From Lautropia sp. (GTDB lineage Bacteria; Pseudomonadota; Gammaproteobacteria; Burkholderiales; Burkholderiaceae_E), in contig JAUNKF010000023.1 of assembly GCA_030532895.1 (NCBI GenBank), positions 1 through 53,859 on the forward strand: a stretch of DNA of 53,859 bases, given 5' to 3'. Under the pieces are notes generated by a model. It had not been told where the DNA came from. It worked only from the letters and a program-made list of their open reading frames with translations, and did no database searches. A program made the position numbers and the translations under genes. Of this stretch, positions 1 to 53,859 are shown piece by piece (the stretch's first letter is position 1; the number at the start of each line of letters is the position of its first letter).

Positions 1-1
1 C

Positions 2-2260
2 ACCAACACCAACACCAACACATCGCTGTCGTTGTCTGACACGACATCATCGGGTGATGGTGCGGGTGCTGATTCTGGTGAGGTGGTGCGAAGCAATGCG
101 CAGCGTGTGCTGACTGGCACCAACCGTTATGAAGGCGTGCCCTATGATGCCGTTGGCCGGCCGTTGCGTTGGCAGGGCTGGCAGATTCGGTGGCATGCCG
201 CCGGGCAAATTGAATCATTGACGGATGATCAAGGCCGGCGGATCGAGTATTTCCATAACCACCGTGGCGAACGGGTTGCCCGCCTGGAGCATGGTGAATG
301 GCGTTTTTATGACTACCAGGATGGCCGTCTTCAGGCGGAACGTCGGCTGGGCGTGAGCGTTGATGCCAAGGGGCAGTCAGCCGTCATGCGTACCTGGTGG
401 TATGAGGGAGAGATCCCCGTGCTGGTCATGAGCGGGCAATGGCGCCAGCCCGAGCAGCGGAATATGCTGAGTCGCTGGCTGCATCGTGTCTGGTCATTGG
501 GGGGCGAGCAGAAGCAGCCGAATTTTTCCTTGTACTGGCTGCATGTTGACCATCATGCGTTGCCATTGGCCGTGACGGATAGTAGTGGACAGCCTGTGTG
601 GCGGCAGCGTTTCGGGCCTTTTGGTGAGCCAGTGTCCAATGATGGCTCCGTTGACCCATATGGCCCAGCGGAGCGTCATGGCAATCCGGCAAGCGCTGGC
701 GGGCTGGTGAGCCGGGCAAGGGCAAACGAACACGATCCCATGTTGCGTTTTCCGGGGCAGTGGGTCGATGAGACAACCGGGCTTTACTACAACATGATGC
801 GGGACTACGACCCGTCGATGGGGCGCTATCTGTCGCCCGATCCGTTGGGTCTTCGCGCAGGGCCGAATCCCTATCTGTATGTGAATGGTGATCCGGTGCG
901 CAATATCGATCCGACGGGGCTGTTGCTGTTTGCGTTTGATGGCACGTTGAACGCACCTGACGAGCCAACGAACGTCTGGTTCTTCTCCCGGTTGTACCAA
1001 CACCAAGGCAATGGGCCAAACCCGCTTGGATCAAAGCATCGGCCTTATCTGAGTGGCATTGGCATTGTGGGTGGTCGGCATCTGCCTTATGAGCCGACGG
1101 AGGGGAAATACGATAGAAGCTACTGGGAGGTTTATTATGCGAATTATTGGCGAGACAATGTCGAGTTCCATATTCAGCAGTTTCGTGATGCCGTCAATCA
1201 GCTGAAGGCAGGTGAAAAGCTTGATATTGATGTCGTTGGTTTCTCGCGCGGTGCTTCGCAGGCAACAGAGTTTGGTCGGTTAGTTGCCAGGGAGCTTCGA
1301 TCGGGACGCTTTGGGGAGAAGGCTGCTCAGGTCAATTTGAGATTCATGGGGTTGATGGATCCTGTGCCAACAAACCTTTACGCTTCGCATAAAAAAGAGA
1401 AGTGGTCTCATAAAAATGACGAGCGTTCATCGAGAGTTTCTGGGATGGGTTTTTCGGGAAGAGGAGCAGTCGATGATTGGGAGCAACAGTGCCAGCCCAT
1501 GAAGGTTGATGACGAGTGGGACAGTGTCGTCAACATTCTCGCATCGCATGACCGTCGAAATACCTTGTTCAAGGCAGCATCCTTGGGGACGCAAGTGAAT
1601 GAGAGCCGGGAAGGCATGTTGCGAGAGGAGTTTGCGATGGTGGGGGCACACTCCGACATTGGTGGAGGCTATATGGATGGCGACTTGTCCGATGTTGCTC
1701 TATGGGCTTTGATCGAACGGGCAAAGGCGGCCGGTGTCCAATTGTCCGAGCTGCCGGATGATCTGCGTCGTGTGGATCGACCCATTGCTCATATTGAACA
1801 ATGGGGGATGGATCTGAACGAGAAAGACAGGGAGTTTCTGGTGGATGGTGTCTGGAAACGGCAGGGAGAGTCTGGCGTGCGTGGGATTTCCGTCTCGAAG
1901 GAAGAGGTAGGCTGGGAGGACACGGCGAGGAACGAAATCGCCACGGAGTATGGTGCCATGCAGAGGGATAGGGTCGTGGCGTGGCAGCAGTCCATAAATT
2001 TCATGCTTTCAGGTAGCGCTTATCCTGATTCCGGGAAGTTGAACAGGAGTGCTTTTTCTCAGGATGGTCGTGCTCGTGAGAGCGCCATCAGAAGTGATAT
2101 GGCCAAGTATGGCCAAGCTCATGGTCTAGAGATGGGAAGAGATGACGAAATCCTCAGCAAGGCGTCCGGTTTCAAGCCGATCGGCACGGCTCGTATCGAC
2201 ATGCAGAAATACTGCGCCTATCTGCTTCGGGAAAAGATCCTTCAGAAATGTCCGTATTGA
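2..2260 (+). CDS. Rhs polymorphic toxin, C-terminal part, with Tle1/DUF2235-like lipase domain (5' partial)
   Basis: The frame is open to the left edge, so this is the 3' part of a larger Rhs gene; the first start-like codon (TTG at 32) has no special support. The early part is Rhs core: a YD-type stretch, GRYLSPDPLGL near residue 269 counted from 32, then a DPTGL junction that normally marks the switch to the variable toxin tip. The tip opens with LLFAFDGTLN and carries GFSRGA (Ser near 405), GLMDPVP (Asp near 443) and VGAHSDIGGGY (His near 540). This is the Ser-Asp-His arrangement of DUF2235/Tle1 phospholipases, which T6SS delivers into rival cells to attack membranes. I infer a contact-dependent effector. 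No immunity gene follows before the tRNA. The first 22 bases are a CACCAA-type repeat coding Thr-Asn. Confidence 0.85.
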   Translation, partial: TNTNTNTSLSLSDTTSSGDGAGADSGEVVRSNAQRVLTGTNRYEGVPYDAVGRPLRWQGWQIRWHAAGQIESLTDDQGRRIEYFHNHRGERVARLEHGEWRFYDYQDGRLQAERRLGVSVDAKGQSAVMRTWWYEGEIPVLVMSGQWRQPEQRNMLSRWLHRVWSLGGEQKQPNFSLYWLHVDHHALPLAVTDSSGQPVWRQRFGPFGEPVSNDGSVDPYGPAERHGNPASAGGLVSRARANEHDPMLRFPGQWVDETTGLYYNMMRDYDPSMGRYLSPDPLGLRAGPNPYLYVNGDPVRNIDPTGLLLFAFDGTLNAPDEPTNVWFFSRLYQHQGNGPNPLGSKHRPYLSGIGIVGGRHLPYEPTEGKYDRSYWEVYYANYWRDNVEFHIQQFRDAVNQLKAGEKLDIDVVGFSRGASQATEFGRLVARELRSGRFGEKAAQVNLRFMGLMDPVPTNLYASHKKEKWSHKNDERSSRVSGMGFSGRGAVDDWEQQCQPMKVDDEWDSVVNILASHDRRNTLFKAASLGTQVNESREGMLREEFAMVGAHSDIGGGYMDGDLSDVALWALIERAKAAGVQLSELPDDLRRVDRPIAHIEQWGMDLNEKDREFLVDGVWKRQGESGVRGISVSKEEVGWEDTARNEIATEYGAMQRDRVVAWQQSINFMLSGSAYPDSGKLNRSAFSQDGRARESAIRSDMAKYGQAHGLEMGRDDEILSKASGFKPIGTARIDMQKYCAYLLREKILQKCPY

Positions 2261-2359
2261 GGCGCTGGCTGTTGAGGTGCGGGCGTAGGGGAGGGTGAAG
2301 CGTATCGGCGGGAGTCTGCCGAGTGCTCATTGATCCTGATCCCGTTTTGAGCTCATGAC

Positions 2360-2394
2360 ATGACGCCCGGCTCAGGAGCATGGCCGGGCGTCAT
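2360..2394 (+). terminator. Stem-loop downstream of the rhs gene
   Basis: A perfect 12-bp inverted repeat (2360-2371 with 2383-2394, GC-rich arms, 11-nt loop) lies 100 bp after the Rhs stop. No clear U-run follows, so it may be a weak terminator or a dispersed hairpin. The rest of 2261-2500 shows no credible gene. Confidence 0.45.
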
Positions 2395-2497
2395 CCGTGT
2401 TTGGGAGGAAACGACCCGGCCAAACCCGCACGGGGCCATGCTGCGTGTACTTGTCTTGAAGTACCTGCCCTGACAAAGTACCTGTACGCCGCCCAAG

Positions 2498-2530
2498 AAA
2501 AAAGCCCGAACACCAGCGGTGTCGGGCTTT
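2498..2530 (-). terminator. Rho-independent terminator after tRNA-Lys
   Basis: A GC-rich hairpin (about 2504-2527, a stem of 10 bp with one bulged base) is followed on the minus strand by TTTTTTCTT, just past the tRNA 3' end. On the plus strand the same stem is followed by CTTTT, so it may act in both directions. Confidence 0.8.
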
Positions 2531-2536
2531 TGGAAT

Positions 2537-2612
2537 TGGTGGGTCGTGAAGGATTCGAACCTTCGACCAACGGATTAAAAGTCCGCTGCTCTACCGGCTG
2601 AGCTAACGACCC
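2537..2612 (-). tRNA. tRNA-Lys (anticodon TTT)
   Basis: The minus strand reads a complete cloverleaf: acceptor GGGTCGT pairing with ACGACCC, D-arm AGCTCAGCCGGTAGAGC, anticodon loop ACTTTTAATC with TTT, T-arm GGTTCGAATCC, and an encoded CCA at 2537-2539. Length is 76 nt. The terminator lies directly downstream and a likely promoter is at 2656-2684. Confidence 0.97.
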
Positions 2613-2655
2613 GGTTTCTTGCTACTGCGTTGTGTGCAGCACCGAAGAAGACATG

Positions 2656-2684
2656 ATGTTATCAGCGCTTTTTTGATCGTGCAA
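2656..2684 (-). promoter_or_regulatory. Putative sigma70 promoter of tRNA-Lys
   Basis: On the minus strand TTGCAC (2679-2684) and TAACAT (2656-2661) are separated by 17 bp and sit about 44 bp upstream of the tRNA 5' end, after the cpoB stop. The match to consensus is moderate (4 of 6 in each box), but spacing and place fit. Confidence 0.45.
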
Positions 2685-2707
2685 GTGCCCGAACAAAAAA
2701 ATTTTGA

Positions 2708-3508
2708 TCACATGCTCTTCAGACGCTCGCGGGCGGCATTGGCGGCCGAGGTGCCGGGGAACTCCTTGCCGATGCGGATGAAGGTTTGGCGGGCCGTCTT
2801 GGGGTTGCCACTGTCGGCCTGGGCGTTACCGATGAGCAGCAGGGCGTCGGCCTGGCGCGGGTTGTCGGGGAAGCGCTGCATCAGCGATTGAAGGGTGCTG
2901 ATGGCGGTTTTGTAATTGCCCTGGGCGTATTGGGCGCCACCCTGCCAGTAGAGAGCCGTTGGCACGTACGGGCTTTCCGGGTAGGTCTTGATGAAGCGCT
3001 GGAAAGCTTCATCGGCTGCCTTGAACTCACTCTTGCGGAAGTGGGCCAGCGAGGCGTCGAACTGGCGTTTTTCAGCCTGTTCCACGGTGAAGTTGCGCCC
3101 GTCGATGGTGACGTTGGTCGGCTCGAAGCGCTTGAGGCGCGAATCGACATCTTCGGAATGGCGCTGTTGCTCCTGGAGCTGGTTGAGCTGCTCTTCAAGC
3201 TGGCCACGGAGCTGGGCCACTTCACGGCGCAGCGTGTCGATGTCGTTCTGGCGCGAGAGGCCGGCTTTCTGGCCGTTTTCCACACGGCTGAGGCGTTGCT
3301 CGATCTCGGTCTGCCGGTTCGACAGCTCGTTGAGCTGGCGCAGGATGTCCCGTTGCAGGCCATCGACCTTGGCTCGAAGATCGAGCACGGCCTGGCGGGC
3401 TTCGTTGTCGCCGAACAGGGCGGCGTGCGACGGGGCGCTGGCCAGCATCAGGCCGGCTGCCACCAGGGCGGCCTTCAGCGCGGGATGGGCAACTTTCAAA
3501 GAAGTCAT
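2708..3508 (-). CDS. cpoB: Tol-Pal system coordinator CpoB (YbgF), TPR protein
   Basis: A periplasmic protein that links peptidoglycan synthesis to Tol-Pal driven outer-membrane constriction. The 266 residues show a signal peptide (about 1-29, ending APSHA), a trimerising coiled coil rich in Leu/Gln/Glu (about 35-110), and C-terminal TPR repeats with motifs such as ALYWQGGAQYAQGNYKTAI and ADALLLIGNAQ. It is the last gene of the tol cluster, 58 bp after pal. Length is typical for the family. Confidence 0.93.
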   Translation of the reverse strand: MTSLKVAHPALKAALVAAGLMLASAPSHAALFGDNEARQAVLDLRAKVDGLQRDILRQLNELSNRQTEIEQRLSRVENGQKAGLSRQNDIDTLRREVAQLRGQLEEQLNQLQEQQRHSEDVDSRLKRFEPTNVTIDGRNFTVEQAEKRQFDASLAHFRKSEFKAADEAFQRFIKTYPESPYVPTALYWQGGAQYAQGNYKTAISTLQSLMQRFPDNPRQADALLLIGNAQADSGNPKTARQTFIRIGKEFPGTSAANAARERLKSM

Positions 3509-3566
3509 GTCGATATCCGTGTTCCGTTCGGCAGAGATCGAAGGATGTTCGGCAGGGATTGAAGGA

Positions 3567-4145
3567 TCAGCGATAGTTCAGGTCGGCCCGGCGGTTCTGG
3601 GCGAAGTCGTCTTCGGTCTGGCCCTGGGCGCGGGGCTTTTCTTCACCGAAGGAGATGGATTCCATCTGGTTTTCGTCCACGCCCAAGGCGGCGAGCGCCC
3701 GGCGGACGGCGTCGGCCCGCTTCTGGCCAAGGGCCAGGTTGTATTCGCGGCTGCCTTGTTCGTCCGTGTTGCCTTCGATCACCACCTGCTTGTCGCGGTT
3801 GGCCGCCAGGTAGGCGGCGTGGGCCTCGATGATCGGCTGGTAATCAGGCAGGATGACGAAGCTGTCGAACTCGAAGTAGATGTTGCGCTGAGCGAGCGGG
3901 CTGTTCGGGTCTTCGAGCGGATCGACCTTGTTGCTGCCGTCGATGGGGGTCAGCTCGGTGCCGGTACCGTGCTGGTCGAAGGGTTGACCATGCTGGTCGT
4001 ACAGACCGCCATCCTGTTGCTGGGCGTTCGGATCGACCTGGTCGGGATCGGTGCCTTCATTCAGGTCGACCGAGGTGCAGGCGGACAGGATCGCCAGCCC
4101 CAGTCCAAGGCTGAGCAGGCGGTAGCGGGTCTGGGTGAAAAGCAT
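3567..4145 (-). CDS. pal: Peptidoglycan-associated lipoprotein Pal
   Basis: An outer-membrane lipoprotein that binds peptidoglycan through an OmpA-like domain and is recycled by TolB/TolA at the septum. It has a lipobox LSAC with the lipidated Cys at 23, a low-complexity linker rich in Asp/Gln, then the OmpA domain (about 85-192) with IYFEFDSF, VVIEGNTDEQGSREYN and ALGQKRADAVRRAL. The 192-aa length is normal. It follows tolB with 114 bp between, where a copy of the dispersed GAGCGTGT repeat occurs (4195-4209). Confidence 0.96.
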   Translation of the reverse strand: MLFTQTRYRLLSLGLGLAILSACTSVDLNEGTDPDQVDPNAQQQDGGLYDQHGQPFDQHGTGTELTPIDGSNKVDPLEDPNSPLAQRNIYFEFDSFVILPDYQPIIEAHAAYLAANRDKQVVIEGNTDEQGSREYNLALGQKRADAVRRALAALGVDENQMESISFGEEKPRAQGQTEDDFAQNRRADLNYR

Positions 4146-4259
4146 GTCGGACTGCTCCTTTCTCGTGTCTCGTGGATGGATGAACGCTGCATTCTAGAGC
4201 GTGTTACACCCCCGATCGTACCTGATCAGGGGCGATCAGCTCCGAAGGAGCGCTGTCAT

Positions 4260-5540
4260 TCAGTAGGTGAACGGCCCCCAGGCAGGCTCGCGCACATCGC
4301 CGGTGTTGCTGGAGAGCCGTTGCTTGATCCGGCCATCGATGGACACGGCCATCAGGTATTCGCGACCGGCAGCGCGGGTGGTGTACATCACCCACTGGCC
4401 GTTGGGCGAAAAGCTGGGCGATTCCTCTTCCCCGTTTTCTGTGAGCACCTTTTCCTGGCCGGATTCCAGATCTTTCAGCGCGATCAGGAACTGACCGTTG
4501 CGCTGGGTGACGAAGGCCATCTGCTGGCCATTCGGGCTGATGCGGGGCGAGACGTTGTAGGAAGAGCCAAAGGTGACGCGGGTGGCTGCGCCGCCCGAGC
4601 TGCTCATCCGGTAGATTTGCGGGGCGCCGCCCCGGTCGGAGGTGAAGTAGATGGATTTGCCGTCCGGGGAGTAGACCGGTTCGGTATCGATACTGCTCGA
4701 CTGTGTGAGCCGGCGTGCCTGATTGCCGCCATCGGCGCTGACCTGGTAGATCTGCGAGCTGCCGTCACGGGTCAGGGTGACGGCGAGCGAGCGGCCATCG
4801 GGCGACCAGGTGGGGGCGCTGTTGCTGCCCTTGAACTGGGCCACGGCCTTGCGCTGGCCGGAGGCGAGATCGTGCACATAGACGACGGGCTTCTGGGTCT
4901 CGAAGGAGACGTAGGCCAGCCGGCGGCCGTCAGGCGACCAGGCCGGTGAGATGATCGGTTCGGCCGCGTTGAGGGCGGTCTGGATGTTCTGGCCATCCCA
5001 GTCGGCCACGTTCAGGCGGTAGCGCTTGCCCTGCTTGCTGACGAAGGCGATGCGGGTGGAGAAAATGCCCTTGATGCCGGTGAGTTTCTCGAACACGGCA
5101 TCGGCCACGCGGTGTCCGGCCAGACGGATGTCGTTTTCGGAGGCGGTCATCGAGGCCTCGGTCAGCACCGATTGCTTGACCGTGTCGGCCAGTTTGTAGC
5201 GGAACTCGACACGGGCATTGGCGATGGCATTCAGCGAACCGACCAGCACCGAATCGGCCCCCTTGTTGCGCAGCGAGGGCATGTCGAGTGGTGAGGTTTC
5301 GCTGAGTGGCCTGTCCAGATCGATCAGGCGGAACATGCCGCTGCGCTTCAGGTCGTCGTGGATGACGGCATCGAGTTGCTGGGGAGCGCTGCCCTGACCG
5401 CTGAAGGGGGCGATGGCGAGCGGGATCTGGTTGGCGCCGATGCCGCTGACATCGATGCGGATGGACTGGGCAGACAGTGAGCCAGCCAGGCTGAGCGAGG
5501 CAGCCAGGACGGTGAATCGGAACAGTTTGCGCTTGCTCAT
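4260..5540 (-). CDS. tolB: Tol-Pal periplasmic beta-propeller TolB
   Basis: A periplasmic protein that binds Pal and is released from it by TolA. The signal peptide is about 1-24 (LAGSLSAQS), the N-terminal domain about 30-160, followed by a beta-propeller with repeated SPDG/SPNG blades (SPAWSPDGRRLAYVS, APTWSPDGRSLAV, EPVYSPDGKSIYF, SPRISPNGQQMAF, SPSFSPNGQWVMY). It ends near DVREPAWGPF, as usual. 426 aa, full length; 59 bp separate it from the tolA stop. Confidence 0.97.
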   Translation of the reverse strand: MSKRKLFRFTVLAASLSLAGSLSAQSIRIDVSGIGANQIPLAIAPFSGQGSAPQQLDAVIHDDLKRSGMFRLIDLDRPLSETSPLDMPSLRNKGADSVLVGSLNAIANARVEFRYKLADTVKQSVLTEASMTASENDIRLAGHRVADAVFEKLTGIKGIFSTRIAFVSKQGKRYRLNVADWDGQNIQTALNAAEPIISPAWSPDGRRLAYVSFETQKPVVYVHDLASGQRKAVAQFKGSNSAPTWSPDGRSLAVTLTRDGSSQIYQVSADGGNQARRLTQSSSIDTEPVYSPDGKSIYFTSDRGGAPQIYRMSSSGGAATRVTFGSSYNVSPRISPNGQQMAFVTQRNGQFLIALKDLESGQEKVLTENGEEESPSFSPNGQWVMYTTRAAGREYLMAVSIDGRIKQRLSSNTGDVREPAWGPFTY

Positions 5541-5599
5541 GGTGTGATCATGGGTGAGGGGTGGCCACGTCGGCTTGGAGACTGATGTGTGCGTTCATG

Positions 5600-6874
5600 T
5601 CAATCCTGTGGCCCGTGGTGGATTTCAAGGGTGGACTGGCAGCTGCCGGTCTTTGGGCAAGGGAAAGGGTTGGTGCGCTCGATGGCGCGTTCTGCCGCGT
5701 TGTCCCAAGCCTGGTTGCCGCTGGAGCGCAAGAGGCGGACATCGAGCACCTTGCCCCGGCGGTCGAGCCTGACCTCGAAGACGGCCTGCGGGTTGCCACG
5801 AATGTGTTGGGTGAAGGTGGTGTTGGCGCGGATGGCCGAGCTGACGCGGGCTGCATAGCCGGCATCGCGGCCGCCAGTGGGCGAGCCTTGTTCGACGGTG
5901 GAGTCCGGGTCGCCGGCCTGGCTGAGCAGTGCGTTGACGGCAGCCTGCCGGCGTGCTTCGGCCGCCTTGCGCTGGGCGGCTTTCTCGGCAGCAGCCTACT
6001 TCTCGGCAGCCGCTTTTTCAGCCGCAGCTTTCTTTTCGGCAGCGGCCTTCTCTGCGGCTGCCTTCTTTTCCGCCGCTGCTTTCTCGGCTGCTGCTTTTTC
6101 AGCAGCAGCTTTCTCTGCCGCGAGCTTGCGCTGACGCGCTTCTTCCTTGCGCTTTTCTTCCTGCCGCTTTTTCTCGGCTTCGGCGCGTTCACGCTCAGCT
6201 TCTTCACGCTTGCGCTGCGCTTCGGCTTCGCGGCGCTTGCGTGCTTCTTCCTGGCGTTTGGCTTCCTCGCGCTGGCGGGCCTCTTCGGCCTTGCGTTTTT
6301 CCTCTTCGAGGCGCTTTTTCTCGGCTTTTTCGGCCTCTTCGGCCGCTTCACGACGGCGTGCTTCTTCGGCCAGACGCGCCTCTTCCCGCCGTTTGGCTTC
6401 TTCCTCTTCGAGACGTTTCTTTTCCTCGGCCTCACGCTGGCGGCGTGCGGCTTCCTCGCGCTGCTTGGCCTCTTCTTCGGCCTTGCGGGCGGCTTCGATG
6501 GCGATCGCCGGATCAGGCTGCTCGGGCACGGGGTCTGGTGCCGGGGCGGGGGCCGGTTCAGGCGGCGTAGGTTCAGGCGGCGGCTCCGCGGCCGGCGGTT
6601 CGGGGGCTGGCTCGGGTTCGGCTGATGCTTCGGGGGCAGGTTCGGCCGGGGCCGGGGTCTCGGGAGTGGCTTCCGGCTCGGGCATGTCCGGGATGTCTTC
6701 GGCCGGGATCCAGAGTTCGGCCTGGATCACCTCGGGCTGTGGACGCTGCCAGCTGATGCCGACGAAGAGCAGGGCCAGCAGGCCCACATGGACGAGCAGC
6801 GCCAGCAGAAAGGCCAGGGTGCCCCGGCTGCTGCGGCGAGGAGGGGGAGAGTCGGCGTTTCGGGAGGCTGCCAT
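5600..6874 (-). pseudogene. tolA: TolA, reading frame interrupted by an in-frame TAG before domain III
   Basis: TolA bridges the inner membrane (TolQR) and TolB/Pal. The ATG at 6874 starts a normal protein: one membrane anchor (about 20-42), a Pro/Glu/Ala-rich stretch, and a long Lys/Ala/Glu helix with AAAEK repeats. At codon 293 (5996-5998) there is a TAG. Reading through it, the same frame continues for 131 codons to TGA at 5600-5602 and encodes a convincing TolA C-terminal domain (YAARVSSAIRANTTF, FEVRLDRRGKVLDVRLLRSS, AWDNAAERAIERTNPFP). The neighbouring repeats read GAA AAG AAA/AAG at this position, so AAG to TAG is the simplest change. No usable restart codon follows. It could be a real nonsense mutation, a suppressed amber codon or a base-call error. 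The truncated product would be 292 aa and lack the TolB/Pal-binding part. Confidence 0.88.
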
Positions 6875-6895
6875 CTGCTGCGACCGTGTTCCTGA

Positions 6896-7366
6896 TCAGG
6901 ATGCACCGGCGGCCGGCCGGGGTTTCACCATCAGGCCGACGCGGGCGATGCCTTGTTGCTTGATGTCACCCATCACCTCCAGAATGGCCTCGTAACGCAC
7001 CTGCTTGTCGCCACTGATGACGACGGGCTGGGTGGGCTTGGCCGGATCCTTGAGGCTTTGAACCAGCTGAGCTAGCTCGGCGGGCAGCTGTGCCCGGCTC
7101 ACGGTTTTTTCAACCGGGTCTGGCTGGTTGCGGGTGGCGATGGTCAGCTGACCGTCGGCGGCCACCTGAACCTCGATATAAGGTTCGGGTTGACGCGGGG
7201 TAGCGTCAACCGTCGGCAGATCGATGGTCGAGGTGGGGACGAATGGGGCCGTGACCATGAAGATCACCAACAAAACCAGCATGACATCGATGTAGGGCAC
7301 CACATTGATGTCGCTGACCAGTCGTTTGCCGCGTCGATGGCGGCGCGGTGAAGTGGTGGCGGGCAT
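6896..7366 (-). CDS. tolR: Tol-Pal inner-membrane subunit TolR (ExbD family)
   Basis: TolR works with TolQ as the proton-driven motor that energises TolA. The single membrane helix contains the ion-channel Asp in the signature NVVPYIDVMLVLLVIFMV (about residues 21-38), followed by a periplasmic domain. The 156-aa length fits. It lies 40 bp after tolQ and 21 bp before tolA, in one transcription unit. Confidence 0.96.
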   Translation of the reverse strand: MPATTSPRRHRRGKRLVSDINVVPYIDVMLVLLVIFMVTAPFVPTSTIDLPTVDATPRQPEPYIEVQVAADGQLTIATRNQPDPVEKTVSRAQLPAELAQLVQSLKDPAKPTQPVVISGDKQVRYEAILEVMGDIKQQGIARVGLMVKPRPAAGAS

Positions 7367-7406
7367 GGGCGTTCAGCAGGCGTTGGGCGTGGGCAATCGC
7401 GGGCAA

Positions 7407-8105
7407 TCAGCGCGAGTGCCGGTCCAGGATGTTGGAAAACTCGTCGATGAAGGTCTCGAAGCGGTTGGCCAGGCGTTCGATGTCGTAGGAATAGCGGTTG
7501 TAGGCCACGACAGCCGGAATGGCGGCAAACAGGCCGATGGCCGTGGCCACCAGCGCTTCGGCGATGCCGGGCGCCACGGCTGCCAGCGTGGCCTGCTGCA
7601 CGTCGGCCAGCCCCCGAAAAGCGTTCATGATCCCCCAGACCGTGCCGAAGAGGCCGATGTAGGGGCTGACCGAGCCGGCCGAGGCAAGAAAGGCCAGTGA
7701 GGATTCGAGCGCGTCCATTTCACGCTGGAAGGCGGCGCGCATGGCACGTGAGGCCGGGGCGAGCACCAGCGTGCTGTCGAGCGTCATCTGGCCGTTGGGG
7801 GCCGTGGCGCTGTTCTGCCGGGCGCGGCGAAACTCCTTCATGCCGGCCTCGAAGATCCGGGCCATCGGGCCGGGATCCTTGGTGGCGTGTGAGACTTCCT
7901 GATAGAGGGCGTTCAGCTCGGCGCCCTGCCAGAACTTGTCTTCAAAGCGGTTGGTGGCGCGCTGGGCGGCCTTGATGGTGAACCATTTGCGGAAGATGAG
8001 CGTCCAGGAGACCAGGGAGATCAGGAGCAGCAAGGCCATCACGGCCTGTACCAGCAGGCTGGCTTCCGTCACCAGGGTCAGGATGGAAAGGTCATGATCG
8101 TTCAT
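7407..8105 (-). CDS. tolQ: Tol-Pal inner-membrane proton channel TolQ (MotA/TolQ/ExbB family)
   Basis: The larger subunit of the TolQR motor. It has an N-terminal membrane helix (about 14-36), a cytoplasmic loop, and two more helices in the MotA/TolQ domain with SVSPYIGLFGTVWGIMNAF and APGIAEALVATAIGLFAAIPAVVAYN. 232 aa, full length. 271 bp separate its start from the ybgC stop; I see no gene there, and a tol promoter is likely in that gap. Confidence 0.96.
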   Translation of the reverse strand: MNDHDLSILTLVTEASLLVQAVMALLLLISLVSWTLIFRKWFTIKAAQRATNRFEDKFWQGAELNALYQEVSHATKDPGPMARIFEAGMKEFRRARQNSATAPNGQMTLDSTLVLAPASRAMRAAFQREMDALESSLAFLASAGSVSPYIGLFGTVWGIMNAFRGLADVQQATLAAVAPGIAEALVATAIGLFAAIPAVVAYNRYSYDIERLANRFETFIDEFSNILDRHSR

Positions 8106-8376
8106 CGTGGTGTGTGGGGTATGTCCTGAGGGAAGGGGCGCGTTGTACGGTTCGTATCCTTGGCATGCTGCGACAGTCCGTCCATTGACAGCATCGAGGA
8201 TGTTGTGGGCTTGGTGGTGTCCCGGTCTGCGAAGGCTTCAAGGTGCTGCATGTCTTGGCGCGTGTGACGAACAAGTTCGCGCCAAGGGGCGTTTCACGAG
8301 AACGGGTCAGTGCAAGACTCGTTCAGAAGTTTGGGCCAGCGGGCAACATGGTGCCATCTGGAAGGATGATTGTGCG

Positions 8377-8814
8377 TCAAGGGAGACAGACGTTGGCCGA
8401 TTGTTGCAACAACGTCAATATCTCGTCGGGCAGGGGGGCCGCGCGCATGGCATCGAAGCGGATGCAGGCGATCTGCACTTCCCCGGAGACCAGCAGCTCG
8501 TTGCTCTCTTTCAGGCGGGCCTCGTGTTGCAGCCGGATCGAGGCGCGGCGGATGTCCTTGGTGGCATCGATCACGCCCGTGTGGACGACCAGAAGGTCAT
8601 CGAGCCGGGCGGGCCGCCGGTAGTCGACGTGGCAGTTGCGCACGACGAGGCCAAGCCCTGCCTGACCCAGCCGTTGGTGGTCGACGCCCTGCGCCCGCAA
8701 CCAGTCGCTGCGGGAGCGTTCAAAGAATTTCAGGTAGTTGGCGTAGTAGACGATGCCGCCTGCGTCCGTGTCTTCGTAGTAGACACGCACGTCTATCGAA
8801 TGCAGTGTGATCAC
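8377..8814 (-). CDS. ybgC: Tol-Pal-associated acyl-CoA thioesterase YbgC (hot-dog fold)
   Basis: A cytoplasmic thioesterase normally encoded first in the tol-pal cluster; its natural substrate is uncertain. The catalytic motif is visible as YYEDTDAGGIVYYANYLKFFERSR (Asp near residue 16). The start used is GTG at 8814; no ATG lies close upstream in frame. 145 aa is a typical length. Confidence 0.92.
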   Translation of the reverse strand: MITLHSIDVRVYYEDTDAGGIVYYANYLKFFERSRSDWLRAQGVDHQRLGQAGLGLVVRNCHVDYRRPARLDDLLVVHTGVIDATKDIRRASIRLQHEARLKESNELLVSGEVQIACIRFDAMRAAPLPDEILTLLQQSANVCLP

Positions 8815-8871
8815 GCCACGATTCTAACCGTGCTGCTCAAAGGCGGGCGCGCCGAGGGGCTTTCATGCCAT

Positions 8872-9897
8872 TTAGTCGCTGCCGCGGGGTTCCGGCGCGG
8901 GCAGGCCGAAGTGCAGCCAGGTGGCGGCCGTCACCATCCGGCCACGGGGCGTGCGTTGCAGCAGCCCTTGCTGGATCAGATAGGGTTCGATCACGTCCTC
9001 GATCGTGTCGCGCACTTCGCCGATGGCGGCGGCGACGTTGTCCAGGCCCACGGGGCCACCCGCGAAGCGCTCGATGATGGCTTGCAGCAACTTGCGATCC
9101 ATCACGTCCAGGCCGATCGGGTCGACATCGAGCATGCTGAGGGCGTCATCGGCCACTGGGCCGGTGATCTGGCCGCCCGCCTTGATCTCGGCAAAGTCGC
9201 GCACGCGGCGCAGCAGCCGGTTGGCGATGCGGGGGGTGCCGCGCGAGCGGCGGGCGATCTCGTTGGCGCCGTCGTCGGCGATGTCGGCGCCGAGCAGCTT
9301 GGCCGAGCGGCTGACGATGTGCTGAAGCTCGTCGATTTCATAGAACTCCAGCCGCGAGACGATGCCGAAGCGGTCGCGCAGCGGGTTGCTGAGCATGCCG
9401 GCGCGCGTGGTGGCACCCACCAGCGTGAAAGGCGCGATGTCGAGCTTGATCGAGCGGGCGGCCGGGCCTTCACCGATCATGATGTCGATCTGGAAGTCTT
9501 CAAGCGCGGGGTAGAGGATTTCTTCCACCACGGGCGAGAGCCGGTGGATCTCGTCGATGAAAAGCACGTCATTGCGATCCAGCCCCGTGAGCAGCGCAGC
9601 CAGATCACCCGGGCGCTCCAGCACCGGGCCGGAGGTCTGCTTCAGGTTGACGCCCATCTCGGCGGCGATGATGTGCGCAAGCGTGGTCTTGCCCAGGCCC
9701 GGTGGGCCGAAGAGCAGCACATGGTCGAGCGCTTCCTGCCGGCGGCGGCTTGCTTCGATGAAGATGCCGAGCTGCTCCCGAATCTTGCGCTGGCCCACGT
9801 AATCGGCCAGCCGGCGCGGGCGCAGGGCTTTTTCCATCACCTCCTCGGTGAGGGAGGCGGGGGCGGCGTCGATCAGTCGGTCGTGTTCGATGGCCAT
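8872..9897 (-). CDS. ruvB: Holliday junction ATP-dependent DNA helicase RuvB
   Basis: The AAA+ motor that drives branch migration with RuvA. Walker [13 protein letters not shown], Walker [12 protein letters not shown], sensor GATTRAG and the C-terminal winged-helix domain ([30 protein letters not shown]) are all present. 341 aa, full length. It lies 58 bp after ruvA. Confidence 0.98.
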
Positions 9898-9955
9898 GAG
9901 CAGATGGAGGATTCGGTTGGGGCCTGCGCGAGGGTGAGCAGGTTCATGACAGGCG

Positions 9956-10543
9956 CTAGCCCTGGCGGCCCAGCAGCTTCAGCGCCTGCCGGATGCCGTC
10001 GTTGACGGAGATGTCGGCGGGCAGCTTGCCGATGGTGGCGGCGGACTCTTTCTCGGAGTAACCGAGCGCCAGCAGCGCGCGCAGGATGTCGTCGCCTGAA
10101 TCGGCTGGAGCGAGTGCGAGCGTGCCATCGGGCGTGAGCACCGGGGCGAGCTTGCCTTTCAGCTCCAGGAGCAAGCGCTCGGCCGTCTTTTTGCCGATGC
10201 CGGGCACGCGCGTGATGCGGCCCGTTTCCTGCTCGGCCACGGCACGGCTCAGCTCCTCCACATTCATGCCCGAGAGCACGGCCAGCGCCATGCGCGGGCC
10301 GATGCCGGAGATCTTGATCAGCGCACGGAAGGCGGCCCGTTCGGCCTCGGTATGAAAGCCATAGAGCAGCTGGGCGTCTTCCCGCACGACCAGATGGGTA
10401 TGCAGCGTGACGGGCTGTCCCGCGGGCGGCAGCTCATAGAGCGTGCTCATCGGTACGGCCACTTCGTAGCCCAGCCCTTGCACATCGACGAGGATGTCGG
10501 GCGGGTTCTTGCTGAGCAGGGTGCCATGGATGCGGCCGATCAT
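9956..10543 (-). CDS. ruvA: Holliday junction DNA helicase subunit RuvA
   Basis: The tetrameric junction-binding partner of RuvB. The N-terminal OB fold starts [10 protein letters not shown]; two helix-hairpin-helix motifs follow ([37 protein letters not shown]), and the C-terminal RuvB-binding domain ends at residue 195. ruvC, normally the gene just upstream, is 21 kb away because the accessory island lies between. A promoter at 10580-10608 can serve ruvAB. Confidence 0.98.
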
Positions 10544-10579
10544 AGGGGATCCTGAGAGGTGACTGGCTGAATGACCAGT

Positions 10580-10608
10580 ATTTTAGCCTGCTAGAAGGCC
10601 TCACACAA
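10580..10608 (-). promoter_or_regulatory. Putative sigma70 promoter for ruvAB at the island junction
   Basis: Minus strand TTGTGT (10603-10608), a 17-bp spacer, then TAAAAT (10580-10585), giving a start about 30 nt before the ruvA ATG. It would restore ruvAB expression after separation from ruvC. Confidence 0.5.
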
Positions 10609-10641
10609 TGCAGGGCGAGGCGTCTTGTCCCAATCGCCACA

Positions 10642-11136
10642 TCAGGGTCTGGTGTGACTCAATCGCAGCATGAGTAGCAGCGGATCGACCGGAGAGGCCC
10701 GGAAACCGTAATGCTCGTAAAACAGTCTGGCGCGTTCGTTTAGGGCATGCACGAGCAACGCGCGAACGCCCGTGTTTTGGGCAACTTTCACCGCGCGGTT
10801 GACAGCATCCTGCAACAGGGAGGCCCCCAGCTTGATGCCCTGGGCGCGTTGATCCACCGCCAGTCTGGCCAGCACCATCACGGGCACGGGATCTGGCATG
10901 TTTCTGCGTACACTACCCGTTGCGAATTGATGCGACACGGCGCCAGCTGCCATCGCGTAGTAACCATGGACATGATGCTCATGGTCGGTTACCACGAACG
11001 TGCGGCTCGCACCACTGATCTGGTTGGCCAGCGCCCGACGCTTGAGCCATTCATCCAGCACAGGTTCGCCACAGGAAAAATCCGCGCAGTGGTGCGATGA
11101 GGTCAGCGGTTGCGGCCTACTCAGCGCAAGGCTCAT
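10642..11136 (-). CDS. GNAT acetyltransferase toxin, TacT/AtaT type
   Basis: A GNAT-fold protein of 164 aa. Family members that pair with a DUF1778 antitoxin acetylate charged aminoacyl-tRNAs and stop translation. Visible marks are the N-terminal HHCADFSCGEPVLDEWLKRRA typical of TacT-like toxins, the acetyl-CoA loop LAVDQRAQGIKLGASLL, and the tyrosine motif RLFYEHYGFRAS. Its ATG overlaps the antitoxin stop by 4 bases, the usual antitoxin-toxin coupling. It lies at the ruvA edge of the island. The tRNA target cannot be told from sequence. Confidence 0.9.
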   Translation of the reverse strand: MSLALSRPQPLTSSHHCADFSCGEPVLDEWLKRRALANQISGASRTFVVTDHEHHVHGYYAMAAGAVSHQFATGSVRRNMPDPVPVMVLARLAVDQRAQGIKLGASLLQDAVNRAVKVAQNTGVRALLVHALNERARLFYEHYGFRASPVDPLLLMLRLSHTRP

Positions 11137-11399
11137 GTCTGGTTCCAGACGGGGTTCAGGGCCAGCAGGCGTGCTAGTCCTGCGTTGGGCTCGGGAGGGG
11201 CATCCAGCAGATCAACAAACTGCTGGAATTTTTCGGCGTCCAGCGAGAAGTGAACCTGATCCAGAACCACGGCCTGGGCGCGCTCACAGGCTGCTTCCAG
11301 CATGAAGTCCGAACGATTCTTGCCCTGCAGTCTGGCGGCATGATCGATCAGATCACGCTGCTCTGGCAAGGCGCGCAGATTGATGGCAGCAGCACGCAT
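11133..11399 (-). CDS. DUF1778 antitoxin, TacA type
   Basis: An 88-aa protein starting MRAAAINLRALPEQRDLIDHAA, the ribbon-helix-helix DNA-binding half of DUF1778 antitoxins, followed by a toxin-neutralising tail (SLDAEKFQQFVDLLD). I chose the ATG at 11399 over the GTG at 11435 because the apparent -10 box lies at 11436-11441, so the GTG would be at or before the transcript start. It likely represses its own promoter. The stop overlaps the toxin start. Confidence 0.9.
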   Translation of the reverse strand: MRAAAINLRALPEQRDLIDHAARLQGKNRSDFMLEAACERAQAVVLDQVHFSLDAEKFQQFVDLLDAPPEPNAGLARLLALNPVWNQT

Positions 11400-11435
11400 G
11401 ATGTGGTTCTTCGTGAAAGCAGAGAGGATTCGCAC

Positions 11436-11464
11436 ATGCTATGTTGGTGTGTAGCTGTTGTCAA
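11436..11464 (-). promoter_or_regulatory. Promoter of the TacA/TacT operon
   Basis: On the minus strand a perfect TTGACA (11459-11464) is followed after 17 bp by TAGCAT (11436-11441). It places the start about 30 nt before the antitoxin ATG, and is the natural site for antitoxin-toxin autoregulation. Confidence 0.65.
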
Positions 11465-11479
11465 TACAAGCTCAGCCGG

Positions 11480-11608
11480 CTAGATCATGAACAACTTCGC
11501 CATGATCCCTTGATCGGGGCCATGCTGGATCGGTTGAAGGCCGGGCGCAAGGACTGTGCGTTACTGGCGGGCTCAGACAAACCGCTCATCGGCTTGGTGT
11601 TGCATTAG
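11480..11608 (+). pseudogene. Relic of an IS1380-family transposase (N-terminal fragment)
   Basis: The plus strand from 11483 reads DHEQLRHDPLIGAM, then LDRLKAGRKDCALLAG, and stops at TAG 11606-11608. The DH-x-LRHDP and RKDCA-LAGK order is characteristic of the N-terminal region of IS1380-type DDE transposases. After LAG the similarity ends. No start codon or rest of the transposase is present. A 7-bp inverted repeat (11483-11489 with 11501-11507) falls within it. Confidence 0.6.
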
Positions 11609-11813
11609 CGCCAACCAGGCTTGAAGCGATCCGTAGAATGCGGCAAAAGCAGCATGTCCGCACATCGGGCTGCGACATCGTGTGAAGGGTGATGGTTGTT
11701 CCCCAGGCTTGAACCCTTTCAAATCCTTGGCCTGCCCGAGACAACAGGCCAGGGCACGGTTGCCTTATCCTTGGCAAACCATTCCCGGTTGCGCCTTCTT
11801 TCCTGCCTGTTCC
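11609..11813 (+). other. Leader region upstream of the helicase operon
   Basis: No gene is seen. It holds a weak promoter candidate (TTGTTC at 11696-11701, 17 bp, TCAAAT at 11719-11724) and a perfect 7-bp inverted repeat (11728-11734 with 11745-11751) that could bind a regulator. No good ribosome-binding site precedes the ATG at 11814. Confidence 0.35.
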
Positions 11814-14800
11814 ATGTATCTAGAAAAACCGCCTGCTCTGGGTTCCCGTGTCCTGATTCGTGATGAAGAATGGCTCGTGCAGCGTACCGATGCCTGCGAC
11901 GGCGACTGGGAGGGGGGCGGCTGGCAACTCTCATGTGTGGGCTTGTCGGAAACTGTCCGTAACCATCAGGCCATGTTTCTCAGCGCCCTGGAACACATCG
12001 AAGAGTTGGACCCTGCCAAAACCGAGCTGGTACCCGACACCAGCTCCCGGTTCATCGAGACCCGTTTGTTGATCGAGGCCAGGCTGCGGCAGTCGGCCAT
12101 CCAGTACCGGGCTCTGGTGCTTGGCCATCAGGCCGTCATGGACGGGATGGCCTTTCAACGGGAACCAGCCCGACGCGTGCTTCAGCAGCTGCGCCCCCGT
12201 CTGCTCATCGCCGACACCGTGGGCCTGGGCAAGACGCTCGAAGCCGGCATTCTCACGGCGGAGCTGGCACGCCGTGGCCGCGCCCGGCGGATTCTGGTGG
12301 TTTCGACCAAAAGCATGATGAAGCAGTTTCAGCACGAGTTCTGGAACTGCTTCACCATTGCACTCACTCGTCTCGATTCGGCAGGCATCCAGCGCATCCA
12401 TCGGCAGATTCCGTCCAACCACAACCCTTTCAACTATTTCGACCGCACCATCATCTCGGTCGACACCCTCAAACGCGACCAGCAATACCGGCAGTTTCTG
12501 GAAAAGGCTTGGTGGGATTTGATCATCATCGACGAGGCTCACAACGTCTCGTACAAGGGCAGTCGTACTCAGAGCAACCGGCTGGCCCGCCTGCTGGCCC
12601 AGCGCTCCGATGCACTGATTCTGCTCACTGCCACCCCTCACAACGGCAAGAAGGAGAGCGTGGCCAGCCTCATCGACATGCTGGATCCCACAGTATTGGT
12701 ACCGGGCAAGGATTTTTCCCGAGATCAGATTGATCACCTGCTGGTGCGCCGGTCCAAGCGCGATGTCTTCAGTGAAATGAAGATGGGCTTTCCCGAGCGC
12801 AAGGTCTACAAGCTCACCACCGACGCCAGTGCCGAAGAAAACGCGGCCTACGAGTTGCTGGCCGAGATCAGACAGCATGACAAACAGAAGGCCGGCGCTG
12901 GAGATGGCACCATTCTGTTTAGTACCCTGCTGGAAAAATCGCTGTTTTCCTCGCCGGCAGCCTGTCTGCAAACCCTCAAGGAGCGCATTGGCCGCCTGGA
13001 AAAAAAGACACCAGAGCATCCCGAGCTGCCCGGCCTGAGGCAGTTGCAGGCTAGTGTCGAGGCCATCAGGCCCGAACATGTCAGCAAACTGCAATACCTG
13101 ATCCGGCTGCTGACGGGCAAGACGGACCCGGAAACCAGCTCCGGTAGCGGAGCGGATGCAGAGATACCAGATTTTCAGGCCAGCCTGAAGGACTGGCAAT
13201 GGAATGGCAAACGCGCCGATGATCGACTCGTGATCTTTACCGAACGGATCGAAACCCTGCGTTATCTGCAAAAGCACTTGCCGCCCGCCTTGGGCCTGAA
13301 AGACGATGCCGTCGCCGTGCTGGAAGGCCAGATGAACGATGCCGACATTCAGGACATCGTCGAGAGCTTTGGTCGGCACCATTCGCCTCTGCGTCTGCTG
13401 ATTGCCTCCGATGTGGCATCCGAAGGCTTGAACCTGCACCACGAGGCCCACCGTCTCATCCACTTCGATATCCCGTGGTCACTGATGGTCTTTCAGCAGC
13501 GCAATGGCCGGGTTGACCGCTATGGCCAGCAGAAGGCGCCGATGATCGGCTATCTGTATACGCGGCCAGGTCATGAGGCCATTCGTGGCGATGCTCGCTA
13601 TCTGGACATCCTGATCGAGAAGGACGTGCAGATTGCCAGGAATATCGGCGATGCCTCGGCTCTGACGGGTTTTGTCGACCCGCAAGAGGAGGAAGAGGCG
13701 ATTGCCATCGGCATTCAGGAGGGAAGGGATCCCAACCGGATACTGAGCACTCAACAGGCCGGCGCAGCGGCGGAGGCTGATGTTGGCGAAGAAAACATCG
13801 ATGCCTTTGATGCCTTGTTCGGTGAGTCGGCGCCGGAGGATGGCTCGGGGGCCGATGCCAGCAGTGCAGCAGAAGCATCCGGTGCCGACTTTGATGCGAT
13901 GTTTGCCAGTCTGAATGAGCCATCGGATCAGGCCGGTACACCGGCTGCAGCTCGTGACGTCAGCTCGATGCCCGGCGCTTCACAGCCTTCGGCAAACCAG
14001 ACGCATAAGGTCGACACGGCAGCGTTGCCCACATTGTTCGACTCGCACTATCAGTACCTGAGGGAAGGCCTCGGTTATCTGAACAGCAAGGCATCCACGG
14101 AAGAAACGCTGTGCCATGAGGATGATCCGCAGCGGCAGAGTCTGGCCATCACGCCCGGGCCGGATCTTCAGCAGCAGTTGCGCCGAGAGCTGGCCCCCGA
14201 GATGTACCCCGAGGACGGTCGCTTCACGTTGTGTGCCGAGAAGACGCTGGTTCAGAAAGCCATCAAGGACGCGCGCAATGGCGATGGCATGCCAACCGTT
14301 CAATACTTGTGGCCCCTGCATCCGGTGCTGCACTGGCTGGATTTCAAGCTGATGAGCCTGGTAGGGCGGCAGAAGGCGCCGGTCATGCGGGTGCCGCAGG
14401 GGCTGGCCGAGGGCGAGGCCATCTTTCTGATCCTGGCGCAGCGGCCCAACCGCAGGGGCCAGACCATGCAGTCAAACTGGTTGGGCGTACACATGGATCA
14501 GCACGGGAAGCTCCTCGACATCATGGAAGGCATCGAAGTGGTGCTGAAACATACCGGCCTGACCGGCGGGAACGCGCGGACCCCTGCCAATGATGGCCGG
14601 CCAATGGACATGGCGTCGTGGCAGCCTTTGCTGGCAAAGGCATTGGGGGAGGCCCGCAAGCACCTCGGGCAGATCAACGAGACCTTTGACGCACATTTCA
14701 AGCAACGGCTGTACGACGAGACACAGAAACTGGCTGGCCTCAAGGCCAGCCATGAGCAACAGTTGCAGCTTCAGTTTGGCGAAGAGTCAGCCCTGCCCAG

Positions 14801-14936
14801 GCTGCGTCAGCGTCAGCATGACGAACGGGTGGCGGAAGTGCATGCCCTTTTCAATCAGTATGAGCGATGGGCCCAAGAGACCTTGCAACTGGATAAACAA
14901 TCGCAGCTGATGGTGCTGGCGATGCTGGTTGCCTGA
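11814..14936 (+). CDS. DrmD-like SNF2-family helicase (DISARM-related)
   Basis: A superfamily 2 DNA translocase of 1,040 aa. Motif I is ADTVGLGKTLEAGIL (about 137-151), motif II WDLIIIDEAHN, motif III LTATPHNG, and the C-terminal helicase lobe has ASDVASEGLNLHHEAHRLIHF and QQRNGRVDRYGQ. The N-terminus (GSRVLIRDEEWLVQR) and overall order resemble DrmD of class 1 DISARM, which is encoded with an adenine methyltransferase, as here. An acidic Ala/Ser/Gly-rich linker (about 660-730) separates the helicase from a C-terminal domain of unknown role. The ATG at 11814 is the first start with family-like sequence after it; it lacks a clear ribosome-binding site, so the exact start is uncertain. It is the first gene of the five-gene operon. 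Confidence 0.85.
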   Translation: MYLEKPPALGSRVLIRDEEWLVQRTDACDGDWEGGGWQLSCVGLSETVRNHQAMFLSALEHIEELDPAKTELVPDTSSRFIETRLLIEARLRQSAIQYRALVLGHQAVMDGMAFQREPARRVLQQLRPRLLIADTVGLGKTLEAGILTAELARRGRARRILVVSTKSMMKQFQHEFWNCFTIALTRLDSAGIQRIHRQIPSNHNPFNYFDRTIISVDTLKRDQQYRQFLEKAWWDLIIIDEAHNVSYKGSRTQSNRLARLLAQRSDALILLTATPHNGKKESVASLIDMLDPTVLVPGKDFSRDQIDHLLVRRSKRDVFSEMKMGFPERKVYKLTTDASAEENAAYELLAEIRQHDKQKAGAGDGTILFSTLLEKSLFSSPAACLQTLKERIGRLEKKTPEHPELPGLRQLQASVEAIRPEHVSKLQYLIRLLTGKTDPETSSGSGADAEIPDFQASLKDWQWNGKRADDRLVIFTERIETLRYLQKHLPPALGLKDDAVAVLEGQMNDADIQDIVESFGRHHSPLRLLIASDVASEGLNLHHEAHRLIHFDIPWSLMVFQQRNGRVDRYGQQKAPMIGYLYTRPGHEAIRGDARYLDILIEKDVQIARNIGDASALTGFVDPQEEEEAIAIGIQEGRDPNRILSTQQAGAAAEADVGEENIDAFDALFGESAPEDGSGADASSAAEASGADFDAMFASLNEPSDQAGTPAAARDVSSMPGASQPSANQTHKVDTAALPTLFDSHYQYLREGLGYLNSKASTEETLCHEDDPQRQSLAITPGPDLQQQLRRELAPEMYPEDGRFTLCAEKTLVQKAIKDARNGDGMPTVQYLWPLHPVLHWLDFKLMSLVGRQKAPVMRVPQGLAEGEAIFLILAQRPNRRGQTMQSNWLGVHMDQHGKLLDIMEGIEVVLKHTGLTGGNARTPANDGRPMDMASWQPLLAKALGEARKHLGQINETFDAHFKQRLYDETQKLAGLKASHEQQLQLQFGEESALPRLRQRQHDERVAEVHALFNQYERWAQETLQLDKQSQLMVLAMLVA

Positions 14937-14955
14937 CGAAGACGGAATTGCCATC

Positions 14956-17900
14956 ATGAGTTTTGCCATTCACGGCCTCGACAACACCAACGAGTTTTAC
15001 AGCCAGCACTATCTGGACGAGATCCTGTTTCAGGATCTGAAGCCGCTCTTCGATCGCTGGAAAGCGAAGGAGGGCAGGAGCCCGGTTGCCGCATTGCGTC
15101 AGGCCAGTGGTGCCAATGCCTACCTGCGTCATCGAGAGCTGTTTCTCAAGGCACGCAAGGCACAGGATCGAGCCACCCGGCTGCGGGAGCTGGTGGTACC
15201 GCTGTTGCAGGCGTTGGGCTATGACATGCCCGAAGAGGCGCCGATGCTCACCATCCGCGAGGGTAGCAAGGAGGCTGAGCTACCGGTGCTGGCGCTGTAT
15301 CAGGATGCAGAGGGCCATCCGTTGCTGGCCATCGTACCCGCACTGGCTTTGGTGGATCAGGAAGAAGAATCGCCGTTGCAGCTGGTGCCTCATGACTTGA
15401 ATGCGCAAGTGCTGGTGGGTAAGCCCACCCGAACGGCAAAAGCATCGGCCGACAAAGCCCTGCAGACCTGGGAGGACTTTCTGACCGAGCGGATCTTTGC
15501 CGCAGAAAAGCCGCCCCGGTGGGTCCTGCTGGTACACCACGACCAGTGGCTGCTGATCGAACGGCACAAGTGGAGCCGCAAGGCGCTGCTGGCCTTCACC
15601 CTGCGCGATCTGTTTGCCGCCCGAGACCAGCAGAGCTTTGAGGCGTTCATGGGGTTGGCCGGTCGGGAGTCAGTCATCCCGAGCGAAGGTGGCTCATCTC
15701 TGCTCGATACCCTCGATGAGAACTCGCATCGGCATGCCTTCGAGGTGTCGGACGATCTCAAGTATGCACTGCGTGAATGTGTCGAGCTGATTGGCAACGA
15801 AGCGATCCATTACCTGCGGCATGTACGGAAAGAGAAGCTCTACAACCGTACTGATCAGGCGCTGGCTGATCAGCTGGGACTGGAATGCTTGCGCTACATG
15901 TACCGCTTGCTGTTCCTGTTCTATATCGAGGCGCGGCCCGAGCTGGGTTATGCACCCATCAATGCCGAGAGTTATCTGAAGGGCTACAGCATCGAGCATC
16001 TGCGCGATCTGGAGCAGACACCGCTGACCACCGACGAATCTCGCAACGGCTGGTACTTTCATCAGAGCCTGCAAAAACTCTTTGAGCTGGTGTGGCAGGG
16101 GTATCCAGCCAGCCGTCACCAGGCCACAGGCGGGCAGCGCTCGATGCAGGAGGCTGAGGATGCTGTCGGCCTGAGGGTATCGGACCAGAGTGATCGGCAT
16201 GTGCAGGGACGGATGGACATCATCCGGGGGTTTCAGATGCCCCCCCTTCAGGGGCACCTGTTCGACCCAGACAAAACGCCCTTGCTGTCGCGCGTCAAGC
16301 TGCGCAACCGGGTGCTTCAGCAGGTTATCGCGCTGATGTCGCTGTCACGCAGCAGCGGTACGCGAAAACGGCGTGGCCGCATCAGTTATGCCACGCTTGG
16401 CATCAACCAGTTGGGGGCTGTCTATGAGGCGCTGCTGTCCTTTCGCGGTTTCTTTGCCGAGGAAGACCTTTACGAGGTTCGGCCCGATCCCAAGGCTCGC
16501 AAGACAGCTGCCCCCAAGTTGTCCGATGATGATGCGGTGGATGACGCGGCAGAATGGGAGGATGACGACAAGGCCTCGGAAAACCCGCGTCACAACAGGG
16601 CCGATGCCGAGCTGGATCCCTTGAAGCCCGCGTACTTCGTGAACGCCGCCGCCTTGAAGGATTACTCTCCTGCCGAGAAACTTTTTGGGGGCGAAGTACG
16701 TCATTATCCCCAGGGCAGCTTCATCTATCGGCTGGCTGGGCGTGAGCGGGAAAAATCAGCCAGCTACTACACGCCCGAGGTTCTCACGCGTGCCCTGGTC
16801 GAGCAGGCGCTGGCACAGGTGCTACCGGGCAAGCGAGCCGAAGACATCCTCAAACTGACGGTTTGCGAGCCGGCGATGGGGAGCGCAGCCTTCCTGAACG
16901 AGGCAGTCAACCAGTTGGCCGAAGCCTATCTGCAGGTCCGGCAGCAAGAAGAAAACACCACGATTCCGCACGATGACTATGTGCGTGAGCGTCAGCGCGT
17001 CAAGATGTTCATTGCCGACAACAATGTCTTTGGCGTGGATCTGAACCCTGTGGCGGTGGAGCTGGCGGAGGTCTCGTTGTGGCTTAACGCCATCTATCAG
17101 GGCAGCCATGTGCCCTGGTTTGGCCTACAGCTTTTGTCGGGCAACTCGCTGGTGGGGGCACGACGGGATGTCTTTCGTACCCAGGTGCCAAAAACGGGGG
17201 CCAAGGGTAAAGGTAAAGGGGCTAAGGCCACCGAGAGCAGCGTGCCCTCAAACCCTGTGGTGCAGGGGCATGAGAGTGACTCTGCCGCCCCCCTGATGGA
17301 GGCGGATGCGGCCCCGATGGCCTTGCCGTTTTCTGAGTCGCCCAAAGCGGATGAGGTCTTTCATTTTCTGCTGCCAGCCCGTGGCATGGGGGTGATTACC
17401 GACAAGGTGGTGAAGGAACATGCAGCCGAGGAGGTGCAGGCCTTCGCGGATTGGCGCAAGGCCTTCAACAAACCGTTGTCGGCCGAAGAAATCGGGCGTG
17501 CCCGCAGGCTGACACAGGCCGCAGACAAGCTATGGCAGCAGTTGGCCCAGGAGATGGCGCTGGCACGCCAGAAAACCAATGATGAGCTGTACGTGTGGCC
17601 GGACATGCGTCAGGCCAAAGTCCCGCTCAGCACCGCGCAAAAAGACGACCTCAGAAGCGGCTGGCTGGAAAGCGAGCAACAAAGGAATGCCAGCCCCTAT
17701 CGTCGTCTGAAGCTGGTGATGGATTTGTGGTGTGCGTTGTGGTTTTGGCCGGTCAGTGAGGCAGCGCACCTGCCCGCGCGCGAGTTCTGGTGGTTTGTGC
17801 TGGAATATCTGTTGCTGGGTGATGACTTGCAGACTCTGGCCGACGACACCCAGACCACCGATGAATCGTCGGCAGATGTGGATGCCGGCATGATCGGTGT

Positions 17901-20137
17901 CACCCCCGACATGTTTGGTGGCCCGCCACCGCAGGTGGCCGAGCCTGCGGCAGGCTGGGGCAAGCAGCTCTTGCCGGAATTGACCCGTGATCGCTTTGGT
18001 TATGTCGATATCGACAAGTTGATCGAAACCGTCCCTTTCATGGCGGTGGCACAGCAGGTGGCAGAGCGCCAGCGCTTTTTGCACTGGCCGCTGGCTTTCG
18101 CCGACATCTTTGCAGAACGCGGGGGCTTCGACATCCTGTTGGGGAACCCACCCTGGATCAAGGTGGAATGGAGCGAACAGGCACTGCTGTCGGACTTTGA
18201 CCCACGCTTTGCCATCCGCAAGCTCAGCGCCAAGCAGACGGCAGATCAGCGTGCCAGCGTTTTCCAGAACTACCCGAAGGCCAAAGACGAGTACATGATG
18301 GAATGCGTAGCCACCGAGGGGATGAGTGAATACCTGAATGCTACGCAAAACTACCCCTTGTTGGCCGGACAAAAGGCCAATCTCTACAAGTGCTTTCTGC
18401 CTCTGGTGTGGCGCATTGGCACCGGGGTGCAGGCCTTGCTTCACCCAGAGGGCGTGTACGATGACCCCAAGGGCGGTGCTTTTCGTGCGGCGCTTTATCC
18501 GCGCTTGCGCGGGCATTATCAGTTCATCAATGAACTCAAGCTGTTTGCCGAGGTGCATCACCTCACCACGTACAGCATCAACATCTACGGCCCTGCAAGA
18601 GATCAGCTGGGTTTCAGCCATGTGGCGAATCTGTTTTCACCCTCAACCTTGACGGCCAGTCTGCGTTATTCGGGCGAAGGCCCTGTGCCGGGCATCAAGT
18701 GCGATAAAGGGGGCTGGAATCTGGACGGCCACCGTAGCCGCATCATTCAGGTGGATGAAGCGATGCTGAGCACCTTTGCCAGTTTGTATGATCCGAAAGG
18801 TACCCCGGCTAGACAGGCCAGGTTGCCGGCGGTACACAGCCAGGAACTGGTGGCGGTACTGGAGAAGTTTGCCAAGGCACCTCGTAGACTCAGTGACTTG
18901 AATGCCGATAGCTACTGCACCCAGCATTGGAACGAAACCATTTCCCAGAAAGACGGCACCATTCGCCGCGAAACCGGCTTTGTGCAGAAGGCACAGGATT
19001 TCATCCTGTCTGGCCCTCATTTCTTTGTGGGGAATCCCTTCAACAAGACGCCGCGCCGCGTGTGTTCGCTGAACAGTCATTACGATGTGATCGACCTGGA
19101 ACATATCCCCGACGATTACTTGCCTCGCGTCAACTACCAGCCTGCGTGCTCTCCGGGGGAATATCTCCGCCGCATCCCCCGCGTCAGCTGGACTGAAGGG
19201 GAAGAGACAGTACATCGGCCGGTGACGGATTACTATCGTTTTTCTGCTCGGCGGATGTTGTCTATTGCGGGGGAAAGGTCATTGATCGGTTGTCTGGTTC
19301 CTCCTGGGTTTTCTCACATCAACAGGTTTTTTCATTTCTTTGTTGGCGGACTTTTTTGTCAAGACAACAGGGCGTGCAGATATTTATGGCCTTCTGGAGA
19401 GGATGCCAGTCATAAATGACAATGTGTTGTTGTCTTCTCGCGTTTTGTCTTTAAGTAGCCTGACAAAAGATTATAAGGAACTATGGTCTCGTGGCTGGGT
19501 TGCGGTATTTAAGGAGGACGAATGGTCGAGTGATGATTCCCGCCTCCCTCAAGACTTCTTCAAAAAACTCACCCCAACCTGGCAACGCAACAACGCGCTG
19601 CGCAGCGACTACGCGCGTCGGCAAGCCTTGCTGGAAATCGACGTATTGGTGGCGCAGGCGCTGGGGCTAACGCTGGAAGAGTTGCTCACCATTTATCGTG
19701 TGCAGTTTCCGGTGATGCGGCAGTACGAGCAAGATACCTGGTATGACGCACGTGGCCGTATCGTCTTTACGCCCAGCAAGGGGTTGGTGGGGGTTGGTCT
19801 GCCGCGCAAGGCTGGCAAGAAAGACGCAGAATGCGAGGTGTTGAAGCCGGGGGAGCAGCCCGAAACCCGTCGTCTGGGTTGGGAAGACCTTCAGCCCAAG
19901 AAAGAGGCCGACGGCCGCTTTACGCCCCAGGTGCCCGATGGCACCCTCATCCGGCGCACCGTCATCGACGATACCCTGCCAGGCGGCCCCAAGGCGCGCA
20001 CCATCGAGTATGTGGCACCCTTCAGCCTGGCAGACCGCGAAGCCGACTACCGGGTGGCTTGGGCACATTTTGAAGCGCGGGCCAACCCGCAGGCCGATGG
20101 CGTCTCAACAACGGGGGAGCCGCATGCAGCTGCGTAG
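14956..20137 (+). pseudogene. Giant N6-adenine DNA methyltransferase (DrmMI/Eco57I-like), frameshifted near 19327
   Basis: This is the methyltransferase partner of the DrmD-like helicase. From the ATG at 14956 (19 nt after the helicase stop, GGA upstream) the frame reads through motif I VCEPAMGSAAFLNEA (about residue 635) and motif IV ILLGNPPWIKVEW (about 1060), the NPPW of N6-adenine methylation. This frame ends at 19419 with an unrelated tail. The next frame continues from the same place (LLADFFVKTTGRADIYG onward) to TAG at 20135-20137 without a valid start. Removing one T from the T6 run at 19327-19332 joins them into about 1,735 residues. The C-terminal part should hold target recognition. 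It may be mutation, homopolymer slippage or a sequencing error; the gene is otherwise intact. Confidence 0.85.
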
Positions 20138-22313
20138 CGCGCACGATCTGCTGGCAGAGCTGAACGCCAGCGACGAAACCGTCCATATCGAGGCCAAGCG
20201 GGCCAGCGAGGTCGGCAAATCGGTGATGCAGACGGTAGTGGCCTTTGCCAACGAGCCGGGGCTGGAAGGCGGCTATCTGTTGCTGGGCGTGGATTCTTTT
20301 GTTGATGTCAAGGGCGACACGGTCTATCAGCCGGTGGGTCTGGCAGACCCAGACAAACTGCAAAGCGATCTGGCCAGTCGTTGCGCCTCGATGCTCAATG
20401 TGGTGTTGCGGCCCGAGATGCGGGTGGAACACGTAGACGGTCGTGCCTTGCTGGTGGTGTACGTGCCCGAGGTGGACGTGACGCAGAAACCCGTCTACCT
20501 CAAGGCCACCGGCTTGCCCAAAGGCGCATACCGCCGGGTGGGTAGCTCTGATCAGCAATGCGTGGATGAAGATCTGTGGGTGTTGCGCGGTGAAAGCCAG
20601 CCGTTGCAAGGGCCGGATTCCAGCGTGATGATGGACGCCAGCCTGGATGATCTCGATCCGGCCGCCATCGCTTTCTATCGTCAGGCGCGTGCCCGCATCA
20701 ATCCCCAGGCCGAAGAGCTGGGTTATGGGGATCAGGATTTGTTGGAGGCTTTGGGGGCCATGCGCCGGGTGGATGGGCAGCTGCGCCCTACCTTGGGTGG
20801 GTTAGTGCTGTTTGGCCGCGCCATTGCCTTGCGGCGTTTGTTGCCCATGGTGCGCATTGACTACCTCCGTGTGCCGGGTAACGAATGGGTTGAAGACCCC
20901 GAGCACCGTTTTCAGTCGGTGGACGTCCGTAAACCCCTATTGCTTGCTTTGTCTCAGGTGGAAGCCTCCATTGTTGATGAACTGCCCAGAAGCTTCTACC
21001 TGCCTGAAGGACAGCTGCAAAGTGTGCAGGCGCCGGTCCTCCCCCGGAAGGTCATCCGCGAAGCATTGGCCAATGCCGCCATGCACCGCAGTTACACCAT
21101 CCATCAGCCAACCCAGATCATCCGTTACGGCAATCGTATCGAGCTGCTCAACGCCGGTTATTCACTCAAGGAAACGGCGCTGTTGGGTACCCCTGGTTCG
21201 CGTCTGCGCAACCCGGTCATCGCAGCGGTATTGCATGATCTTCACCTGGCCGAAGCCAAGGGCACGGGCATTCGCACCATGCGCCGCCTGTCGACGGGAG
21301 CAGGCTTGCCCTTGCCCGAGTTGCACTCGGATCGGCAGGCCAACCAGTTCCGGCTGACGCTGTTCCTGCACAACCTGCTGTCAGAAGAAGATCACGACTG
21401 GCTTCGGGGCGTGATGGGCGCGGATTACACCCGGCAGGAGGCTCAGATCCTGCTGTATGCGCGTGCCACCGGCGCGGTGGACAATGCCTCATGCCGGGAT
21501 CTTTGCGATCTGGACACCCTGAATGCCAGCCGGACGTTGCGTCGCCTGCGTGATCGGGGTTTGTTGGCCAAAAAGGGCGCCGGTAACCGAACCTGGTACA
21601 GCTTGGCCGAGATTGCCCAAACGCATGAGCGAGGGGGCGGGCAAGGGGATCTGGTGCTTGATGAGGCCGAGCTTCCTAGGTTGGGTGAAAACGAGGTTCC
21701 TAGGTTGGGTGAAACGGAGGTTCCTAGGTTTGAGGGCGAAGAGCTTGCTCCCGCCGTGGCCAGAGAAGGCGCTGATAAGTCTAACGCCTTGATATCAAAG
21801 GATATAAGCAAGCTATGCCATGCTGGTGGGGCTGTTGGGGCGTCGGATTCGAGCCTGATGGAGGAATCGGAGGTTCCTAGGTTCGCTGAAAAAGAGGTTC
21901 CTAGGTTGGCGGTTTCCAGCCCTGGAAAGACGAAGTTTCCCAGGTTGGATGACAAGGAAAGCCCCAGATCAGGTAGGCAGGTGGCAGGGGAAACCCCCCT
22001 GTCGTCGGAGCAGGTTGCTCATAGCGCCCCCTTGCCACCGATGCCACCGGTGTTGGCTGCGCAGTTGGCGAGCCTGGACAAGCGTTCTTCAAAGCTCACC
22101 TTGCGATCCATGATCCTGGCGCTTTGCCGGTGGCAACCGCTGAGGGTGGATCAGCTGGCCGATATCCTGGGCAAAAACGGCGAGTACTTGCGCACTGCCC
22201 ATCTGAAACCGATGGTGGATGAAGGTTCACTCCGGTTTCGCCACCCCGAGAGTGCCAACCACCCCCTTCAAGCCTATATGGCTGCCGATGGAGTATCTCC
22301 ATGCAACCCTTGA
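20124..22313 (+). CDS. AlbA_2/Schlafen-type ATP-binding DNA-binding protein with octapeptide-repeat linker
   Basis: A 729-aa protein. Residues 1-150 form an AlbA_2 (Schlafen-type) domain (TVHIEAKRASEVGKSVMQTV, GGYLLLGVDSF). Residues about 305-410 match the RecG-like HATPase_c_4 region (VIREALANAAMHRSYTIHQP, NRIELLNAGYSL, HLAEAKGTGIRTMRRL). A winged-helix part follows (about 450-500), then a linker with repeats of E-V-P-R-L-G-E-x, and a C-terminal domain ending with a winged-helix-like segment (LRTAHLKPMVDEGSLRFRHP). The ATG at 20124 has a strong GGGGGAG upstream and overlaps the methyltransferase stop by 14 bases. Such proteins accompany defence and restriction loci; the activity here is unknown, with nucleic-acid sensing or cleavage by the AlbA_2 domain possible. 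Confidence 0.85.
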   Translation: MQLRSAHDLLAELNASDETVHIEAKRASEVGKSVMQTVVAFANEPGLEGGYLLLGVDSFVDVKGDTVYQPVGLADPDKLQSDLASRCASMLNVVLRPEMRVEHVDGRALLVVYVPEVDVTQKPVYLKATGLPKGAYRRVGSSDQQCVDEDLWVLRGESQPLQGPDSSVMMDASLDDLDPAAIAFYRQARARINPQAEELGYGDQDLLEALGAMRRVDGQLRPTLGGLVLFGRAIALRRLLPMVRIDYLRVPGNEWVEDPEHRFQSVDVRKPLLLALSQVEASIVDELPRSFYLPEGQLQSVQAPVLPRKVIREALANAAMHRSYTIHQPTQIIRYGNRIELLNAGYSLKETALLGTPGSRLRNPVIAAVLHDLHLAEAKGTGIRTMRRLSTGAGLPLPELHSDRQANQFRLTLFLHNLLSEEDHDWLRGVMGADYTRQEAQILLYARATGAVDNASCRDLCDLDTLNASRTLRRLRDRGLLAKKGAGNRTWYSLAEIAQTHERGGGQGDLVLDEAELPRLGENEVPRLGETEVPRFEGEELAPAVAREGADKSNALISKDISKLCHAGGAVGASDSSLMEESEVPRFAEKEVPRLAVSSPGKTKFPRLDDKESPRSGRQVAGETPLSSEQVAHSAPLPPMPPVLAAQLASLDKRSSKLTLRSMILALCRWQPLRVDQLADILGKNGEYLRTAHLKPMVDEGSLRFRHPESANHPLQAYMAADGVSPCNP
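21669..21950 (+). repeat. 24-bp coding repeats with CCTAGG core in the AlbA_2 gene
   Basis: CCTAGG occurs at 21675, 21699, 21723, 21876 and 21900, with a CCCAGG variant at 21939. Within each cluster the spacing is exactly 24 bp, coding E-V/L-P-R-L/F-G/A-E-x octads. The two clusters are separated by about 130 bp. Confidence 0.85.
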
Positions 22314-25300
22314 TTCTGTCCGACCAGATCACCCGTGGTGTGGCTGATTTCCTGCGGGCGGCTTTTCCCATCAGCAATGCGCCCTTCGAGGGCATGGTCG
22401 AGCACTTTCTGCAACAGCCCCACAATCTGTTCAAAGGCCCGTACCTGTCGGTGCCGATGCCGTTCAGAAAGCAGCCGCCGGAAAGCATGGGCAAGGCATC
22501 TGCGGCGCTGCCCTGGTTGCCCGAGGGCTTTGTGCCGCACGCTCATCAGGCGCGTGCCTTTGAGCGCCTTTCCGGCAAGGAGGCTCAGTCCACGCTGGTG
22601 GCCACCGGCACGGGGTCAGGCAAGACCGAATGCTTTCTCTACCCGATTCTGGAGCATTGCCGTCGGCAACGTCTGGCAGGCGTCAAGGGGATCAAGGCCA
22701 TCATCCTCTATCCGATGAACGCCCTGGCCTCGGATCAGGCGGCCCGTCTGGCGCGCGAGATTCTGGGCAACCCGGCGTTGAAGGACATTCGTGCCGGGCT
22801 TTACGTGGGCGATGAGCCGGCCGAAACAGCCAGGGAAGTCAGGAAGTTTGCCAATGGCAGCTTCTCGGTGATCACCGATCGCCATGCCATGCGCAACGAG
22901 CCGCCCGATATCCTGCTCACCAACTACAAGATGCTGGATTTTCTGCTGCTGCGTGCCGATGATGCCGAGCTCTGGCGGCATCAGCAGCCCGATACCCTGC
23001 GTTATCTGGTGGTGGATGAACTGCATACCTTCGATGGCGCCCAGGGAACCGATCTGGCCTGTCTGGTGCGTCGTTTGAAAGGGCGACTGAATACCCCGAC
23101 AGGCCAACTCGTGTGTGTGGGTACCTCGGCCACGCTCGGCAGTGACGGTGATGATGCCTTGGTGCAATTTGCCAGCGACATCTTTGGTGAGCCTCTGGAT
23201 GCTGATTCGGTCATTGATGAAGATCGGCTGTCGGTGCCCGAATATCTGGCGGATGCGATGGTCGCGCACGTTCGATATCCGCAACCCGAGCATATCGATA
23301 TCCTCGATCCCGAGCGATACGAGACTTTTGAGGCCTGGCTGGCTGCGCAGGTGCCATTGTGGTTTACCAGCGAGCACGGACAACCATCGCCCGAAGGTTT
23401 CGAAGTGAATCCGGCTCCCGGTCTGGTTCGGAAACCCGCATGGCGTTGCCAGTTGGGCCGGCAGCTTCGACAGCATTTTGCGTTTCAGAACCTGTTGCGT
23501 GACCTGGCCGCAGAAGGTGGTAAGGCCGTGCCGGTGCAGGCCATGCTGCAACGCCTGTCACAGCGGTTGCCAGCCAGCCAGGATGCGCGCTACCCCGAAC
23601 TGTGGCTGAGCAGCCTGCTGGCGCTGGTGGCGCATGCTCGGTTGCCCAAAGCGCAGACACTTCAGCAACAGTTCTGCTTGCCGCATGACCTCGACGAAAA
23701 GCAGGTGGGCTTCTTCCTGCAGGTGAAGGTCGAGGTGTGGTTGCGAGAACTGCGCCGCATGGTGGCCAGTGTGTCCAGCGATGCACCAGAGGCGCTTCTG
23801 GAGCAGCTGAAACAGCAGCGGGAGGTGTTATTTAGCCGGGGCTCTGAACGTCAGCCGGCGGAAGCCAGGTTCAATGCCTTTCTTGGCCAGAAACGAACGA
23901 TGCTGGCCGTGAGGAAAAGCCGCCAACCACAGTTGGCTTTTCACGATGACCTGGATCGACCCGACCGGGTCTGGTTGCCGGTGGTTCACTGCCGAGATTG
24001 CCATGTGGCGGGTTGGGGAACCACGGTCGATGCTTTTTCTCCGGATCTCGTACAGCAGGATGTTCAGGGTTTTTACTCGGCCTTCTTTGGTGAAAGTCCT
24101 CATGTGCGCTTTCTTTTTCCCAGGAAAGAGAACGAGTGTGACGCTGATACAGCATACATGTTGAAGGCAGGCAGCTTGCACCGTCGTCTTTGTTCACGTT
24201 GCGGGACTTTGAACATGCCGCATGCCACGGCGTGTCAGGAATGTGCAGCTCTGTCTTCACCTGATTCATCGGTCGAAGAGGCCTCTCCCACTGCTGAGCG
24301 GGGGCAGGCAGCATGGCAGGATGTGTGGGTGGTGCAGAACTTGCGTACCCGGCAGCGCAATGGCAATGTGGTCAGGACTTCGCATCGTGACTGCCCCTTC
24401 TGCAAGGGGCGAAACAGCCTGTCCATCATGGGGTCTCGGGCGGCCAGCCTTTCGGCGGTGATGCTGGCTCAGCTGTTCGCTTCGCCTTTCAACCCCGACA
24501 AGAAGCTGATCGCTTTTTCGGATTCGGTTCAGGACGCAGCACATCGAGCCGGTTTCCTGGCTGCACGTACCTGGCAGCTCAATCTGCGCCCGGCCATCGC
24601 TCAGGTGATCGACGCTGTTGAAGAGGCAGGCTCACTGTTGGGGATGGATCAGCTGGCCGATGCATTCGAGAAGCACTGGTTGCGTCCCGGTGGTGGGGAA
24701 GCAGTTCTTGCTGTCAAGTCAGATGGCGGGGAAGATGTGCGCATGGGTCTGGGGCGTTATCTGGCCACTTTCCTACCGCCCCAGCTTCATTGGCTTCATG
24801 ATTTTGAAGCGATGCTGGCATCAGATGATGGCCGTCTTCCGGCGGGTAGTCGGCTGGCCTCGGATTTTCGGGGGATATTGCCCTGGATGCTTCATGCCGA
24901 GTTTGGTCAACACGCACACTATGGTCGAAGCTTGCCGGCAACCGGTACGGCGGTTGTGGTGCCTCGGTCGGGTACCCTGGAAAAGGCCGCGGCCTGGTTG
25001 ATAGTCCGTCTCGCTGGCAAGATCGACTGCCTCAGTCGGCGCGTCAGTAATCCGAAGCTACAGAAGTTCTTGCAAGGGCTCATCCATGCCATGCAGCGGG
25101 CAGGCGCGTGGTGGGATGGTGCCAGAAAGGGAGATGAAGGAGGTGCCGTGCAGCATGGACTGGCACATTATGCTGCAGATGGTTCACAACCCTGGCGATA
25201 CAGAAAAAGCCCGCTTCGCTTTCAGATGCTTTCCGGGCCACGGGCGCCGCGTTTCATTACGCTGACTGCCTACAAGAATTCTGCCCACTTGCTGGGGCAG

Positions 25301-28300
25301 GGAGCCGAGTGGTATGAGGACTGGGCCTTGAAGACGTTGCCGCAGCTTCATGAGGTGGCCCAAGGCTTGTCGAGCCTCTTGGCTGATCTATACGCGCTGG
25401 CACTGAAAGCCTTGCAGGCAGCAGGGATTGCCGATGCCGTGGATGCTTCGGCTGCTGCCTCTTCCTCCTCTGGCCAGCAGGTGCCTCAGGTATGGGGGCT
25501 GCTGCCTTCGGCTTTTCTGCTGCAGACCGAGGTGCGTTGCTGGAAGTGCAATACATGTCATGACAAAGTGCTGTCAGCGCTACAGACTCTTGATGATGAT
25601 CTGACGGACTCCCCCTGTCGTCGATTGGGGTGCCAGGGACATTTGGTGCCTGCTGAAAAACCGGAGCCAGATGCAAGCGATACCGGTTCTGCTGCCAGAA
25701 GCACGTCAGGCGGGTATTACAGAAATTTCTATCGGCGTGCAGACATCGCCCGTGTGGTGGCACGAGAGCACACCGGCCTGTTGGCAAGAGAGGTGCGAGA
25801 AACGGTCGAACGACGTTTTCGATCGGATGCACGCCTGCCGGGTGATGTGAACGTGCTGTCTGCCACGCCCACGCTGGAGATGGGTATCGACATCGGTGAT
25901 CTGTCTTCGGTGTTGCAGTGTTCGGTGCCGCCTCAGCAAGCTAGTTATATCCAGCGCGCAGGCCGGGCAGGTCGCAGTACGGGTAATGCGCTGGTGATGA
26001 CGATGGCCACCGGCAATGCCCACGACCTGTATTTCTGGTCTGACCCGAGAGAGATGGTGGCAGGGCAGGTGACGGCTCCAGGCGTTTTCCTGAACGCATC
26101 GGCCGTTCTGGAGCGACAGCTGATGGCCTTCACGCTGGACAGGTGGGTGAGAGAGGGCGGCAAGGCGGTACGAATCCCCAAAACCATGAACGAGGTGCTA
26201 CGCGTCGTCAAGAACCAGTCGACCACGCTGTTTCCTTTCTCGTGGCTGGCCCATGTCGATCGGCGCCGTCATGCCTTGTTGAGTGACTTCTTGGCCTTGT
26301 TCGAGCAGTCCGTCGCTCGTCTGCCTTGTGAGGGAGCGTGCGATAACCCCGATGAGACCACTCCAGTCAGGCAAGCAGATCGGGGCTTGAACAAGGACAC
26401 CATTGTCTGGTTACAGCGATTCTTGGGGGTGGGTGTCGAAGGGGGGCGTCCTGAAGTGCGGACACTTTTTTCGACACGTGTGCTCGGTCTGCTGGAGAGG
26501 CTCTCTGCTGAACGCGAGTTCATGGTCAGGCAGAAGAAGCAGCTTCAGAGTAGCATCGCACAGCTGAATCAGTTGCCTGTCAGATCCACCGACGACGAGC
26601 AACAGTTGCAGGATCTGCGCGCCGAGTTGAGCAACGTTCATCGACTCATCAAGGAGCTCGATGAAAAGCAGACGCTCAATGTGCTGACCGACGAAGGATT
26701 GTTGCCAAACTATGCCTTCCCCGAGCAAGGGGTCCAGTTGCAGTCGGTCATCATCGGTGATCGGAAAGCAGCGCAGGCACCTGGTGAACAGAAGGGCGCA
26801 GCCACCGGGGCAAATCAGCCCCAAGGCACCGGCAACGCGAAAGATGGTGATCCTGCGCTGCTGACACTGGAGTATGTGCGACCCGGCTCTGCGGCGATTA
26901 CCGAGCTGGCTCCGGGCAACACCTTCTATGCCGAAGGGCGCAAGGTGGTGGTCAGCCAGGTGGATGTGTCGTTGACCAAGCCCGAGCCGTGGCGATTCTG
27001 TCGCGCCTGCTCTTATGCAGCGCCGGCTCGGGCTACGCCGGAAGAAGCCTGCCCCCGCTGTGGTGATCCGCTTTGGCCAGACCAGGGGCGGTTGCGTGAC
27101 ATGCTGCGTCTTGAGAAAGTGCTGGCACGAACGCTGGATAGAAACAGCCGCATCGCAGATGATTCGGATGACCGTGAGCGCAAGTTCTACGTCCGCCAGG
27201 TGCTGGTCGATGCGGCACCGGAGGCCATTCGTCAGGCCTATTCGTTGCCTGACGAGAAGTTCCCCTTTGGTTTCGAGTTTCTGGATCGGGTGACGCTGCG
27301 TGAGGTGAACCTCGGTCTTCAGGACGGAGCAAATCAAAGCTGGGCGCTAGCCGGGCAGGAGAAATTGGCGCCGGGTTTCGATATCTGCCGGGCGTGCGGA
27401 ACCCTGCAACACAGGCAGTCAGCAGCAGCCGGGCCTGTGTCAGGATCACCGGCGAGCGACAGGGCCACGTATCTTGGGCATGCGATATGGTGCAAGGAGC
27501 GTCAGTCACAGCCAGTGATGGGGGGAGCCCGTGCCGAGCAACCTTTCTTTCTCTATCGGGAGGTGAGTAGTGAAGGCATCCGCCTGTACTTGCCGCCTGT
27601 TGACTTTGCTGATGGCACCGTCGCATTGCACAGCCTGATCTCGGCCTTGCAGTTGGGGATCAGCAAGCGCTTCAAGGGCGCTGTGTCGCATCTGAGCATT
27701 GCGGCAGATGTACGCATGGCTGATCGTGTGGCTGAGCTGGATGAGGGGGACGAAGCAGTGGGACATGATGCCCGTCGAACACACGATTATCTTGTCATCT
27801 ACGATACGGTGCCCGGCGGGACAGGCTACCTGAAGGAATTGATGCGAGGGGGCGATGGCAAGAGCCTGTCGTTGCGGGAGGTGTTCGATCTGGCCTGGAA
27901 GGCGCTCGAGGCATGCGATTGCAACCGTACCGCGTATCGTGATGATGGCGACCTGGCAGACGGGTGCTATCGCTGCATGTATCGGTACCGAAACACCCAT
28001 GATCGACAGAACATTTCCAAGCGGGTGGCGCAGCGGTTGTTGCAGATGATTCTGGACAACTGGTCAGGGCTTGAGCAACTGGCGTGGGATGCCAAGCATG
28101 GCGCGCTGGATACGATGCTTCAGGACCTGGACAAGCGGCAGCTATTGGACAGTAAGCTGGAGAGGCGCTTTCTTGAAGCTTTGGTTCAGCCCTTTACGGT
28201 GGCTGGTCAGCCGGGAGAGACGGTCTTTCGTTTGCAACGTGCTCTGGTGAAGGGGGCAGAGGCCTATTTGCTGCATGCAGGTAAACGTCGTTGGCGGCTT

Positions 28301-29452
28301 GAGCTTCAGGTTTCGTTGGGCGAGCGACAGGGGGTCAGGATTTCCAGCCGGCCAGATTTTGTGTTCTGGCCCGACGACGGCATCGATGATCGACCGATCG
28401 CTGTATTCACCGACGGCTGGGGTTTTCACAAGGACCGTGTGGGTGAGGATCTTGGCAAGCGTATGGCGCTGGTCAAGAGTGGAAAGTTTTCGGTATGGAC
28501 GCTTGGCTGGGCCGATGTGGAACAGGCTTTCCTGCAAGGTGACGATGGTGGTGCTGTCCGTTCGTCAGATCTGGGGCCATGGGGTGAGGTCTACGTGAAG
28601 GATGCCAGTGCTGCCATTGACAAGCTGTGTGCAGCGCAGGGGCTTCAAGCGCATCAGGATTTCTGGCAGCTTCCCGCCCTGCGTCAGTTGCAGCAACGTC
28701 TGACCAATATTACCCACGAGGAGCATCGTCGTCTGGCCTGCGTGGCCACCATCGCCATGCTTGGGCATGTGGGTGATGCTGGCCAACTGAGTGCATTCAG
28801 AAATTCCGAATTTTGGCGGCGTCTGGACGATTACGGCATGCTGGAGTTCATGGTGCCAGGCGGCCGTTGGAGCCATCGCAGCTTGTGGCAGGTGGCACAT
28901 GTAGCTGCTGTCATCTCGGCAGACCAGTTGGGGCATTGGATGAAGGGAGGCCATGATGTTGCGCAGGAGCCTCGTCTGGTGTTTTCCTGGCTGCCGGAGG
29001 ACCTGCTTGATCTGCCCGCACCGGAGGTTTGCAAGCAGGGGTGGCAGCAGATGTGGCGGTTGTTGAACATGCTGATGCCGCTGACGCAGCTTTGGGCGGG
29101 CACGGTCGACATGCCCGGGTTGCCGGCCCTACAGGTTTACGCACCGCTGGCAAGGCCGGTTGAGCCGGATATTGGCTGGATGCAGGTGAGGGCGGATGTT
29201 CTGCCGGACGTTGGCGACTGGGTAGAGGTATTGATACAGGCCGGTGTAGAAGTCCCGGAGGTTGGCTTCGAGCTGTTGGGAGCCAACAACCGTGTTCAGG
29301 CCGAGGCCGAGCTGGCCTGGGTAGGGCAGAAAGTGGCGGTTGTGATGGCGGAAGAAGATTGCCCAGCTTTCGTCGATGCGGGGTGGAAGGTGTTTGTGTT
29401 TGAAGATGGCCAACAGCCTGATGCGCTGCTGGAGAGATTGAGGAGCCATTGA
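22301..29452 (+). CDS. Very large DEAD-box helicase with DUF1998 domain and nuclease-like C-terminus
   Basis: A 2,383-aa protein. Residues 75-300 are a DEAD-type helicase lobe (VATGTGSGKTECFLYPILEHC near 100, motif II VVDELHTFDGAQGTD near 240, GTSATLG). The second lobe has LSATPTLEMGIDIGDLSS (near 1185) and YIQRAGRAGRS (near 1217). Many zinc-type clusters occur (CRDCHVAGWG, CSRCGTLNMPHATACQEC, CPFCKG, CWKCNTCHDKV, CRACSYAAPARATPEEACPRCG). DUF1998 shows as CDCNRTAYRDDGDLADGCYRCMYRYRNTHDR (near 1870, read in two parts). A tail at about 1990-2090 (SSRPDFVFWP, AVFTDGWGFHKD) looks like a PD-(D/E)XK fold. This joins in one chain functions that DISARM splits between DrmA and DrmB and that DruE of Druantia also carries. 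It overlaps the previous gene by 13 bases. Confidence 0.85.
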   Translation: MQPLILSDQITRGVADFLRAAFPISNAPFEGMVEHFLQQPHNLFKGPYLSVPMPFRKQPPESMGKASAALPWLPEGFVPHAHQARAFERLSGKEAQSTLVATGTGSGKTECFLYPILEHCRRQRLAGVKGIKAIILYPMNALASDQAARLAREILGNPALKDIRAGLYVGDEPAETAREVRKFANGSFSVITDRHAMRNEPPDILLTNYKMLDFLLLRADDAELWRHQQPDTLRYLVVDELHTFDGAQGTDLACLVRRLKGRLNTPTGQLVCVGTSATLGSDGDDALVQFASDIFGEPLDADSVIDEDRLSVPEYLADAMVAHVRYPQPEHIDILDPERYETFEAWLAAQVPLWFTSEHGQPSPEGFEVNPAPGLVRKPAWRCQLGRQLRQHFAFQNLLRDLAAEGGKAVPVQAMLQRLSQRLPASQDARYPELWLSSLLALVAHARLPKAQTLQQQFCLPHDLDEKQVGFFLQVKVEVWLRELRRMVASVSSDAPEALLEQLKQQREVLFSRGSERQPAEARFNAFLGQKRTMLAVRKSRQPQLAFHDDLDRPDRVWLPVVHCRDCHVAGWGTTVDAFSPDLVQQDVQGFYSAFFGESPHVRFLFPRKENECDADTAYMLKAGSLHRRLCSRCGTLNMPHATACQECAALSSPDSSVEEASPTAERGQAAWQDVWVVQNLRTRQRNGNVVRTSHRDCPFCKGRNSLSIMGSRAASLSAVMLAQLFASPFNPDKKLIAFSDSVQDAAHRAGFLAARTWQLNLRPAIAQVIDAVEEAGSLLGMDQLADAFEKHWLRPGGGEAVLAVKSDGGEDVRMGLGRYLATFLPPQLHWLHDFEAMLASDDGRLPAGSRLASDFRGILPWMLHAEFGQHAHYGRSLPATGTAVVVPRSGTLEKAAAWLIVRLAGKIDCLSRRVSNPKLQKFLQGLIHAMQRAGAWWDGARKGDEGGAVQHGLAHYAADGSQPWRYRKSPLRFQMLSGPRAPRFITLTAYKNSAHLLGQGAEWYEDWALKTLPQLHEVAQGLSSLLADLYALALKALQAAGIADAVDASAAASSSSGQQVPQVWGLLPSAFLLQTEVRCWKCNTCHDKVLSALQTLDDDLTDSPCRRLGCQGHLVPAEKPEPDASDTGSAARSTSGGYYRNFYRRADIARVVAREHTGLLAREVRETVERRFRSDARLPGDVNVLSATPTLEMGIDIGDLSSVLQCSVPPQQASYIQRAGRAGRSTGNALVMTMATGNAHDLYFWSDPREMVAGQVTAPGVFLNASAVLERQLMAFTLDRWVREGGKAVRIPKTMNEVLRVVKNQSTTLFPFSWLAHVDRRRHALLSDFLALFEQSVARLPCEGACDNPDETTPVRQADRGLNKDTIVWLQRFLGVGVEGGRPEVRTLFSTRVLGLLERLSAEREFMVRQKKQLQSSIAQLNQLPVRSTDDEQQLQDLRAELSNVHRLIKELDEKQTLNVLTDEGLLPNYAFPEQGVQLQSVIIGDRKAAQAPGEQKGAATGANQPQGTGNAKDGDPALLTLEYVRPGSAAITELAPGNTFYAEGRKVVVSQVDVSLTKPEPWRFCRACSYAAPARATPEEACPRCGDPLWPDQGRLRDMLRLEKVLARTLDRNSRIADDSDDRERKFYVRQVLVDAAPEAIRQAYSLPDEKFPFGFEFLDRVTLREVNLGLQDGANQSWALAGQEKLAPGFDICRACGTLQHRQSAAAGPVSGSPASDRATYLGHAIWCKERQSQPVMGGARAEQPFFLYREVSSEGIRLYLPPVDFADGTVALHSLISALQLGISKRFKGAVSHLSIAADVRMADRVAELDEGDEAVGHDARRTHDYLVIYDTVPGGTGYLKELMRGGDGKSLSLREVFDLAWKALEACDCNRTAYRDDGDLADGCYRCMYRYRNTHDRQNISKRVAQRLLQMILDNWSGLEQLAWDAKHGALDTMLQDLDKRQLLDSKLERRFLEALVQPFTVAGQPGETVFRLQRALVKGAEAYLLHAGKRRWRLELQVSLGERQGVRISSRPDFVFWPDDGIDDRPIAVFTDGWGFHKDRVGEDLGKRMALVKSGKFSVWTLGWADVEQAFLQGDDGGAVRSSDLGPWGEVYVKDASAAIDKLCAAQGLQAHQDFWQLPALRQLQQRLTNITHEEHRRLACVATIAMLGHVGDAGQLSAFRNSEFWRRLDDYGMLEFMVPGGRWSHRSLWQVAHVAAVISADQLGHWMKGGHDVAQEPRLVFSWLPEDLLDLPAPEVCKQGWQQMWRLLNMLMPLTQLWAGTVDMPGLPALQVYAPLARPVEPDIGWMQVRADVLPDVGDWVEVLIQAGVEVPEVGFELLGANNRVQAEAELAWVGQKVAVVMAEEDCPAFVDAGWKVFVFEDGQQPDALLERLRSH

Positions 29453-29453
29453 G

Positions 29454-31637
29454 ATGGACGTCAAGCCGAAGGTTGCACTCTGCGACGGTTTCCTGAAATC
29501 GATGATGCAGATCAACAAGAAGGATCAGCACAAGGTTCTGCAGTTCGTGGCCAAGTTTCGTCAGAACCCGCGTGCCACGGGCATCAATTACGAGCCTATC
29601 CATGATGCGGCTGATCCGAACATGCGTTCGGTTCGCATCGATCAGGATGTGAGAGGTATCGTGCTCAAGCCTGCTGTTGGCGACATCTACTGCTTGCTGT
29701 GGGTAGATCGTCATGATGATGCCTATCAGTGGGCGCGGCGCCATCGTGTGCAGATCCATCCGGATGTGGGCGCCATTCAGATCTTTGCCGTTGACGAAGG
29801 ATCTGCCCCTGCATCCGGTGTCTCGTCCGATGTGTCCTTGTCTGCTCCCCAACCTGAGAGCGGTGAAGATGTGCCAGGGGGGGCTGGGCTGTTTACCGCC
29901 TTGCGCGATCGGCAGATTCGTGCGCTGGGTGTGCCCGAGCAGCATCTGGCTGCCGTGCGGGCCGTGATGACGGAGGACGACCTGGAGCGCCTTCAGTCCA
30001 TGTTGCCTGATGATGCTTTCGAGGCCTTGTTTCTGTATGCCGCAGGAGAGTCTTACGACAGCATCTGCACGGCCAGACCGTCGGATACCCCTATCGATAC
30101 CAACGACTTTGCTGCTGCGTTGGAGCGGGATGAATCTCGTCGACATTTTGTGGTGCTGACCGACGACTCTGATATCGAGGCCTTGCTGGCGGCTCCGCTG
30201 GAGCGTTGGCGTGTGTTCCTGCACCCCAGCCAGCGCCGATTGGTGAATCGTGACTGGTCTGGCCCTGTGAAAGTGACGGGGGGGGCCGGCACTGGCAAGA
30301 CCGTAGTGGCCATGCACCGGGCCAGATACCTGGCTCAGAAGTACAAGGATCTGCCCGGTAAGCCCGTGGTTTTCACCACATTCACCAAGACGCTGGCAGA
30401 GGACATCGAACAGAACCTGAAGAAGCTGTGTACCCCGCAGGAGCTGGAACGCATTCAGGTGGTGAACCTGGATCGTTGGTCCTTCAACCTGTTGAAAGCA
30501 ATGGGGTACCGCTACCGTCCGTTGTACGACGAGAAGGAACGTCAGCAATACTGGGACCGGGCATTGGCCGTGTTGTCGGAAGAGGTTCGGGCACAGCATC
30601 TTGAAGGGATTGCATCACCCCTGAATTTTGTTCGTGCCGAATACGAGCGTGTCATTCTGCCTCAAGGATGCGAAACCCTTGATGATTATGTACGCGCCCG
30701 CCGTGTGGGACGGGGAGGCAAGCTGGGCCGAAGTCAGAAGAAGGCGCTGTGGCCAGTCTTTGCCGAATATCGAGCCTTGTTGACGGCAGCTGGCTTGCGA
30801 GAGCCTGAGGAGGCTTACCGGGACGCTCGTCTTTTACTGGAGAAGGAAAAATCCTCCCAGGGCGTGAGGGCAATGATTGTCGATGAGGGCCAGGACATCA
30901 GCGCGGCTGCCTACGAGTTCATTCGTGCCGTGGTACCCGAGGCCGACAACGATCTGTTCATCGTGGGCGATGCCCACCAACGCATCTATAGGCACAAGGT
31001 TGTATTGGGACGTGTCGGCATCAACGTGCGGGGGCGCAGTCGCTCGTTGCGGCTCAACTATCGCACCACCGATGAAATCCGCCGTTGGGCATGCGCGCAG
31101 CTGGCGGGCTGTGACATCGACGATCTGGACGGCAATGCAGATACCTTGCGCGGATATCGGTCCCTCACTCACGGAGAAGAACCAGAGGTCATTGCTTCGA
31201 TAAGCGTGGACGATGATGCCAACCACATTCGTGCGGTGCTGATGTCCAGTCAGCAACAGGGCATCGAGGCCCGCAAGCTGTGCGTGGCGGTGCGTGACAA
31301 CAGCCGGCTTCGAGAGCTGGCAGGCGTGTTGACTACCAAAGGGATTTCTCATCTGGCGCTCAATAACGAAACGACAGATGACCCGAATGTTGACGGGATT
31401 CGTCTGGCCACGATGCACCGGGTAAAGGGGCTTGAGTTTGATGTGGTGATCGTGGCGGCCTACGAAGGCGCTGACCACTACGCGGCACAATTGAGCCGTG
31501 ATGCTGATGCGGGGGTTGCCGAAGACGCCGAGACGGCGGAACGCTGCTTGTTGCTGGTGGCGGCCACGCGCGCCAGGCGACAGCTTATCGTCCTGAGCCG
31601 TCAAGGCGGGACATGGGCCAGCTCAAAACATGATTGA
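29454..31637 (+). CDS. RelE/ParE-like domain fused to a UvrD-family superfamily 1 helicase
   Basis: A 727-aa protein. Residues 1-110 resemble RelE/ParE toxins (NMRSVRIDQDVRGIVL, DIYCLLWVDRHDDAYQWARRH). From about 255 a UvrD-like helicase follows: Walker A VTGGAGTGKTVVAMHRARYL, motif II MIVDEGQDISAAAYEF, motif III FIVGDAHQRIYRHK, LRLNYRTTDEI, motif V TMHRVKGLEFDVVIVAAYEG and motif VI LLLVAATRARRQLIVLS. It starts one base after the preceding stop (TGAGATG), so it is translationally coupled. Two G runs lie in the coding sequence: G7 at 29877 and G8 at 30278-30285 inside the Walker A codons. The product could unwind or clear foreign DNA; whether the RelE-like part is an active RNase is unknown. 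Its stop faces the ruvC stop 18 bp away. Confidence 0.85.
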   Translation: MDVKPKVALCDGFLKSMMQINKKDQHKVLQFVAKFRQNPRATGINYEPIHDAADPNMRSVRIDQDVRGIVLKPAVGDIYCLLWVDRHDDAYQWARRHRVQIHPDVGAIQIFAVDEGSAPASGVSSDVSLSAPQPESGEDVPGGAGLFTALRDRQIRALGVPEQHLAAVRAVMTEDDLERLQSMLPDDAFEALFLYAAGESYDSICTARPSDTPIDTNDFAAALERDESRRHFVVLTDDSDIEALLAAPLERWRVFLHPSQRRLVNRDWSGPVKVTGGAGTGKTVVAMHRARYLAQKYKDLPGKPVVFTTFTKTLAEDIEQNLKKLCTPQELERIQVVNLDRWSFNLLKAMGYRYRPLYDEKERQQYWDRALAVLSEEVRAQHLEGIASPLNFVRAEYERVILPQGCETLDDYVRARRVGRGGKLGRSQKKALWPVFAEYRALLTAAGLREPEEAYRDARLLLEKEKSSQGVRAMIVDEGQDISAAAYEFIRAVVPEADNDLFIVGDAHQRIYRHKVVLGRVGINVRGRSRSLRLNYRTTDEIRRWACAQLAGCDIDDLDGNADTLRGYRSLTHGEEPEVIASISVDDDANHIRAVLMSSQQQGIEARKLCVAVRDNSRLRELAGVLTTKGISHLALNNETTDDPNVDGIRLATMHRVKGLEFDVVIVAAYEGADHYAAQLSRDADAGVAEDAETAERCLLLVAATRARRQLIVLSRQGGTWASSKHD

Positions 31638-31655
31638 TTGTCCGTCCTCGGCCAC

Positions 31656-32168
31656 TCACCCAATCACCCGCCCACTACGCAAACTTCTGCCAAGGCTGCC
31701 GATGACCGGCCCGCCGTGGTTGTGGCAGATGGCGCAGGCGAGTGCGTCGGCGGCGTCGGCCGAGGGGGCAGCGGGTAGCGAGAGCAGGCGTTTGACCATC
31801 TCCTGCACCTGCTCCTTGGTGGCGCGGCCATAGCCGACCACGGCCTGTTTCACTTGCAGCGCCGTGTATTCGTAGACGGGCACGGACTGGCTCACGAGCG
31901 CGCCCAGGCAGGCGCCGCGCGCCTGCCCCAGCATCAGCGTCGATTTGGGGTTGACGTTGACGAAGACGATTTCGCAGACGGCCACCGTTGGCTTGAACTC
32001 GGTGATCAGCTCGACGATGCCGGCATGCAGCCGGCCGATGCGCTCGGGCAGTTTCCCTTCGCCCGAGCGGATGACCCCGCTCGTGAGATAACGCATCGTG
32101 TCACCTCGGGTGTCGATCAGGCCGAAACCCGTGACCCGCAGGCCGGGATCAATACCAAGGATGCGCAT
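31656..32168 (-). CDS. ruvC: Crossover junction endodeoxyribonuclease RuvC
   Basis: The Holliday junction resolvase, an RNase H-fold dimer. Start chosen at 32168 because [16 protein letters not shown] is the conserved N-terminus (catalytic Asp 7). The other acidic residues are in [14 protein letters not shown] and [14 protein letters not shown]. 170 aa, full length. It is normally followed by ruvAB, but here the island follows, in convergent orientation. Confidence 0.96.
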
Positions 32169-32222
32169 GAAGAATCGTGATGAAGGGAGGCGGTCGTGTG
32201 GTGCTGGCCTGTGGATGACGCG

Positions 32223-32299
32223 GTGCCGGCAAACTACCGGCACAGGGACGACTGGCCGAGGGGCAACCATGGCGAGGGCGGTGCACCATCGTTGCCCCT
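32223..32299 (-). promoter_or_regulatory. Stem-loops between purH and ruvC
   Basis: A perfect 7-bp stem (32223-32229 with 32237-32243) and a perfect 9-bp inverted repeat (32259-32267 with 32291-32299) occupy the gap upstream of ruvC. They may attenuate or terminate purH transcripts. Confidence 0.4.
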
Positions 32300-32336
32300 G
32301 TGCATGATGACATGCGCAGGCTGCTGGCAGGTAGCC

Positions 32337-33947
32337 TCAGTGACGGAAATGCCGCACGCCGGTGAAGACCATGCAGACATCGCGTTCGTCGGCGGCGGCG
32401 ATCACCTCATCATCCCGCATCGAGCCGCCGGGCTGGATCACGGCGGTGGCGCCGCCATCGATCACCACGTCCAGGCCGTCGCGGAAGGGGAAGAAGGCGT
32501 CGGAGGCGACGACCGAGCCTTTGAGGTCAAGGCCGGCGTTCTCGGCCTTGATCGAGGCGATGCGAGCCGAATCGACGCGGCTCATCTGGCCGGCGCCGAT
32601 GCCGAGCGTCTGGCCGTTGCGGCAGTAGACGATGGCGTTGGACTTCACGTAGTGGCACACGCGCCAGGCAAAGAGCAGGTCGGCCAGCTGCTGCGGCGTG
32701 GGCTGCTTTTTCGTGACGACGCGCAGCGCGCTCTCGTCCAGACGGTGCTCATCGGGGCTCTGCACCAGGAGGCCGCCGCCGACGCGCTTCAGGTCGAAGC
32801 GGTTGCTGTCGGTGGCGAGCGGCACTTCCAGGAGGCGCACGTTCTGCTTGGCCTTCATTACGGCCAGTGCTTCGTCGGTGAAGGCCGGGGCCAGCAGCAC
32901 TTCCACGAACTGCTTGGAGACGGCTTCGGCCGTGGCCCCGTCCACGGGCCGATTGAAGGCGATGATGCCGCCAAAGGCCGAGGTGGGGTCGGTGGCGAAG
33001 GCAAGCTGGTAAGCCTCAAGCGTGGCGGCGCCCACGGCCACGCCACAGGGGTTGGCGTGCTTGATGATGACGCAGGCCGGCTCCTCGAAGGATTTGACGC
33101 ATTCCCAGGCCGCATCGGCATCGGCGATGTTGTTGTACGACAGTTCCTTGCCCTGGTGCTGGCGGTAGGTGGCGAGCGAGCCGGCCGCCGGCTGCTGCTC
33201 GCGGTAGAAGGCAGCGTGCTGGTGCGGGTTCTCGCCATAGCGCATGGGCTGCACGCGCTCGAATTGCAGCGTGAGCGTGGCGGGCAGCTCGGTCTTGGTG
33301 CCGTCGTCCTGAATGGTGGAGAGGTAATTGGCCACCGCCCCATCGTATTGGGCCGTGTGGCCATAGGTTTTGACGGCCAGCGCAAAGCGGGTGGGGCCGT
33401 CCACGGCCTTCTGCGTTTGCAGCTGCGAGAGCACCTTGGCGTAGTCGGCGGGATCGACGATCACGGTGACGCCGGCGTGGTTCTTGGCGGCGGCGCGCAG
33501 CATGGCCGGGCCGCCGATGTCGATGTTCTCGATGGCCTCATCGAGCGTGACGCCTGCTTTGGCCACCGTCTGCTGGAAGGGGTAGAGATTGACGGCCAGC
33601 AGATCGATGCGGCCGATGCCGTGTTCTTCCAGCGCGTCGAGGTGGTTTTTGAGGTCACGGCGGGCAAGCAGGCCACCGTGCACCTTCGGGTGCAGGGTCT
33701 TGACACGGCCATCCAGCATTTCCGGAAAACCCGTGTAATCCGAGACCTCGATGACGGGCAGGCCGGCATCGGCCAGCAGCTTGGCCGTGCCACCGGTGGA
33801 GAGGATTTCAACGCCCAGTGCGTGCAAGCCCTGGGCAAATTCGAGCACGCCGGTCTTGTCGAACACGCTGATCAGCGCGCGGGCGACCGGGGCGGGTGGC
33901 AAATCGGCGGGTTTGTCGACACCGCTGGCATGGACTGTGATGGACAT
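32337..33947 (-). CDS. purH: Bifunctional AICAR formyltransferase/IMP cyclohydrolase PurH
   Basis: It carries out the last two steps of purine synthesis. The N-terminal MGS-like domain ([49 protein letters not shown]) catalyses cyclisation; the C-terminal transformylase domain shows [26 protein letters not shown] and [26 protein letters not shown]. 536 aa, full length. It directly follows fis on the minus strand. Confidence 0.98.
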
Positions 33948-33951
33948 GAGA

Positions 33952-34212
33952 TCAATGACCCCCTTGGGATGAGTTGAGCAGGCCGTAAGTCGTCAGTTTC
34001 TTGCGAAGCGTGTTCCGGTTGATGCCGAGCATGGCCGAGGCACGCAGCTGGTTGCCTTCTGCGTGCTTCATCACGACTTCCAGCATCGGCTTTTCGACGG
34101 CCGACAGCACCATGTCATAGATCAGGCCGGGCTGGGTGTTGCCCAGATCCTGAAAATACTTTTCCAGATTGCTGGTGACGGCTTCCTGAATGGTCATCGA
34201 GGGTTTTGTCAT
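33952..34212 (-). CDS. fis: Fis-family DNA-binding protein
   Basis: A small nucleoid-associated regulator. The 86-aa reading from the ATG at 34212 starts [20 protein letters not shown] and ends with the Fis helix-turn-helix [21 protein letters not shown] chose this start because it overlaps the dusB stop (ATGA), the arrangement known for dusB-fis operons. Confidence 0.95.
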
Positions 34213-35285
34213 CGTGGGTGTCCTCCCTGATCGATGCCGGTATCCAGCCAAGGCGCCCGATCGGCGAAGTAGCGTTCGAGCAGACGCACCTGGTCGTCGG
34301 CGTCCTCGCTCTGGTTGATGGCGCGACGCAGCGCCATGATGTCCTCGTCGGCCTCCGCGCCCGGCAAGCCCGCCAGATACCAGGCGATGTGCTTGCGGGC
34401 CGAACGGACGCCGATGAACTCTCCGTAAAACCGATAGTGGTCTTCAAGGTGCGCGATCAGCACGTCACGCACTTCCCGCCAGGTGGGGGCGGGCAGATGC
34501 TCGCCGTGGGCCAGATAGTGGTCTATCTCCCGGAAGATCCACGGCCGGCCCTGGGCGGCCCGGCCCACCATCACGGCATCGGCTCCGGTGAGCTTCAACA
34601 CGGCCTCGGCCTTCTCGGGCGAATCGATGTCGCCATTGGCCACCACGGGCACGTTGACGGCCGCTTTCACTTCCGCAATGGTCTGGTAATCCACCGGCCC
34701 GTGATAGCGGCAGGCGCGGCTGCGGCCGTGTACGGTGATCATCGCGGCGCCGGCCGATTCGGCTGCCTTGGCCAGATGTGGTGCGTTACGATGCTCGGGG
34801 TCGGTGCCGGTGCGCATCTTCACGGTGACGGGCACGTCCACGGCTGAGGTGACGGCTTCGATGATGCTCAGCGCCAGCGTCTCGTTGCCCATCAGTGCCG
34901 AGCCGGCGAAAACGTTGCAGACCTTCTTGACCGGGCAGCCCATGTTGATGTCGATGATCTGCGCGCCGCGATCGACGTTGAAGCGGGCCGCTTCGGCCAT
35001 CATCTGCGGGTCGGCGCCGGCGATCTGCACCGCCTTGGGTTCCATCTCGCCCGCGTGGTCGATGCGCCGCGCGGTTTTCACGCTGTGCCAGAGCTTCGGG
35101 TTCGAGGCTGCCATTTCAGAGACGGCATAGCCGGCGCCCAGGCGCTTGCAGAGCTGCCGATAGGGGCGGTCGGTGACACCGGCCATCGGCGCCACCAGTG
35201 CCCGATGCGGGAGCTGGAACGGGCCGATCCTCAGCGGCGCAGCCGGGCTGGGCGCAGAACGGGCAGATGTCGAAAGCATGGGCAA
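34209..35285 (-). CDS. dusB: tRNA-dihydrouridine synthase DusB
   Basis: An FMN-dependent enzyme that reduces uridine in the tRNA D-loop. Marks are VAPMAGVTDRPYRQLCK, the catalytic-cysteine segment DINMGCPVKKVCNVFAGSAL, VTVHGRSRACRYHGPVDY and VMVGRAAQGRPWIF. 358 aa, with an Ala/Pro/Ser N-terminal extension of about 20 residues. It is coupled to fis by a 4-base overlap. Confidence 0.96.
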   Translation of the reverse strand: MPMLSTSARSAPSPAAPLRIGPFQLPHRALVAPMAGVTDRPYRQLCKRLGAGYAVSEMAASNPKLWHSVKTARRIDHAGEMEPKAVQIAGADPQMMAEAARFNVDRGAQIIDINMGCPVKKVCNVFAGSALMGNETLALSIIEAVTSAVDVPVTVKMRTGTDPEHRNAPHLAKAAESAGAAMITVHGRSRACRYHGPVDYQTIAEVKAAVNVPVVANGDIDSPEKAEAVLKLTGADAVMVGRAAQGRPWIFREIDHYLAHGEHLPAPTWREVRDVLIAHLEDHYRFYGEFIGVRSARKHIAWYLAGLPGAEADEDIMALRRAINQSEDADDQVRLLERYFADRAPWLDTGIDQGGHPR

Positions 35286-35479
35286 GGCGCGCGAAACGAC
35301 CGTGGTGGGCAGGGGGAACGGGGGCTGTCAGGGCTGAGGCCGCGCCAGAACCGGTGGGATCGGCTCAGGGCAGCATGACAATTTAGCAGGGCGAACACCT
35401 GGCAACCTGGTCAAGCAGTGCCACCAGCGTGTTCCCCTGGCCGAAATTCTAACCCTATCTGCGATCCGGTTTTTGGCCG

Positions 35480-36655
35480 CTACTGGCGATGCCCGTAGAT
35501 CAGTGCCTTGGCCAGTGGCTTGCGCAAGGGCGCATGAAGGTGCATGGCCGTGAGCAGCGCCGATTGCAGGCGTCGGGCGGCGGGCCAGCTGAAGGTGCTG
35601 GCAAAGAGGTCGGTGGTCTGGATGGTGAGCTGGCGGTCACAGCGGCGGTTGCGGGCATGGGTGGCCAGTGCTGACTCGATGTCCGGGCGCTGGTGCCCCA
35701 CCCAGTGCTCGCCCACGACACGGGCCAATTCGAAGGCGTCTCGCAGGCCGAGGTTCAGCCCTTGGCCGGCCACCGGATGCAGGGCTTGTGCGGCGTTGCC
35801 AATCCAGACTTGACCAGGGGCCACGATCTGCTGGCGGGCCACCCGAGGTAGCGGCACCGCAAAGGCGGGTGTGACGACCCGCAGCGGGCCGAAGCGGGGA
35901 GCCAGGCGATGCCAATGGCGCTGGCCCAGCACTGATTGCAGGGTGTGACGCAGTGCCATGCTCAGTGCCTCGGCCGACCATTGGGCACGTTGCTGGCTCA
36001 GCTCGGTGGGGCCGCACCAGACCACGGTGAACCGTGGCCGACCAGCCAGGGGCGGTGCTGGCAGCAGTGCCAGCGGCCCTTCGGGGCAGAAGCATTCGAA
36101 AGCCGTGTCGGCCGTGCTGTCGACCGCCACCTCGAACAACAGGCCCGATTGGCCGGTGTCGCGAACCGAGAAGGCGTGGGCGGCCCGTTGGGTGGGCGGG
36201 GGCAGGCCACCGGCGTGGATCAGCAGATCGGGGTGCTCGAAACGTGCGTCGTCTGCTGGGGCGAAGTCGAGCCGTTGGGCCGCCGCATGCAGTTGCCGGA
36301 TCAGCGCTTGCCAATCCACGACATGGCCCAGTGATTCGAGGCTCATGTCCCGCGTCTCGATCCGGGTGCGGCCCGTGGTGCCTTGCTGGAAGATCTCGAT
36401 ATCCGCGATACGCCCCGACGGGGGCAGGTGGATCAGTCGGGCGAGGAGCTGGCAGGAGCCTTCCGACAGTGCAATGGCCCGTCGTGGCCCGTTGTCTGGC
36501 AGGATGCTGCTGGGCGGTTGGGTGAGTGGCAGCGCGATGTGCCGGGCATCGATGCCGGCCCGCACCAGCCACAGGGCACAAGCCAACCCGACCGGGCCGT
36601 TGCCGTCGATCCGGATGGTGGCAAAGCGGGGCGTGGGGGCGGTGTTGTCCTTCAT
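35480..36655 (-). CDS. UbiH/COQ6-family FAD-dependent hydroxylase (probable ubiquinone biosynthesis)
   Basis: An FAD monooxygenase of 391 aa. The nucleotide-binding start (IDGNGPVGLACALWLVRAG) and the second FAD motif (VWIGNAAQALHPVAGQGLNLGLRDAFELAR) identify the family that hydroxylates the ubiquinone ring. The usual GxGxxG is changed to GNGPVG. Which ring position it modifies cannot be told from sequence. It lies after murU on the same strand. Confidence 0.85.
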   Translation of the reverse strand: MKDNTAPTPRFATIRIDGNGPVGLACALWLVRAGIDARHIALPLTQPPSSILPDNGPRRAIALSEGSCQLLARLIHLPPSGRIADIEIFQQGTTGRTRIETRDMSLESLGHVVDWQALIRQLHAAAQRLDFAPADDARFEHPDLLIHAGGLPPPTQRAAHAFSVRDTGQSGLLFEVAVDSTADTAFECFCPEGPLALLPAPPLAGRPRFTVVWCGPTELSQQRAQWSAEALSMALRHTLQSVLGQRHWHRLAPRFGPLRVVTPAFAVPLPRVARQQIVAPGQVWIGNAAQALHPVAGQGLNLGLRDAFELARVVGEHWVGHQRPDIESALATHARNRRCDRQLTIQTTDLFASTFSWPAARRLQSALLTAMHLHAPLRKPLAKALIYGHRQ

Positions 36656-36707
36656 GGCAGCGAAGATGGCGGCAAGGGGGCGTCAGGGAAGCGGGAGCAG
36701 GTGCACT

Positions 36708-36771
36708 TGGCGTGTTGTGTCATGCACGTCGAGGGGCTTTGACGGGAGACGGTGCATGACACGCGCCAAGG
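36708..36771 (-). repeat. Inverted repeat at the 3' end of murU
   Basis: An imperfect palindrome pairs CTTGGCGTGTTGTGTCATGCAC with GTGCATGACACGCGCCAAG (written here in two parts of about 20 bases each). It includes the last codons of murU and shares TGTCATGCAC with the dispersed repeat. It may end the murU transcript. Confidence 0.5.
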
Positions 36772-37676
36772 GGGCTTTGGTGGGGATGGGCGAGTGCATG
36801 GCCAGGAGTGGGCGGCTTCAGTAATTGATCCAGTTCGGCCAGCCGCGCTGGGGTGCCCACGTCGAACCAGATGCCTGCATGGTGCTGGCCGCGTGCCCGC
36901 CCTGCGCGGATCGAGCGCTCCAGCCAGGGGCGCAGCGGTGACCGGGCGCCGGCCTCGATCGAGGCGAACATCCGTGGCCTGAAGACGCCGATGCCGGCGT
37001 AGGTGAGTGTGCTGGCGTGGCCGCTGCCATCTGTTTGGGGCGAACGCGCGTTGGTTTGGGACGCTGGGGTGTTGTCGGGGCGGGGGGGGACAGGTGCCGG
37101 GGGGATGGCGGGTGTGCCGACTGTGGCGTGCGCGGTGCCGGTCATGCCTGTGAGGGAGGCGTCGGTGATGACCGTCGCCGCCTGACTGGGAGCAAGCTTC
37201 AGCGCGCCCGATTCCAGACTGAAATCGCCGCGCTGGTGGTGGCCAGGGTTGTTCACCATCAGGCACCAGCAATCGGCATCTTCGGCCACCAGTGTCCTGG
37301 CCACGCTGAGCAGTTGGCCATAGTCGGCATCGCTCCAGGCATCGCTGCTGATCACGGCAAAGGGGGTATCGTCGGCTTCGCCGTCGGTGAGCATCGGCAT
37401 GGCCTGGGCGATGCCGCCGGCGGTCTCCAGCGCATCGGCCTCGGCCGAATAGCGTAGCCGTAGCCCGAAGGCGCGGCCATCGCCAAGGGCAGCCGGAATC
37501 TGTTCGCCCAGCCAGGCATGGTTGATGATCACCTCGGTAAAACCGGCAGCGGCGAGCTTTTCCAGATGCCAGACGATCAGCGGCTTGCCGCCGGCTTTCA
37601 GCAGGGGTTTGGGGTGGATGTCCGTGAGCGGGCGCATTCGTTCGCCGCGCCCGGCGGCCAGTAGCATGGCTTTCAT
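36720..37676 (-). CDS. murU: N-acetylmuramate 1-phosphate uridylyltransferase MurU
   Basis: A nucleotidyltransferase that turns MurNAc-1-phosphate into UDP-MurNAc in peptidoglycan recycling, bypassing de novo MurA/MurB synthesis. Start set at 37676, where MKAMLLAAGRGERMRPLTD gives the nucleotide-binding loop; ETAGGIAQAMPML and FAVISSDAWSD (metal-binding Asp) follow. It lies 5 bp after amgK, its pathway partner. Two oddities: a Pro/Thr-rich insertion of about 45 residues (near 185-230) and a 30-residue C-terminal extension overlapping the inverted repeat. 318 aa versus about 225 typical. Confidence 0.9.
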   Translation of the reverse strand: MKAMLLAAGRGERMRPLTDIHPKPLLKAGGKPLIVWHLEKLAAAGFTEVIINHAWLGEQIPAALGDGRAFGLRLRYSAEADALETAGGIAQAMPMLTDGEADDTPFAVISSDAWSDADYGQLLSVARTLVAEDADCWCLMVNNPGHHQRGDFSLESGALKLAPSQAATVITDASLTGMTGTAHATVGTPAIPPAPVPPRPDNTPASQTNARSPQTDGSGHASTLTYAGIGVFRPRMFASIEAGARSPLRPWLERSIRAGRARGQHHAGIWFDVGTPARLAELDQLLKPPTPGHALAHPHQSPLGACHAPSPVKAPRRA

Positions 37677-37681
37677 CGTGA

Positions 37682-38818
37682 TCAGAAGGTGTAACCGTGT
37701 TGGGGCTGCACGCCCTCGATGCGCTCGAAGAGGCGGCGAAGCGGGGCGAGCTCCTGATAACGAACCAGTACGGCATGGGTGTAGCGGGCCACGAGCGGGA
37801 TGTCTTTCAGGTAGGCATCCTTGCCGTCCCGGTAGAAGAGCCGGGCGAAGATGCCCAGCACTTTGAGGTGGCGTTGCAGACCCATCCACTCGACGTCGCG
37901 GTAGAAGTCGCCAAAGTCCGTGGGCACCGGCAGGCCGGCCGCACGGGCACGCTCCCAGTGGCGGATGCTCCAGTCGAGCACCTGTGCTTCATCCCAGCTG
38001 ATGTAGGCATCGCGCAGCAGCGAGACCAGATCATAGGTGAGGGGGCCGTAGACCGCATCCTGAAAATCCAGCACGCCAGGGTTGTGGGCTTCGTCCAGCA
38101 CCATCAGGTTGCGGCTGTGGTAATCCCGATGTACATAGCCTTGGGGTTGGGCCAGCACGTTGTCGAGAATCCGCTCGAAACCTTGTTGCAGCACCTGTTG
38201 CTCGACTTCGGTCAGCGTCACCTGTTTGTAGTGGCGCACATACCACTCGGGGTAGAGCATCAGCTCCTTCATCAGCAGCGCGCGGTCATAGGCGGGAAAC
38301 ACGCCTTGGCGGCTCGCCAGCTGGAGCTTCACGAGGGCCTGGCTGGCATCCCCATAGAGGGCGGGTGCGCTTTTCTCATCCAGATGCTTCAGATAGGTCT
38401 GGTTGCCCAGATCGTCGAGCAGCAAAAAACCCTGAGAGAGGTCAGCTGCGTGCACCTTGGGCACCGTCAGACCGGCGTCGCCAAATACCTGGGCTGCCTG
38501 CACGAAGGGCCGGCAGTTTTCCTGAGGAGGGGGGGCATCCATCACGATGGCGCTTGGCCGGCCACCGGGCAGGCGCGCATTCAGGCGGAAATAGCGGCGA
38601 AAACTGGCGTCGCTCGATGCCGGGGCCAATGTGTCAGGGGCCAGCTCGAAGTGGGCGGGCAGGGTGGCAAGCCATTGGCGCAGGCTGTGGAGGCGCGTGT
38701 CCGGTGCATCGGACGTGCCGGGGGAATCAGGGGTATGAGGCATGTCGGGCCGGTTCGAGGCGGCGGCGGTGTCGGACTGTGCCGACGGGATGGAGGGCAT
38801 GGAATCGGGCGCGGACAT
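37682..38818 (-). CDS. amgK: Anomeric MurNAc/GlcNAc kinase AmgK
   Basis: An aminoglycoside-phosphotransferase-fold kinase that phosphorylates recycled MurNAc at C1 for MurU. Kinase motifs are GYVHRDYHSRNLMVL (catalytic Asp) and GVLDFQDAVYGPLTYDLVSLL (metal-binding Asp). The first 45 residues are Pro/Ser/Thr-rich and not part of the fold; a start at Met26 is possible. Pairing with murU 5 bp downstream supports the call. Divergent from lptD. Confidence 0.9.
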   Translation of the reverse strand: MSAPDSMPSIPSAQSDTAAASNRPDMPHTPDSPGTSDAPDTRLHSLRQWLATLPAHFELAPDTLAPASSDASFRRYFRLNARLPGGRPSAIVMDAPPPQENCRPFVQAAQVFGDAGLTVPKVHAADLSQGFLLLDDLGNQTYLKHLDEKSAPALYGDASQALVKLQLASRQGVFPAYDRALLMKELMLYPEWYVRHYKQVTLTEVEQQVLQQGFERILDNVLAQPQGYVHRDYHSRNLMVLDEAHNPGVLDFQDAVYGPLTYDLVSLLRDAYISWDEAQVLDWSIRHWERARAAGLPVPTDFGDFYRDVEWMGLQRHLKVLGIFARLFYRDGKDAYLKDIPLVARYTHAVLVRYQELAPLRRLFERIEGVQPQHGYTF

Positions 38819-39277
38819 CGGGGCTTGTCTGGGCGGGTGAGCGATCAGGGGAAATCAGGACCAAGCAGGTTGACAAGGGGCAAACGGGGCGAAGACAACA
38901 GCATGGGCACGCGCCGCATCTTGCGGGCAACAGCGAAGACCGGTGCCGCCGCGTTTCTTCAGGCTCTCTCCCTATAATAGACAATCTGCTGCTGCCGACG
39001 GATCGTCTGATCGATGTTGTGTGATCCGTGCATCTGCCGCTCGTGTCGGCCATGAATGGGCCTTGCATGTCTGCCCACATGGCGGCACGGGCTCGTTGCA
39101 TGGGTTGGAGATCCCGAGCCGACGGTGCAGCTGGAGCGTGTCATGCTCCTGATGCGTCCCCGCGCTGCCCCCGCTGGGCGTTCATGACAGGCTCTCGCCA
39201 TCACATGCCCCTGGCCTGCTTCGCTCCCTGCTCATCCGGGGCGGGGTGGTCGATGACAAACGGAGTTTTTTTCCCCT
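38819..39277 (+). other. Divergent intergenic region amgK/lptD
   Basis: No convincing gene. It contains a consensus TATAAT at 38973-38978, without a clear -35 in either direction, and a copy of the dispersed repeat at 39133-39166. Promoters for amgK and lptD should lie here. If the lptD start is later than 39278 this region is longer. Confidence 0.5.
38973..38978 (+). promoter_or_regulatory. Putative -10 box, likely for lptD
   Basis: A perfect TATAAT about 300 bp before the lptD ORF. No good -35 hexamer is found at 16-18 bp, so an activator or another sigma factor may be involved. Confidence 0.35.
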
Positions 39278-41887
39278 GTGTCGCTCCCAGACCGATCATC
39301 CGGTGTGCAGGCCGGTTCTTCTGCGTTCAGGCCGTCCCGTTCGAGGGCGGGACATGGTCGCATCGCGCGGGGCGGCGGCTTGGGCCGTGTCAGCCCGCTT
39401 GCGTTGACCGTGGCTCCCGGCCGTGTACGGCGTTTGCCGTGGGCGTTGGCCACTGTCTGGCTGGCGCTGGCGTGGGGGTCAGTTGGTGCGCAGCAGCCGG
39501 GCCAACAGACGCAGCCCGTGAGCCAGCCGGCGCCACGGTTAGGCCAGCTGCAGCCGATGCCCGAAGCGCTGCATGGGCAGGATCGGGACAGGCAGGGACA
39601 GCGGCTGCAGCGGCCGAGCCAGAGAGCCGAAGCACGCAAAGCAGCACAGGATGCCCAGGCAGCGAGCAGGTTCATGCCCTCGCCGCCGGTGGTGCTGCGC
39701 ATCGAACCGCGCCTCGATCTCTCGGCCAAGCGGGGCAAGAGCGGCCGGCTGCCTGTGTTTGGCAAGGCAGATCGCGTGACCGCAGGCCAGACCCCCGAAG
39801 GCGCACTCACCACCTTTGAGGGGGCGGCCGAGCTACGCCAGTTCGGCTCGTCGCTGCAGGCCGAGCGTATCGATTACTGGCAGGAGGCCGAGCGCGTCGA
39901 GGCCAGCGGTCAGGTCACGGTACAGCAGGCCGGCTCGAAGATGGTGGGGCCACGGTTGAAACTGCAGCTCGACACCCAGGAAGGCGATTTCGAGGCACCG
40001 GAATATGATTTGGCCGGCGTGGGCGGGCGAGGGCGGGCTGACCGGCTCGAATTTACCGGCAACCGCTTCATGCGCCTTTTCAATGGCACGTTCAGCAGCT
40101 GCAAACCTGACAACGAAGACTGGCGCCTGGAAGCGAAAAGGCTCGACCTCGATCTGGAAAATGCTCAGGGCTATGGGCGGGATGCGCGGCTCGTGGTGCG
40201 TGACCACACGATCATGCGTTTCCCCGTGCTGGCCTTCCCTCTCAATGACGAGCGTCGCAGCGGCTTTTTGTTTCCGAGGGTCGATACCGGCTCGCGCATC
40301 GGGGTCGAAATGACCGTGCCTTATTATTTCAATTTGGCGCCAAATTATGATCTGACCGTATCGCCGCAGCTCAGCACACGTCGTGGTATTCGCCTGGGCA
40401 GCGAGTTTCGCTTCCTGTCGAGGCCGGCGGCGGGCAATGTTCGACTGGATTACATTCCGAGAGACAGTGAAACCGGACGTAGCCGTTATCTTTATGATTC
40501 CGTCGGCACGTTCAACAAGGTGGCCGGCTGGAATGGTGCCTGGAACCTGAAAGGAGTGTCGGATGACAATTATTTCGTCGATTATTCCCGCACGCTGATC
40601 GATGCTTCCGAGCGCTCACTGCCGCGTGAAGTCTATCTGACCCGCACTCGCGGCGACTGGAACATGCTGATTCGCGGCATCCGTTACCAGAACATTCTCG
40701 AAGCGCGGCAGGCGCCGCCTTATGAGAAGCTTCCGCAGATCCAGATGATCAACAACCAGGTGGATGTGCATGGCTTCGACCTGTCGCTGCTGGGAGATCT
40801 GACGCAGTTCCGAAGCCCCCAGGTCGATGCGGTCGAGGGCACGCGGCTGGTGCTGAACCCCACCATCAGCTTGCCGATGCAAGGGGGAGGATGGTTCTTC
40901 ACGCCGAAGCTGGGGGTGCATGCCTCGCATTACCAGCTCAATCAGTTCGCGCCAGCAGAGCGCTCCATCAGCCGGGTGTTGCCGATGTTGTCGCTGGATG
41001 CCGGTATCGTCATGGAGCGCGACAGCCGCTGGTTGGGCCGCCCCTCGATCCAGACACTGGAGCCGCGCCTTTTTTATGTGCGCACGCCGTACCGGAATCA
41101 GGACGCGATTCCGGTGTTCGACAGTGTGGCCTCCGATCTGAGCTTTGCCCAGCTGTTCAGCGAAAATGCCTACACGGGGCATGACCGCATTTCAGACTCC
41201 AATCACCTGACGGCCGCGCTCGTCAGCCGGCAGATCGAAGAGGCCACCGGGATCGAGCGGCTCAGGCTCGCGATGGCGCAGCGTTTCTATTTTTCCGAGC
41301 AGGATGTGACGATTCCGGGCACGCCGGTGCGGGTAGACCGTCGAACCGACATGCTCTTTGCTGCTTCGGGAGATTTTCGGGGCGGCCATAGCCTCAATGC
41401 CGGCATGCAGTATGCGGTGCGTGACGGGCGGGTGCCGCGCTTCAACCTCAGCTATCGTTTCCGGCCAGGGGATGAACGGCTCTTCAATGTGGGGGTGCGT
41501 TATCAGGCTCGTGAATATGCGCAATGGGACACCTCCTTTGCCTGGCCGGTGGCGCGTCAGTGGAAAGTGCTCGGCGGCATCAACTACTCCTTTTTGCAAA
41601 AGCGTAATGATCCGGCCAGCGGACAGCTCGTGTCGGTGCGTCCGGGCATGGTTGAAGGGGTGGCCGGTTTCGAGTACGCCGAGCAGTGCTGGGCCGTGCG
41701 CTTCGTCATGCGTCGTTTCGTCACCTCCGAGCAGGAGACGAACACGACGGCCTCCATCCAGTTCGACCTGCGCGGGCTTGGCAGCCTGGGCAGCAACCCC
41801 TCTGGTATATTGAGCCGCAACATTCCGGGCTACAGCGTGCCCGGCAACAGCCTGACACCTGTCGAGCGCCATGTCGGCTACGAGTGA
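39278..41887 (+). CDS. lptD: LPS-assembly outer-membrane protein LptD
   Basis: The outer-membrane barrel that inserts lipopolysaccharide. A signal-like segment RRLPWALATVWLALAWGSVGAQ lies at about 51-72, so the GTG at 39278 may be too early; a GTG about 45 codons later is an alternative. The periplasmic LptA-like domain (about 150-270) carries VTAGQTPEGALTTFEG and FNGTFSSCKPDNEDW, and the LptD barrel follows with RRSGFLFPRVDTGSRIGVE and the C-terminal NTTASIQFDLRGLGSLGSNP. Only two cysteines exist (SSCKP and AEQCWAV), compared with four in E. coli. It overlaps surA by 17 bases. Confidence 0.95.
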   Translation: MSLPDRSSGVQAGSSAFRPSRSRAGHGRIARGGGLGRVSPLALTVAPGRVRRLPWALATVWLALAWGSVGAQQPGQQTQPVSQPAPRLGQLQPMPEALHGQDRDRQGQRLQRPSQRAEARKAAQDAQAASRFMPSPPVVLRIEPRLDLSAKRGKSGRLPVFGKADRVTAGQTPEGALTTFEGAAELRQFGSSLQAERIDYWQEAERVEASGQVTVQQAGSKMVGPRLKLQLDTQEGDFEAPEYDLAGVGGRGRADRLEFTGNRFMRLFNGTFSSCKPDNEDWRLEAKRLDLDLENAQGYGRDARLVVRDHTIMRFPVLAFPLNDERRSGFLFPRVDTGSRIGVEMTVPYYFNLAPNYDLTVSPQLSTRRGIRLGSEFRFLSRPAAGNVRLDYIPRDSETGRSRYLYDSVGTFNKVAGWNGAWNLKGVSDDNYFVDYSRTLIDASERSLPREVYLTRTRGDWNMLIRGIRYQNILEARQAPPYEKLPQIQMINNQVDVHGFDLSLLGDLTQFRSPQVDAVEGTRLVLNPTISLPMQGGGWFFTPKLGVHASHYQLNQFAPAERSISRVLPMLSLDAGIVMERDSRWLGRPSIQTLEPRLFYVRTPYRNQDAIPVFDSVASDLSFAQLFSENAYTGHDRISDSNHLTAALVSRQIEEATGIERLRLAMAQRFYFSEQDVTIPGTPVRVDRRTDMLFAASGDFRGGHSLNAGMQYAVRDGRVPRFNLSYRFRPGDERLFNVGVRYQAREYAQWDTSFAWPVARQWKVLGGINYSFLQKRNDPASGQLVSVRPGMVEGVAGFEYAEQCWAVRFVMRRFVTSEQETNTTASIQFDLRGLGSLGSNPSGILSRNIPGYSVPGNSLTPVERHVGYE

Positions 41888-43265
41888 TTACCGCCTATCT
41901 TTCATGCAAGCACACGTTTTGGGCGCGCCGCGCCAACCTTTCTTGCGGGCAGCACGCCCTGTTGCCTCCTTCCGGCCGGCCAAGCGCATGGTCGCGTTGA
42001 TGCTGGCCGCCTGCTGCTGGATGCCGTTGAACGCGTCGGCGCAAGGGATCGAGCCGATCGACCGGATCATCGCGGTCGTCAATCAGGGCGTCATCACCGA
42101 GGCTGAGCTGGCTGCCCAGATCCGGCTCATCGAAGGTCGCTTGCGGGCCAATGGCGGGGCCGTGCCGCCAGAAGCCGAGCTGCGTCGCCAGGTGCTGGAA
42201 CAGATGATTCTGCAACTGGCGCAGGAGCAGTTTGCGGCCGAACATGGCATGAAGCCGTCGGCAGCTGAAATCGACCGCGCCGCGGCCGATGTCGCGCAGA
42301 ACAACGGCATGTCGCTCGACCAGCTGCGTGAGCGGTTGGCCGCCGATGGTGTGGCTTTCGAGCAGTTTCGTCGTCAGCTGATGTCGGAGATCATCGCGTT
42401 GCGGTTGCGTGAGCGTGAAACGGCCAACAGCGTGACGATTTCCGAGGCCGAGGTGGATGCGGAGCTGGCCAGGAGTGGTCAGATGTCGGCACCAGAATTC
42501 GAGGTGCAGCAGCTGCTGGTGAAGGTGCCTGAAGGGGCCGACCGCAGCACGGCCGATGCCTTGAAGCGCAAGGCCGATGCGCTCGCCACCAAAGCCCGGC
42601 AGGGCGAGGATTTTTCGGCTTTGGTGAAGGACAACTCGGAGGCCAGCGATGCCAGCACCGGCGGGCATCTGGGCTGGCGCACGGCCGAGCAGATGCCGAG
42701 CCTGTTTGCTGGCGTCGTCACGCAGCTCTCGCCGGGCGAGGTGGGGCCGGTGGTGCGCAGTCCGGCCGGTTTTCATGTGCTGAAGCTGCTCGACAAGCGC
42801 TCGGGTGGCACGGTGGCGGTAGAGCGCACCCACGCCCGCCACATCCTGCTGCCGGCCACCAACCCCACGGAAGAGGCGGATTCCGTCCGTCGCCTGGAAG
42901 AGTTCCGCCGCAACATCGAGGGCGGCAAAGCCGATTTTGCGACGGTCGCGCGTGATTTCTCCAAAGACGGCAGCGCCTCGCAGGGTGGGGATCTGGGCTG
43001 GCTGTATCCGGGCGAGACCGTGCCCGAGTTCGAGTCGGCCATGAAGGCACTGGCCGATGGCGAGATCAGCGAACCGGTGCGCAGCCCCTTCGGTGTGCAT
43101 CTGATTCAGGTGATGGGGCGGCGCACCGACAGCGAATCGCCCGAGCGCCTGCGCAATGACGCGCGGCAGAAGCTGCGCGCCACCAAAGGCGGTGAAGCCT
43201 ATGATCAGTGGGTGCGCGAGCTGCGCGACCGCACCTATGTCGAATACCGTCAGGCCGAGTCCTGA
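41871..43265 (+). CDS. surA: Periplasmic chaperone and peptidyl-prolyl isomerase SurA
   Basis: It escorts outer-membrane proteins, LptD among them. After a long N-terminus comes a signal segment (MVALMLAACCWMPLNASAQG), then the chaperone domain (IIAVVNQGVITEAEL) and two parvulin domains (about 205-310 and 315-420: QQLLVKVPEGADRS, HLGWRTAEQMP; THARHILLPA, GGDLGWLYPGETVPEF). Starts at 41871, 41904 or the Met at the signal peptide are all possible; the first overlaps lptD. pdxA, usual before rsmA in related genomes, is missing downstream. Confidence 0.95.
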   Translation: MSATSDYRLSFMQAHVLGAPRQPFLRAARPVASFRPAKRMVALMLAACCWMPLNASAQGIEPIDRIIAVVNQGVITEAELAAQIRLIEGRLRANGGAVPPEAELRRQVLEQMILQLAQEQFAAEHGMKPSAAEIDRAAADVAQNNGMSLDQLRERLAADGVAFEQFRRQLMSEIIALRLRERETANSVTISEAEVDAELARSGQMSAPEFEVQQLLVKVPEGADRSTADALKRKADALATKARQGEDFSALVKDNSEASDASTGGHLGWRTAEQMPSLFAGVVTQLSPGEVGPVVRSPAGFHVLKLLDKRSGGTVAVERTHARHILLPATNPTEEADSVRRLEEFRRNIEGGKADFATVARDFSKDGSASQGGDLGWLYPGETVPEFESAMKALADGEISEPVRSPFGVHLIQVMGRRTDSESPERLRNDARQKLRATKGGEAYDQWVRELRDRTYVEYRQAES

Positions 43266-43286
43266 TCAGCGTGCGGAAAGGGTATC

Positions 43287-44114
43287 GTGTCCTCTGAACG
43301 TCTGGGCCGGGCGGCGGGCCTTGCGCCGCGCAAACAGTTTGGCCAGCATTTTCTGGTCGATCGCTTCATCATCGACAGCATCGTGCGCGCCATCGCGCCT
43401 CGGCCCGGCGAGCAGCTGATCGAGATCGGGCCGGGCACGGGCGCGCTCACGGCCCCGGTGCTGGCGCTGGCCGGCCAGATGCGCGCCATCGAGATCGACC
43501 GCGATCTGGCCCCGCGTCTGCAAGCCCGCTTTGGCGAGGCGCTGGGCCTCATCCATCAGGATGTGCTGACGGTGGATTTTGCGAGCCTCGGCACGGATCT
43601 GCGCATCATCGGCAATCTGCCCTACAACATCTCGAGCCCGCTGCTGTTGCACCTGATCCCTTTTGCTGCCCATATCCGCGACCAGCATTTCATGCTGCAA
43701 AAGGAAGTGATCGACCGGATCGTGGCCGAGCCGGGCGGCAACATGGGGCGGCTCACGGTCTTTTTGCAGAACCACTACCACGTGGCGCATTTGCTGGACG
43801 TGCCGCCCGACGCCTTCGACCCGCCCCCCAAGGTGGAATCGAGCGTGATCCGGATGGTGCCGCGCGCCCAGCCCCAAACCACCGCCACCGCCGAGCTGGA
43901 GGCCGCGTTGGCCGTGGCTTATTCGCAGCGCAGAAAGATGCTGCGCAAGACGCTTGGCACCTGGCTTGCCCAGCGCTACCCTGCTTTTGATCTGGACAAG
44001 GCCGCCACGCTCGACGCGCGCCTCGCGCCACTCACCGACCTGAGCCACCGCGCCGAGCAGATTCCGGTGGATACCTGGTATGCGTTGGCGGATGGGTTGG
44101 CGTTGGCGCGCTAA
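43287..44114 (+). CDS. rsmA: 16S rRNA dimethyladenosine transferase RsmA (KsgA)
   Basis: It dimethylates two adjacent adenines in the 3' hairpin of 16S rRNA during 30S maturation. The SAM-binding motif is IEIGPGTGALT, the catalytic motif NLPYNISSPLLLHL, and the N-terminus PRKQFGQHFLVD is diagnostic. GTG start with GGAAAGGG upstream. 275 aa. It converges with the TAXI gene, 2 bp apart. Confidence 0.96.
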   Translation: MSSERLGRAAGLAPRKQFGQHFLVDRFIIDSIVRAIAPRPGEQLIEIGPGTGALTAPVLALAGQMRAIEIDRDLAPRLQARFGEALGLIHQDVLTVDFASLGTDLRIIGNLPYNISSPLLLHLIPFAAHIRDQHFMLQKEVIDRIVAEPGGNMGRLTVFLQNHYHVAHLLDVPPDAFDPPPKVESSVIRMVPRAQPQTTATAELEAALAVAYSQRRKMLRKTLGTWLAQRYPAFDLDKAATLDARLAPLTDLSHRAEQIPVDTWYALADGLALAR

Positions 44115-44116
44115 CG

Positions 44117-45634
44117 TCACGGCTTCACCAAGAGCGCCTGCGCTCGCGGGTGCCAGGGAATGGCCACGCCGGTCTGGGCGCGGTTGCGGCTGATCTGGGC
44201 CACGGCGGCACTGGTGGAGGCGCCGTTGTGGTGGTCGAAGAGCAGTGAGGTCATCCGCTCCACCTGATCGTTGGGCACGTCTTCGCGTGTGACCATCAGC
44301 GCCGGGGTGGCCAAGGTAGGCACGGGGGCGCTTTGGCCGGCGTAGGTGCGGGCGGGTAGCGTGAGCGGCACGAGGCCCGAGGCCAGCAGCTTCGGAGCCG
44401 GGCCGATGGGCACCAGCACGATGGGCGTGCGGGCGCTCAGCTGTTGCAGGGTGCTGGCCGGGGCGTGGATGGTGCTGAAAAAGGCGTCGATTTCGCCTGC
44501 CGACAGCGCCTTGGCGGCCTGCGTCAGATCAAGGCTTGGGGTGGCGGCCAGATTGTCGAGGCTCAGGCCGTGGGCTTCGAGGATGGCGCTGGCGTTTGCG
44601 TGGCTGCCGGAGCCTTTGGGGCCGAGGCTCACGCGCCGGCCCTGCAAATCGGCCACCGAGGCGATCCCGGCGTCGGCACGCGCCACCAGATGCACGGTTT
44701 CAGGAAAGAGGCTGGCCACGGCGCGTAGTGAGCGTTGCGGGGCGCCGGCAAAGCGGCCACTGCCCGTGTAGGCGTTCTGGGCCAGATCGCCCTGCACCAG
44801 CGCAAACTGCACGGTGTGGTCACGCAGCAGCCGGATGTTGCCCACGCTGCCTTCGCTGCCCACCGCCCGAAAGTCGATCTTGGTCTGGCCCGCGCGTGTC
44901 GTCAGCGCCTGGGCCAGCGCTTCGTAAGAACCTCGGGCGGGGCCGGCAGCCAGGCTCAGTTCGGTGGCGGCACGGCTCAGCCGGCGGCTGCTGGCTTCGA
45001 TGGCGCGTTGGGCCTCTTCGCGCACGATCTCGTCGCGCTCGTTGCGGTTCATGCCGCGCGAAACCGGTTGTTTCAACAGCGCGTGCAATTCGGCGAGCGC
45101 GCTTTCGGCCGGGGTGGGGGGCGGTTCTTCATGGGCGCGGGCCTTCACGCCGGCCACTTCTGGCGGATTACCTTTGGGCCGAGGGCGTTGGCTGGCCGTC
45201 GGCGGGGTCTGGGCAACCAGTTGCCAGGCGCCCGCTTCGGTGCGCTTGAAGTTGGCGCTCCCATAGACGCCGAACTCGTCACCGGCTTTATTGCCTTCCG
45301 GGTTGAGGCCGAGGATGCCTTTTGGCCCGGCGCCAAGCAGTGCGGTCATCGTGGCCACGCTGTGGGCATCCCATTGGGTGAAGTCATAGTCGTGCTTCAG
45401 GCGCAGTGCGGCGTTGTAGTAGATGAGTCGTCCGTCACCCTCGGCGGTGGGGGCGCTGCCTGCGCGCGTGAGGCGTTCGACACTCAGCACCTGTTTGCCA
45501 AGGGCCGCGTCGAGCTGGGCCTGCATGGCTGTCTGGATGTCGGCCGTATCTGGCCCGCGTTCGGCGCAGCCAGTGAGCAGCAGCAGCGGCAGGACGACCG
45601 CACCAAGGACTCGTGTCAGCAAAGCGTGGCTCAT
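44117..45634 (-). CDS. TAXI-family solute-binding lipoprotein
   Basis: A lipoprotein (LLLLTGC, lipid Cys at about residue 23) of 505 aa. The second half (about 225-480) is a TAXI-type periplasmic binding domain (GPARGSYEALAQAL, VGSEGSVGNIRLLRD, FALVQGDLAQNAYTG, VSLGPKGSGSHANA). The first half is a separate region of unknown role. Start at 45634 chosen for the signal peptide and AGGTG upstream. TAXI proteins normally feed TRAP transporters; no TRAP membrane subunit is present. Instead gltS lies 8 bp upstream in the same operon, so I infer it delivers glutamate or a similar anion to GltS. Confidence 0.88.
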   Translation of the reverse strand: MSHALLTRVLGAVVLPLLLLTGCAERGPDTADIQTAMQAQLDAALGKQVLSVERLTRAGSAPTAEGDGRLIYYNAALRLKHDYDFTQWDAHSVATMTALLGAGPKGILGLNPEGNKAGDEFGVYGSANFKRTEAGAWQLVAQTPPTASQRPRPKGNPPEVAGVKARAHEEPPPTPAESALAELHALLKQPVSRGMNRNERDEIVREEAQRAIEASSRRLSRAATELSLAAGPARGSYEALAQALTTRAGQTKIDFRAVGSEGSVGNIRLLRDHTVQFALVQGDLAQNAYTGSGRFAGAPQRSLRAVASLFPETVHLVARADAGIASVADLQGRRVSLGPKGSGSHANASAILEAHGLSLDNLAATPSLDLTQAAKALSAGEIDAFFSTIHAPASTLQQLSARTPIVLVPIGPAPKLLASGLVPLTLPARTYAGQSAPVPTLATPALMVTREDVPNDQVERMTSLLFDHHNGASTSAAVAQISRNRAQTGVAIPWHPRAQALLVKP

Positions 45635-45642
45635 CTTGCACC

Positions 45643-46842
45643 TCACCAGTTGAATGCGGGCAGCATCAAGAAGCCCTGGATGGCGAGCGCGTTGACCAGG
45701 TCGATCAGGAAGGCGCCCATGACGGGAATCAGCAAAAAGGCCAGTGGCGAATGCCCGTGCCGATGGGTGACGGCCTGCACGTTGACCATGGCGGTGGCGG
45801 TGGAGCCGAGGCCGAAGCCCAGGTGTCCGGTGGCGAGCAGCACCGCATCGTAATTGCGGCCCATCACGCGGAAGGTGACGAAGGCACACCACGCGAGCAG
45901 CGCCACGGTTTGTGTCACCAGAATGACGAGCACCGGCCCGGCCAGATCCACCAGCTCCCAGAGCTTGAGTGTCATGATGATCATGGCCAGAAAGAGCGAG
46001 AGCGACAGCGTGCCGATGGTGTCCAGTGCCTGATCACTGACCCGATACAGCCCGGTGAGCGAGAGCAGGTTGCGCAGCATCACGCCGACGACCAGCGCCC
46101 AGATGAAGGAGGGCAGGGTGAAGGCGCCCTGACCGAAGGCGTGGTACAGGGTGAAGCCCACGGCCATTGAGACGAAGACCAGAAACAGGGTTTCGATCAG
46201 CTTGGTCATGGGCAGTGCCGGCTCGGGCATGGCCGCTTCGGCATCGTCGATGGCGGTGTGAGCCGTGCCCTGAATCTGGTGGCGGCGCATCAGCCAGCTG
46301 GCAAATGGGCCGCCCAGCACGCCGCCAATGACCAGCCCGTAGGTGGCGGCCGCAATGCCCAGCTCGATCACCCCCTGCACATTTCGCTCTTCGACGAATT
46401 TGCTGCCCCAGGCGGCGGCCGTGCCGTGGCCGCCCGCCAGGGCGATGGAGCCGGTGACAAGACCATTGGCCGGGTGCAGGTCGAAGACGCGCGCGAGCGT
46501 ATAACCGATACCGTTTTCGAGCAGCAGTGAACCGGAGACCACGAGGAGAAAGATCGCCAGCATTTTGCCGCCCTTCAGCAGTGCGCGGGCATCGGCCGAG
46601 AGGCCCACGGTGGTGAAGAACATGACGTTGAGCGGCGTGAGCAGAGCCGTGTCGAAATTCACCTGCACACCCGCGCCCAGGCGCAACGCCATGATGACTG
46701 CCGCGAACAGGATGCCACCCACCACGGCTTCCGGAATGCTGTAGTGAGCCAGCCAATTCACACGCAATACCAGAACCCGACCGAGCACCAGCGCGCACGC
46801 CGCCAGTGCCAGTGTGAACCAGATGTCGACACTGATGTCCAT
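45643..46842 (-). CDS. gltS: Sodium/glutamate symporter GltS
   Basis: An inner-membrane secondary transporter of 399 aa with about ten hydrophobic helices and the pore-loop signature GSIALAGGHGTAAAWG of the ESS family; the second half carries the related GHLGFGLGSTATAMVN. Start at 46842 chosen (MDISVDIWFTLALAA, GGAG upstream). Co-transcribed with the TAXI lipoprotein. Confidence 0.92.
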   Translation of the reverse strand: MDISVDIWFTLALAACALVLGRVLVLRVNWLAHYSIPEAVVGGILFAAVIMALRLGAGVQVNFDTALLTPLNVMFFTTVGLSADARALLKGGKMLAIFLLVVSGSLLLENGIGYTLARVFDLHPANGLVTGSIALAGGHGTAAAWGSKFVEERNVQGVIELGIAAATYGLVIGGVLGGPFASWLMRRHQIQGTAHTAIDDAEAAMPEPALPMTKLIETLFLVFVSMAVGFTLYHAFGQGAFTLPSFIWALVVGVMLRNLLSLTGLYRVSDQALDTIGTLSLSLFLAMIIMTLKLWELVDLAGPVLVILVTQTVALLAWCAFVTFRVMGRNYDAVLLATGHLGFGLGSTATAMVNVQAVTHRHGHSPLAFLLIPVMGAFLIDLVNALAIQGFLMLPAFNW

Positions 46843-46871
46843 GTCTCGCTCCGCCTCGTTTTTTTTACTTG

Positions 46872-48221
46872 TCAAGCCATCTCGTTCAGGGTGTCGCCTA
46901 CCGCATTGAAGAGCGAATCCAGCTCGGCGGGCGAGGTGACGAAGGTGGGGCCAAATTGCAGCGTGTCGGCTGCAAAGCGCACGTAGAAGCCTTTTTTCCA
47001 GAGCTTCATGCTGGCCTCATAGGGGCGCACGGCGGCATCGCCGTCGCGCGGTGCCAGTTGCAGCGCACCCACCAGACCGCAGTTGCGGATGTCCACGACG
47101 TGCTTCGTGCCTTTGAGTGAGTGAATGGCCTGCTCGAAGTGTGGGGCCAGCGCGGCCGCCTGTTCGATCAGGTTGTCGGCCTTCAGCAGATCCATGGCGG
47201 CGATACCGGCGGCGCAGGCAATGGGGTGGGCCGAATAGGTGTAGCCGTGCGCAAACTCGATCAGGTGCTCGGCTTGCGGAAACTGCATGAAGGTGTCGTA
47301 GATGTCTCGCGAGGCGATGGTGGCACCGAGCGGGGCTGCGCCGTTCGTCACCTGCTTGGCGATGTTCATGATGTCGGGTGTCACGCCAAAATATTCGGCG
47401 CCGGTGGCTTTGCCCATCCGGCCGAAACCGGTGATGACCTCATCGAAGACGAGCAGGATCTGGTACTGATCGCAGATTTCTCGCAGGCGTTGCAAATAGC
47501 CCTTGGGCGGAATCAGCGCACCGGCGCCGCCCGAGAGCGGTTCGACGATGACGGCGGCAATGTTGCTGGCATCGTGCAGCTCGATCAGTTTCAACAGCTC
47601 GTCGGCCAGCGCCACGCCGCCCGTTTCGGCCTGCCCACGGGTGAAAGCCATGCCGGGCTGGATGGTGTGGGGCAGGTGATCGACCTCCATCAGGTGGCCG
47701 AACATCTTGCGGTTGCCGTTCAGCCCGCCGAGGCTGGTGCCCGCCACGTTCACCCCATGATAGGAGCGGGCGCGGGCGATCAGTCGGGTCTTGGTGGGTT
47801 GCCCCTTCAGTCGCCAGTAGGCGCGAGCGAGCTTCACCGCGGTGTCAGCCGCTTCGGAACCGGAATTGGTGAACAGTACATGGTTCAGCTCACCGGGTGT
47901 TTGTTCGATGATGCGCTCGGCCAGCTGGAAGGAGAGCGGGTGTGCAAACTGGAAGGCGGGCGAGTAGTCGAGCTGGCCCAGCTGAGCCGCCACGGCAGCC
48001 TGGATTTCGGGGCGGCAATGGCCCGCGCCACTGCACCAGAGGCCCGAGAGGCTGTCGAAGATCTTTCGCCCTTGGTCATCATAAAAATGATTGCCCTCGG
48101 CCCGCACGATGATGCGGGGGTCTTTCAGAAAGGCCCGGTTGGCGGTAAACGGTAGCCAGTGCGCTGTCAGGTTCAGGCTTTGGGTGTCGGGCTGGGCAAA
48201 TTGAAAGGCAGGGTGGTTCAT
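46872..48221 (-). CDS. Class III omega-aminotransferase (beta-alanine:pyruvate type)
   Basis: A PLP enzyme of 449 aa that moves an amino group from an omega-amino acid to pyruvate. Marks are LWCSGAGHCRPEIQ, FTNSGSEAADTAVKLARAYW, RSYHGVNVAGTSLGGL, LVFDEVITGFGRMGKATG and the PLP lysine in NIAKQVTNGAAPLGA. The closest functional class by motif is beta-alanine:pyruvate aminotransferase; substrate range is inferred. 29 bp upstream of gltS, so possibly the same transcript. Confidence 0.9.
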   Translation of the reverse strand: MNHPAFQFAQPDTQSLNLTAHWLPFTANRAFLKDPRIIVRAEGNHFYDDQGRKIFDSLSGLWCSGAGHCRPEIQAAVAAQLGQLDYSPAFQFAHPLSFQLAERIIEQTPGELNHVLFTNSGSEAADTAVKLARAYWRLKGQPTKTRLIARARSYHGVNVAGTSLGGLNGNRKMFGHLMEVDHLPHTIQPGMAFTRGQAETGGVALADELLKLIELHDASNIAAVIVEPLSGGAGALIPPKGYLQRLREICDQYQILLVFDEVITGFGRMGKATGAEYFGVTPDIMNIAKQVTNGAAPLGATIASRDIYDTFMQFPQAEHLIEFAHGYTYSAHPIACAAGIAAMDLLKADNLIEQAAALAPHFEQAIHSLKGTKHVVDIRNCGLVGALQLAPRDGDAAVRPYEASMKLWKKGFYVRFAADTLQFGPTFVTSPAELDSLFNAVGDTLNEMA

Positions 48222-48601
48222 GGCGCAGGCGTCTCCAAGGGTGTCCAGAGCGTGTCATGCACTTATTCGTCCCTGCGAAAGCCCCTCCGGGGCGCGCAGC
48301 TTCGTGCGCCTTTCAGATCGGCACACCGTTGCCAACCCGCTCCAGGCATTTGACAGGACTTATCTATGATCTATCTTAGCCCGAAAGCCATTGGTCGAGC
48401 GCGTTGTGTACTTATTCATCCCTGTGAAATCACCCCCCACGAAAGCCTCTTCGGGGGCGCCGTTTCGTTCTCCTTACAGGTCGGCGCATGGTTGCCAGTC
48501 CGTTCCATGATGGGGTGATATCGGGCATTGTCCGGCTTTGCCTGCGGCTGGTGTGGACGGTGCATGGTGCCATTTTGGCGCATGGGCAGGCCGCCAACAC
48601 G
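48222..48601. repeat. Gene-free region with two copies of the dispersed intergenic repeat
   Basis: No gene. Two imperfect direct repeats of about 110 bp lie here (48247-48355 and 48396-48515), each beginning with the AGAGCGTGT-ATGCACTTATTCGTCCC motif, followed by a GC-rich hairpin and a TCGGC-CA-GTTGCCA segment. They lie upstream of the aminotransferase, so promoters may also be here. Confidence 0.6.
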
Positions 48602-49900
48602 CTATAACTGCTGGAATACCGGCAGCGCATAAAGCGGCAAGTTCGTCATCTCGTCCTGCTGCCGATAATCCGCCATGGAAAAGCGCCAGCTGCGGGCTGG
48701 TTGATATTTGTCGGTGTAAACGCGCAGGCTTTTGGCTTTGAGGTTTTCTTCGGCCTTCACCTCGATGGGGGCAACGCCTTCATCCTGTTGCAGCACGAAG
48801 TCGATTTCTGCCGTGCCTTTTTCCGTGGCCCAGTAATAGAGGGGGTTGGATTGTTGGGCCAGCAGCTGTTGAAGCACGTATTGTTCCGTGAGCGCGCCTT
48901 TGAACTCGGTGAACAGGCGGTTGCCTTCGAGCAGCGCGGTGGGGGGCAGCCGGCTGTGGGCGGCCAGCAGGCCCACGTCCAGAAAGAAGAGCTTGAAGGC
49001 GTTGTCCAGGTAGGCGCTGAGCGGCAGATCAGGCTTCTTGATGCGACCCACGGCATGCACGAGGCCGCAGTCTTTCAGCCATTGAAGGGCCGTCTCAAAA
49101 TCTTTGGCGCGTGCGCCCGCCTGCACTTGGGTATAGACGAGTTTCTTGTTCTCTTTGGCCAGCTGGGTGGGGATGGCGTGCCACAAGGTTCTGACGCGCT
49201 GAACGGTCTGGCTATCGGCGATGTGCTTGGAAAAATCCTGTTCGTAAGCTTGAAGCAGACCGTGCTGAAGCTCGCGTACTTCGTGAACATGCGCCGAGCC
49301 GGCAAAGCTTTGCACCGCTTCCGGCATGCCGCCCACCACATAGTATTGGCGTAGCCGCTCGATGTAGCGTGACTTCATGGCTGCAATCAGTGCCCAGTCT
49401 TGAAGTGCCAGCAAATCCAGCAAATCCTGCTCTCCCACCGCCTGAAGAAACTCGCCAAAGCTCATCGGGTACATGGGCAGAAACTCGACCTTGCCGACAG
49501 GAAAGGCGCGCTGATGGTGTAGCGCGATGCCGAGCAGTGAGCCGGCCGCCAGTATCGGGTATTGCGGGGCGTTTTCGTGGAAGTATTTGAGCGATGACAG
49601 CGCCTCGGGCACTTCCTGGATTTCATCGAAGATCAGCAGGGTGTCTTCTGGTTGAATGTCGATGCCGGTTTCGATCCTGAGACCCAGGATCAGGCGCTGG
49701 ATGTCATAGTCACCCGCAAACAGGGTCTGCATGCGGGGGTTGTTGTCGAAGTTGATGTAGGCGACTTTGGGAAAGGCATGTTGACCAAAGTGCTTCATCA
49801 CCCAGGTCTTGCCGACCTGTCTGGCGCCCTGAATGATCAAAGGCTTGCGTTTGGGCTTGTCTTTCCAGTGCTGCAAGGCACGAAGCATGTCGCGTTGCAT
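48602..49900 (-). CDS. AAA ATPase with DUF4143 domain
   Basis: A 432-aa P-loop ATPase of the AAA_14/DUF4143 type, function unknown in general. Walker A is IQGARQVGKTWVM, Walker B LLIFDEIQEVPEALSSLKYF. The C-terminal DUF4143 part (about 210-385) ends with a nuclease-like segment (YYWATEKGTAEIDFVLQ, APIEVKAEENLKAKSL). I set the start at 49900 (MQRDMLRALQHWKDKPKRK), but the frame stays open to 50104 and translates the upstream palindromes as 11-residue H-F-S-T-E-K repeats, so a longer product cannot be excluded. The gene is bounded by copies of the dispersed repeat. Confidence 0.85.
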   Translation of the reverse strand: MQRDMLRALQHWKDKPKRKPLIIQGARQVGKTWVMKHFGQHAFPKVAYINFDNNPRMQTLFAGDYDIQRLILGLRIETGIDIQPEDTLLIFDEIQEVPEALSSLKYFHENAPQYPILAAGSLLGIALHHQRAFPVGKVEFLPMYPMSFGEFLQAVGEQDLLDLLALQDWALIAAMKSRYIERLRQYYVVGGMPEAVQSFAGSAHVHEVRELQHGLLQAYEQDFSKHIADSQTVQRVRTLWHAIPTQLAKENKKLVYTQVQAGARAKDFETALQWLKDCGLVHAVGRIKKPDLPLSAYLDNAFKLFFLDVGLLAAHSRLPPTALLEGNRLFTEFKGALTEQYVLQQLLAQQSNPLYYWATEKGTAEIDFVLQQDEGVAPIEVKAEENLKAKSLRVYTDKYQPARSWRFSMADYRQQDEMTNLPLYALPVFQQL

Positions 49901-49936
49901 GGCTGATGGGCTTCTTCCGGGGGATGTGTCGATGAT

Positions 49937-50023
49937 GCGTTTTTCCGTGGAAAAACGCAAGGGGAGGTAACATTTTTCCGTGGAAAAATGAGGTGGATGT
50001 GACCGTTTTTCCAAGGAAAAATG
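49937..50023 (-). promoter_or_regulatory. Three palindromes spaced exactly 33 bp upstream of the DUF4143 ATPase
   Basis: TTTTTCC-NN-GGAAAAA occurs at 49940-49955, 49973-49988 and 50006-50021, with centres 33 bp apart. The first is flanked by GCG/CGC and the second by CA/TG, which lengthens the arms. Dyad symmetry and even spacing suggest multiple operator sites; the spacing is also a whole number of codons. Confidence 0.7.
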
Positions 50024-50158
50024 TTTTGGCATGGGGCTGATGCTGTGTATGGTCGATCGTTGGCTTTCGGGATCGCCGTCAGGCTGAACCGAAGTGCATG
50101 ACACGCTCTAATGGGTCTCCAAAGCGGACGTTGGCGCTGGCAGGAAGGCAGGCTTGGT

Positions 50159-50962
50159 TCAGACCAGCACGTCCACCTCGGCCTTGAGCCGGGCCTGATG
50201 TGTCCGGTAGTCGGGCATCAGGGCTGCGAGCTGGGCCCAGAAGCGGGGGCCGTGGTTCATTTCCACCAGGTGGGCCAGCTCGTGGGCGATGACGTAGTCG
50301 ATCAGCTCGGGCGAAAACTGGATCAGCCGCCAGTTGAGGCGGATATCCCCATCACGGGTGCAGCTGCCCCAGCGGGTGCGGGCGCTGCTGAGGCTGAGTG
50401 AGCGGGGCGAGCGGCCAAGCGCCTGGGCAAAGGGGGGCAGGCGCTGGCTGAAAACCTGCATCGCCTGCTGCCGGAGCCACTGATGGGCGGCGCGGGTGAG
50501 CAGCGTCTGATCATGGGTGGCCGGGCCGCTCACCCATAACGCCGACCCCATGCGCAGCAGCCGGGTTCTGCCCTGGGGCAGGTGGGTTTGCAGTCGCAGC
50601 GTGAGCCGTTCGCCCAGGAAGGGGAGCCAGCCGCCGTCTTCGAGGCGGGGGCGTTGGCTTACCTGCGCTTCGGCCCGTGCCTGCCAGTGTGGTAGCTTGC
50701 TCAGCACCCAGGCACTGTGCTGGCGGATGGCGTCCTCGATCTGGTGCTGGTTGAGGCGGGCATGCTGCGGCAGTGTGACGATCAGGCCATCGAGGCCGAT
50801 GCGAAGGCCCAGGCGGCGGGCGCGAGCCGAGCGGCGCAGCTGGTAGTGGACATGCTGTTGGTGGCCGTTGGCGGTCAGCAACAAGGAAGGACGGGTTTCC
50901 GCGGGGGTGGTGCGGCGTTCGTCAGCGCCACCTGTGTGCTTGTTTTGAGCGGTGTCGATCAT
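50159..50962 (-). CDS. YgjP-like/DUF45 zinc metallopeptidase
   Basis: A 267-aa protein with the zinc motif VIAHELAHLVEMNHGPRFW and the family segment SARTRWGSCTRDGDIRLNWRLI. Members of this SprT/WSS1-related group are predicted cytoplasmic metalloproteases of unclear target. The N-terminus (about 1-45) is not conserved, so the start may be later. Confidence 0.88.
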   Translation of the reverse strand: MIDTAQNKHTGGADERRTTPAETRPSLLLTANGHQQHVHYQLRRSARARRLGLRIGLDGLIVTLPQHARLNQHQIEDAIRQHSAWVLSKLPHWQARAEAQVSQRPRLEDGGWLPFLGERLTLRLQTHLPQGRTRLLRMGSALWVSGPATHDQTLLTRAAHQWLRQQAMQVFSQRLPPFAQALGRSPRSLSLSSARTRWGSCTRDGDIRLNWRLIQFSPELIDYVIAHELAHLVEMNHGPRFWAQLAALMPDYRTHQARLKAEVDVLV

Positions 50963-51002
50963 GGGTGCTCAGATGGGGGCGATCCGTGCGCCCTCATGGG
51001 GG

Positions 51003-51169
51003 ACGTGATGCACTCATTTGTCCCCGCGCTGAACCTAAAACCGTGGGCTGACAAGGATCACGCGCCGCCAAGGCTTGCTTGCCTTCGCAAGCTCGGAAAC
51101 GCTGTCAGCGTGCGGGATTTGGGGCCAGCCTGGAGAGGGCGCGGGGACGAACCATAACACACGCTCTAA
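51003..51169. repeat. Inverted-repeat element of about 165 bp between plsC and the ygjP-like gene
   Basis: The left end (51003-51030, GTGATGCACTCATTTGTCCCCGCGC in two parts) and the right end (51138-51169, reverse complement of AGAGCGTGT-ATGGTTCGTCCCCGCGCC) are imperfect inverted copies of the dispersed repeat. The inside holds smaller hairpins (for example GCTTGC/GCAAGC near 51085). No gene is present. Confidence 0.55.
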
Positions 51170-51960
51170 GCGGTTGTCGCATCCCGGCCCGATGCCTCGC
51201 GGTGCTTCTCGCGGGGGACGTAGACCTTGTCCGCATCGCCATAACGCTCGGCATCGATGCGGCGCATTTCGGTTTCGATCCAGGTTTCGACCTCGCGGTT
51301 GATCTGGTCGGAGGTTTTGCCCTCGACGGAGATCAGCGGGCCATAGGAGACGGTGATCAGCCCTGGCTGCTTGATGAAGGGTTTTTTGGGCCAGCAGTGG
51401 CCGGCGTTGACGGCGACGGGCAGGATCGGTGTCTTGTTCTGCAGGGCCAGTCTCGCACCACCGGACTTGTACTCGCCCGTCTGGCCGGGCGGAATGCGCG
51501 TGCCTTCGGGAAACATCACGATCCAGCGGCCATAGTCATCCAGCTGTTTGGGCGCGGCTTTCACGATGCTCGCAAAGGCGCGCCGGCCTTGTCGACGGTC
51601 GATGTGCATCATGTCGAGCATGCCGATGGCCCAGCCAAAGAAGGGGATGAACAGGATTTCGCGCTTGAAGACGAAAGCCGCATGGCGCGGCATCTGGCTC
51701 ACCAGAAAGAAGGTTTCCCAGGTGGACTGGTGCTTGCTGAGCACGATGACCGGGTGATCGGGCAGGTTCTCGGTGCCGATCACCTGCCAGCGCATGCCGC
51801 AAATCCAGCGACCGGCATGCAGCATCAGCCCCGGAAAGGTGGCAGCGATCTTGTAACGTATCTGTACTGGGAGGAAAAAGCACAGCACGGTGAGGCTGGC
51901 ACAGAAGATCACCGTGATCGCCATTACCAGCATGAACAGCACTGATCGCAAAAGTTGCAT
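51166..51960 (-). CDS. plsC: 1-acyl-sn-glycerol-3-phosphate acyltransferase PlsC
   Basis: An inner-membrane enzyme that makes phosphatidic acid. The start at 51960 gives MQLLRSVLFMLVMAITVIF, a membrane helix, then the acyltransferase box LSKHQSTWETFF (the Asp of HX4D replaced by Glu, as in many betaproteobacteria) and VMFPEGTRIPPGQ. 264 aa. A C10 tract lies just upstream of its ribosome-binding site (GGAG). The gmhB gene often found between glyS and plsC is absent. Confidence 0.92.
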   Translation of the reverse strand: MQLLRSVLFMLVMAITVIFCASLTVLCFFLPVQIRYKIAATFPGLMLHAGRWICGMRWQVIGTENLPDHPVIVLSKHQSTWETFFLVSQMPRHAAFVFKREILFIPFFGWAIGMLDMMHIDRRQGRRAFASIVKAAPKQLDDYGRWIVMFPEGTRIPPGQTGEYKSGGARLALQNKTPILPVAVNAGHCWPKKPFIKQPGLITVSYGPLISVEGKTSDQINREVETWIETEMRRIDAERYGDADKVYVPREKHREASGRDATTA

Positions 51961-51973
51961 GGTCAGTCTCCGT

Positions 51974-51983
51974 GGGGGGGGGG
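51974..51983 (-). promoter_or_regulatory. C10 homopolymer tract upstream of the plsC ribosome-binding site
   Basis: Ten consecutive G on the plus strand, so C on the sense strand, ending about 14 nt before the plsC ATG, directly ahead of ACGGAGACTGACC. Runs this long are prone to slipped-strand mispairing. Confidence 0.6.
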
Positions 51984-52003
51984 CGGGCACGTTCTAGAGG
52001 AGA

Positions 52004-52051
52004 TTGGGCGGCAGGAAGATCAGGGCACTCATCGAGATACCTGCCGCCCAA
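52004..52051 (-). terminator. Stem-loop between glyS and plsC
   Basis: A perfect 12-bp inverted repeat (52004-52015 with 52040-52051, TTGGGCGGCAGG arms) directly after the glyS stop. No U-run follows, so it may be a processing or partial termination site inside the glyS-plsC transcript. Confidence 0.5.
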
Positions 52052-52063
52052 CTCTCTGGCCCA

Positions 52064-53859
52064 TCAAAGCTGGGCCAAATCGGCCACGCGGTTCATCAGG
52101 TCGTGCAGGGCTGCAAGCAGGGCCAGCCGGTTGCGCCGGATGGCCGGGTCGTCGGCGTTGACCATCACCTGATCGAAAAAGGCATCGACCGGGGCTTGCA
52201 GGGCGGCGAGCGCCTGTAGCGCAGCCGTGAAGTCGCGGGCCTCCAGATGCGCTTCGATCTGTGGTTGCAGGGTGACGAGCGTCTGATGCAGCTGTTGCTC
52301 GGCGGCCTCCGTGAGCAGGGCCGGGTCGATGGCTGCTGCAGGCGCTTGTTGTGCAGCGCCGCTACCTGCATTGGCCGGGGTGGACGGGGGCGGTGCCTCG
52401 GTGGCCGATTTGCGCAGGATGTTGCCGATCCGCTTGTTGGCGGCCGTGAGGGCCTCGAAAGCGGGCAGCTGGCGGAAGGCGGCCAGGGCCGAGAGACGCG
52501 CGCCCAGCTGGTCGAGCCGATCCAGGCCGACGGCCAGCACGGCTTCGATGTCGGCTGTGCCGTAGCCTTGCTCGCGCAGGTAGCTGCGAAGCCGGTCGGC
52601 CACGAAATGTGTCAGGCCCGGCACGTCGGGCGTGAAGGGGGTGTCGGCTGCTTTGGCTTTGCCGCCTTTCTTGGCGGCTTTGCCTTTGGCGTCCGTGGCG
52701 CTGCGGGCATCGGTTGCCTGGGTCTCTGCTGCCTGGGCGCCATCTCCCGTGGAGGGGGCGCCGTCGACTGTCTGCACGGCAGGCGTGCCGAGGCCAGCCG
52801 CTGCCTTGTCGGCCGACAGCTTGTCGAAGACGGAGAAGGCGGTGCTGAGCAGATCGGTGAGTGAGGTCTGCACGCCGCCTTCGATCAGGATGCGCACCAC
52901 ACCCAGGGCATGACGGCGCAGGGCGAAGGGATCCTTGTCGCCGGTGGGGCGCTGGCCGATGCCCCAGATGCCGGCCAGCGTTTCCAGCTTGTCGGCCAGG
53001 GCCAGCGTGAGCCCGGTGGGCGTGGTGGGCAGGGCATCGCCGGCAAAGCGCGGCTGGTAGTGCTCGGCAATGGCTTCGGCCACGGCCGCAGGTTCACCAT
53101 CGTGGCGGGCGTAATAGCGGCCCATGATGCCTTGCAGCTCGGGAAACTCGCCGACCATGCCGGTGAGCAGATCAGTTTTGGCCAAGGCAGCGGCCCGTTC
53201 GGCCTCGGCCGGCTGGGTGCCGGTGAGCGGGGCCAGTGCGGCGGCCAGACGCTGGATGCGCTCGCTGCGCTCGGCTTGTGAGCCAAGGCGCGCGTGGTAG
53301 ACGACCTGGGCCAGCTGCGGCAGTCGCGAGGCCAGGGTCTGTTGGCGATCCTGGTCGAAGAAGAAGCGGGCATCGGCCAGACGGGGGCGCACGACACGCT
53401 CATTGCCGTCGATGATGGCCGAGGGATCGCTGATCGCCATGTTCGAGACGATCAGGAAGCGGTTTTGCAGCTTGTTGTCGGCATCGAAGAGCGGGAAGTA
53501 GCGCTGGTTGGTGCGCATGCTGAGAATCAGGCATTCCTGCGGGACTTCGAGGAAGGCCGGGTCGAACTGGCCGGTATAGACGGCGGGCCATTCGACGAGC
53601 GAGGTCACTTCGTCCAGCAGTGCCACCATCTGCTGCTGCTCTTCGTCGTTGACGGCCAGCAGCCCCCCATTGGCCTGGCTGGCGCGGGCCAGCTCGTCGG
53701 CGATCATCACGCGGCGGGCCTGCTGATCCGGTTCCACCTTGCCTTCTTCACGTAGCTGCGTGTCGTAGCTGTTCGCGTCGCGGATGCTGATGCTCCCTTT
53801 GGCGAGGAAGCGGTGGCCGTCGGTGATGCGGTCGGCCGGGATGCCGAACACCTGGCAGG
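52064..53859 (-). CDS. glyS: Glycyl-tRNA synthetase beta subunit GlyS, C-terminal part (5' partial)
   Basis: It charges tRNA-Gly together with GlyQ. The frame is open to the right edge; family sequence such as VFGIPADRITDGHRF precedes any believable start, so the gene continues outside. Marks are QECLILSMRTNQRYFPLFDADNKLQNRF, NERVVRPRLADARFFFDQDR, GEFPELQGIMGRYYARHDGE, LADKLETLAGIWGIGQRPTGDKDPFALRR (in two parts) and FDQVMVNADDPAIRRNRLALL at the end. Two low-complexity insertions interrupt it: about 60 residues of Ala/Thr/Lys/Gly (coded at about 52650-52810) and about 30 of Pro/Ala (about 52315-52415), compared with the usual subunit. Confidence 0.95.
   Translation of the reverse strand, partial: CQVFGIPADRITDGHRFLAKGSISIRDANSYDTQLREEGKVEPDQQARRVMIADELARASQANGGLLAVNDEEQQQMVALLDEVTSLVEWPAVYTGQFDPAFLEVPQECLILSMRTNQRYFPLFDADNKLQNRFLIVSNMAISDPSAIIDGNERVVRPRLADARFFFDQDRQQTLASRLPQLAQVVYHARLGSQAERSERIQRLAAALAPLTGTQPAEAERAAALAKTDLLTGMVGEFPELQGIMGRYYARHDGEPAAVAEAIAEHYQPRFAGDALPTTPTGLTLALADKLETLAGIWGIGQRPTGDKDPFALRRHALGVVRILIEGGVQTSLTDLLSTAFSVFDKLSADKAAAGLGTPAVQTVDGAPSTGDGAQAAETQATDARSATDAKGKAAKKGGKAKAADTPFTPDVPGLTHFVADRLRSYLREQGYGTADIEAVLAVGLDRLDQLGARLSALAAFRQLPAFEALTAANKRIGNILRKSATEAPPPSTPANAGSGAAQQAPAAAIDPALLTEAAEQQLHQTLVTLQPQIEAHLEARDFTAALQALAALQAPVDAFFDQVMVNADDPAIRRNRLALLAALHDLMNRVADLAQL

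Follow-up and report, generated by a model that had tools for sequence, protein, structure and literature searches.

The plus-strand block at positions 11814-31637 of the window, the whole 53,859-nt stretch of Lautropia sp. DNA that we analysed, is very probably an anti-phage operon of ARMADA type II, as judged by homology, gene order and conserved residues: armA-armB-armC-armD plus a Schlafen/HATPase gene as cargo in a slot that separates armB from armC. The named parts of this operon are known; what is added here is the content of the slot at this ARMADA junction.

Gene order and conserved residues point to ARMADA type II

The initial annotation had described five genes in this block, all of which are real (Table 1), and comparison with relatives favours its start, 11814, over the 11682 given by mechanical ORF calling. 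ARMADA type II was named in 2025 by Bell et al (PMC12458937, cited throughout from the part of its text available to us). According to this study, the E. coli system has anti-phage activity and acts as a direct, non-abortive defence that is lost on deletion of any arm gene, and four genes suffice there. The four core genes of the window lie on the plus strand in the same order as in E. coli ATCC 8739, with protein identities of 36-50%, and the eight residues for which E. coli ARMADA mutants were made are all kept. The likeness to the published type II thus covers gene order, domain make-up and mutated residues, whereas the extra Schlafen/HATPase gene and a broken armB set the window apart. Of the two options first offered, an undescribed combination or a recent DISARM-like class, the first does not hold for the core and the second is right, the recent class being ARMADA type II. 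A conserved order in other genomes had also been put forward. For the four core genes it was found in every same-phylum locus of sufficient length, five in all (L017, L018, L019, L021, and L022; L005 and L020 are shorter fragments with only the operon end).

Table 1. Features of the ARMADA type II block and of the segment that contains it.
Feature	Positions	Strand	Basis
Inserted segment between the ruvA side (GNAT-DUF1778-like pair) and ruvC	11469..31651		BLASTN, each flank separately vs L120
armA: BrxHII/DrmD-like SNF2 helicase, 1040 aa	11814..14936	+	PADLOC DrmD E 4.7e-99; Pfam SNF2-rel_dom/Helicase_C
armB, first part: PglX-like N6-adenine methylase, 1496 codons, early end by frame change	14929..19419	+	PADLOC, Pfam (Eco57I, N6_Mtase)
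armB, C-terminal part, other frame, 265 codons open	19340..20137	+	PDLC03614 positions 1365-1523 of 1584, E 9.1e-49
Slot cargo: SLFN_AlbA_2 + HATPase_c_4 protein, 729 aa	20124..22313	+	Pfam; N-terminus vs chain 2kyy_A E 1.4e-67
armC: YprA-family DEAD/DUF1998 (MZB) helicase, Vsr-like nuclease motif (our reading) towards the C-terminus, 2383 aa	22301..29452	+	Pfam DEAD, Helicase_C, MZB; PADLOC DruE
armD: RelE/ParE-like N-terminal domain + GajB-like UvrD helicase, 727 aa	29454..31637	+	Pfam UvrD; GajB

A check against PADLOC profiles, proposed at the outset, returned DrmD and BrxHII for armA, DrmMI and REase_MTase_IIG for armB, and DruE for armC. The DrmD match agrees with the SNF2 helicase that had been assigned to the first gene; ArmA is 39% identical to that of E. 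coli ATCC 8739 and has the residues equivalent to K136 and D236. The description of the fourth gene as a DEAD/DUF1998 helicase was likewise correct, with matches to DEAD and MZB (DUF1998). Window and E. coli ArmC are 36% identical and contain 10 and 9 CxxC motifs, respectively. An alignment of 78 loci revealed a conserved motif, E..DF..F.DG..yH..D..kR, at residues ~1955-2055, which, read by eye, resembles that of a Vsr-type nuclease. Pfam and PDB searches found no nuclease profile in the last 300 residues of ArmC, a stretch that begins after the motif.

In agreement with the proposed RelE-UvrD fusion, ArmD has a UvrD match, and its overall identity with E. coli ArmD, 46%, rises to 54% at the N-terminus, which Bell et al called RelE-like in E. 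coli (PMC12458937). Weak matches among 40 ArmD N-termini were to ParE_like (21, E<=1), Gp49 (12), and HigB (3), none of which was matched by the window's own N-terminus; a PDB profile search with the ArmD N-terminus gave no RelE match. Its structure model had a pLDDT of 91.5. No ArmD match was found in phage records at 1e-40.

The operon is located between ruvC and ruvA. At a congener locus (L120), both genes are present with the GNAT-DUF1778-like pair and no ARMADA between them. A transposase-like remnant was seen by eye at the left edge, and a DNA search of plasmids with it gave no match.

The window armB is broken by a frame change

The second gene had been called a large N6-adenine methylase. 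The Eco57I and N6_Mtase domains support this, but the gene, which spans 14929-20137, is broken, and this had been overlooked. Its frame changes at about 19320-19345, and the final ~225-250 codons, homologous to the ArmB end, lie in the other frame. Identity with E. coli ArmB is 45-50% (45% for the first part), and the residues equivalent to G605 and N971 (NPPW) are present in the first part. A PDB profile search with armB gave nothing informative. Since ~18-20 residues of the relatives' ArmB are missing at the junction, the break resembles a ~50-nt deletion, and we rejected a homopolymer sequencing error as its sole cause; it might also be an assembly fault. We found armB in a single frame in 63 of 66 loci, window counted (the exceptions being the window, L034, and L097), and a recurrent break across loci is therefore unsupported. 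We read the frame break as marking a broken copy of ARMADA type II, not a different system. Because armB is broken and deletion of any arm gene abolishes defence in E. coli, according to Bell et al, the window copy may be inactive.

Genes accumulate at the armB-armC junction

We measured the gaps between neighbouring arm genes in 95 loci, the window and L017-L110 (80 genome, 8 viral, and 6 further loci picked by similarity to the query). A junction was counted only if both neighbour genes passed the threshold within the contig plus a 10-kb flank, a rule that under-counts very large slots and left 71 armB-armC, 50 armA-armB, and 77 armC-armD junctions. Gaps longer than 300 bp were found at 36/71, 2/50, and 2/77 of these, respectively (Fisher p for the armB-armC excess, 8e-9 vs armA-armB and 2e-12 vs armC-armD, uncorrected for kinship of the loci and with the near-duplicates L038/L042, L056/L063, and L081/L089 left in the sample). 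Among the 45 loci with all three junctions measured, such gaps numbered 19 at armB-armC, 2 at armA-armB, and 1 at armC-armD. The slot is empty in 35 of 71 junctions, and in E. coli it was closed in every covering row among the matches listed. Eight plasmid loci were opened out of 39 records, with gene identities assigned by tblastn: seven have the order A-B-C-D, two of them with a slot gene, and one, on a cyanobacterial plasmid, has the two halves swapped (C-D-A-B). With half of the junctions empty and only two of the seven A-B-C-D plasmid slots filled, the cargo appears dispensable. On a quick ArmC tree (72 rows, 37 filled), the slot changed state at least 20 times.

One protein from each of 30 of the 36 filled slots, chosen by eye and usually a large plus-strand ORF, was compared with the PADLOC defence families (the window, L029, L063, L078, L084, and L086 fell outside this set). 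At E<=1e-30, 16 of the 30 matched, as single proteins with system partners not scored, the families including GajA, HamB, MkoA, PsyrT, AbiEii, and a cyclase; the other 14 had no match. Among 105 mechanically called slot ORFs of >=120 aa, window excluded, 81 were on the plus and 24 on the minus strand, and the cargo ORF lying last on the plus strand ended <=60 nt from the aligned start of armC in 19 of 30 scored slots.

These counts bear on the best surviving alternative, that the block is a decaying island with a broken armB, in which slot insertions are tolerated debris with no functional link, an account compatible with the anatomy of an ARMADA operon with cargo. The deletion and frame change in armB would suit it, as would the remnant seen by eye at the left edge and the slots of L078 and L088, which hold mostly minus-strand or small ORFs. 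Against it, insertions cluster at one junction of three, slot ORFs are mostly co-directional, over half of the slot proteins compared match a known or candidate defence family, and the window copies of armA, armC, armD, and the Schlafen gene have uninterrupted reading frames. We consider decay an unlikely, though not negligible, explanation, and prefer an ARMADA II operon with a cargo slot.

Nesting of one defence module within another multi-gene defence operon has been described for TgvAB, which is embedded in a type I RM operon (PMC11411939), and the available part of that article cites Payne et al (2024) for embedded defence genes in Hma. The host system of TgvAB is type I RM; that of the window is ARMADA II, with one preferred junction. 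Embedded defence genes are thus known from other systems. We found no description of an ARMADA slot in the literature, and the available main text of PMC12458937 does not refer to any gene that separates armB from armC, although its figures or supplements may draw some.

The Schlafen/HATPase gene looks like interchangeable cargo

The third gene, first annotated as AlbA_2/HATPase, has the corresponding SLFN_AlbA_2 and HATPase_c_4 Pfam matches, but its start is probably the ATG at 20124 and not 19938. From this ATG the gene overlaps the end of armB's second frame, and its 3' end (22313) overlaps the armC start (22301). The N-terminus matches a solved chain, 2kyy_A, and in PADLOC the protein has weak pAgo-profile matches alone. 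The acidic triad of Schlafen-type RNases is E-E-D, as in SLFN11/13. In a five-row AlbA_2 alignment, E18, E23, and K25 are invariant and the third acidic position is D/E in four rows and K in L049; since this residue is not conserved, RNase activity is uncertain.

Instead, the protein could be a functional subunit, such as a sensor or RNase needed by the complex, and the five genes would then make up a separate ARMADA subtype. A congener (L116, armB-armC gap ~3.1 kb by coordinates, slot filled) has the same gene at the same place, 61% identical, distant Schlafen-type relatives occur immediately upstream of armC in the slots of L027, L049, and L103, and both gene ends overlap their neighbours. 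However, the distant genes are 23-26% identical, and two of them have a neighbour from a different known system (GajA in L027, PsyrT in L049). Schlafen/HATPase relatives are also found away from ARMADA, in two same-family genomes with no arm gene within the fetched 16 and 20 kb; in L117, two genes that neighbour the Schlafen gene gave nothing informative in a PDB profile search. The gene is absent from the E. coli ATCC 8739 locus, whose system works with four genes (Bell et al). Finally, the window belongs to a supported ArmC clade of five rows, three of which hold a PsyrT-like, MkoA-like, or unassigned gene instead, and on these differing contents we rejected a core role for the Schlafen gene. 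A fifth subunit therefore seems improbable, and its sequence and distribution suggest interchangeable cargo rather than a core component.

Similar architectures are known from Schlafen, histidine-kinase-like, and wHTH backup effectors of BREX/BR, reported in at least 1017 taxa (Rakesh and Krishnan, 2026; PMC12839542). As in the window, AlbA_2/Schlafen is followed by HATPase, with linkage to a methylase-containing operon. The text of that article does not mention ARMADA, DISARM, or YprA.

Relation to DISARM and Druantia

The first two genes had been likened to the class 1 DISARM pair, and a DrmD-like helicase and a PglX/DrmMI-like methylase are indeed shared, as is a YprA-family helicase. In contrast to DISARM, which has separate DrmA, DrmB (DUF1998), and DrmC (PLD), the window has no separate DrmA or DrmB, DEAD and MZB being united in a single protein; it carries a RelE-UvrD gene instead, and the window proteins scanned had no Pfam match to a PLD domain of the DrmC type. 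The statement that the last three genes replace the canonical core did not survive. ArmC and DrmA with DrmB belong to one family, YprA/DUF1998, so the core is not replaced, and the Schlafen gene looks like cargo. With respect to Druantia, the top PADLOC profiles of ArmC are DruE1 to DruE4, in a library older than the ARMADA name, but its partners in the window are an SNF2 helicase, a methylase, and a UvrD helicase, not other Druantia genes. The rows of the ArmC-only tree include the window and E. coli ARMADA II; type I, Druantia, and DISARM lie outside its sampling. A new DISARM class with a replaced core and methylation-based self/non-self discrimination, to which the DrmD and DrmMI matches of ArmA and ArmB had pointed, is highly improbable and was rejected, because each of the four core genes has its counterpart in ARMADA II, which already had a name, and the top profiles of ArmC are DruE, not DrmA. 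Self/non-self discrimination by methylation is unsupported; the available text of PMC12458937 reports no toxicity of arm-gene deletion in E. coli.

A possible mode of action

Under the preferred reading of an ARMADA II operon with cargo, the ArmA translocase and ArmB methylase would form a recognition/modification half, the division into halves being our own. ArmC (YprA helicase, Vsr-like nuclease) and ArmD (UvrD helicase, RelE/ParE-like domain) would unwind and degrade phage DNA, sparing the cell as expected of the non-abortive defence that Bell et al describe in E. coli. The junction between the halves would be a recurrent insertion site for other, often defence, genes. Since this cargo is mostly co-directional and often closely abuts armC, it is probably co-expressed.

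The Schlafen/HATPase cargo would most likely be a backup effector, in which the HATPase or C-terminal region might sense a phage signal and the AlbA_2 domain might cut or bind RNA. Because armB is truncated, ARMADA itself probably functions poorly or differently in the window strain, and defence may be provided by the cargo. By analogy with the second-layer firing of PARIS-like modules proposed beside BREX (PMC12839542), we tentatively suggest, as a possibility that falls short of our favoured expectation, that ARMADA II is a two-half chassis with a dedicated docking site between armB and armC, whose plugged-in modules would share expression and fire when phage block ARMADA.

The slot makes the search for new defence genes simple: read the armB-armC interval. 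The 14 slot proteins that PADLOC leaves unmatched at 1e-30 are therefore defence candidates by position. E. coli ARMADA, the only one tested so far in the literature that we found, looks like a closed four-gene system, whereas about half of the measured loci, the 36 of 71 with a filled slot, do not, which raises the question of whether ARMADA guards or triggers its cargo.

The operon is a type II ARMADA locus with an additional gene

All five plus-strand genes listed in the initial annotation were recovered by ORF calling, PADLOC and Pfam. The combination, for which the initial annotation allowed either an undescribed system or a recent DISARM-like class, corresponds to a named class: it is ARMADA II joined by a backup gene of a kind already known. 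As set out in the text of Bell et al (2025; PMC12458937), ARMADA type II comprises, in strict order, ArmA (a BrxHII-like SNF2 protein), ArmB (a PglX-like methylase), ArmC (a YprA helicase with a Vsr nuclease) and ArmD (a RelE-like domain with a GajB-like UvrD). PADLOC matched the first gene (armA) to DrmD, BrxHII and HmaA, the second (armB) to a type IIG methylase and DrmMI, the fourth (armC) to DruE, and the fifth (armD) to GajB and other UvrD families; the third, Schlafen/HATPase gene gave weak pAgo matches and nothing else. Each arm gene has its homologue in the E. coli ATCC 8739 locus (identities: ArmA, 39%; ArmB, 45 and 50% for its two parts; ArmC, 36%; ArmD, 46%). Bell et al (PMC12458937) mutated eight residues in E. 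coli strain NCTC 12900; all eight occur at the same positions in ATCC 8739 and are conserved in the window.

The ArmD N-terminus is 54% identical between the window and E. coli and yields a good structure model. Weak family matches were found among 40 ArmD N-termini (ParE_like, 21; Gp49, 12; HigB, 3), none of these three for the window's own, and a PDB profile search did not find RelE for this region. In ArmC, the motif E..DF..F.DG..yH..D..kR, which we take to mark a Vsr-like nuclease, is conserved across 78 aligned sequences. The last ArmC domain matches the end of a ZorE2 profile (E 4.5e-8) and shares the motif ELxDxxGxxxAEAELAW with relatives; it is perhaps a degenerate nuclease.

The proposed N6-adenine methylase gene is present but not as an intact ORF, since a frame break splits armB. 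About 18–20 residues found at the break in a congener locus (L116), in loci L023–L025 and L042 and in E. coli are absent from the window, so the simplest reading is a deletion not divisible by three. The broken armB in this strain is a main weakness of the case.

Features of the window and of two related loci
Feature	Position	Strand	Remark
RHS repeat core-domain gene	32-2260		window left end
Interrupted ruvC-ruvA-ruvB region	9956-32270
GNAT acetyltransferase-like + DUF1778-like pair	10642-11435	minus	toxin-antitoxin-like; named by eye from translations
Insert	11469-31651		bounds by comparison with congener locus L120
Transposase remnant-like stretch	11471-11610		by eye; translates to ...DPLIGAMLDRLKAGRKDCALLAG...; presumably IS1380-like
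armA	11814-14936	plus
armB	14929-20137	plus	ORF 14929-19419 stops; C-terminus resumes in second frame
Schlafen/HATPase gene	20124-22313	plus	start most likely, within end of armB second frame; overlaps start of armC
armC	22301-29452	plus
ArmC last domain	about 29177-29407	plus	residues 2293-2369
armD	29454-31637	plus
Second slot ORF, congener locus	L116:8698-9828		upstream of Schlafen gene; by eye, presumably DUF3644-like
Swapped operon, Cylindrospermopsis plasmid	L139:11429-28102

A probable cargo slot lies between armB and armC

ArmC was matched at E<=1e-100 in 8 of 398 genomes of the phylum, own genome included. An ArmC N-terminal alignment of the window and five of these genomes was scanned against genome and viral collections, and 80 and 8 loci were kept; six of the eight viral-collection contigs (L103–L108) carry ARMADA II genes, which suggests that mobile or phage-like elements carry the system. 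At the armA–armB and armC–armD junctions, one gene nearly always follows directly on the other (median spacing −10 and 6 nt). By contrast, armB and armC nearly abut in 35 loci (median spacing 9 nt, range −168 to 194 nt), and in 36 they are separated by other DNA (0.7–9.5 kb, median 2.9 kb). Gaps of >300 bp occurred at 36/71 armB–armC junctions, 2/50 armA–armB and 2/77 armC–armD junctions (Fisher p 8e-9 and 2e-12 for the first against each of the others, kinship ignored). An ArmC tree with 72 rows, of which 37 are filled, shows at least 20 changes of slot state, and mechanically called slot ORFs of >=120 aa from the other loci numbered 81 on the plus and 24 on the minus strand. Because about half of all armB–armC junctions are empty, the cargo is optional.

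The junction region was matched in 519 of 5426 E. coli genomes; among the matches listed (30 best and 60 spread) that cover the junction, the span fits the closed query and the slot is therefore shut, and one of the 60 spread matches was a 54-nt stray. By a separate route, through ArmD, we reached 39 plasmid records and opened eight non-enterobacterial ones, verifying gene identities: the order was A-B-C-D in seven, two of which hold a slot gene. In a Cylindrospermopsis plasmid armC–armD lie upstream of armA–armB, and this swap agrees with two separable halves.

Pfam families listed (25 of 84) for 106 slot ORFs included AAA_21 (7), AAA_15 (6), SLFN_AlbA_2 and HATPase_c_4 (4 each), protein kinase (3), and AbiEi, AbiEii, GmrSD, patatin and DUF3368 (2 each). 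When PADLOC was run at 1e-30 on a single protein per slot for 30 slots, 14 had no match and 16 matched: PsyrT (L023, L049), MkoA (L025, L071, L092), AbiLi (L026), GajA (L027), an oligonucleotide cyclase (L041), HamB (L066), AbiEii (L067, L096), TmtA (L104) and the candidate families PDC-S70 (L017), PDC-M68B (L065), PDC-M07A/HEC-01A (L070) and PDC-S58 (L088). We take the named labels to denote components of PsyrTA, Mokosh, AbiL, Gabija, CBASS, Hachiman, AbiE and Tiamat; for AbiE, both families turn up twice in the Pfam results. As the slots hold such varied families, the Schlafen gene of the window is a single example among many cargoes. The N-terminus of its protein matches 2kyy_A, and the gene recurs in L116, with distant versions in L027, L049 and L103.

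The operon interrupts the ruv locus

The 20-kb operon lies between ruvA-ruvB and ruvC-purH, next to the GNAT-DUF1778-like pair. Among eight congeners, ruvC and ruvA are at most ~400 nt apart in four (L119, L123, L124, L125), L120 has only the GNAT-DUF1778-like pair between them, L122 (genome G414) has a gap of ~1.4 kb, the ruvC locus of L121 is cut by the contig end, and a search of the remaining one gave no ruvC match. G414 carries the same five genes on a contig other than that of ruvC (L116, armD being cut at the end of the stretch). A DNA search of plasmids with the transposase remnant-like stretch gave no match.

Parallels and proposed mechanism

The best analogy for the cargo is the Schlafen-HK-wHTH genes, described by Rakesh and Krishnan (2026; PMC12839542) as effectors that back up BREX/BR. 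Type I RM offers a further case of nesting, the defence genes TgvAB (PMC11411939, which cites Payne et al, 2024). In the text of the open-licence literature searched, figures and supplements aside, we found no description of an ARMADA cargo slot; what appears new is this slot, not the five-gene set.

In E. coli, ARMADA defence is reported as direct and non-abortive; all four arm genes are needed, and helicase and methylase residues are either essential or contribute (PMC12458937). DruE, which is related to ArmC, is described as combining ssDNA loading with nuclease action (PMC13192584), and in a 2026 review ARMADA is counted with the systems restricting by unknown mechanisms (PMC12904381). We propose that the A-B half would recognise or mark DNA and the C-D half would unwind and cut it, and that the cargo would provide a second layer.
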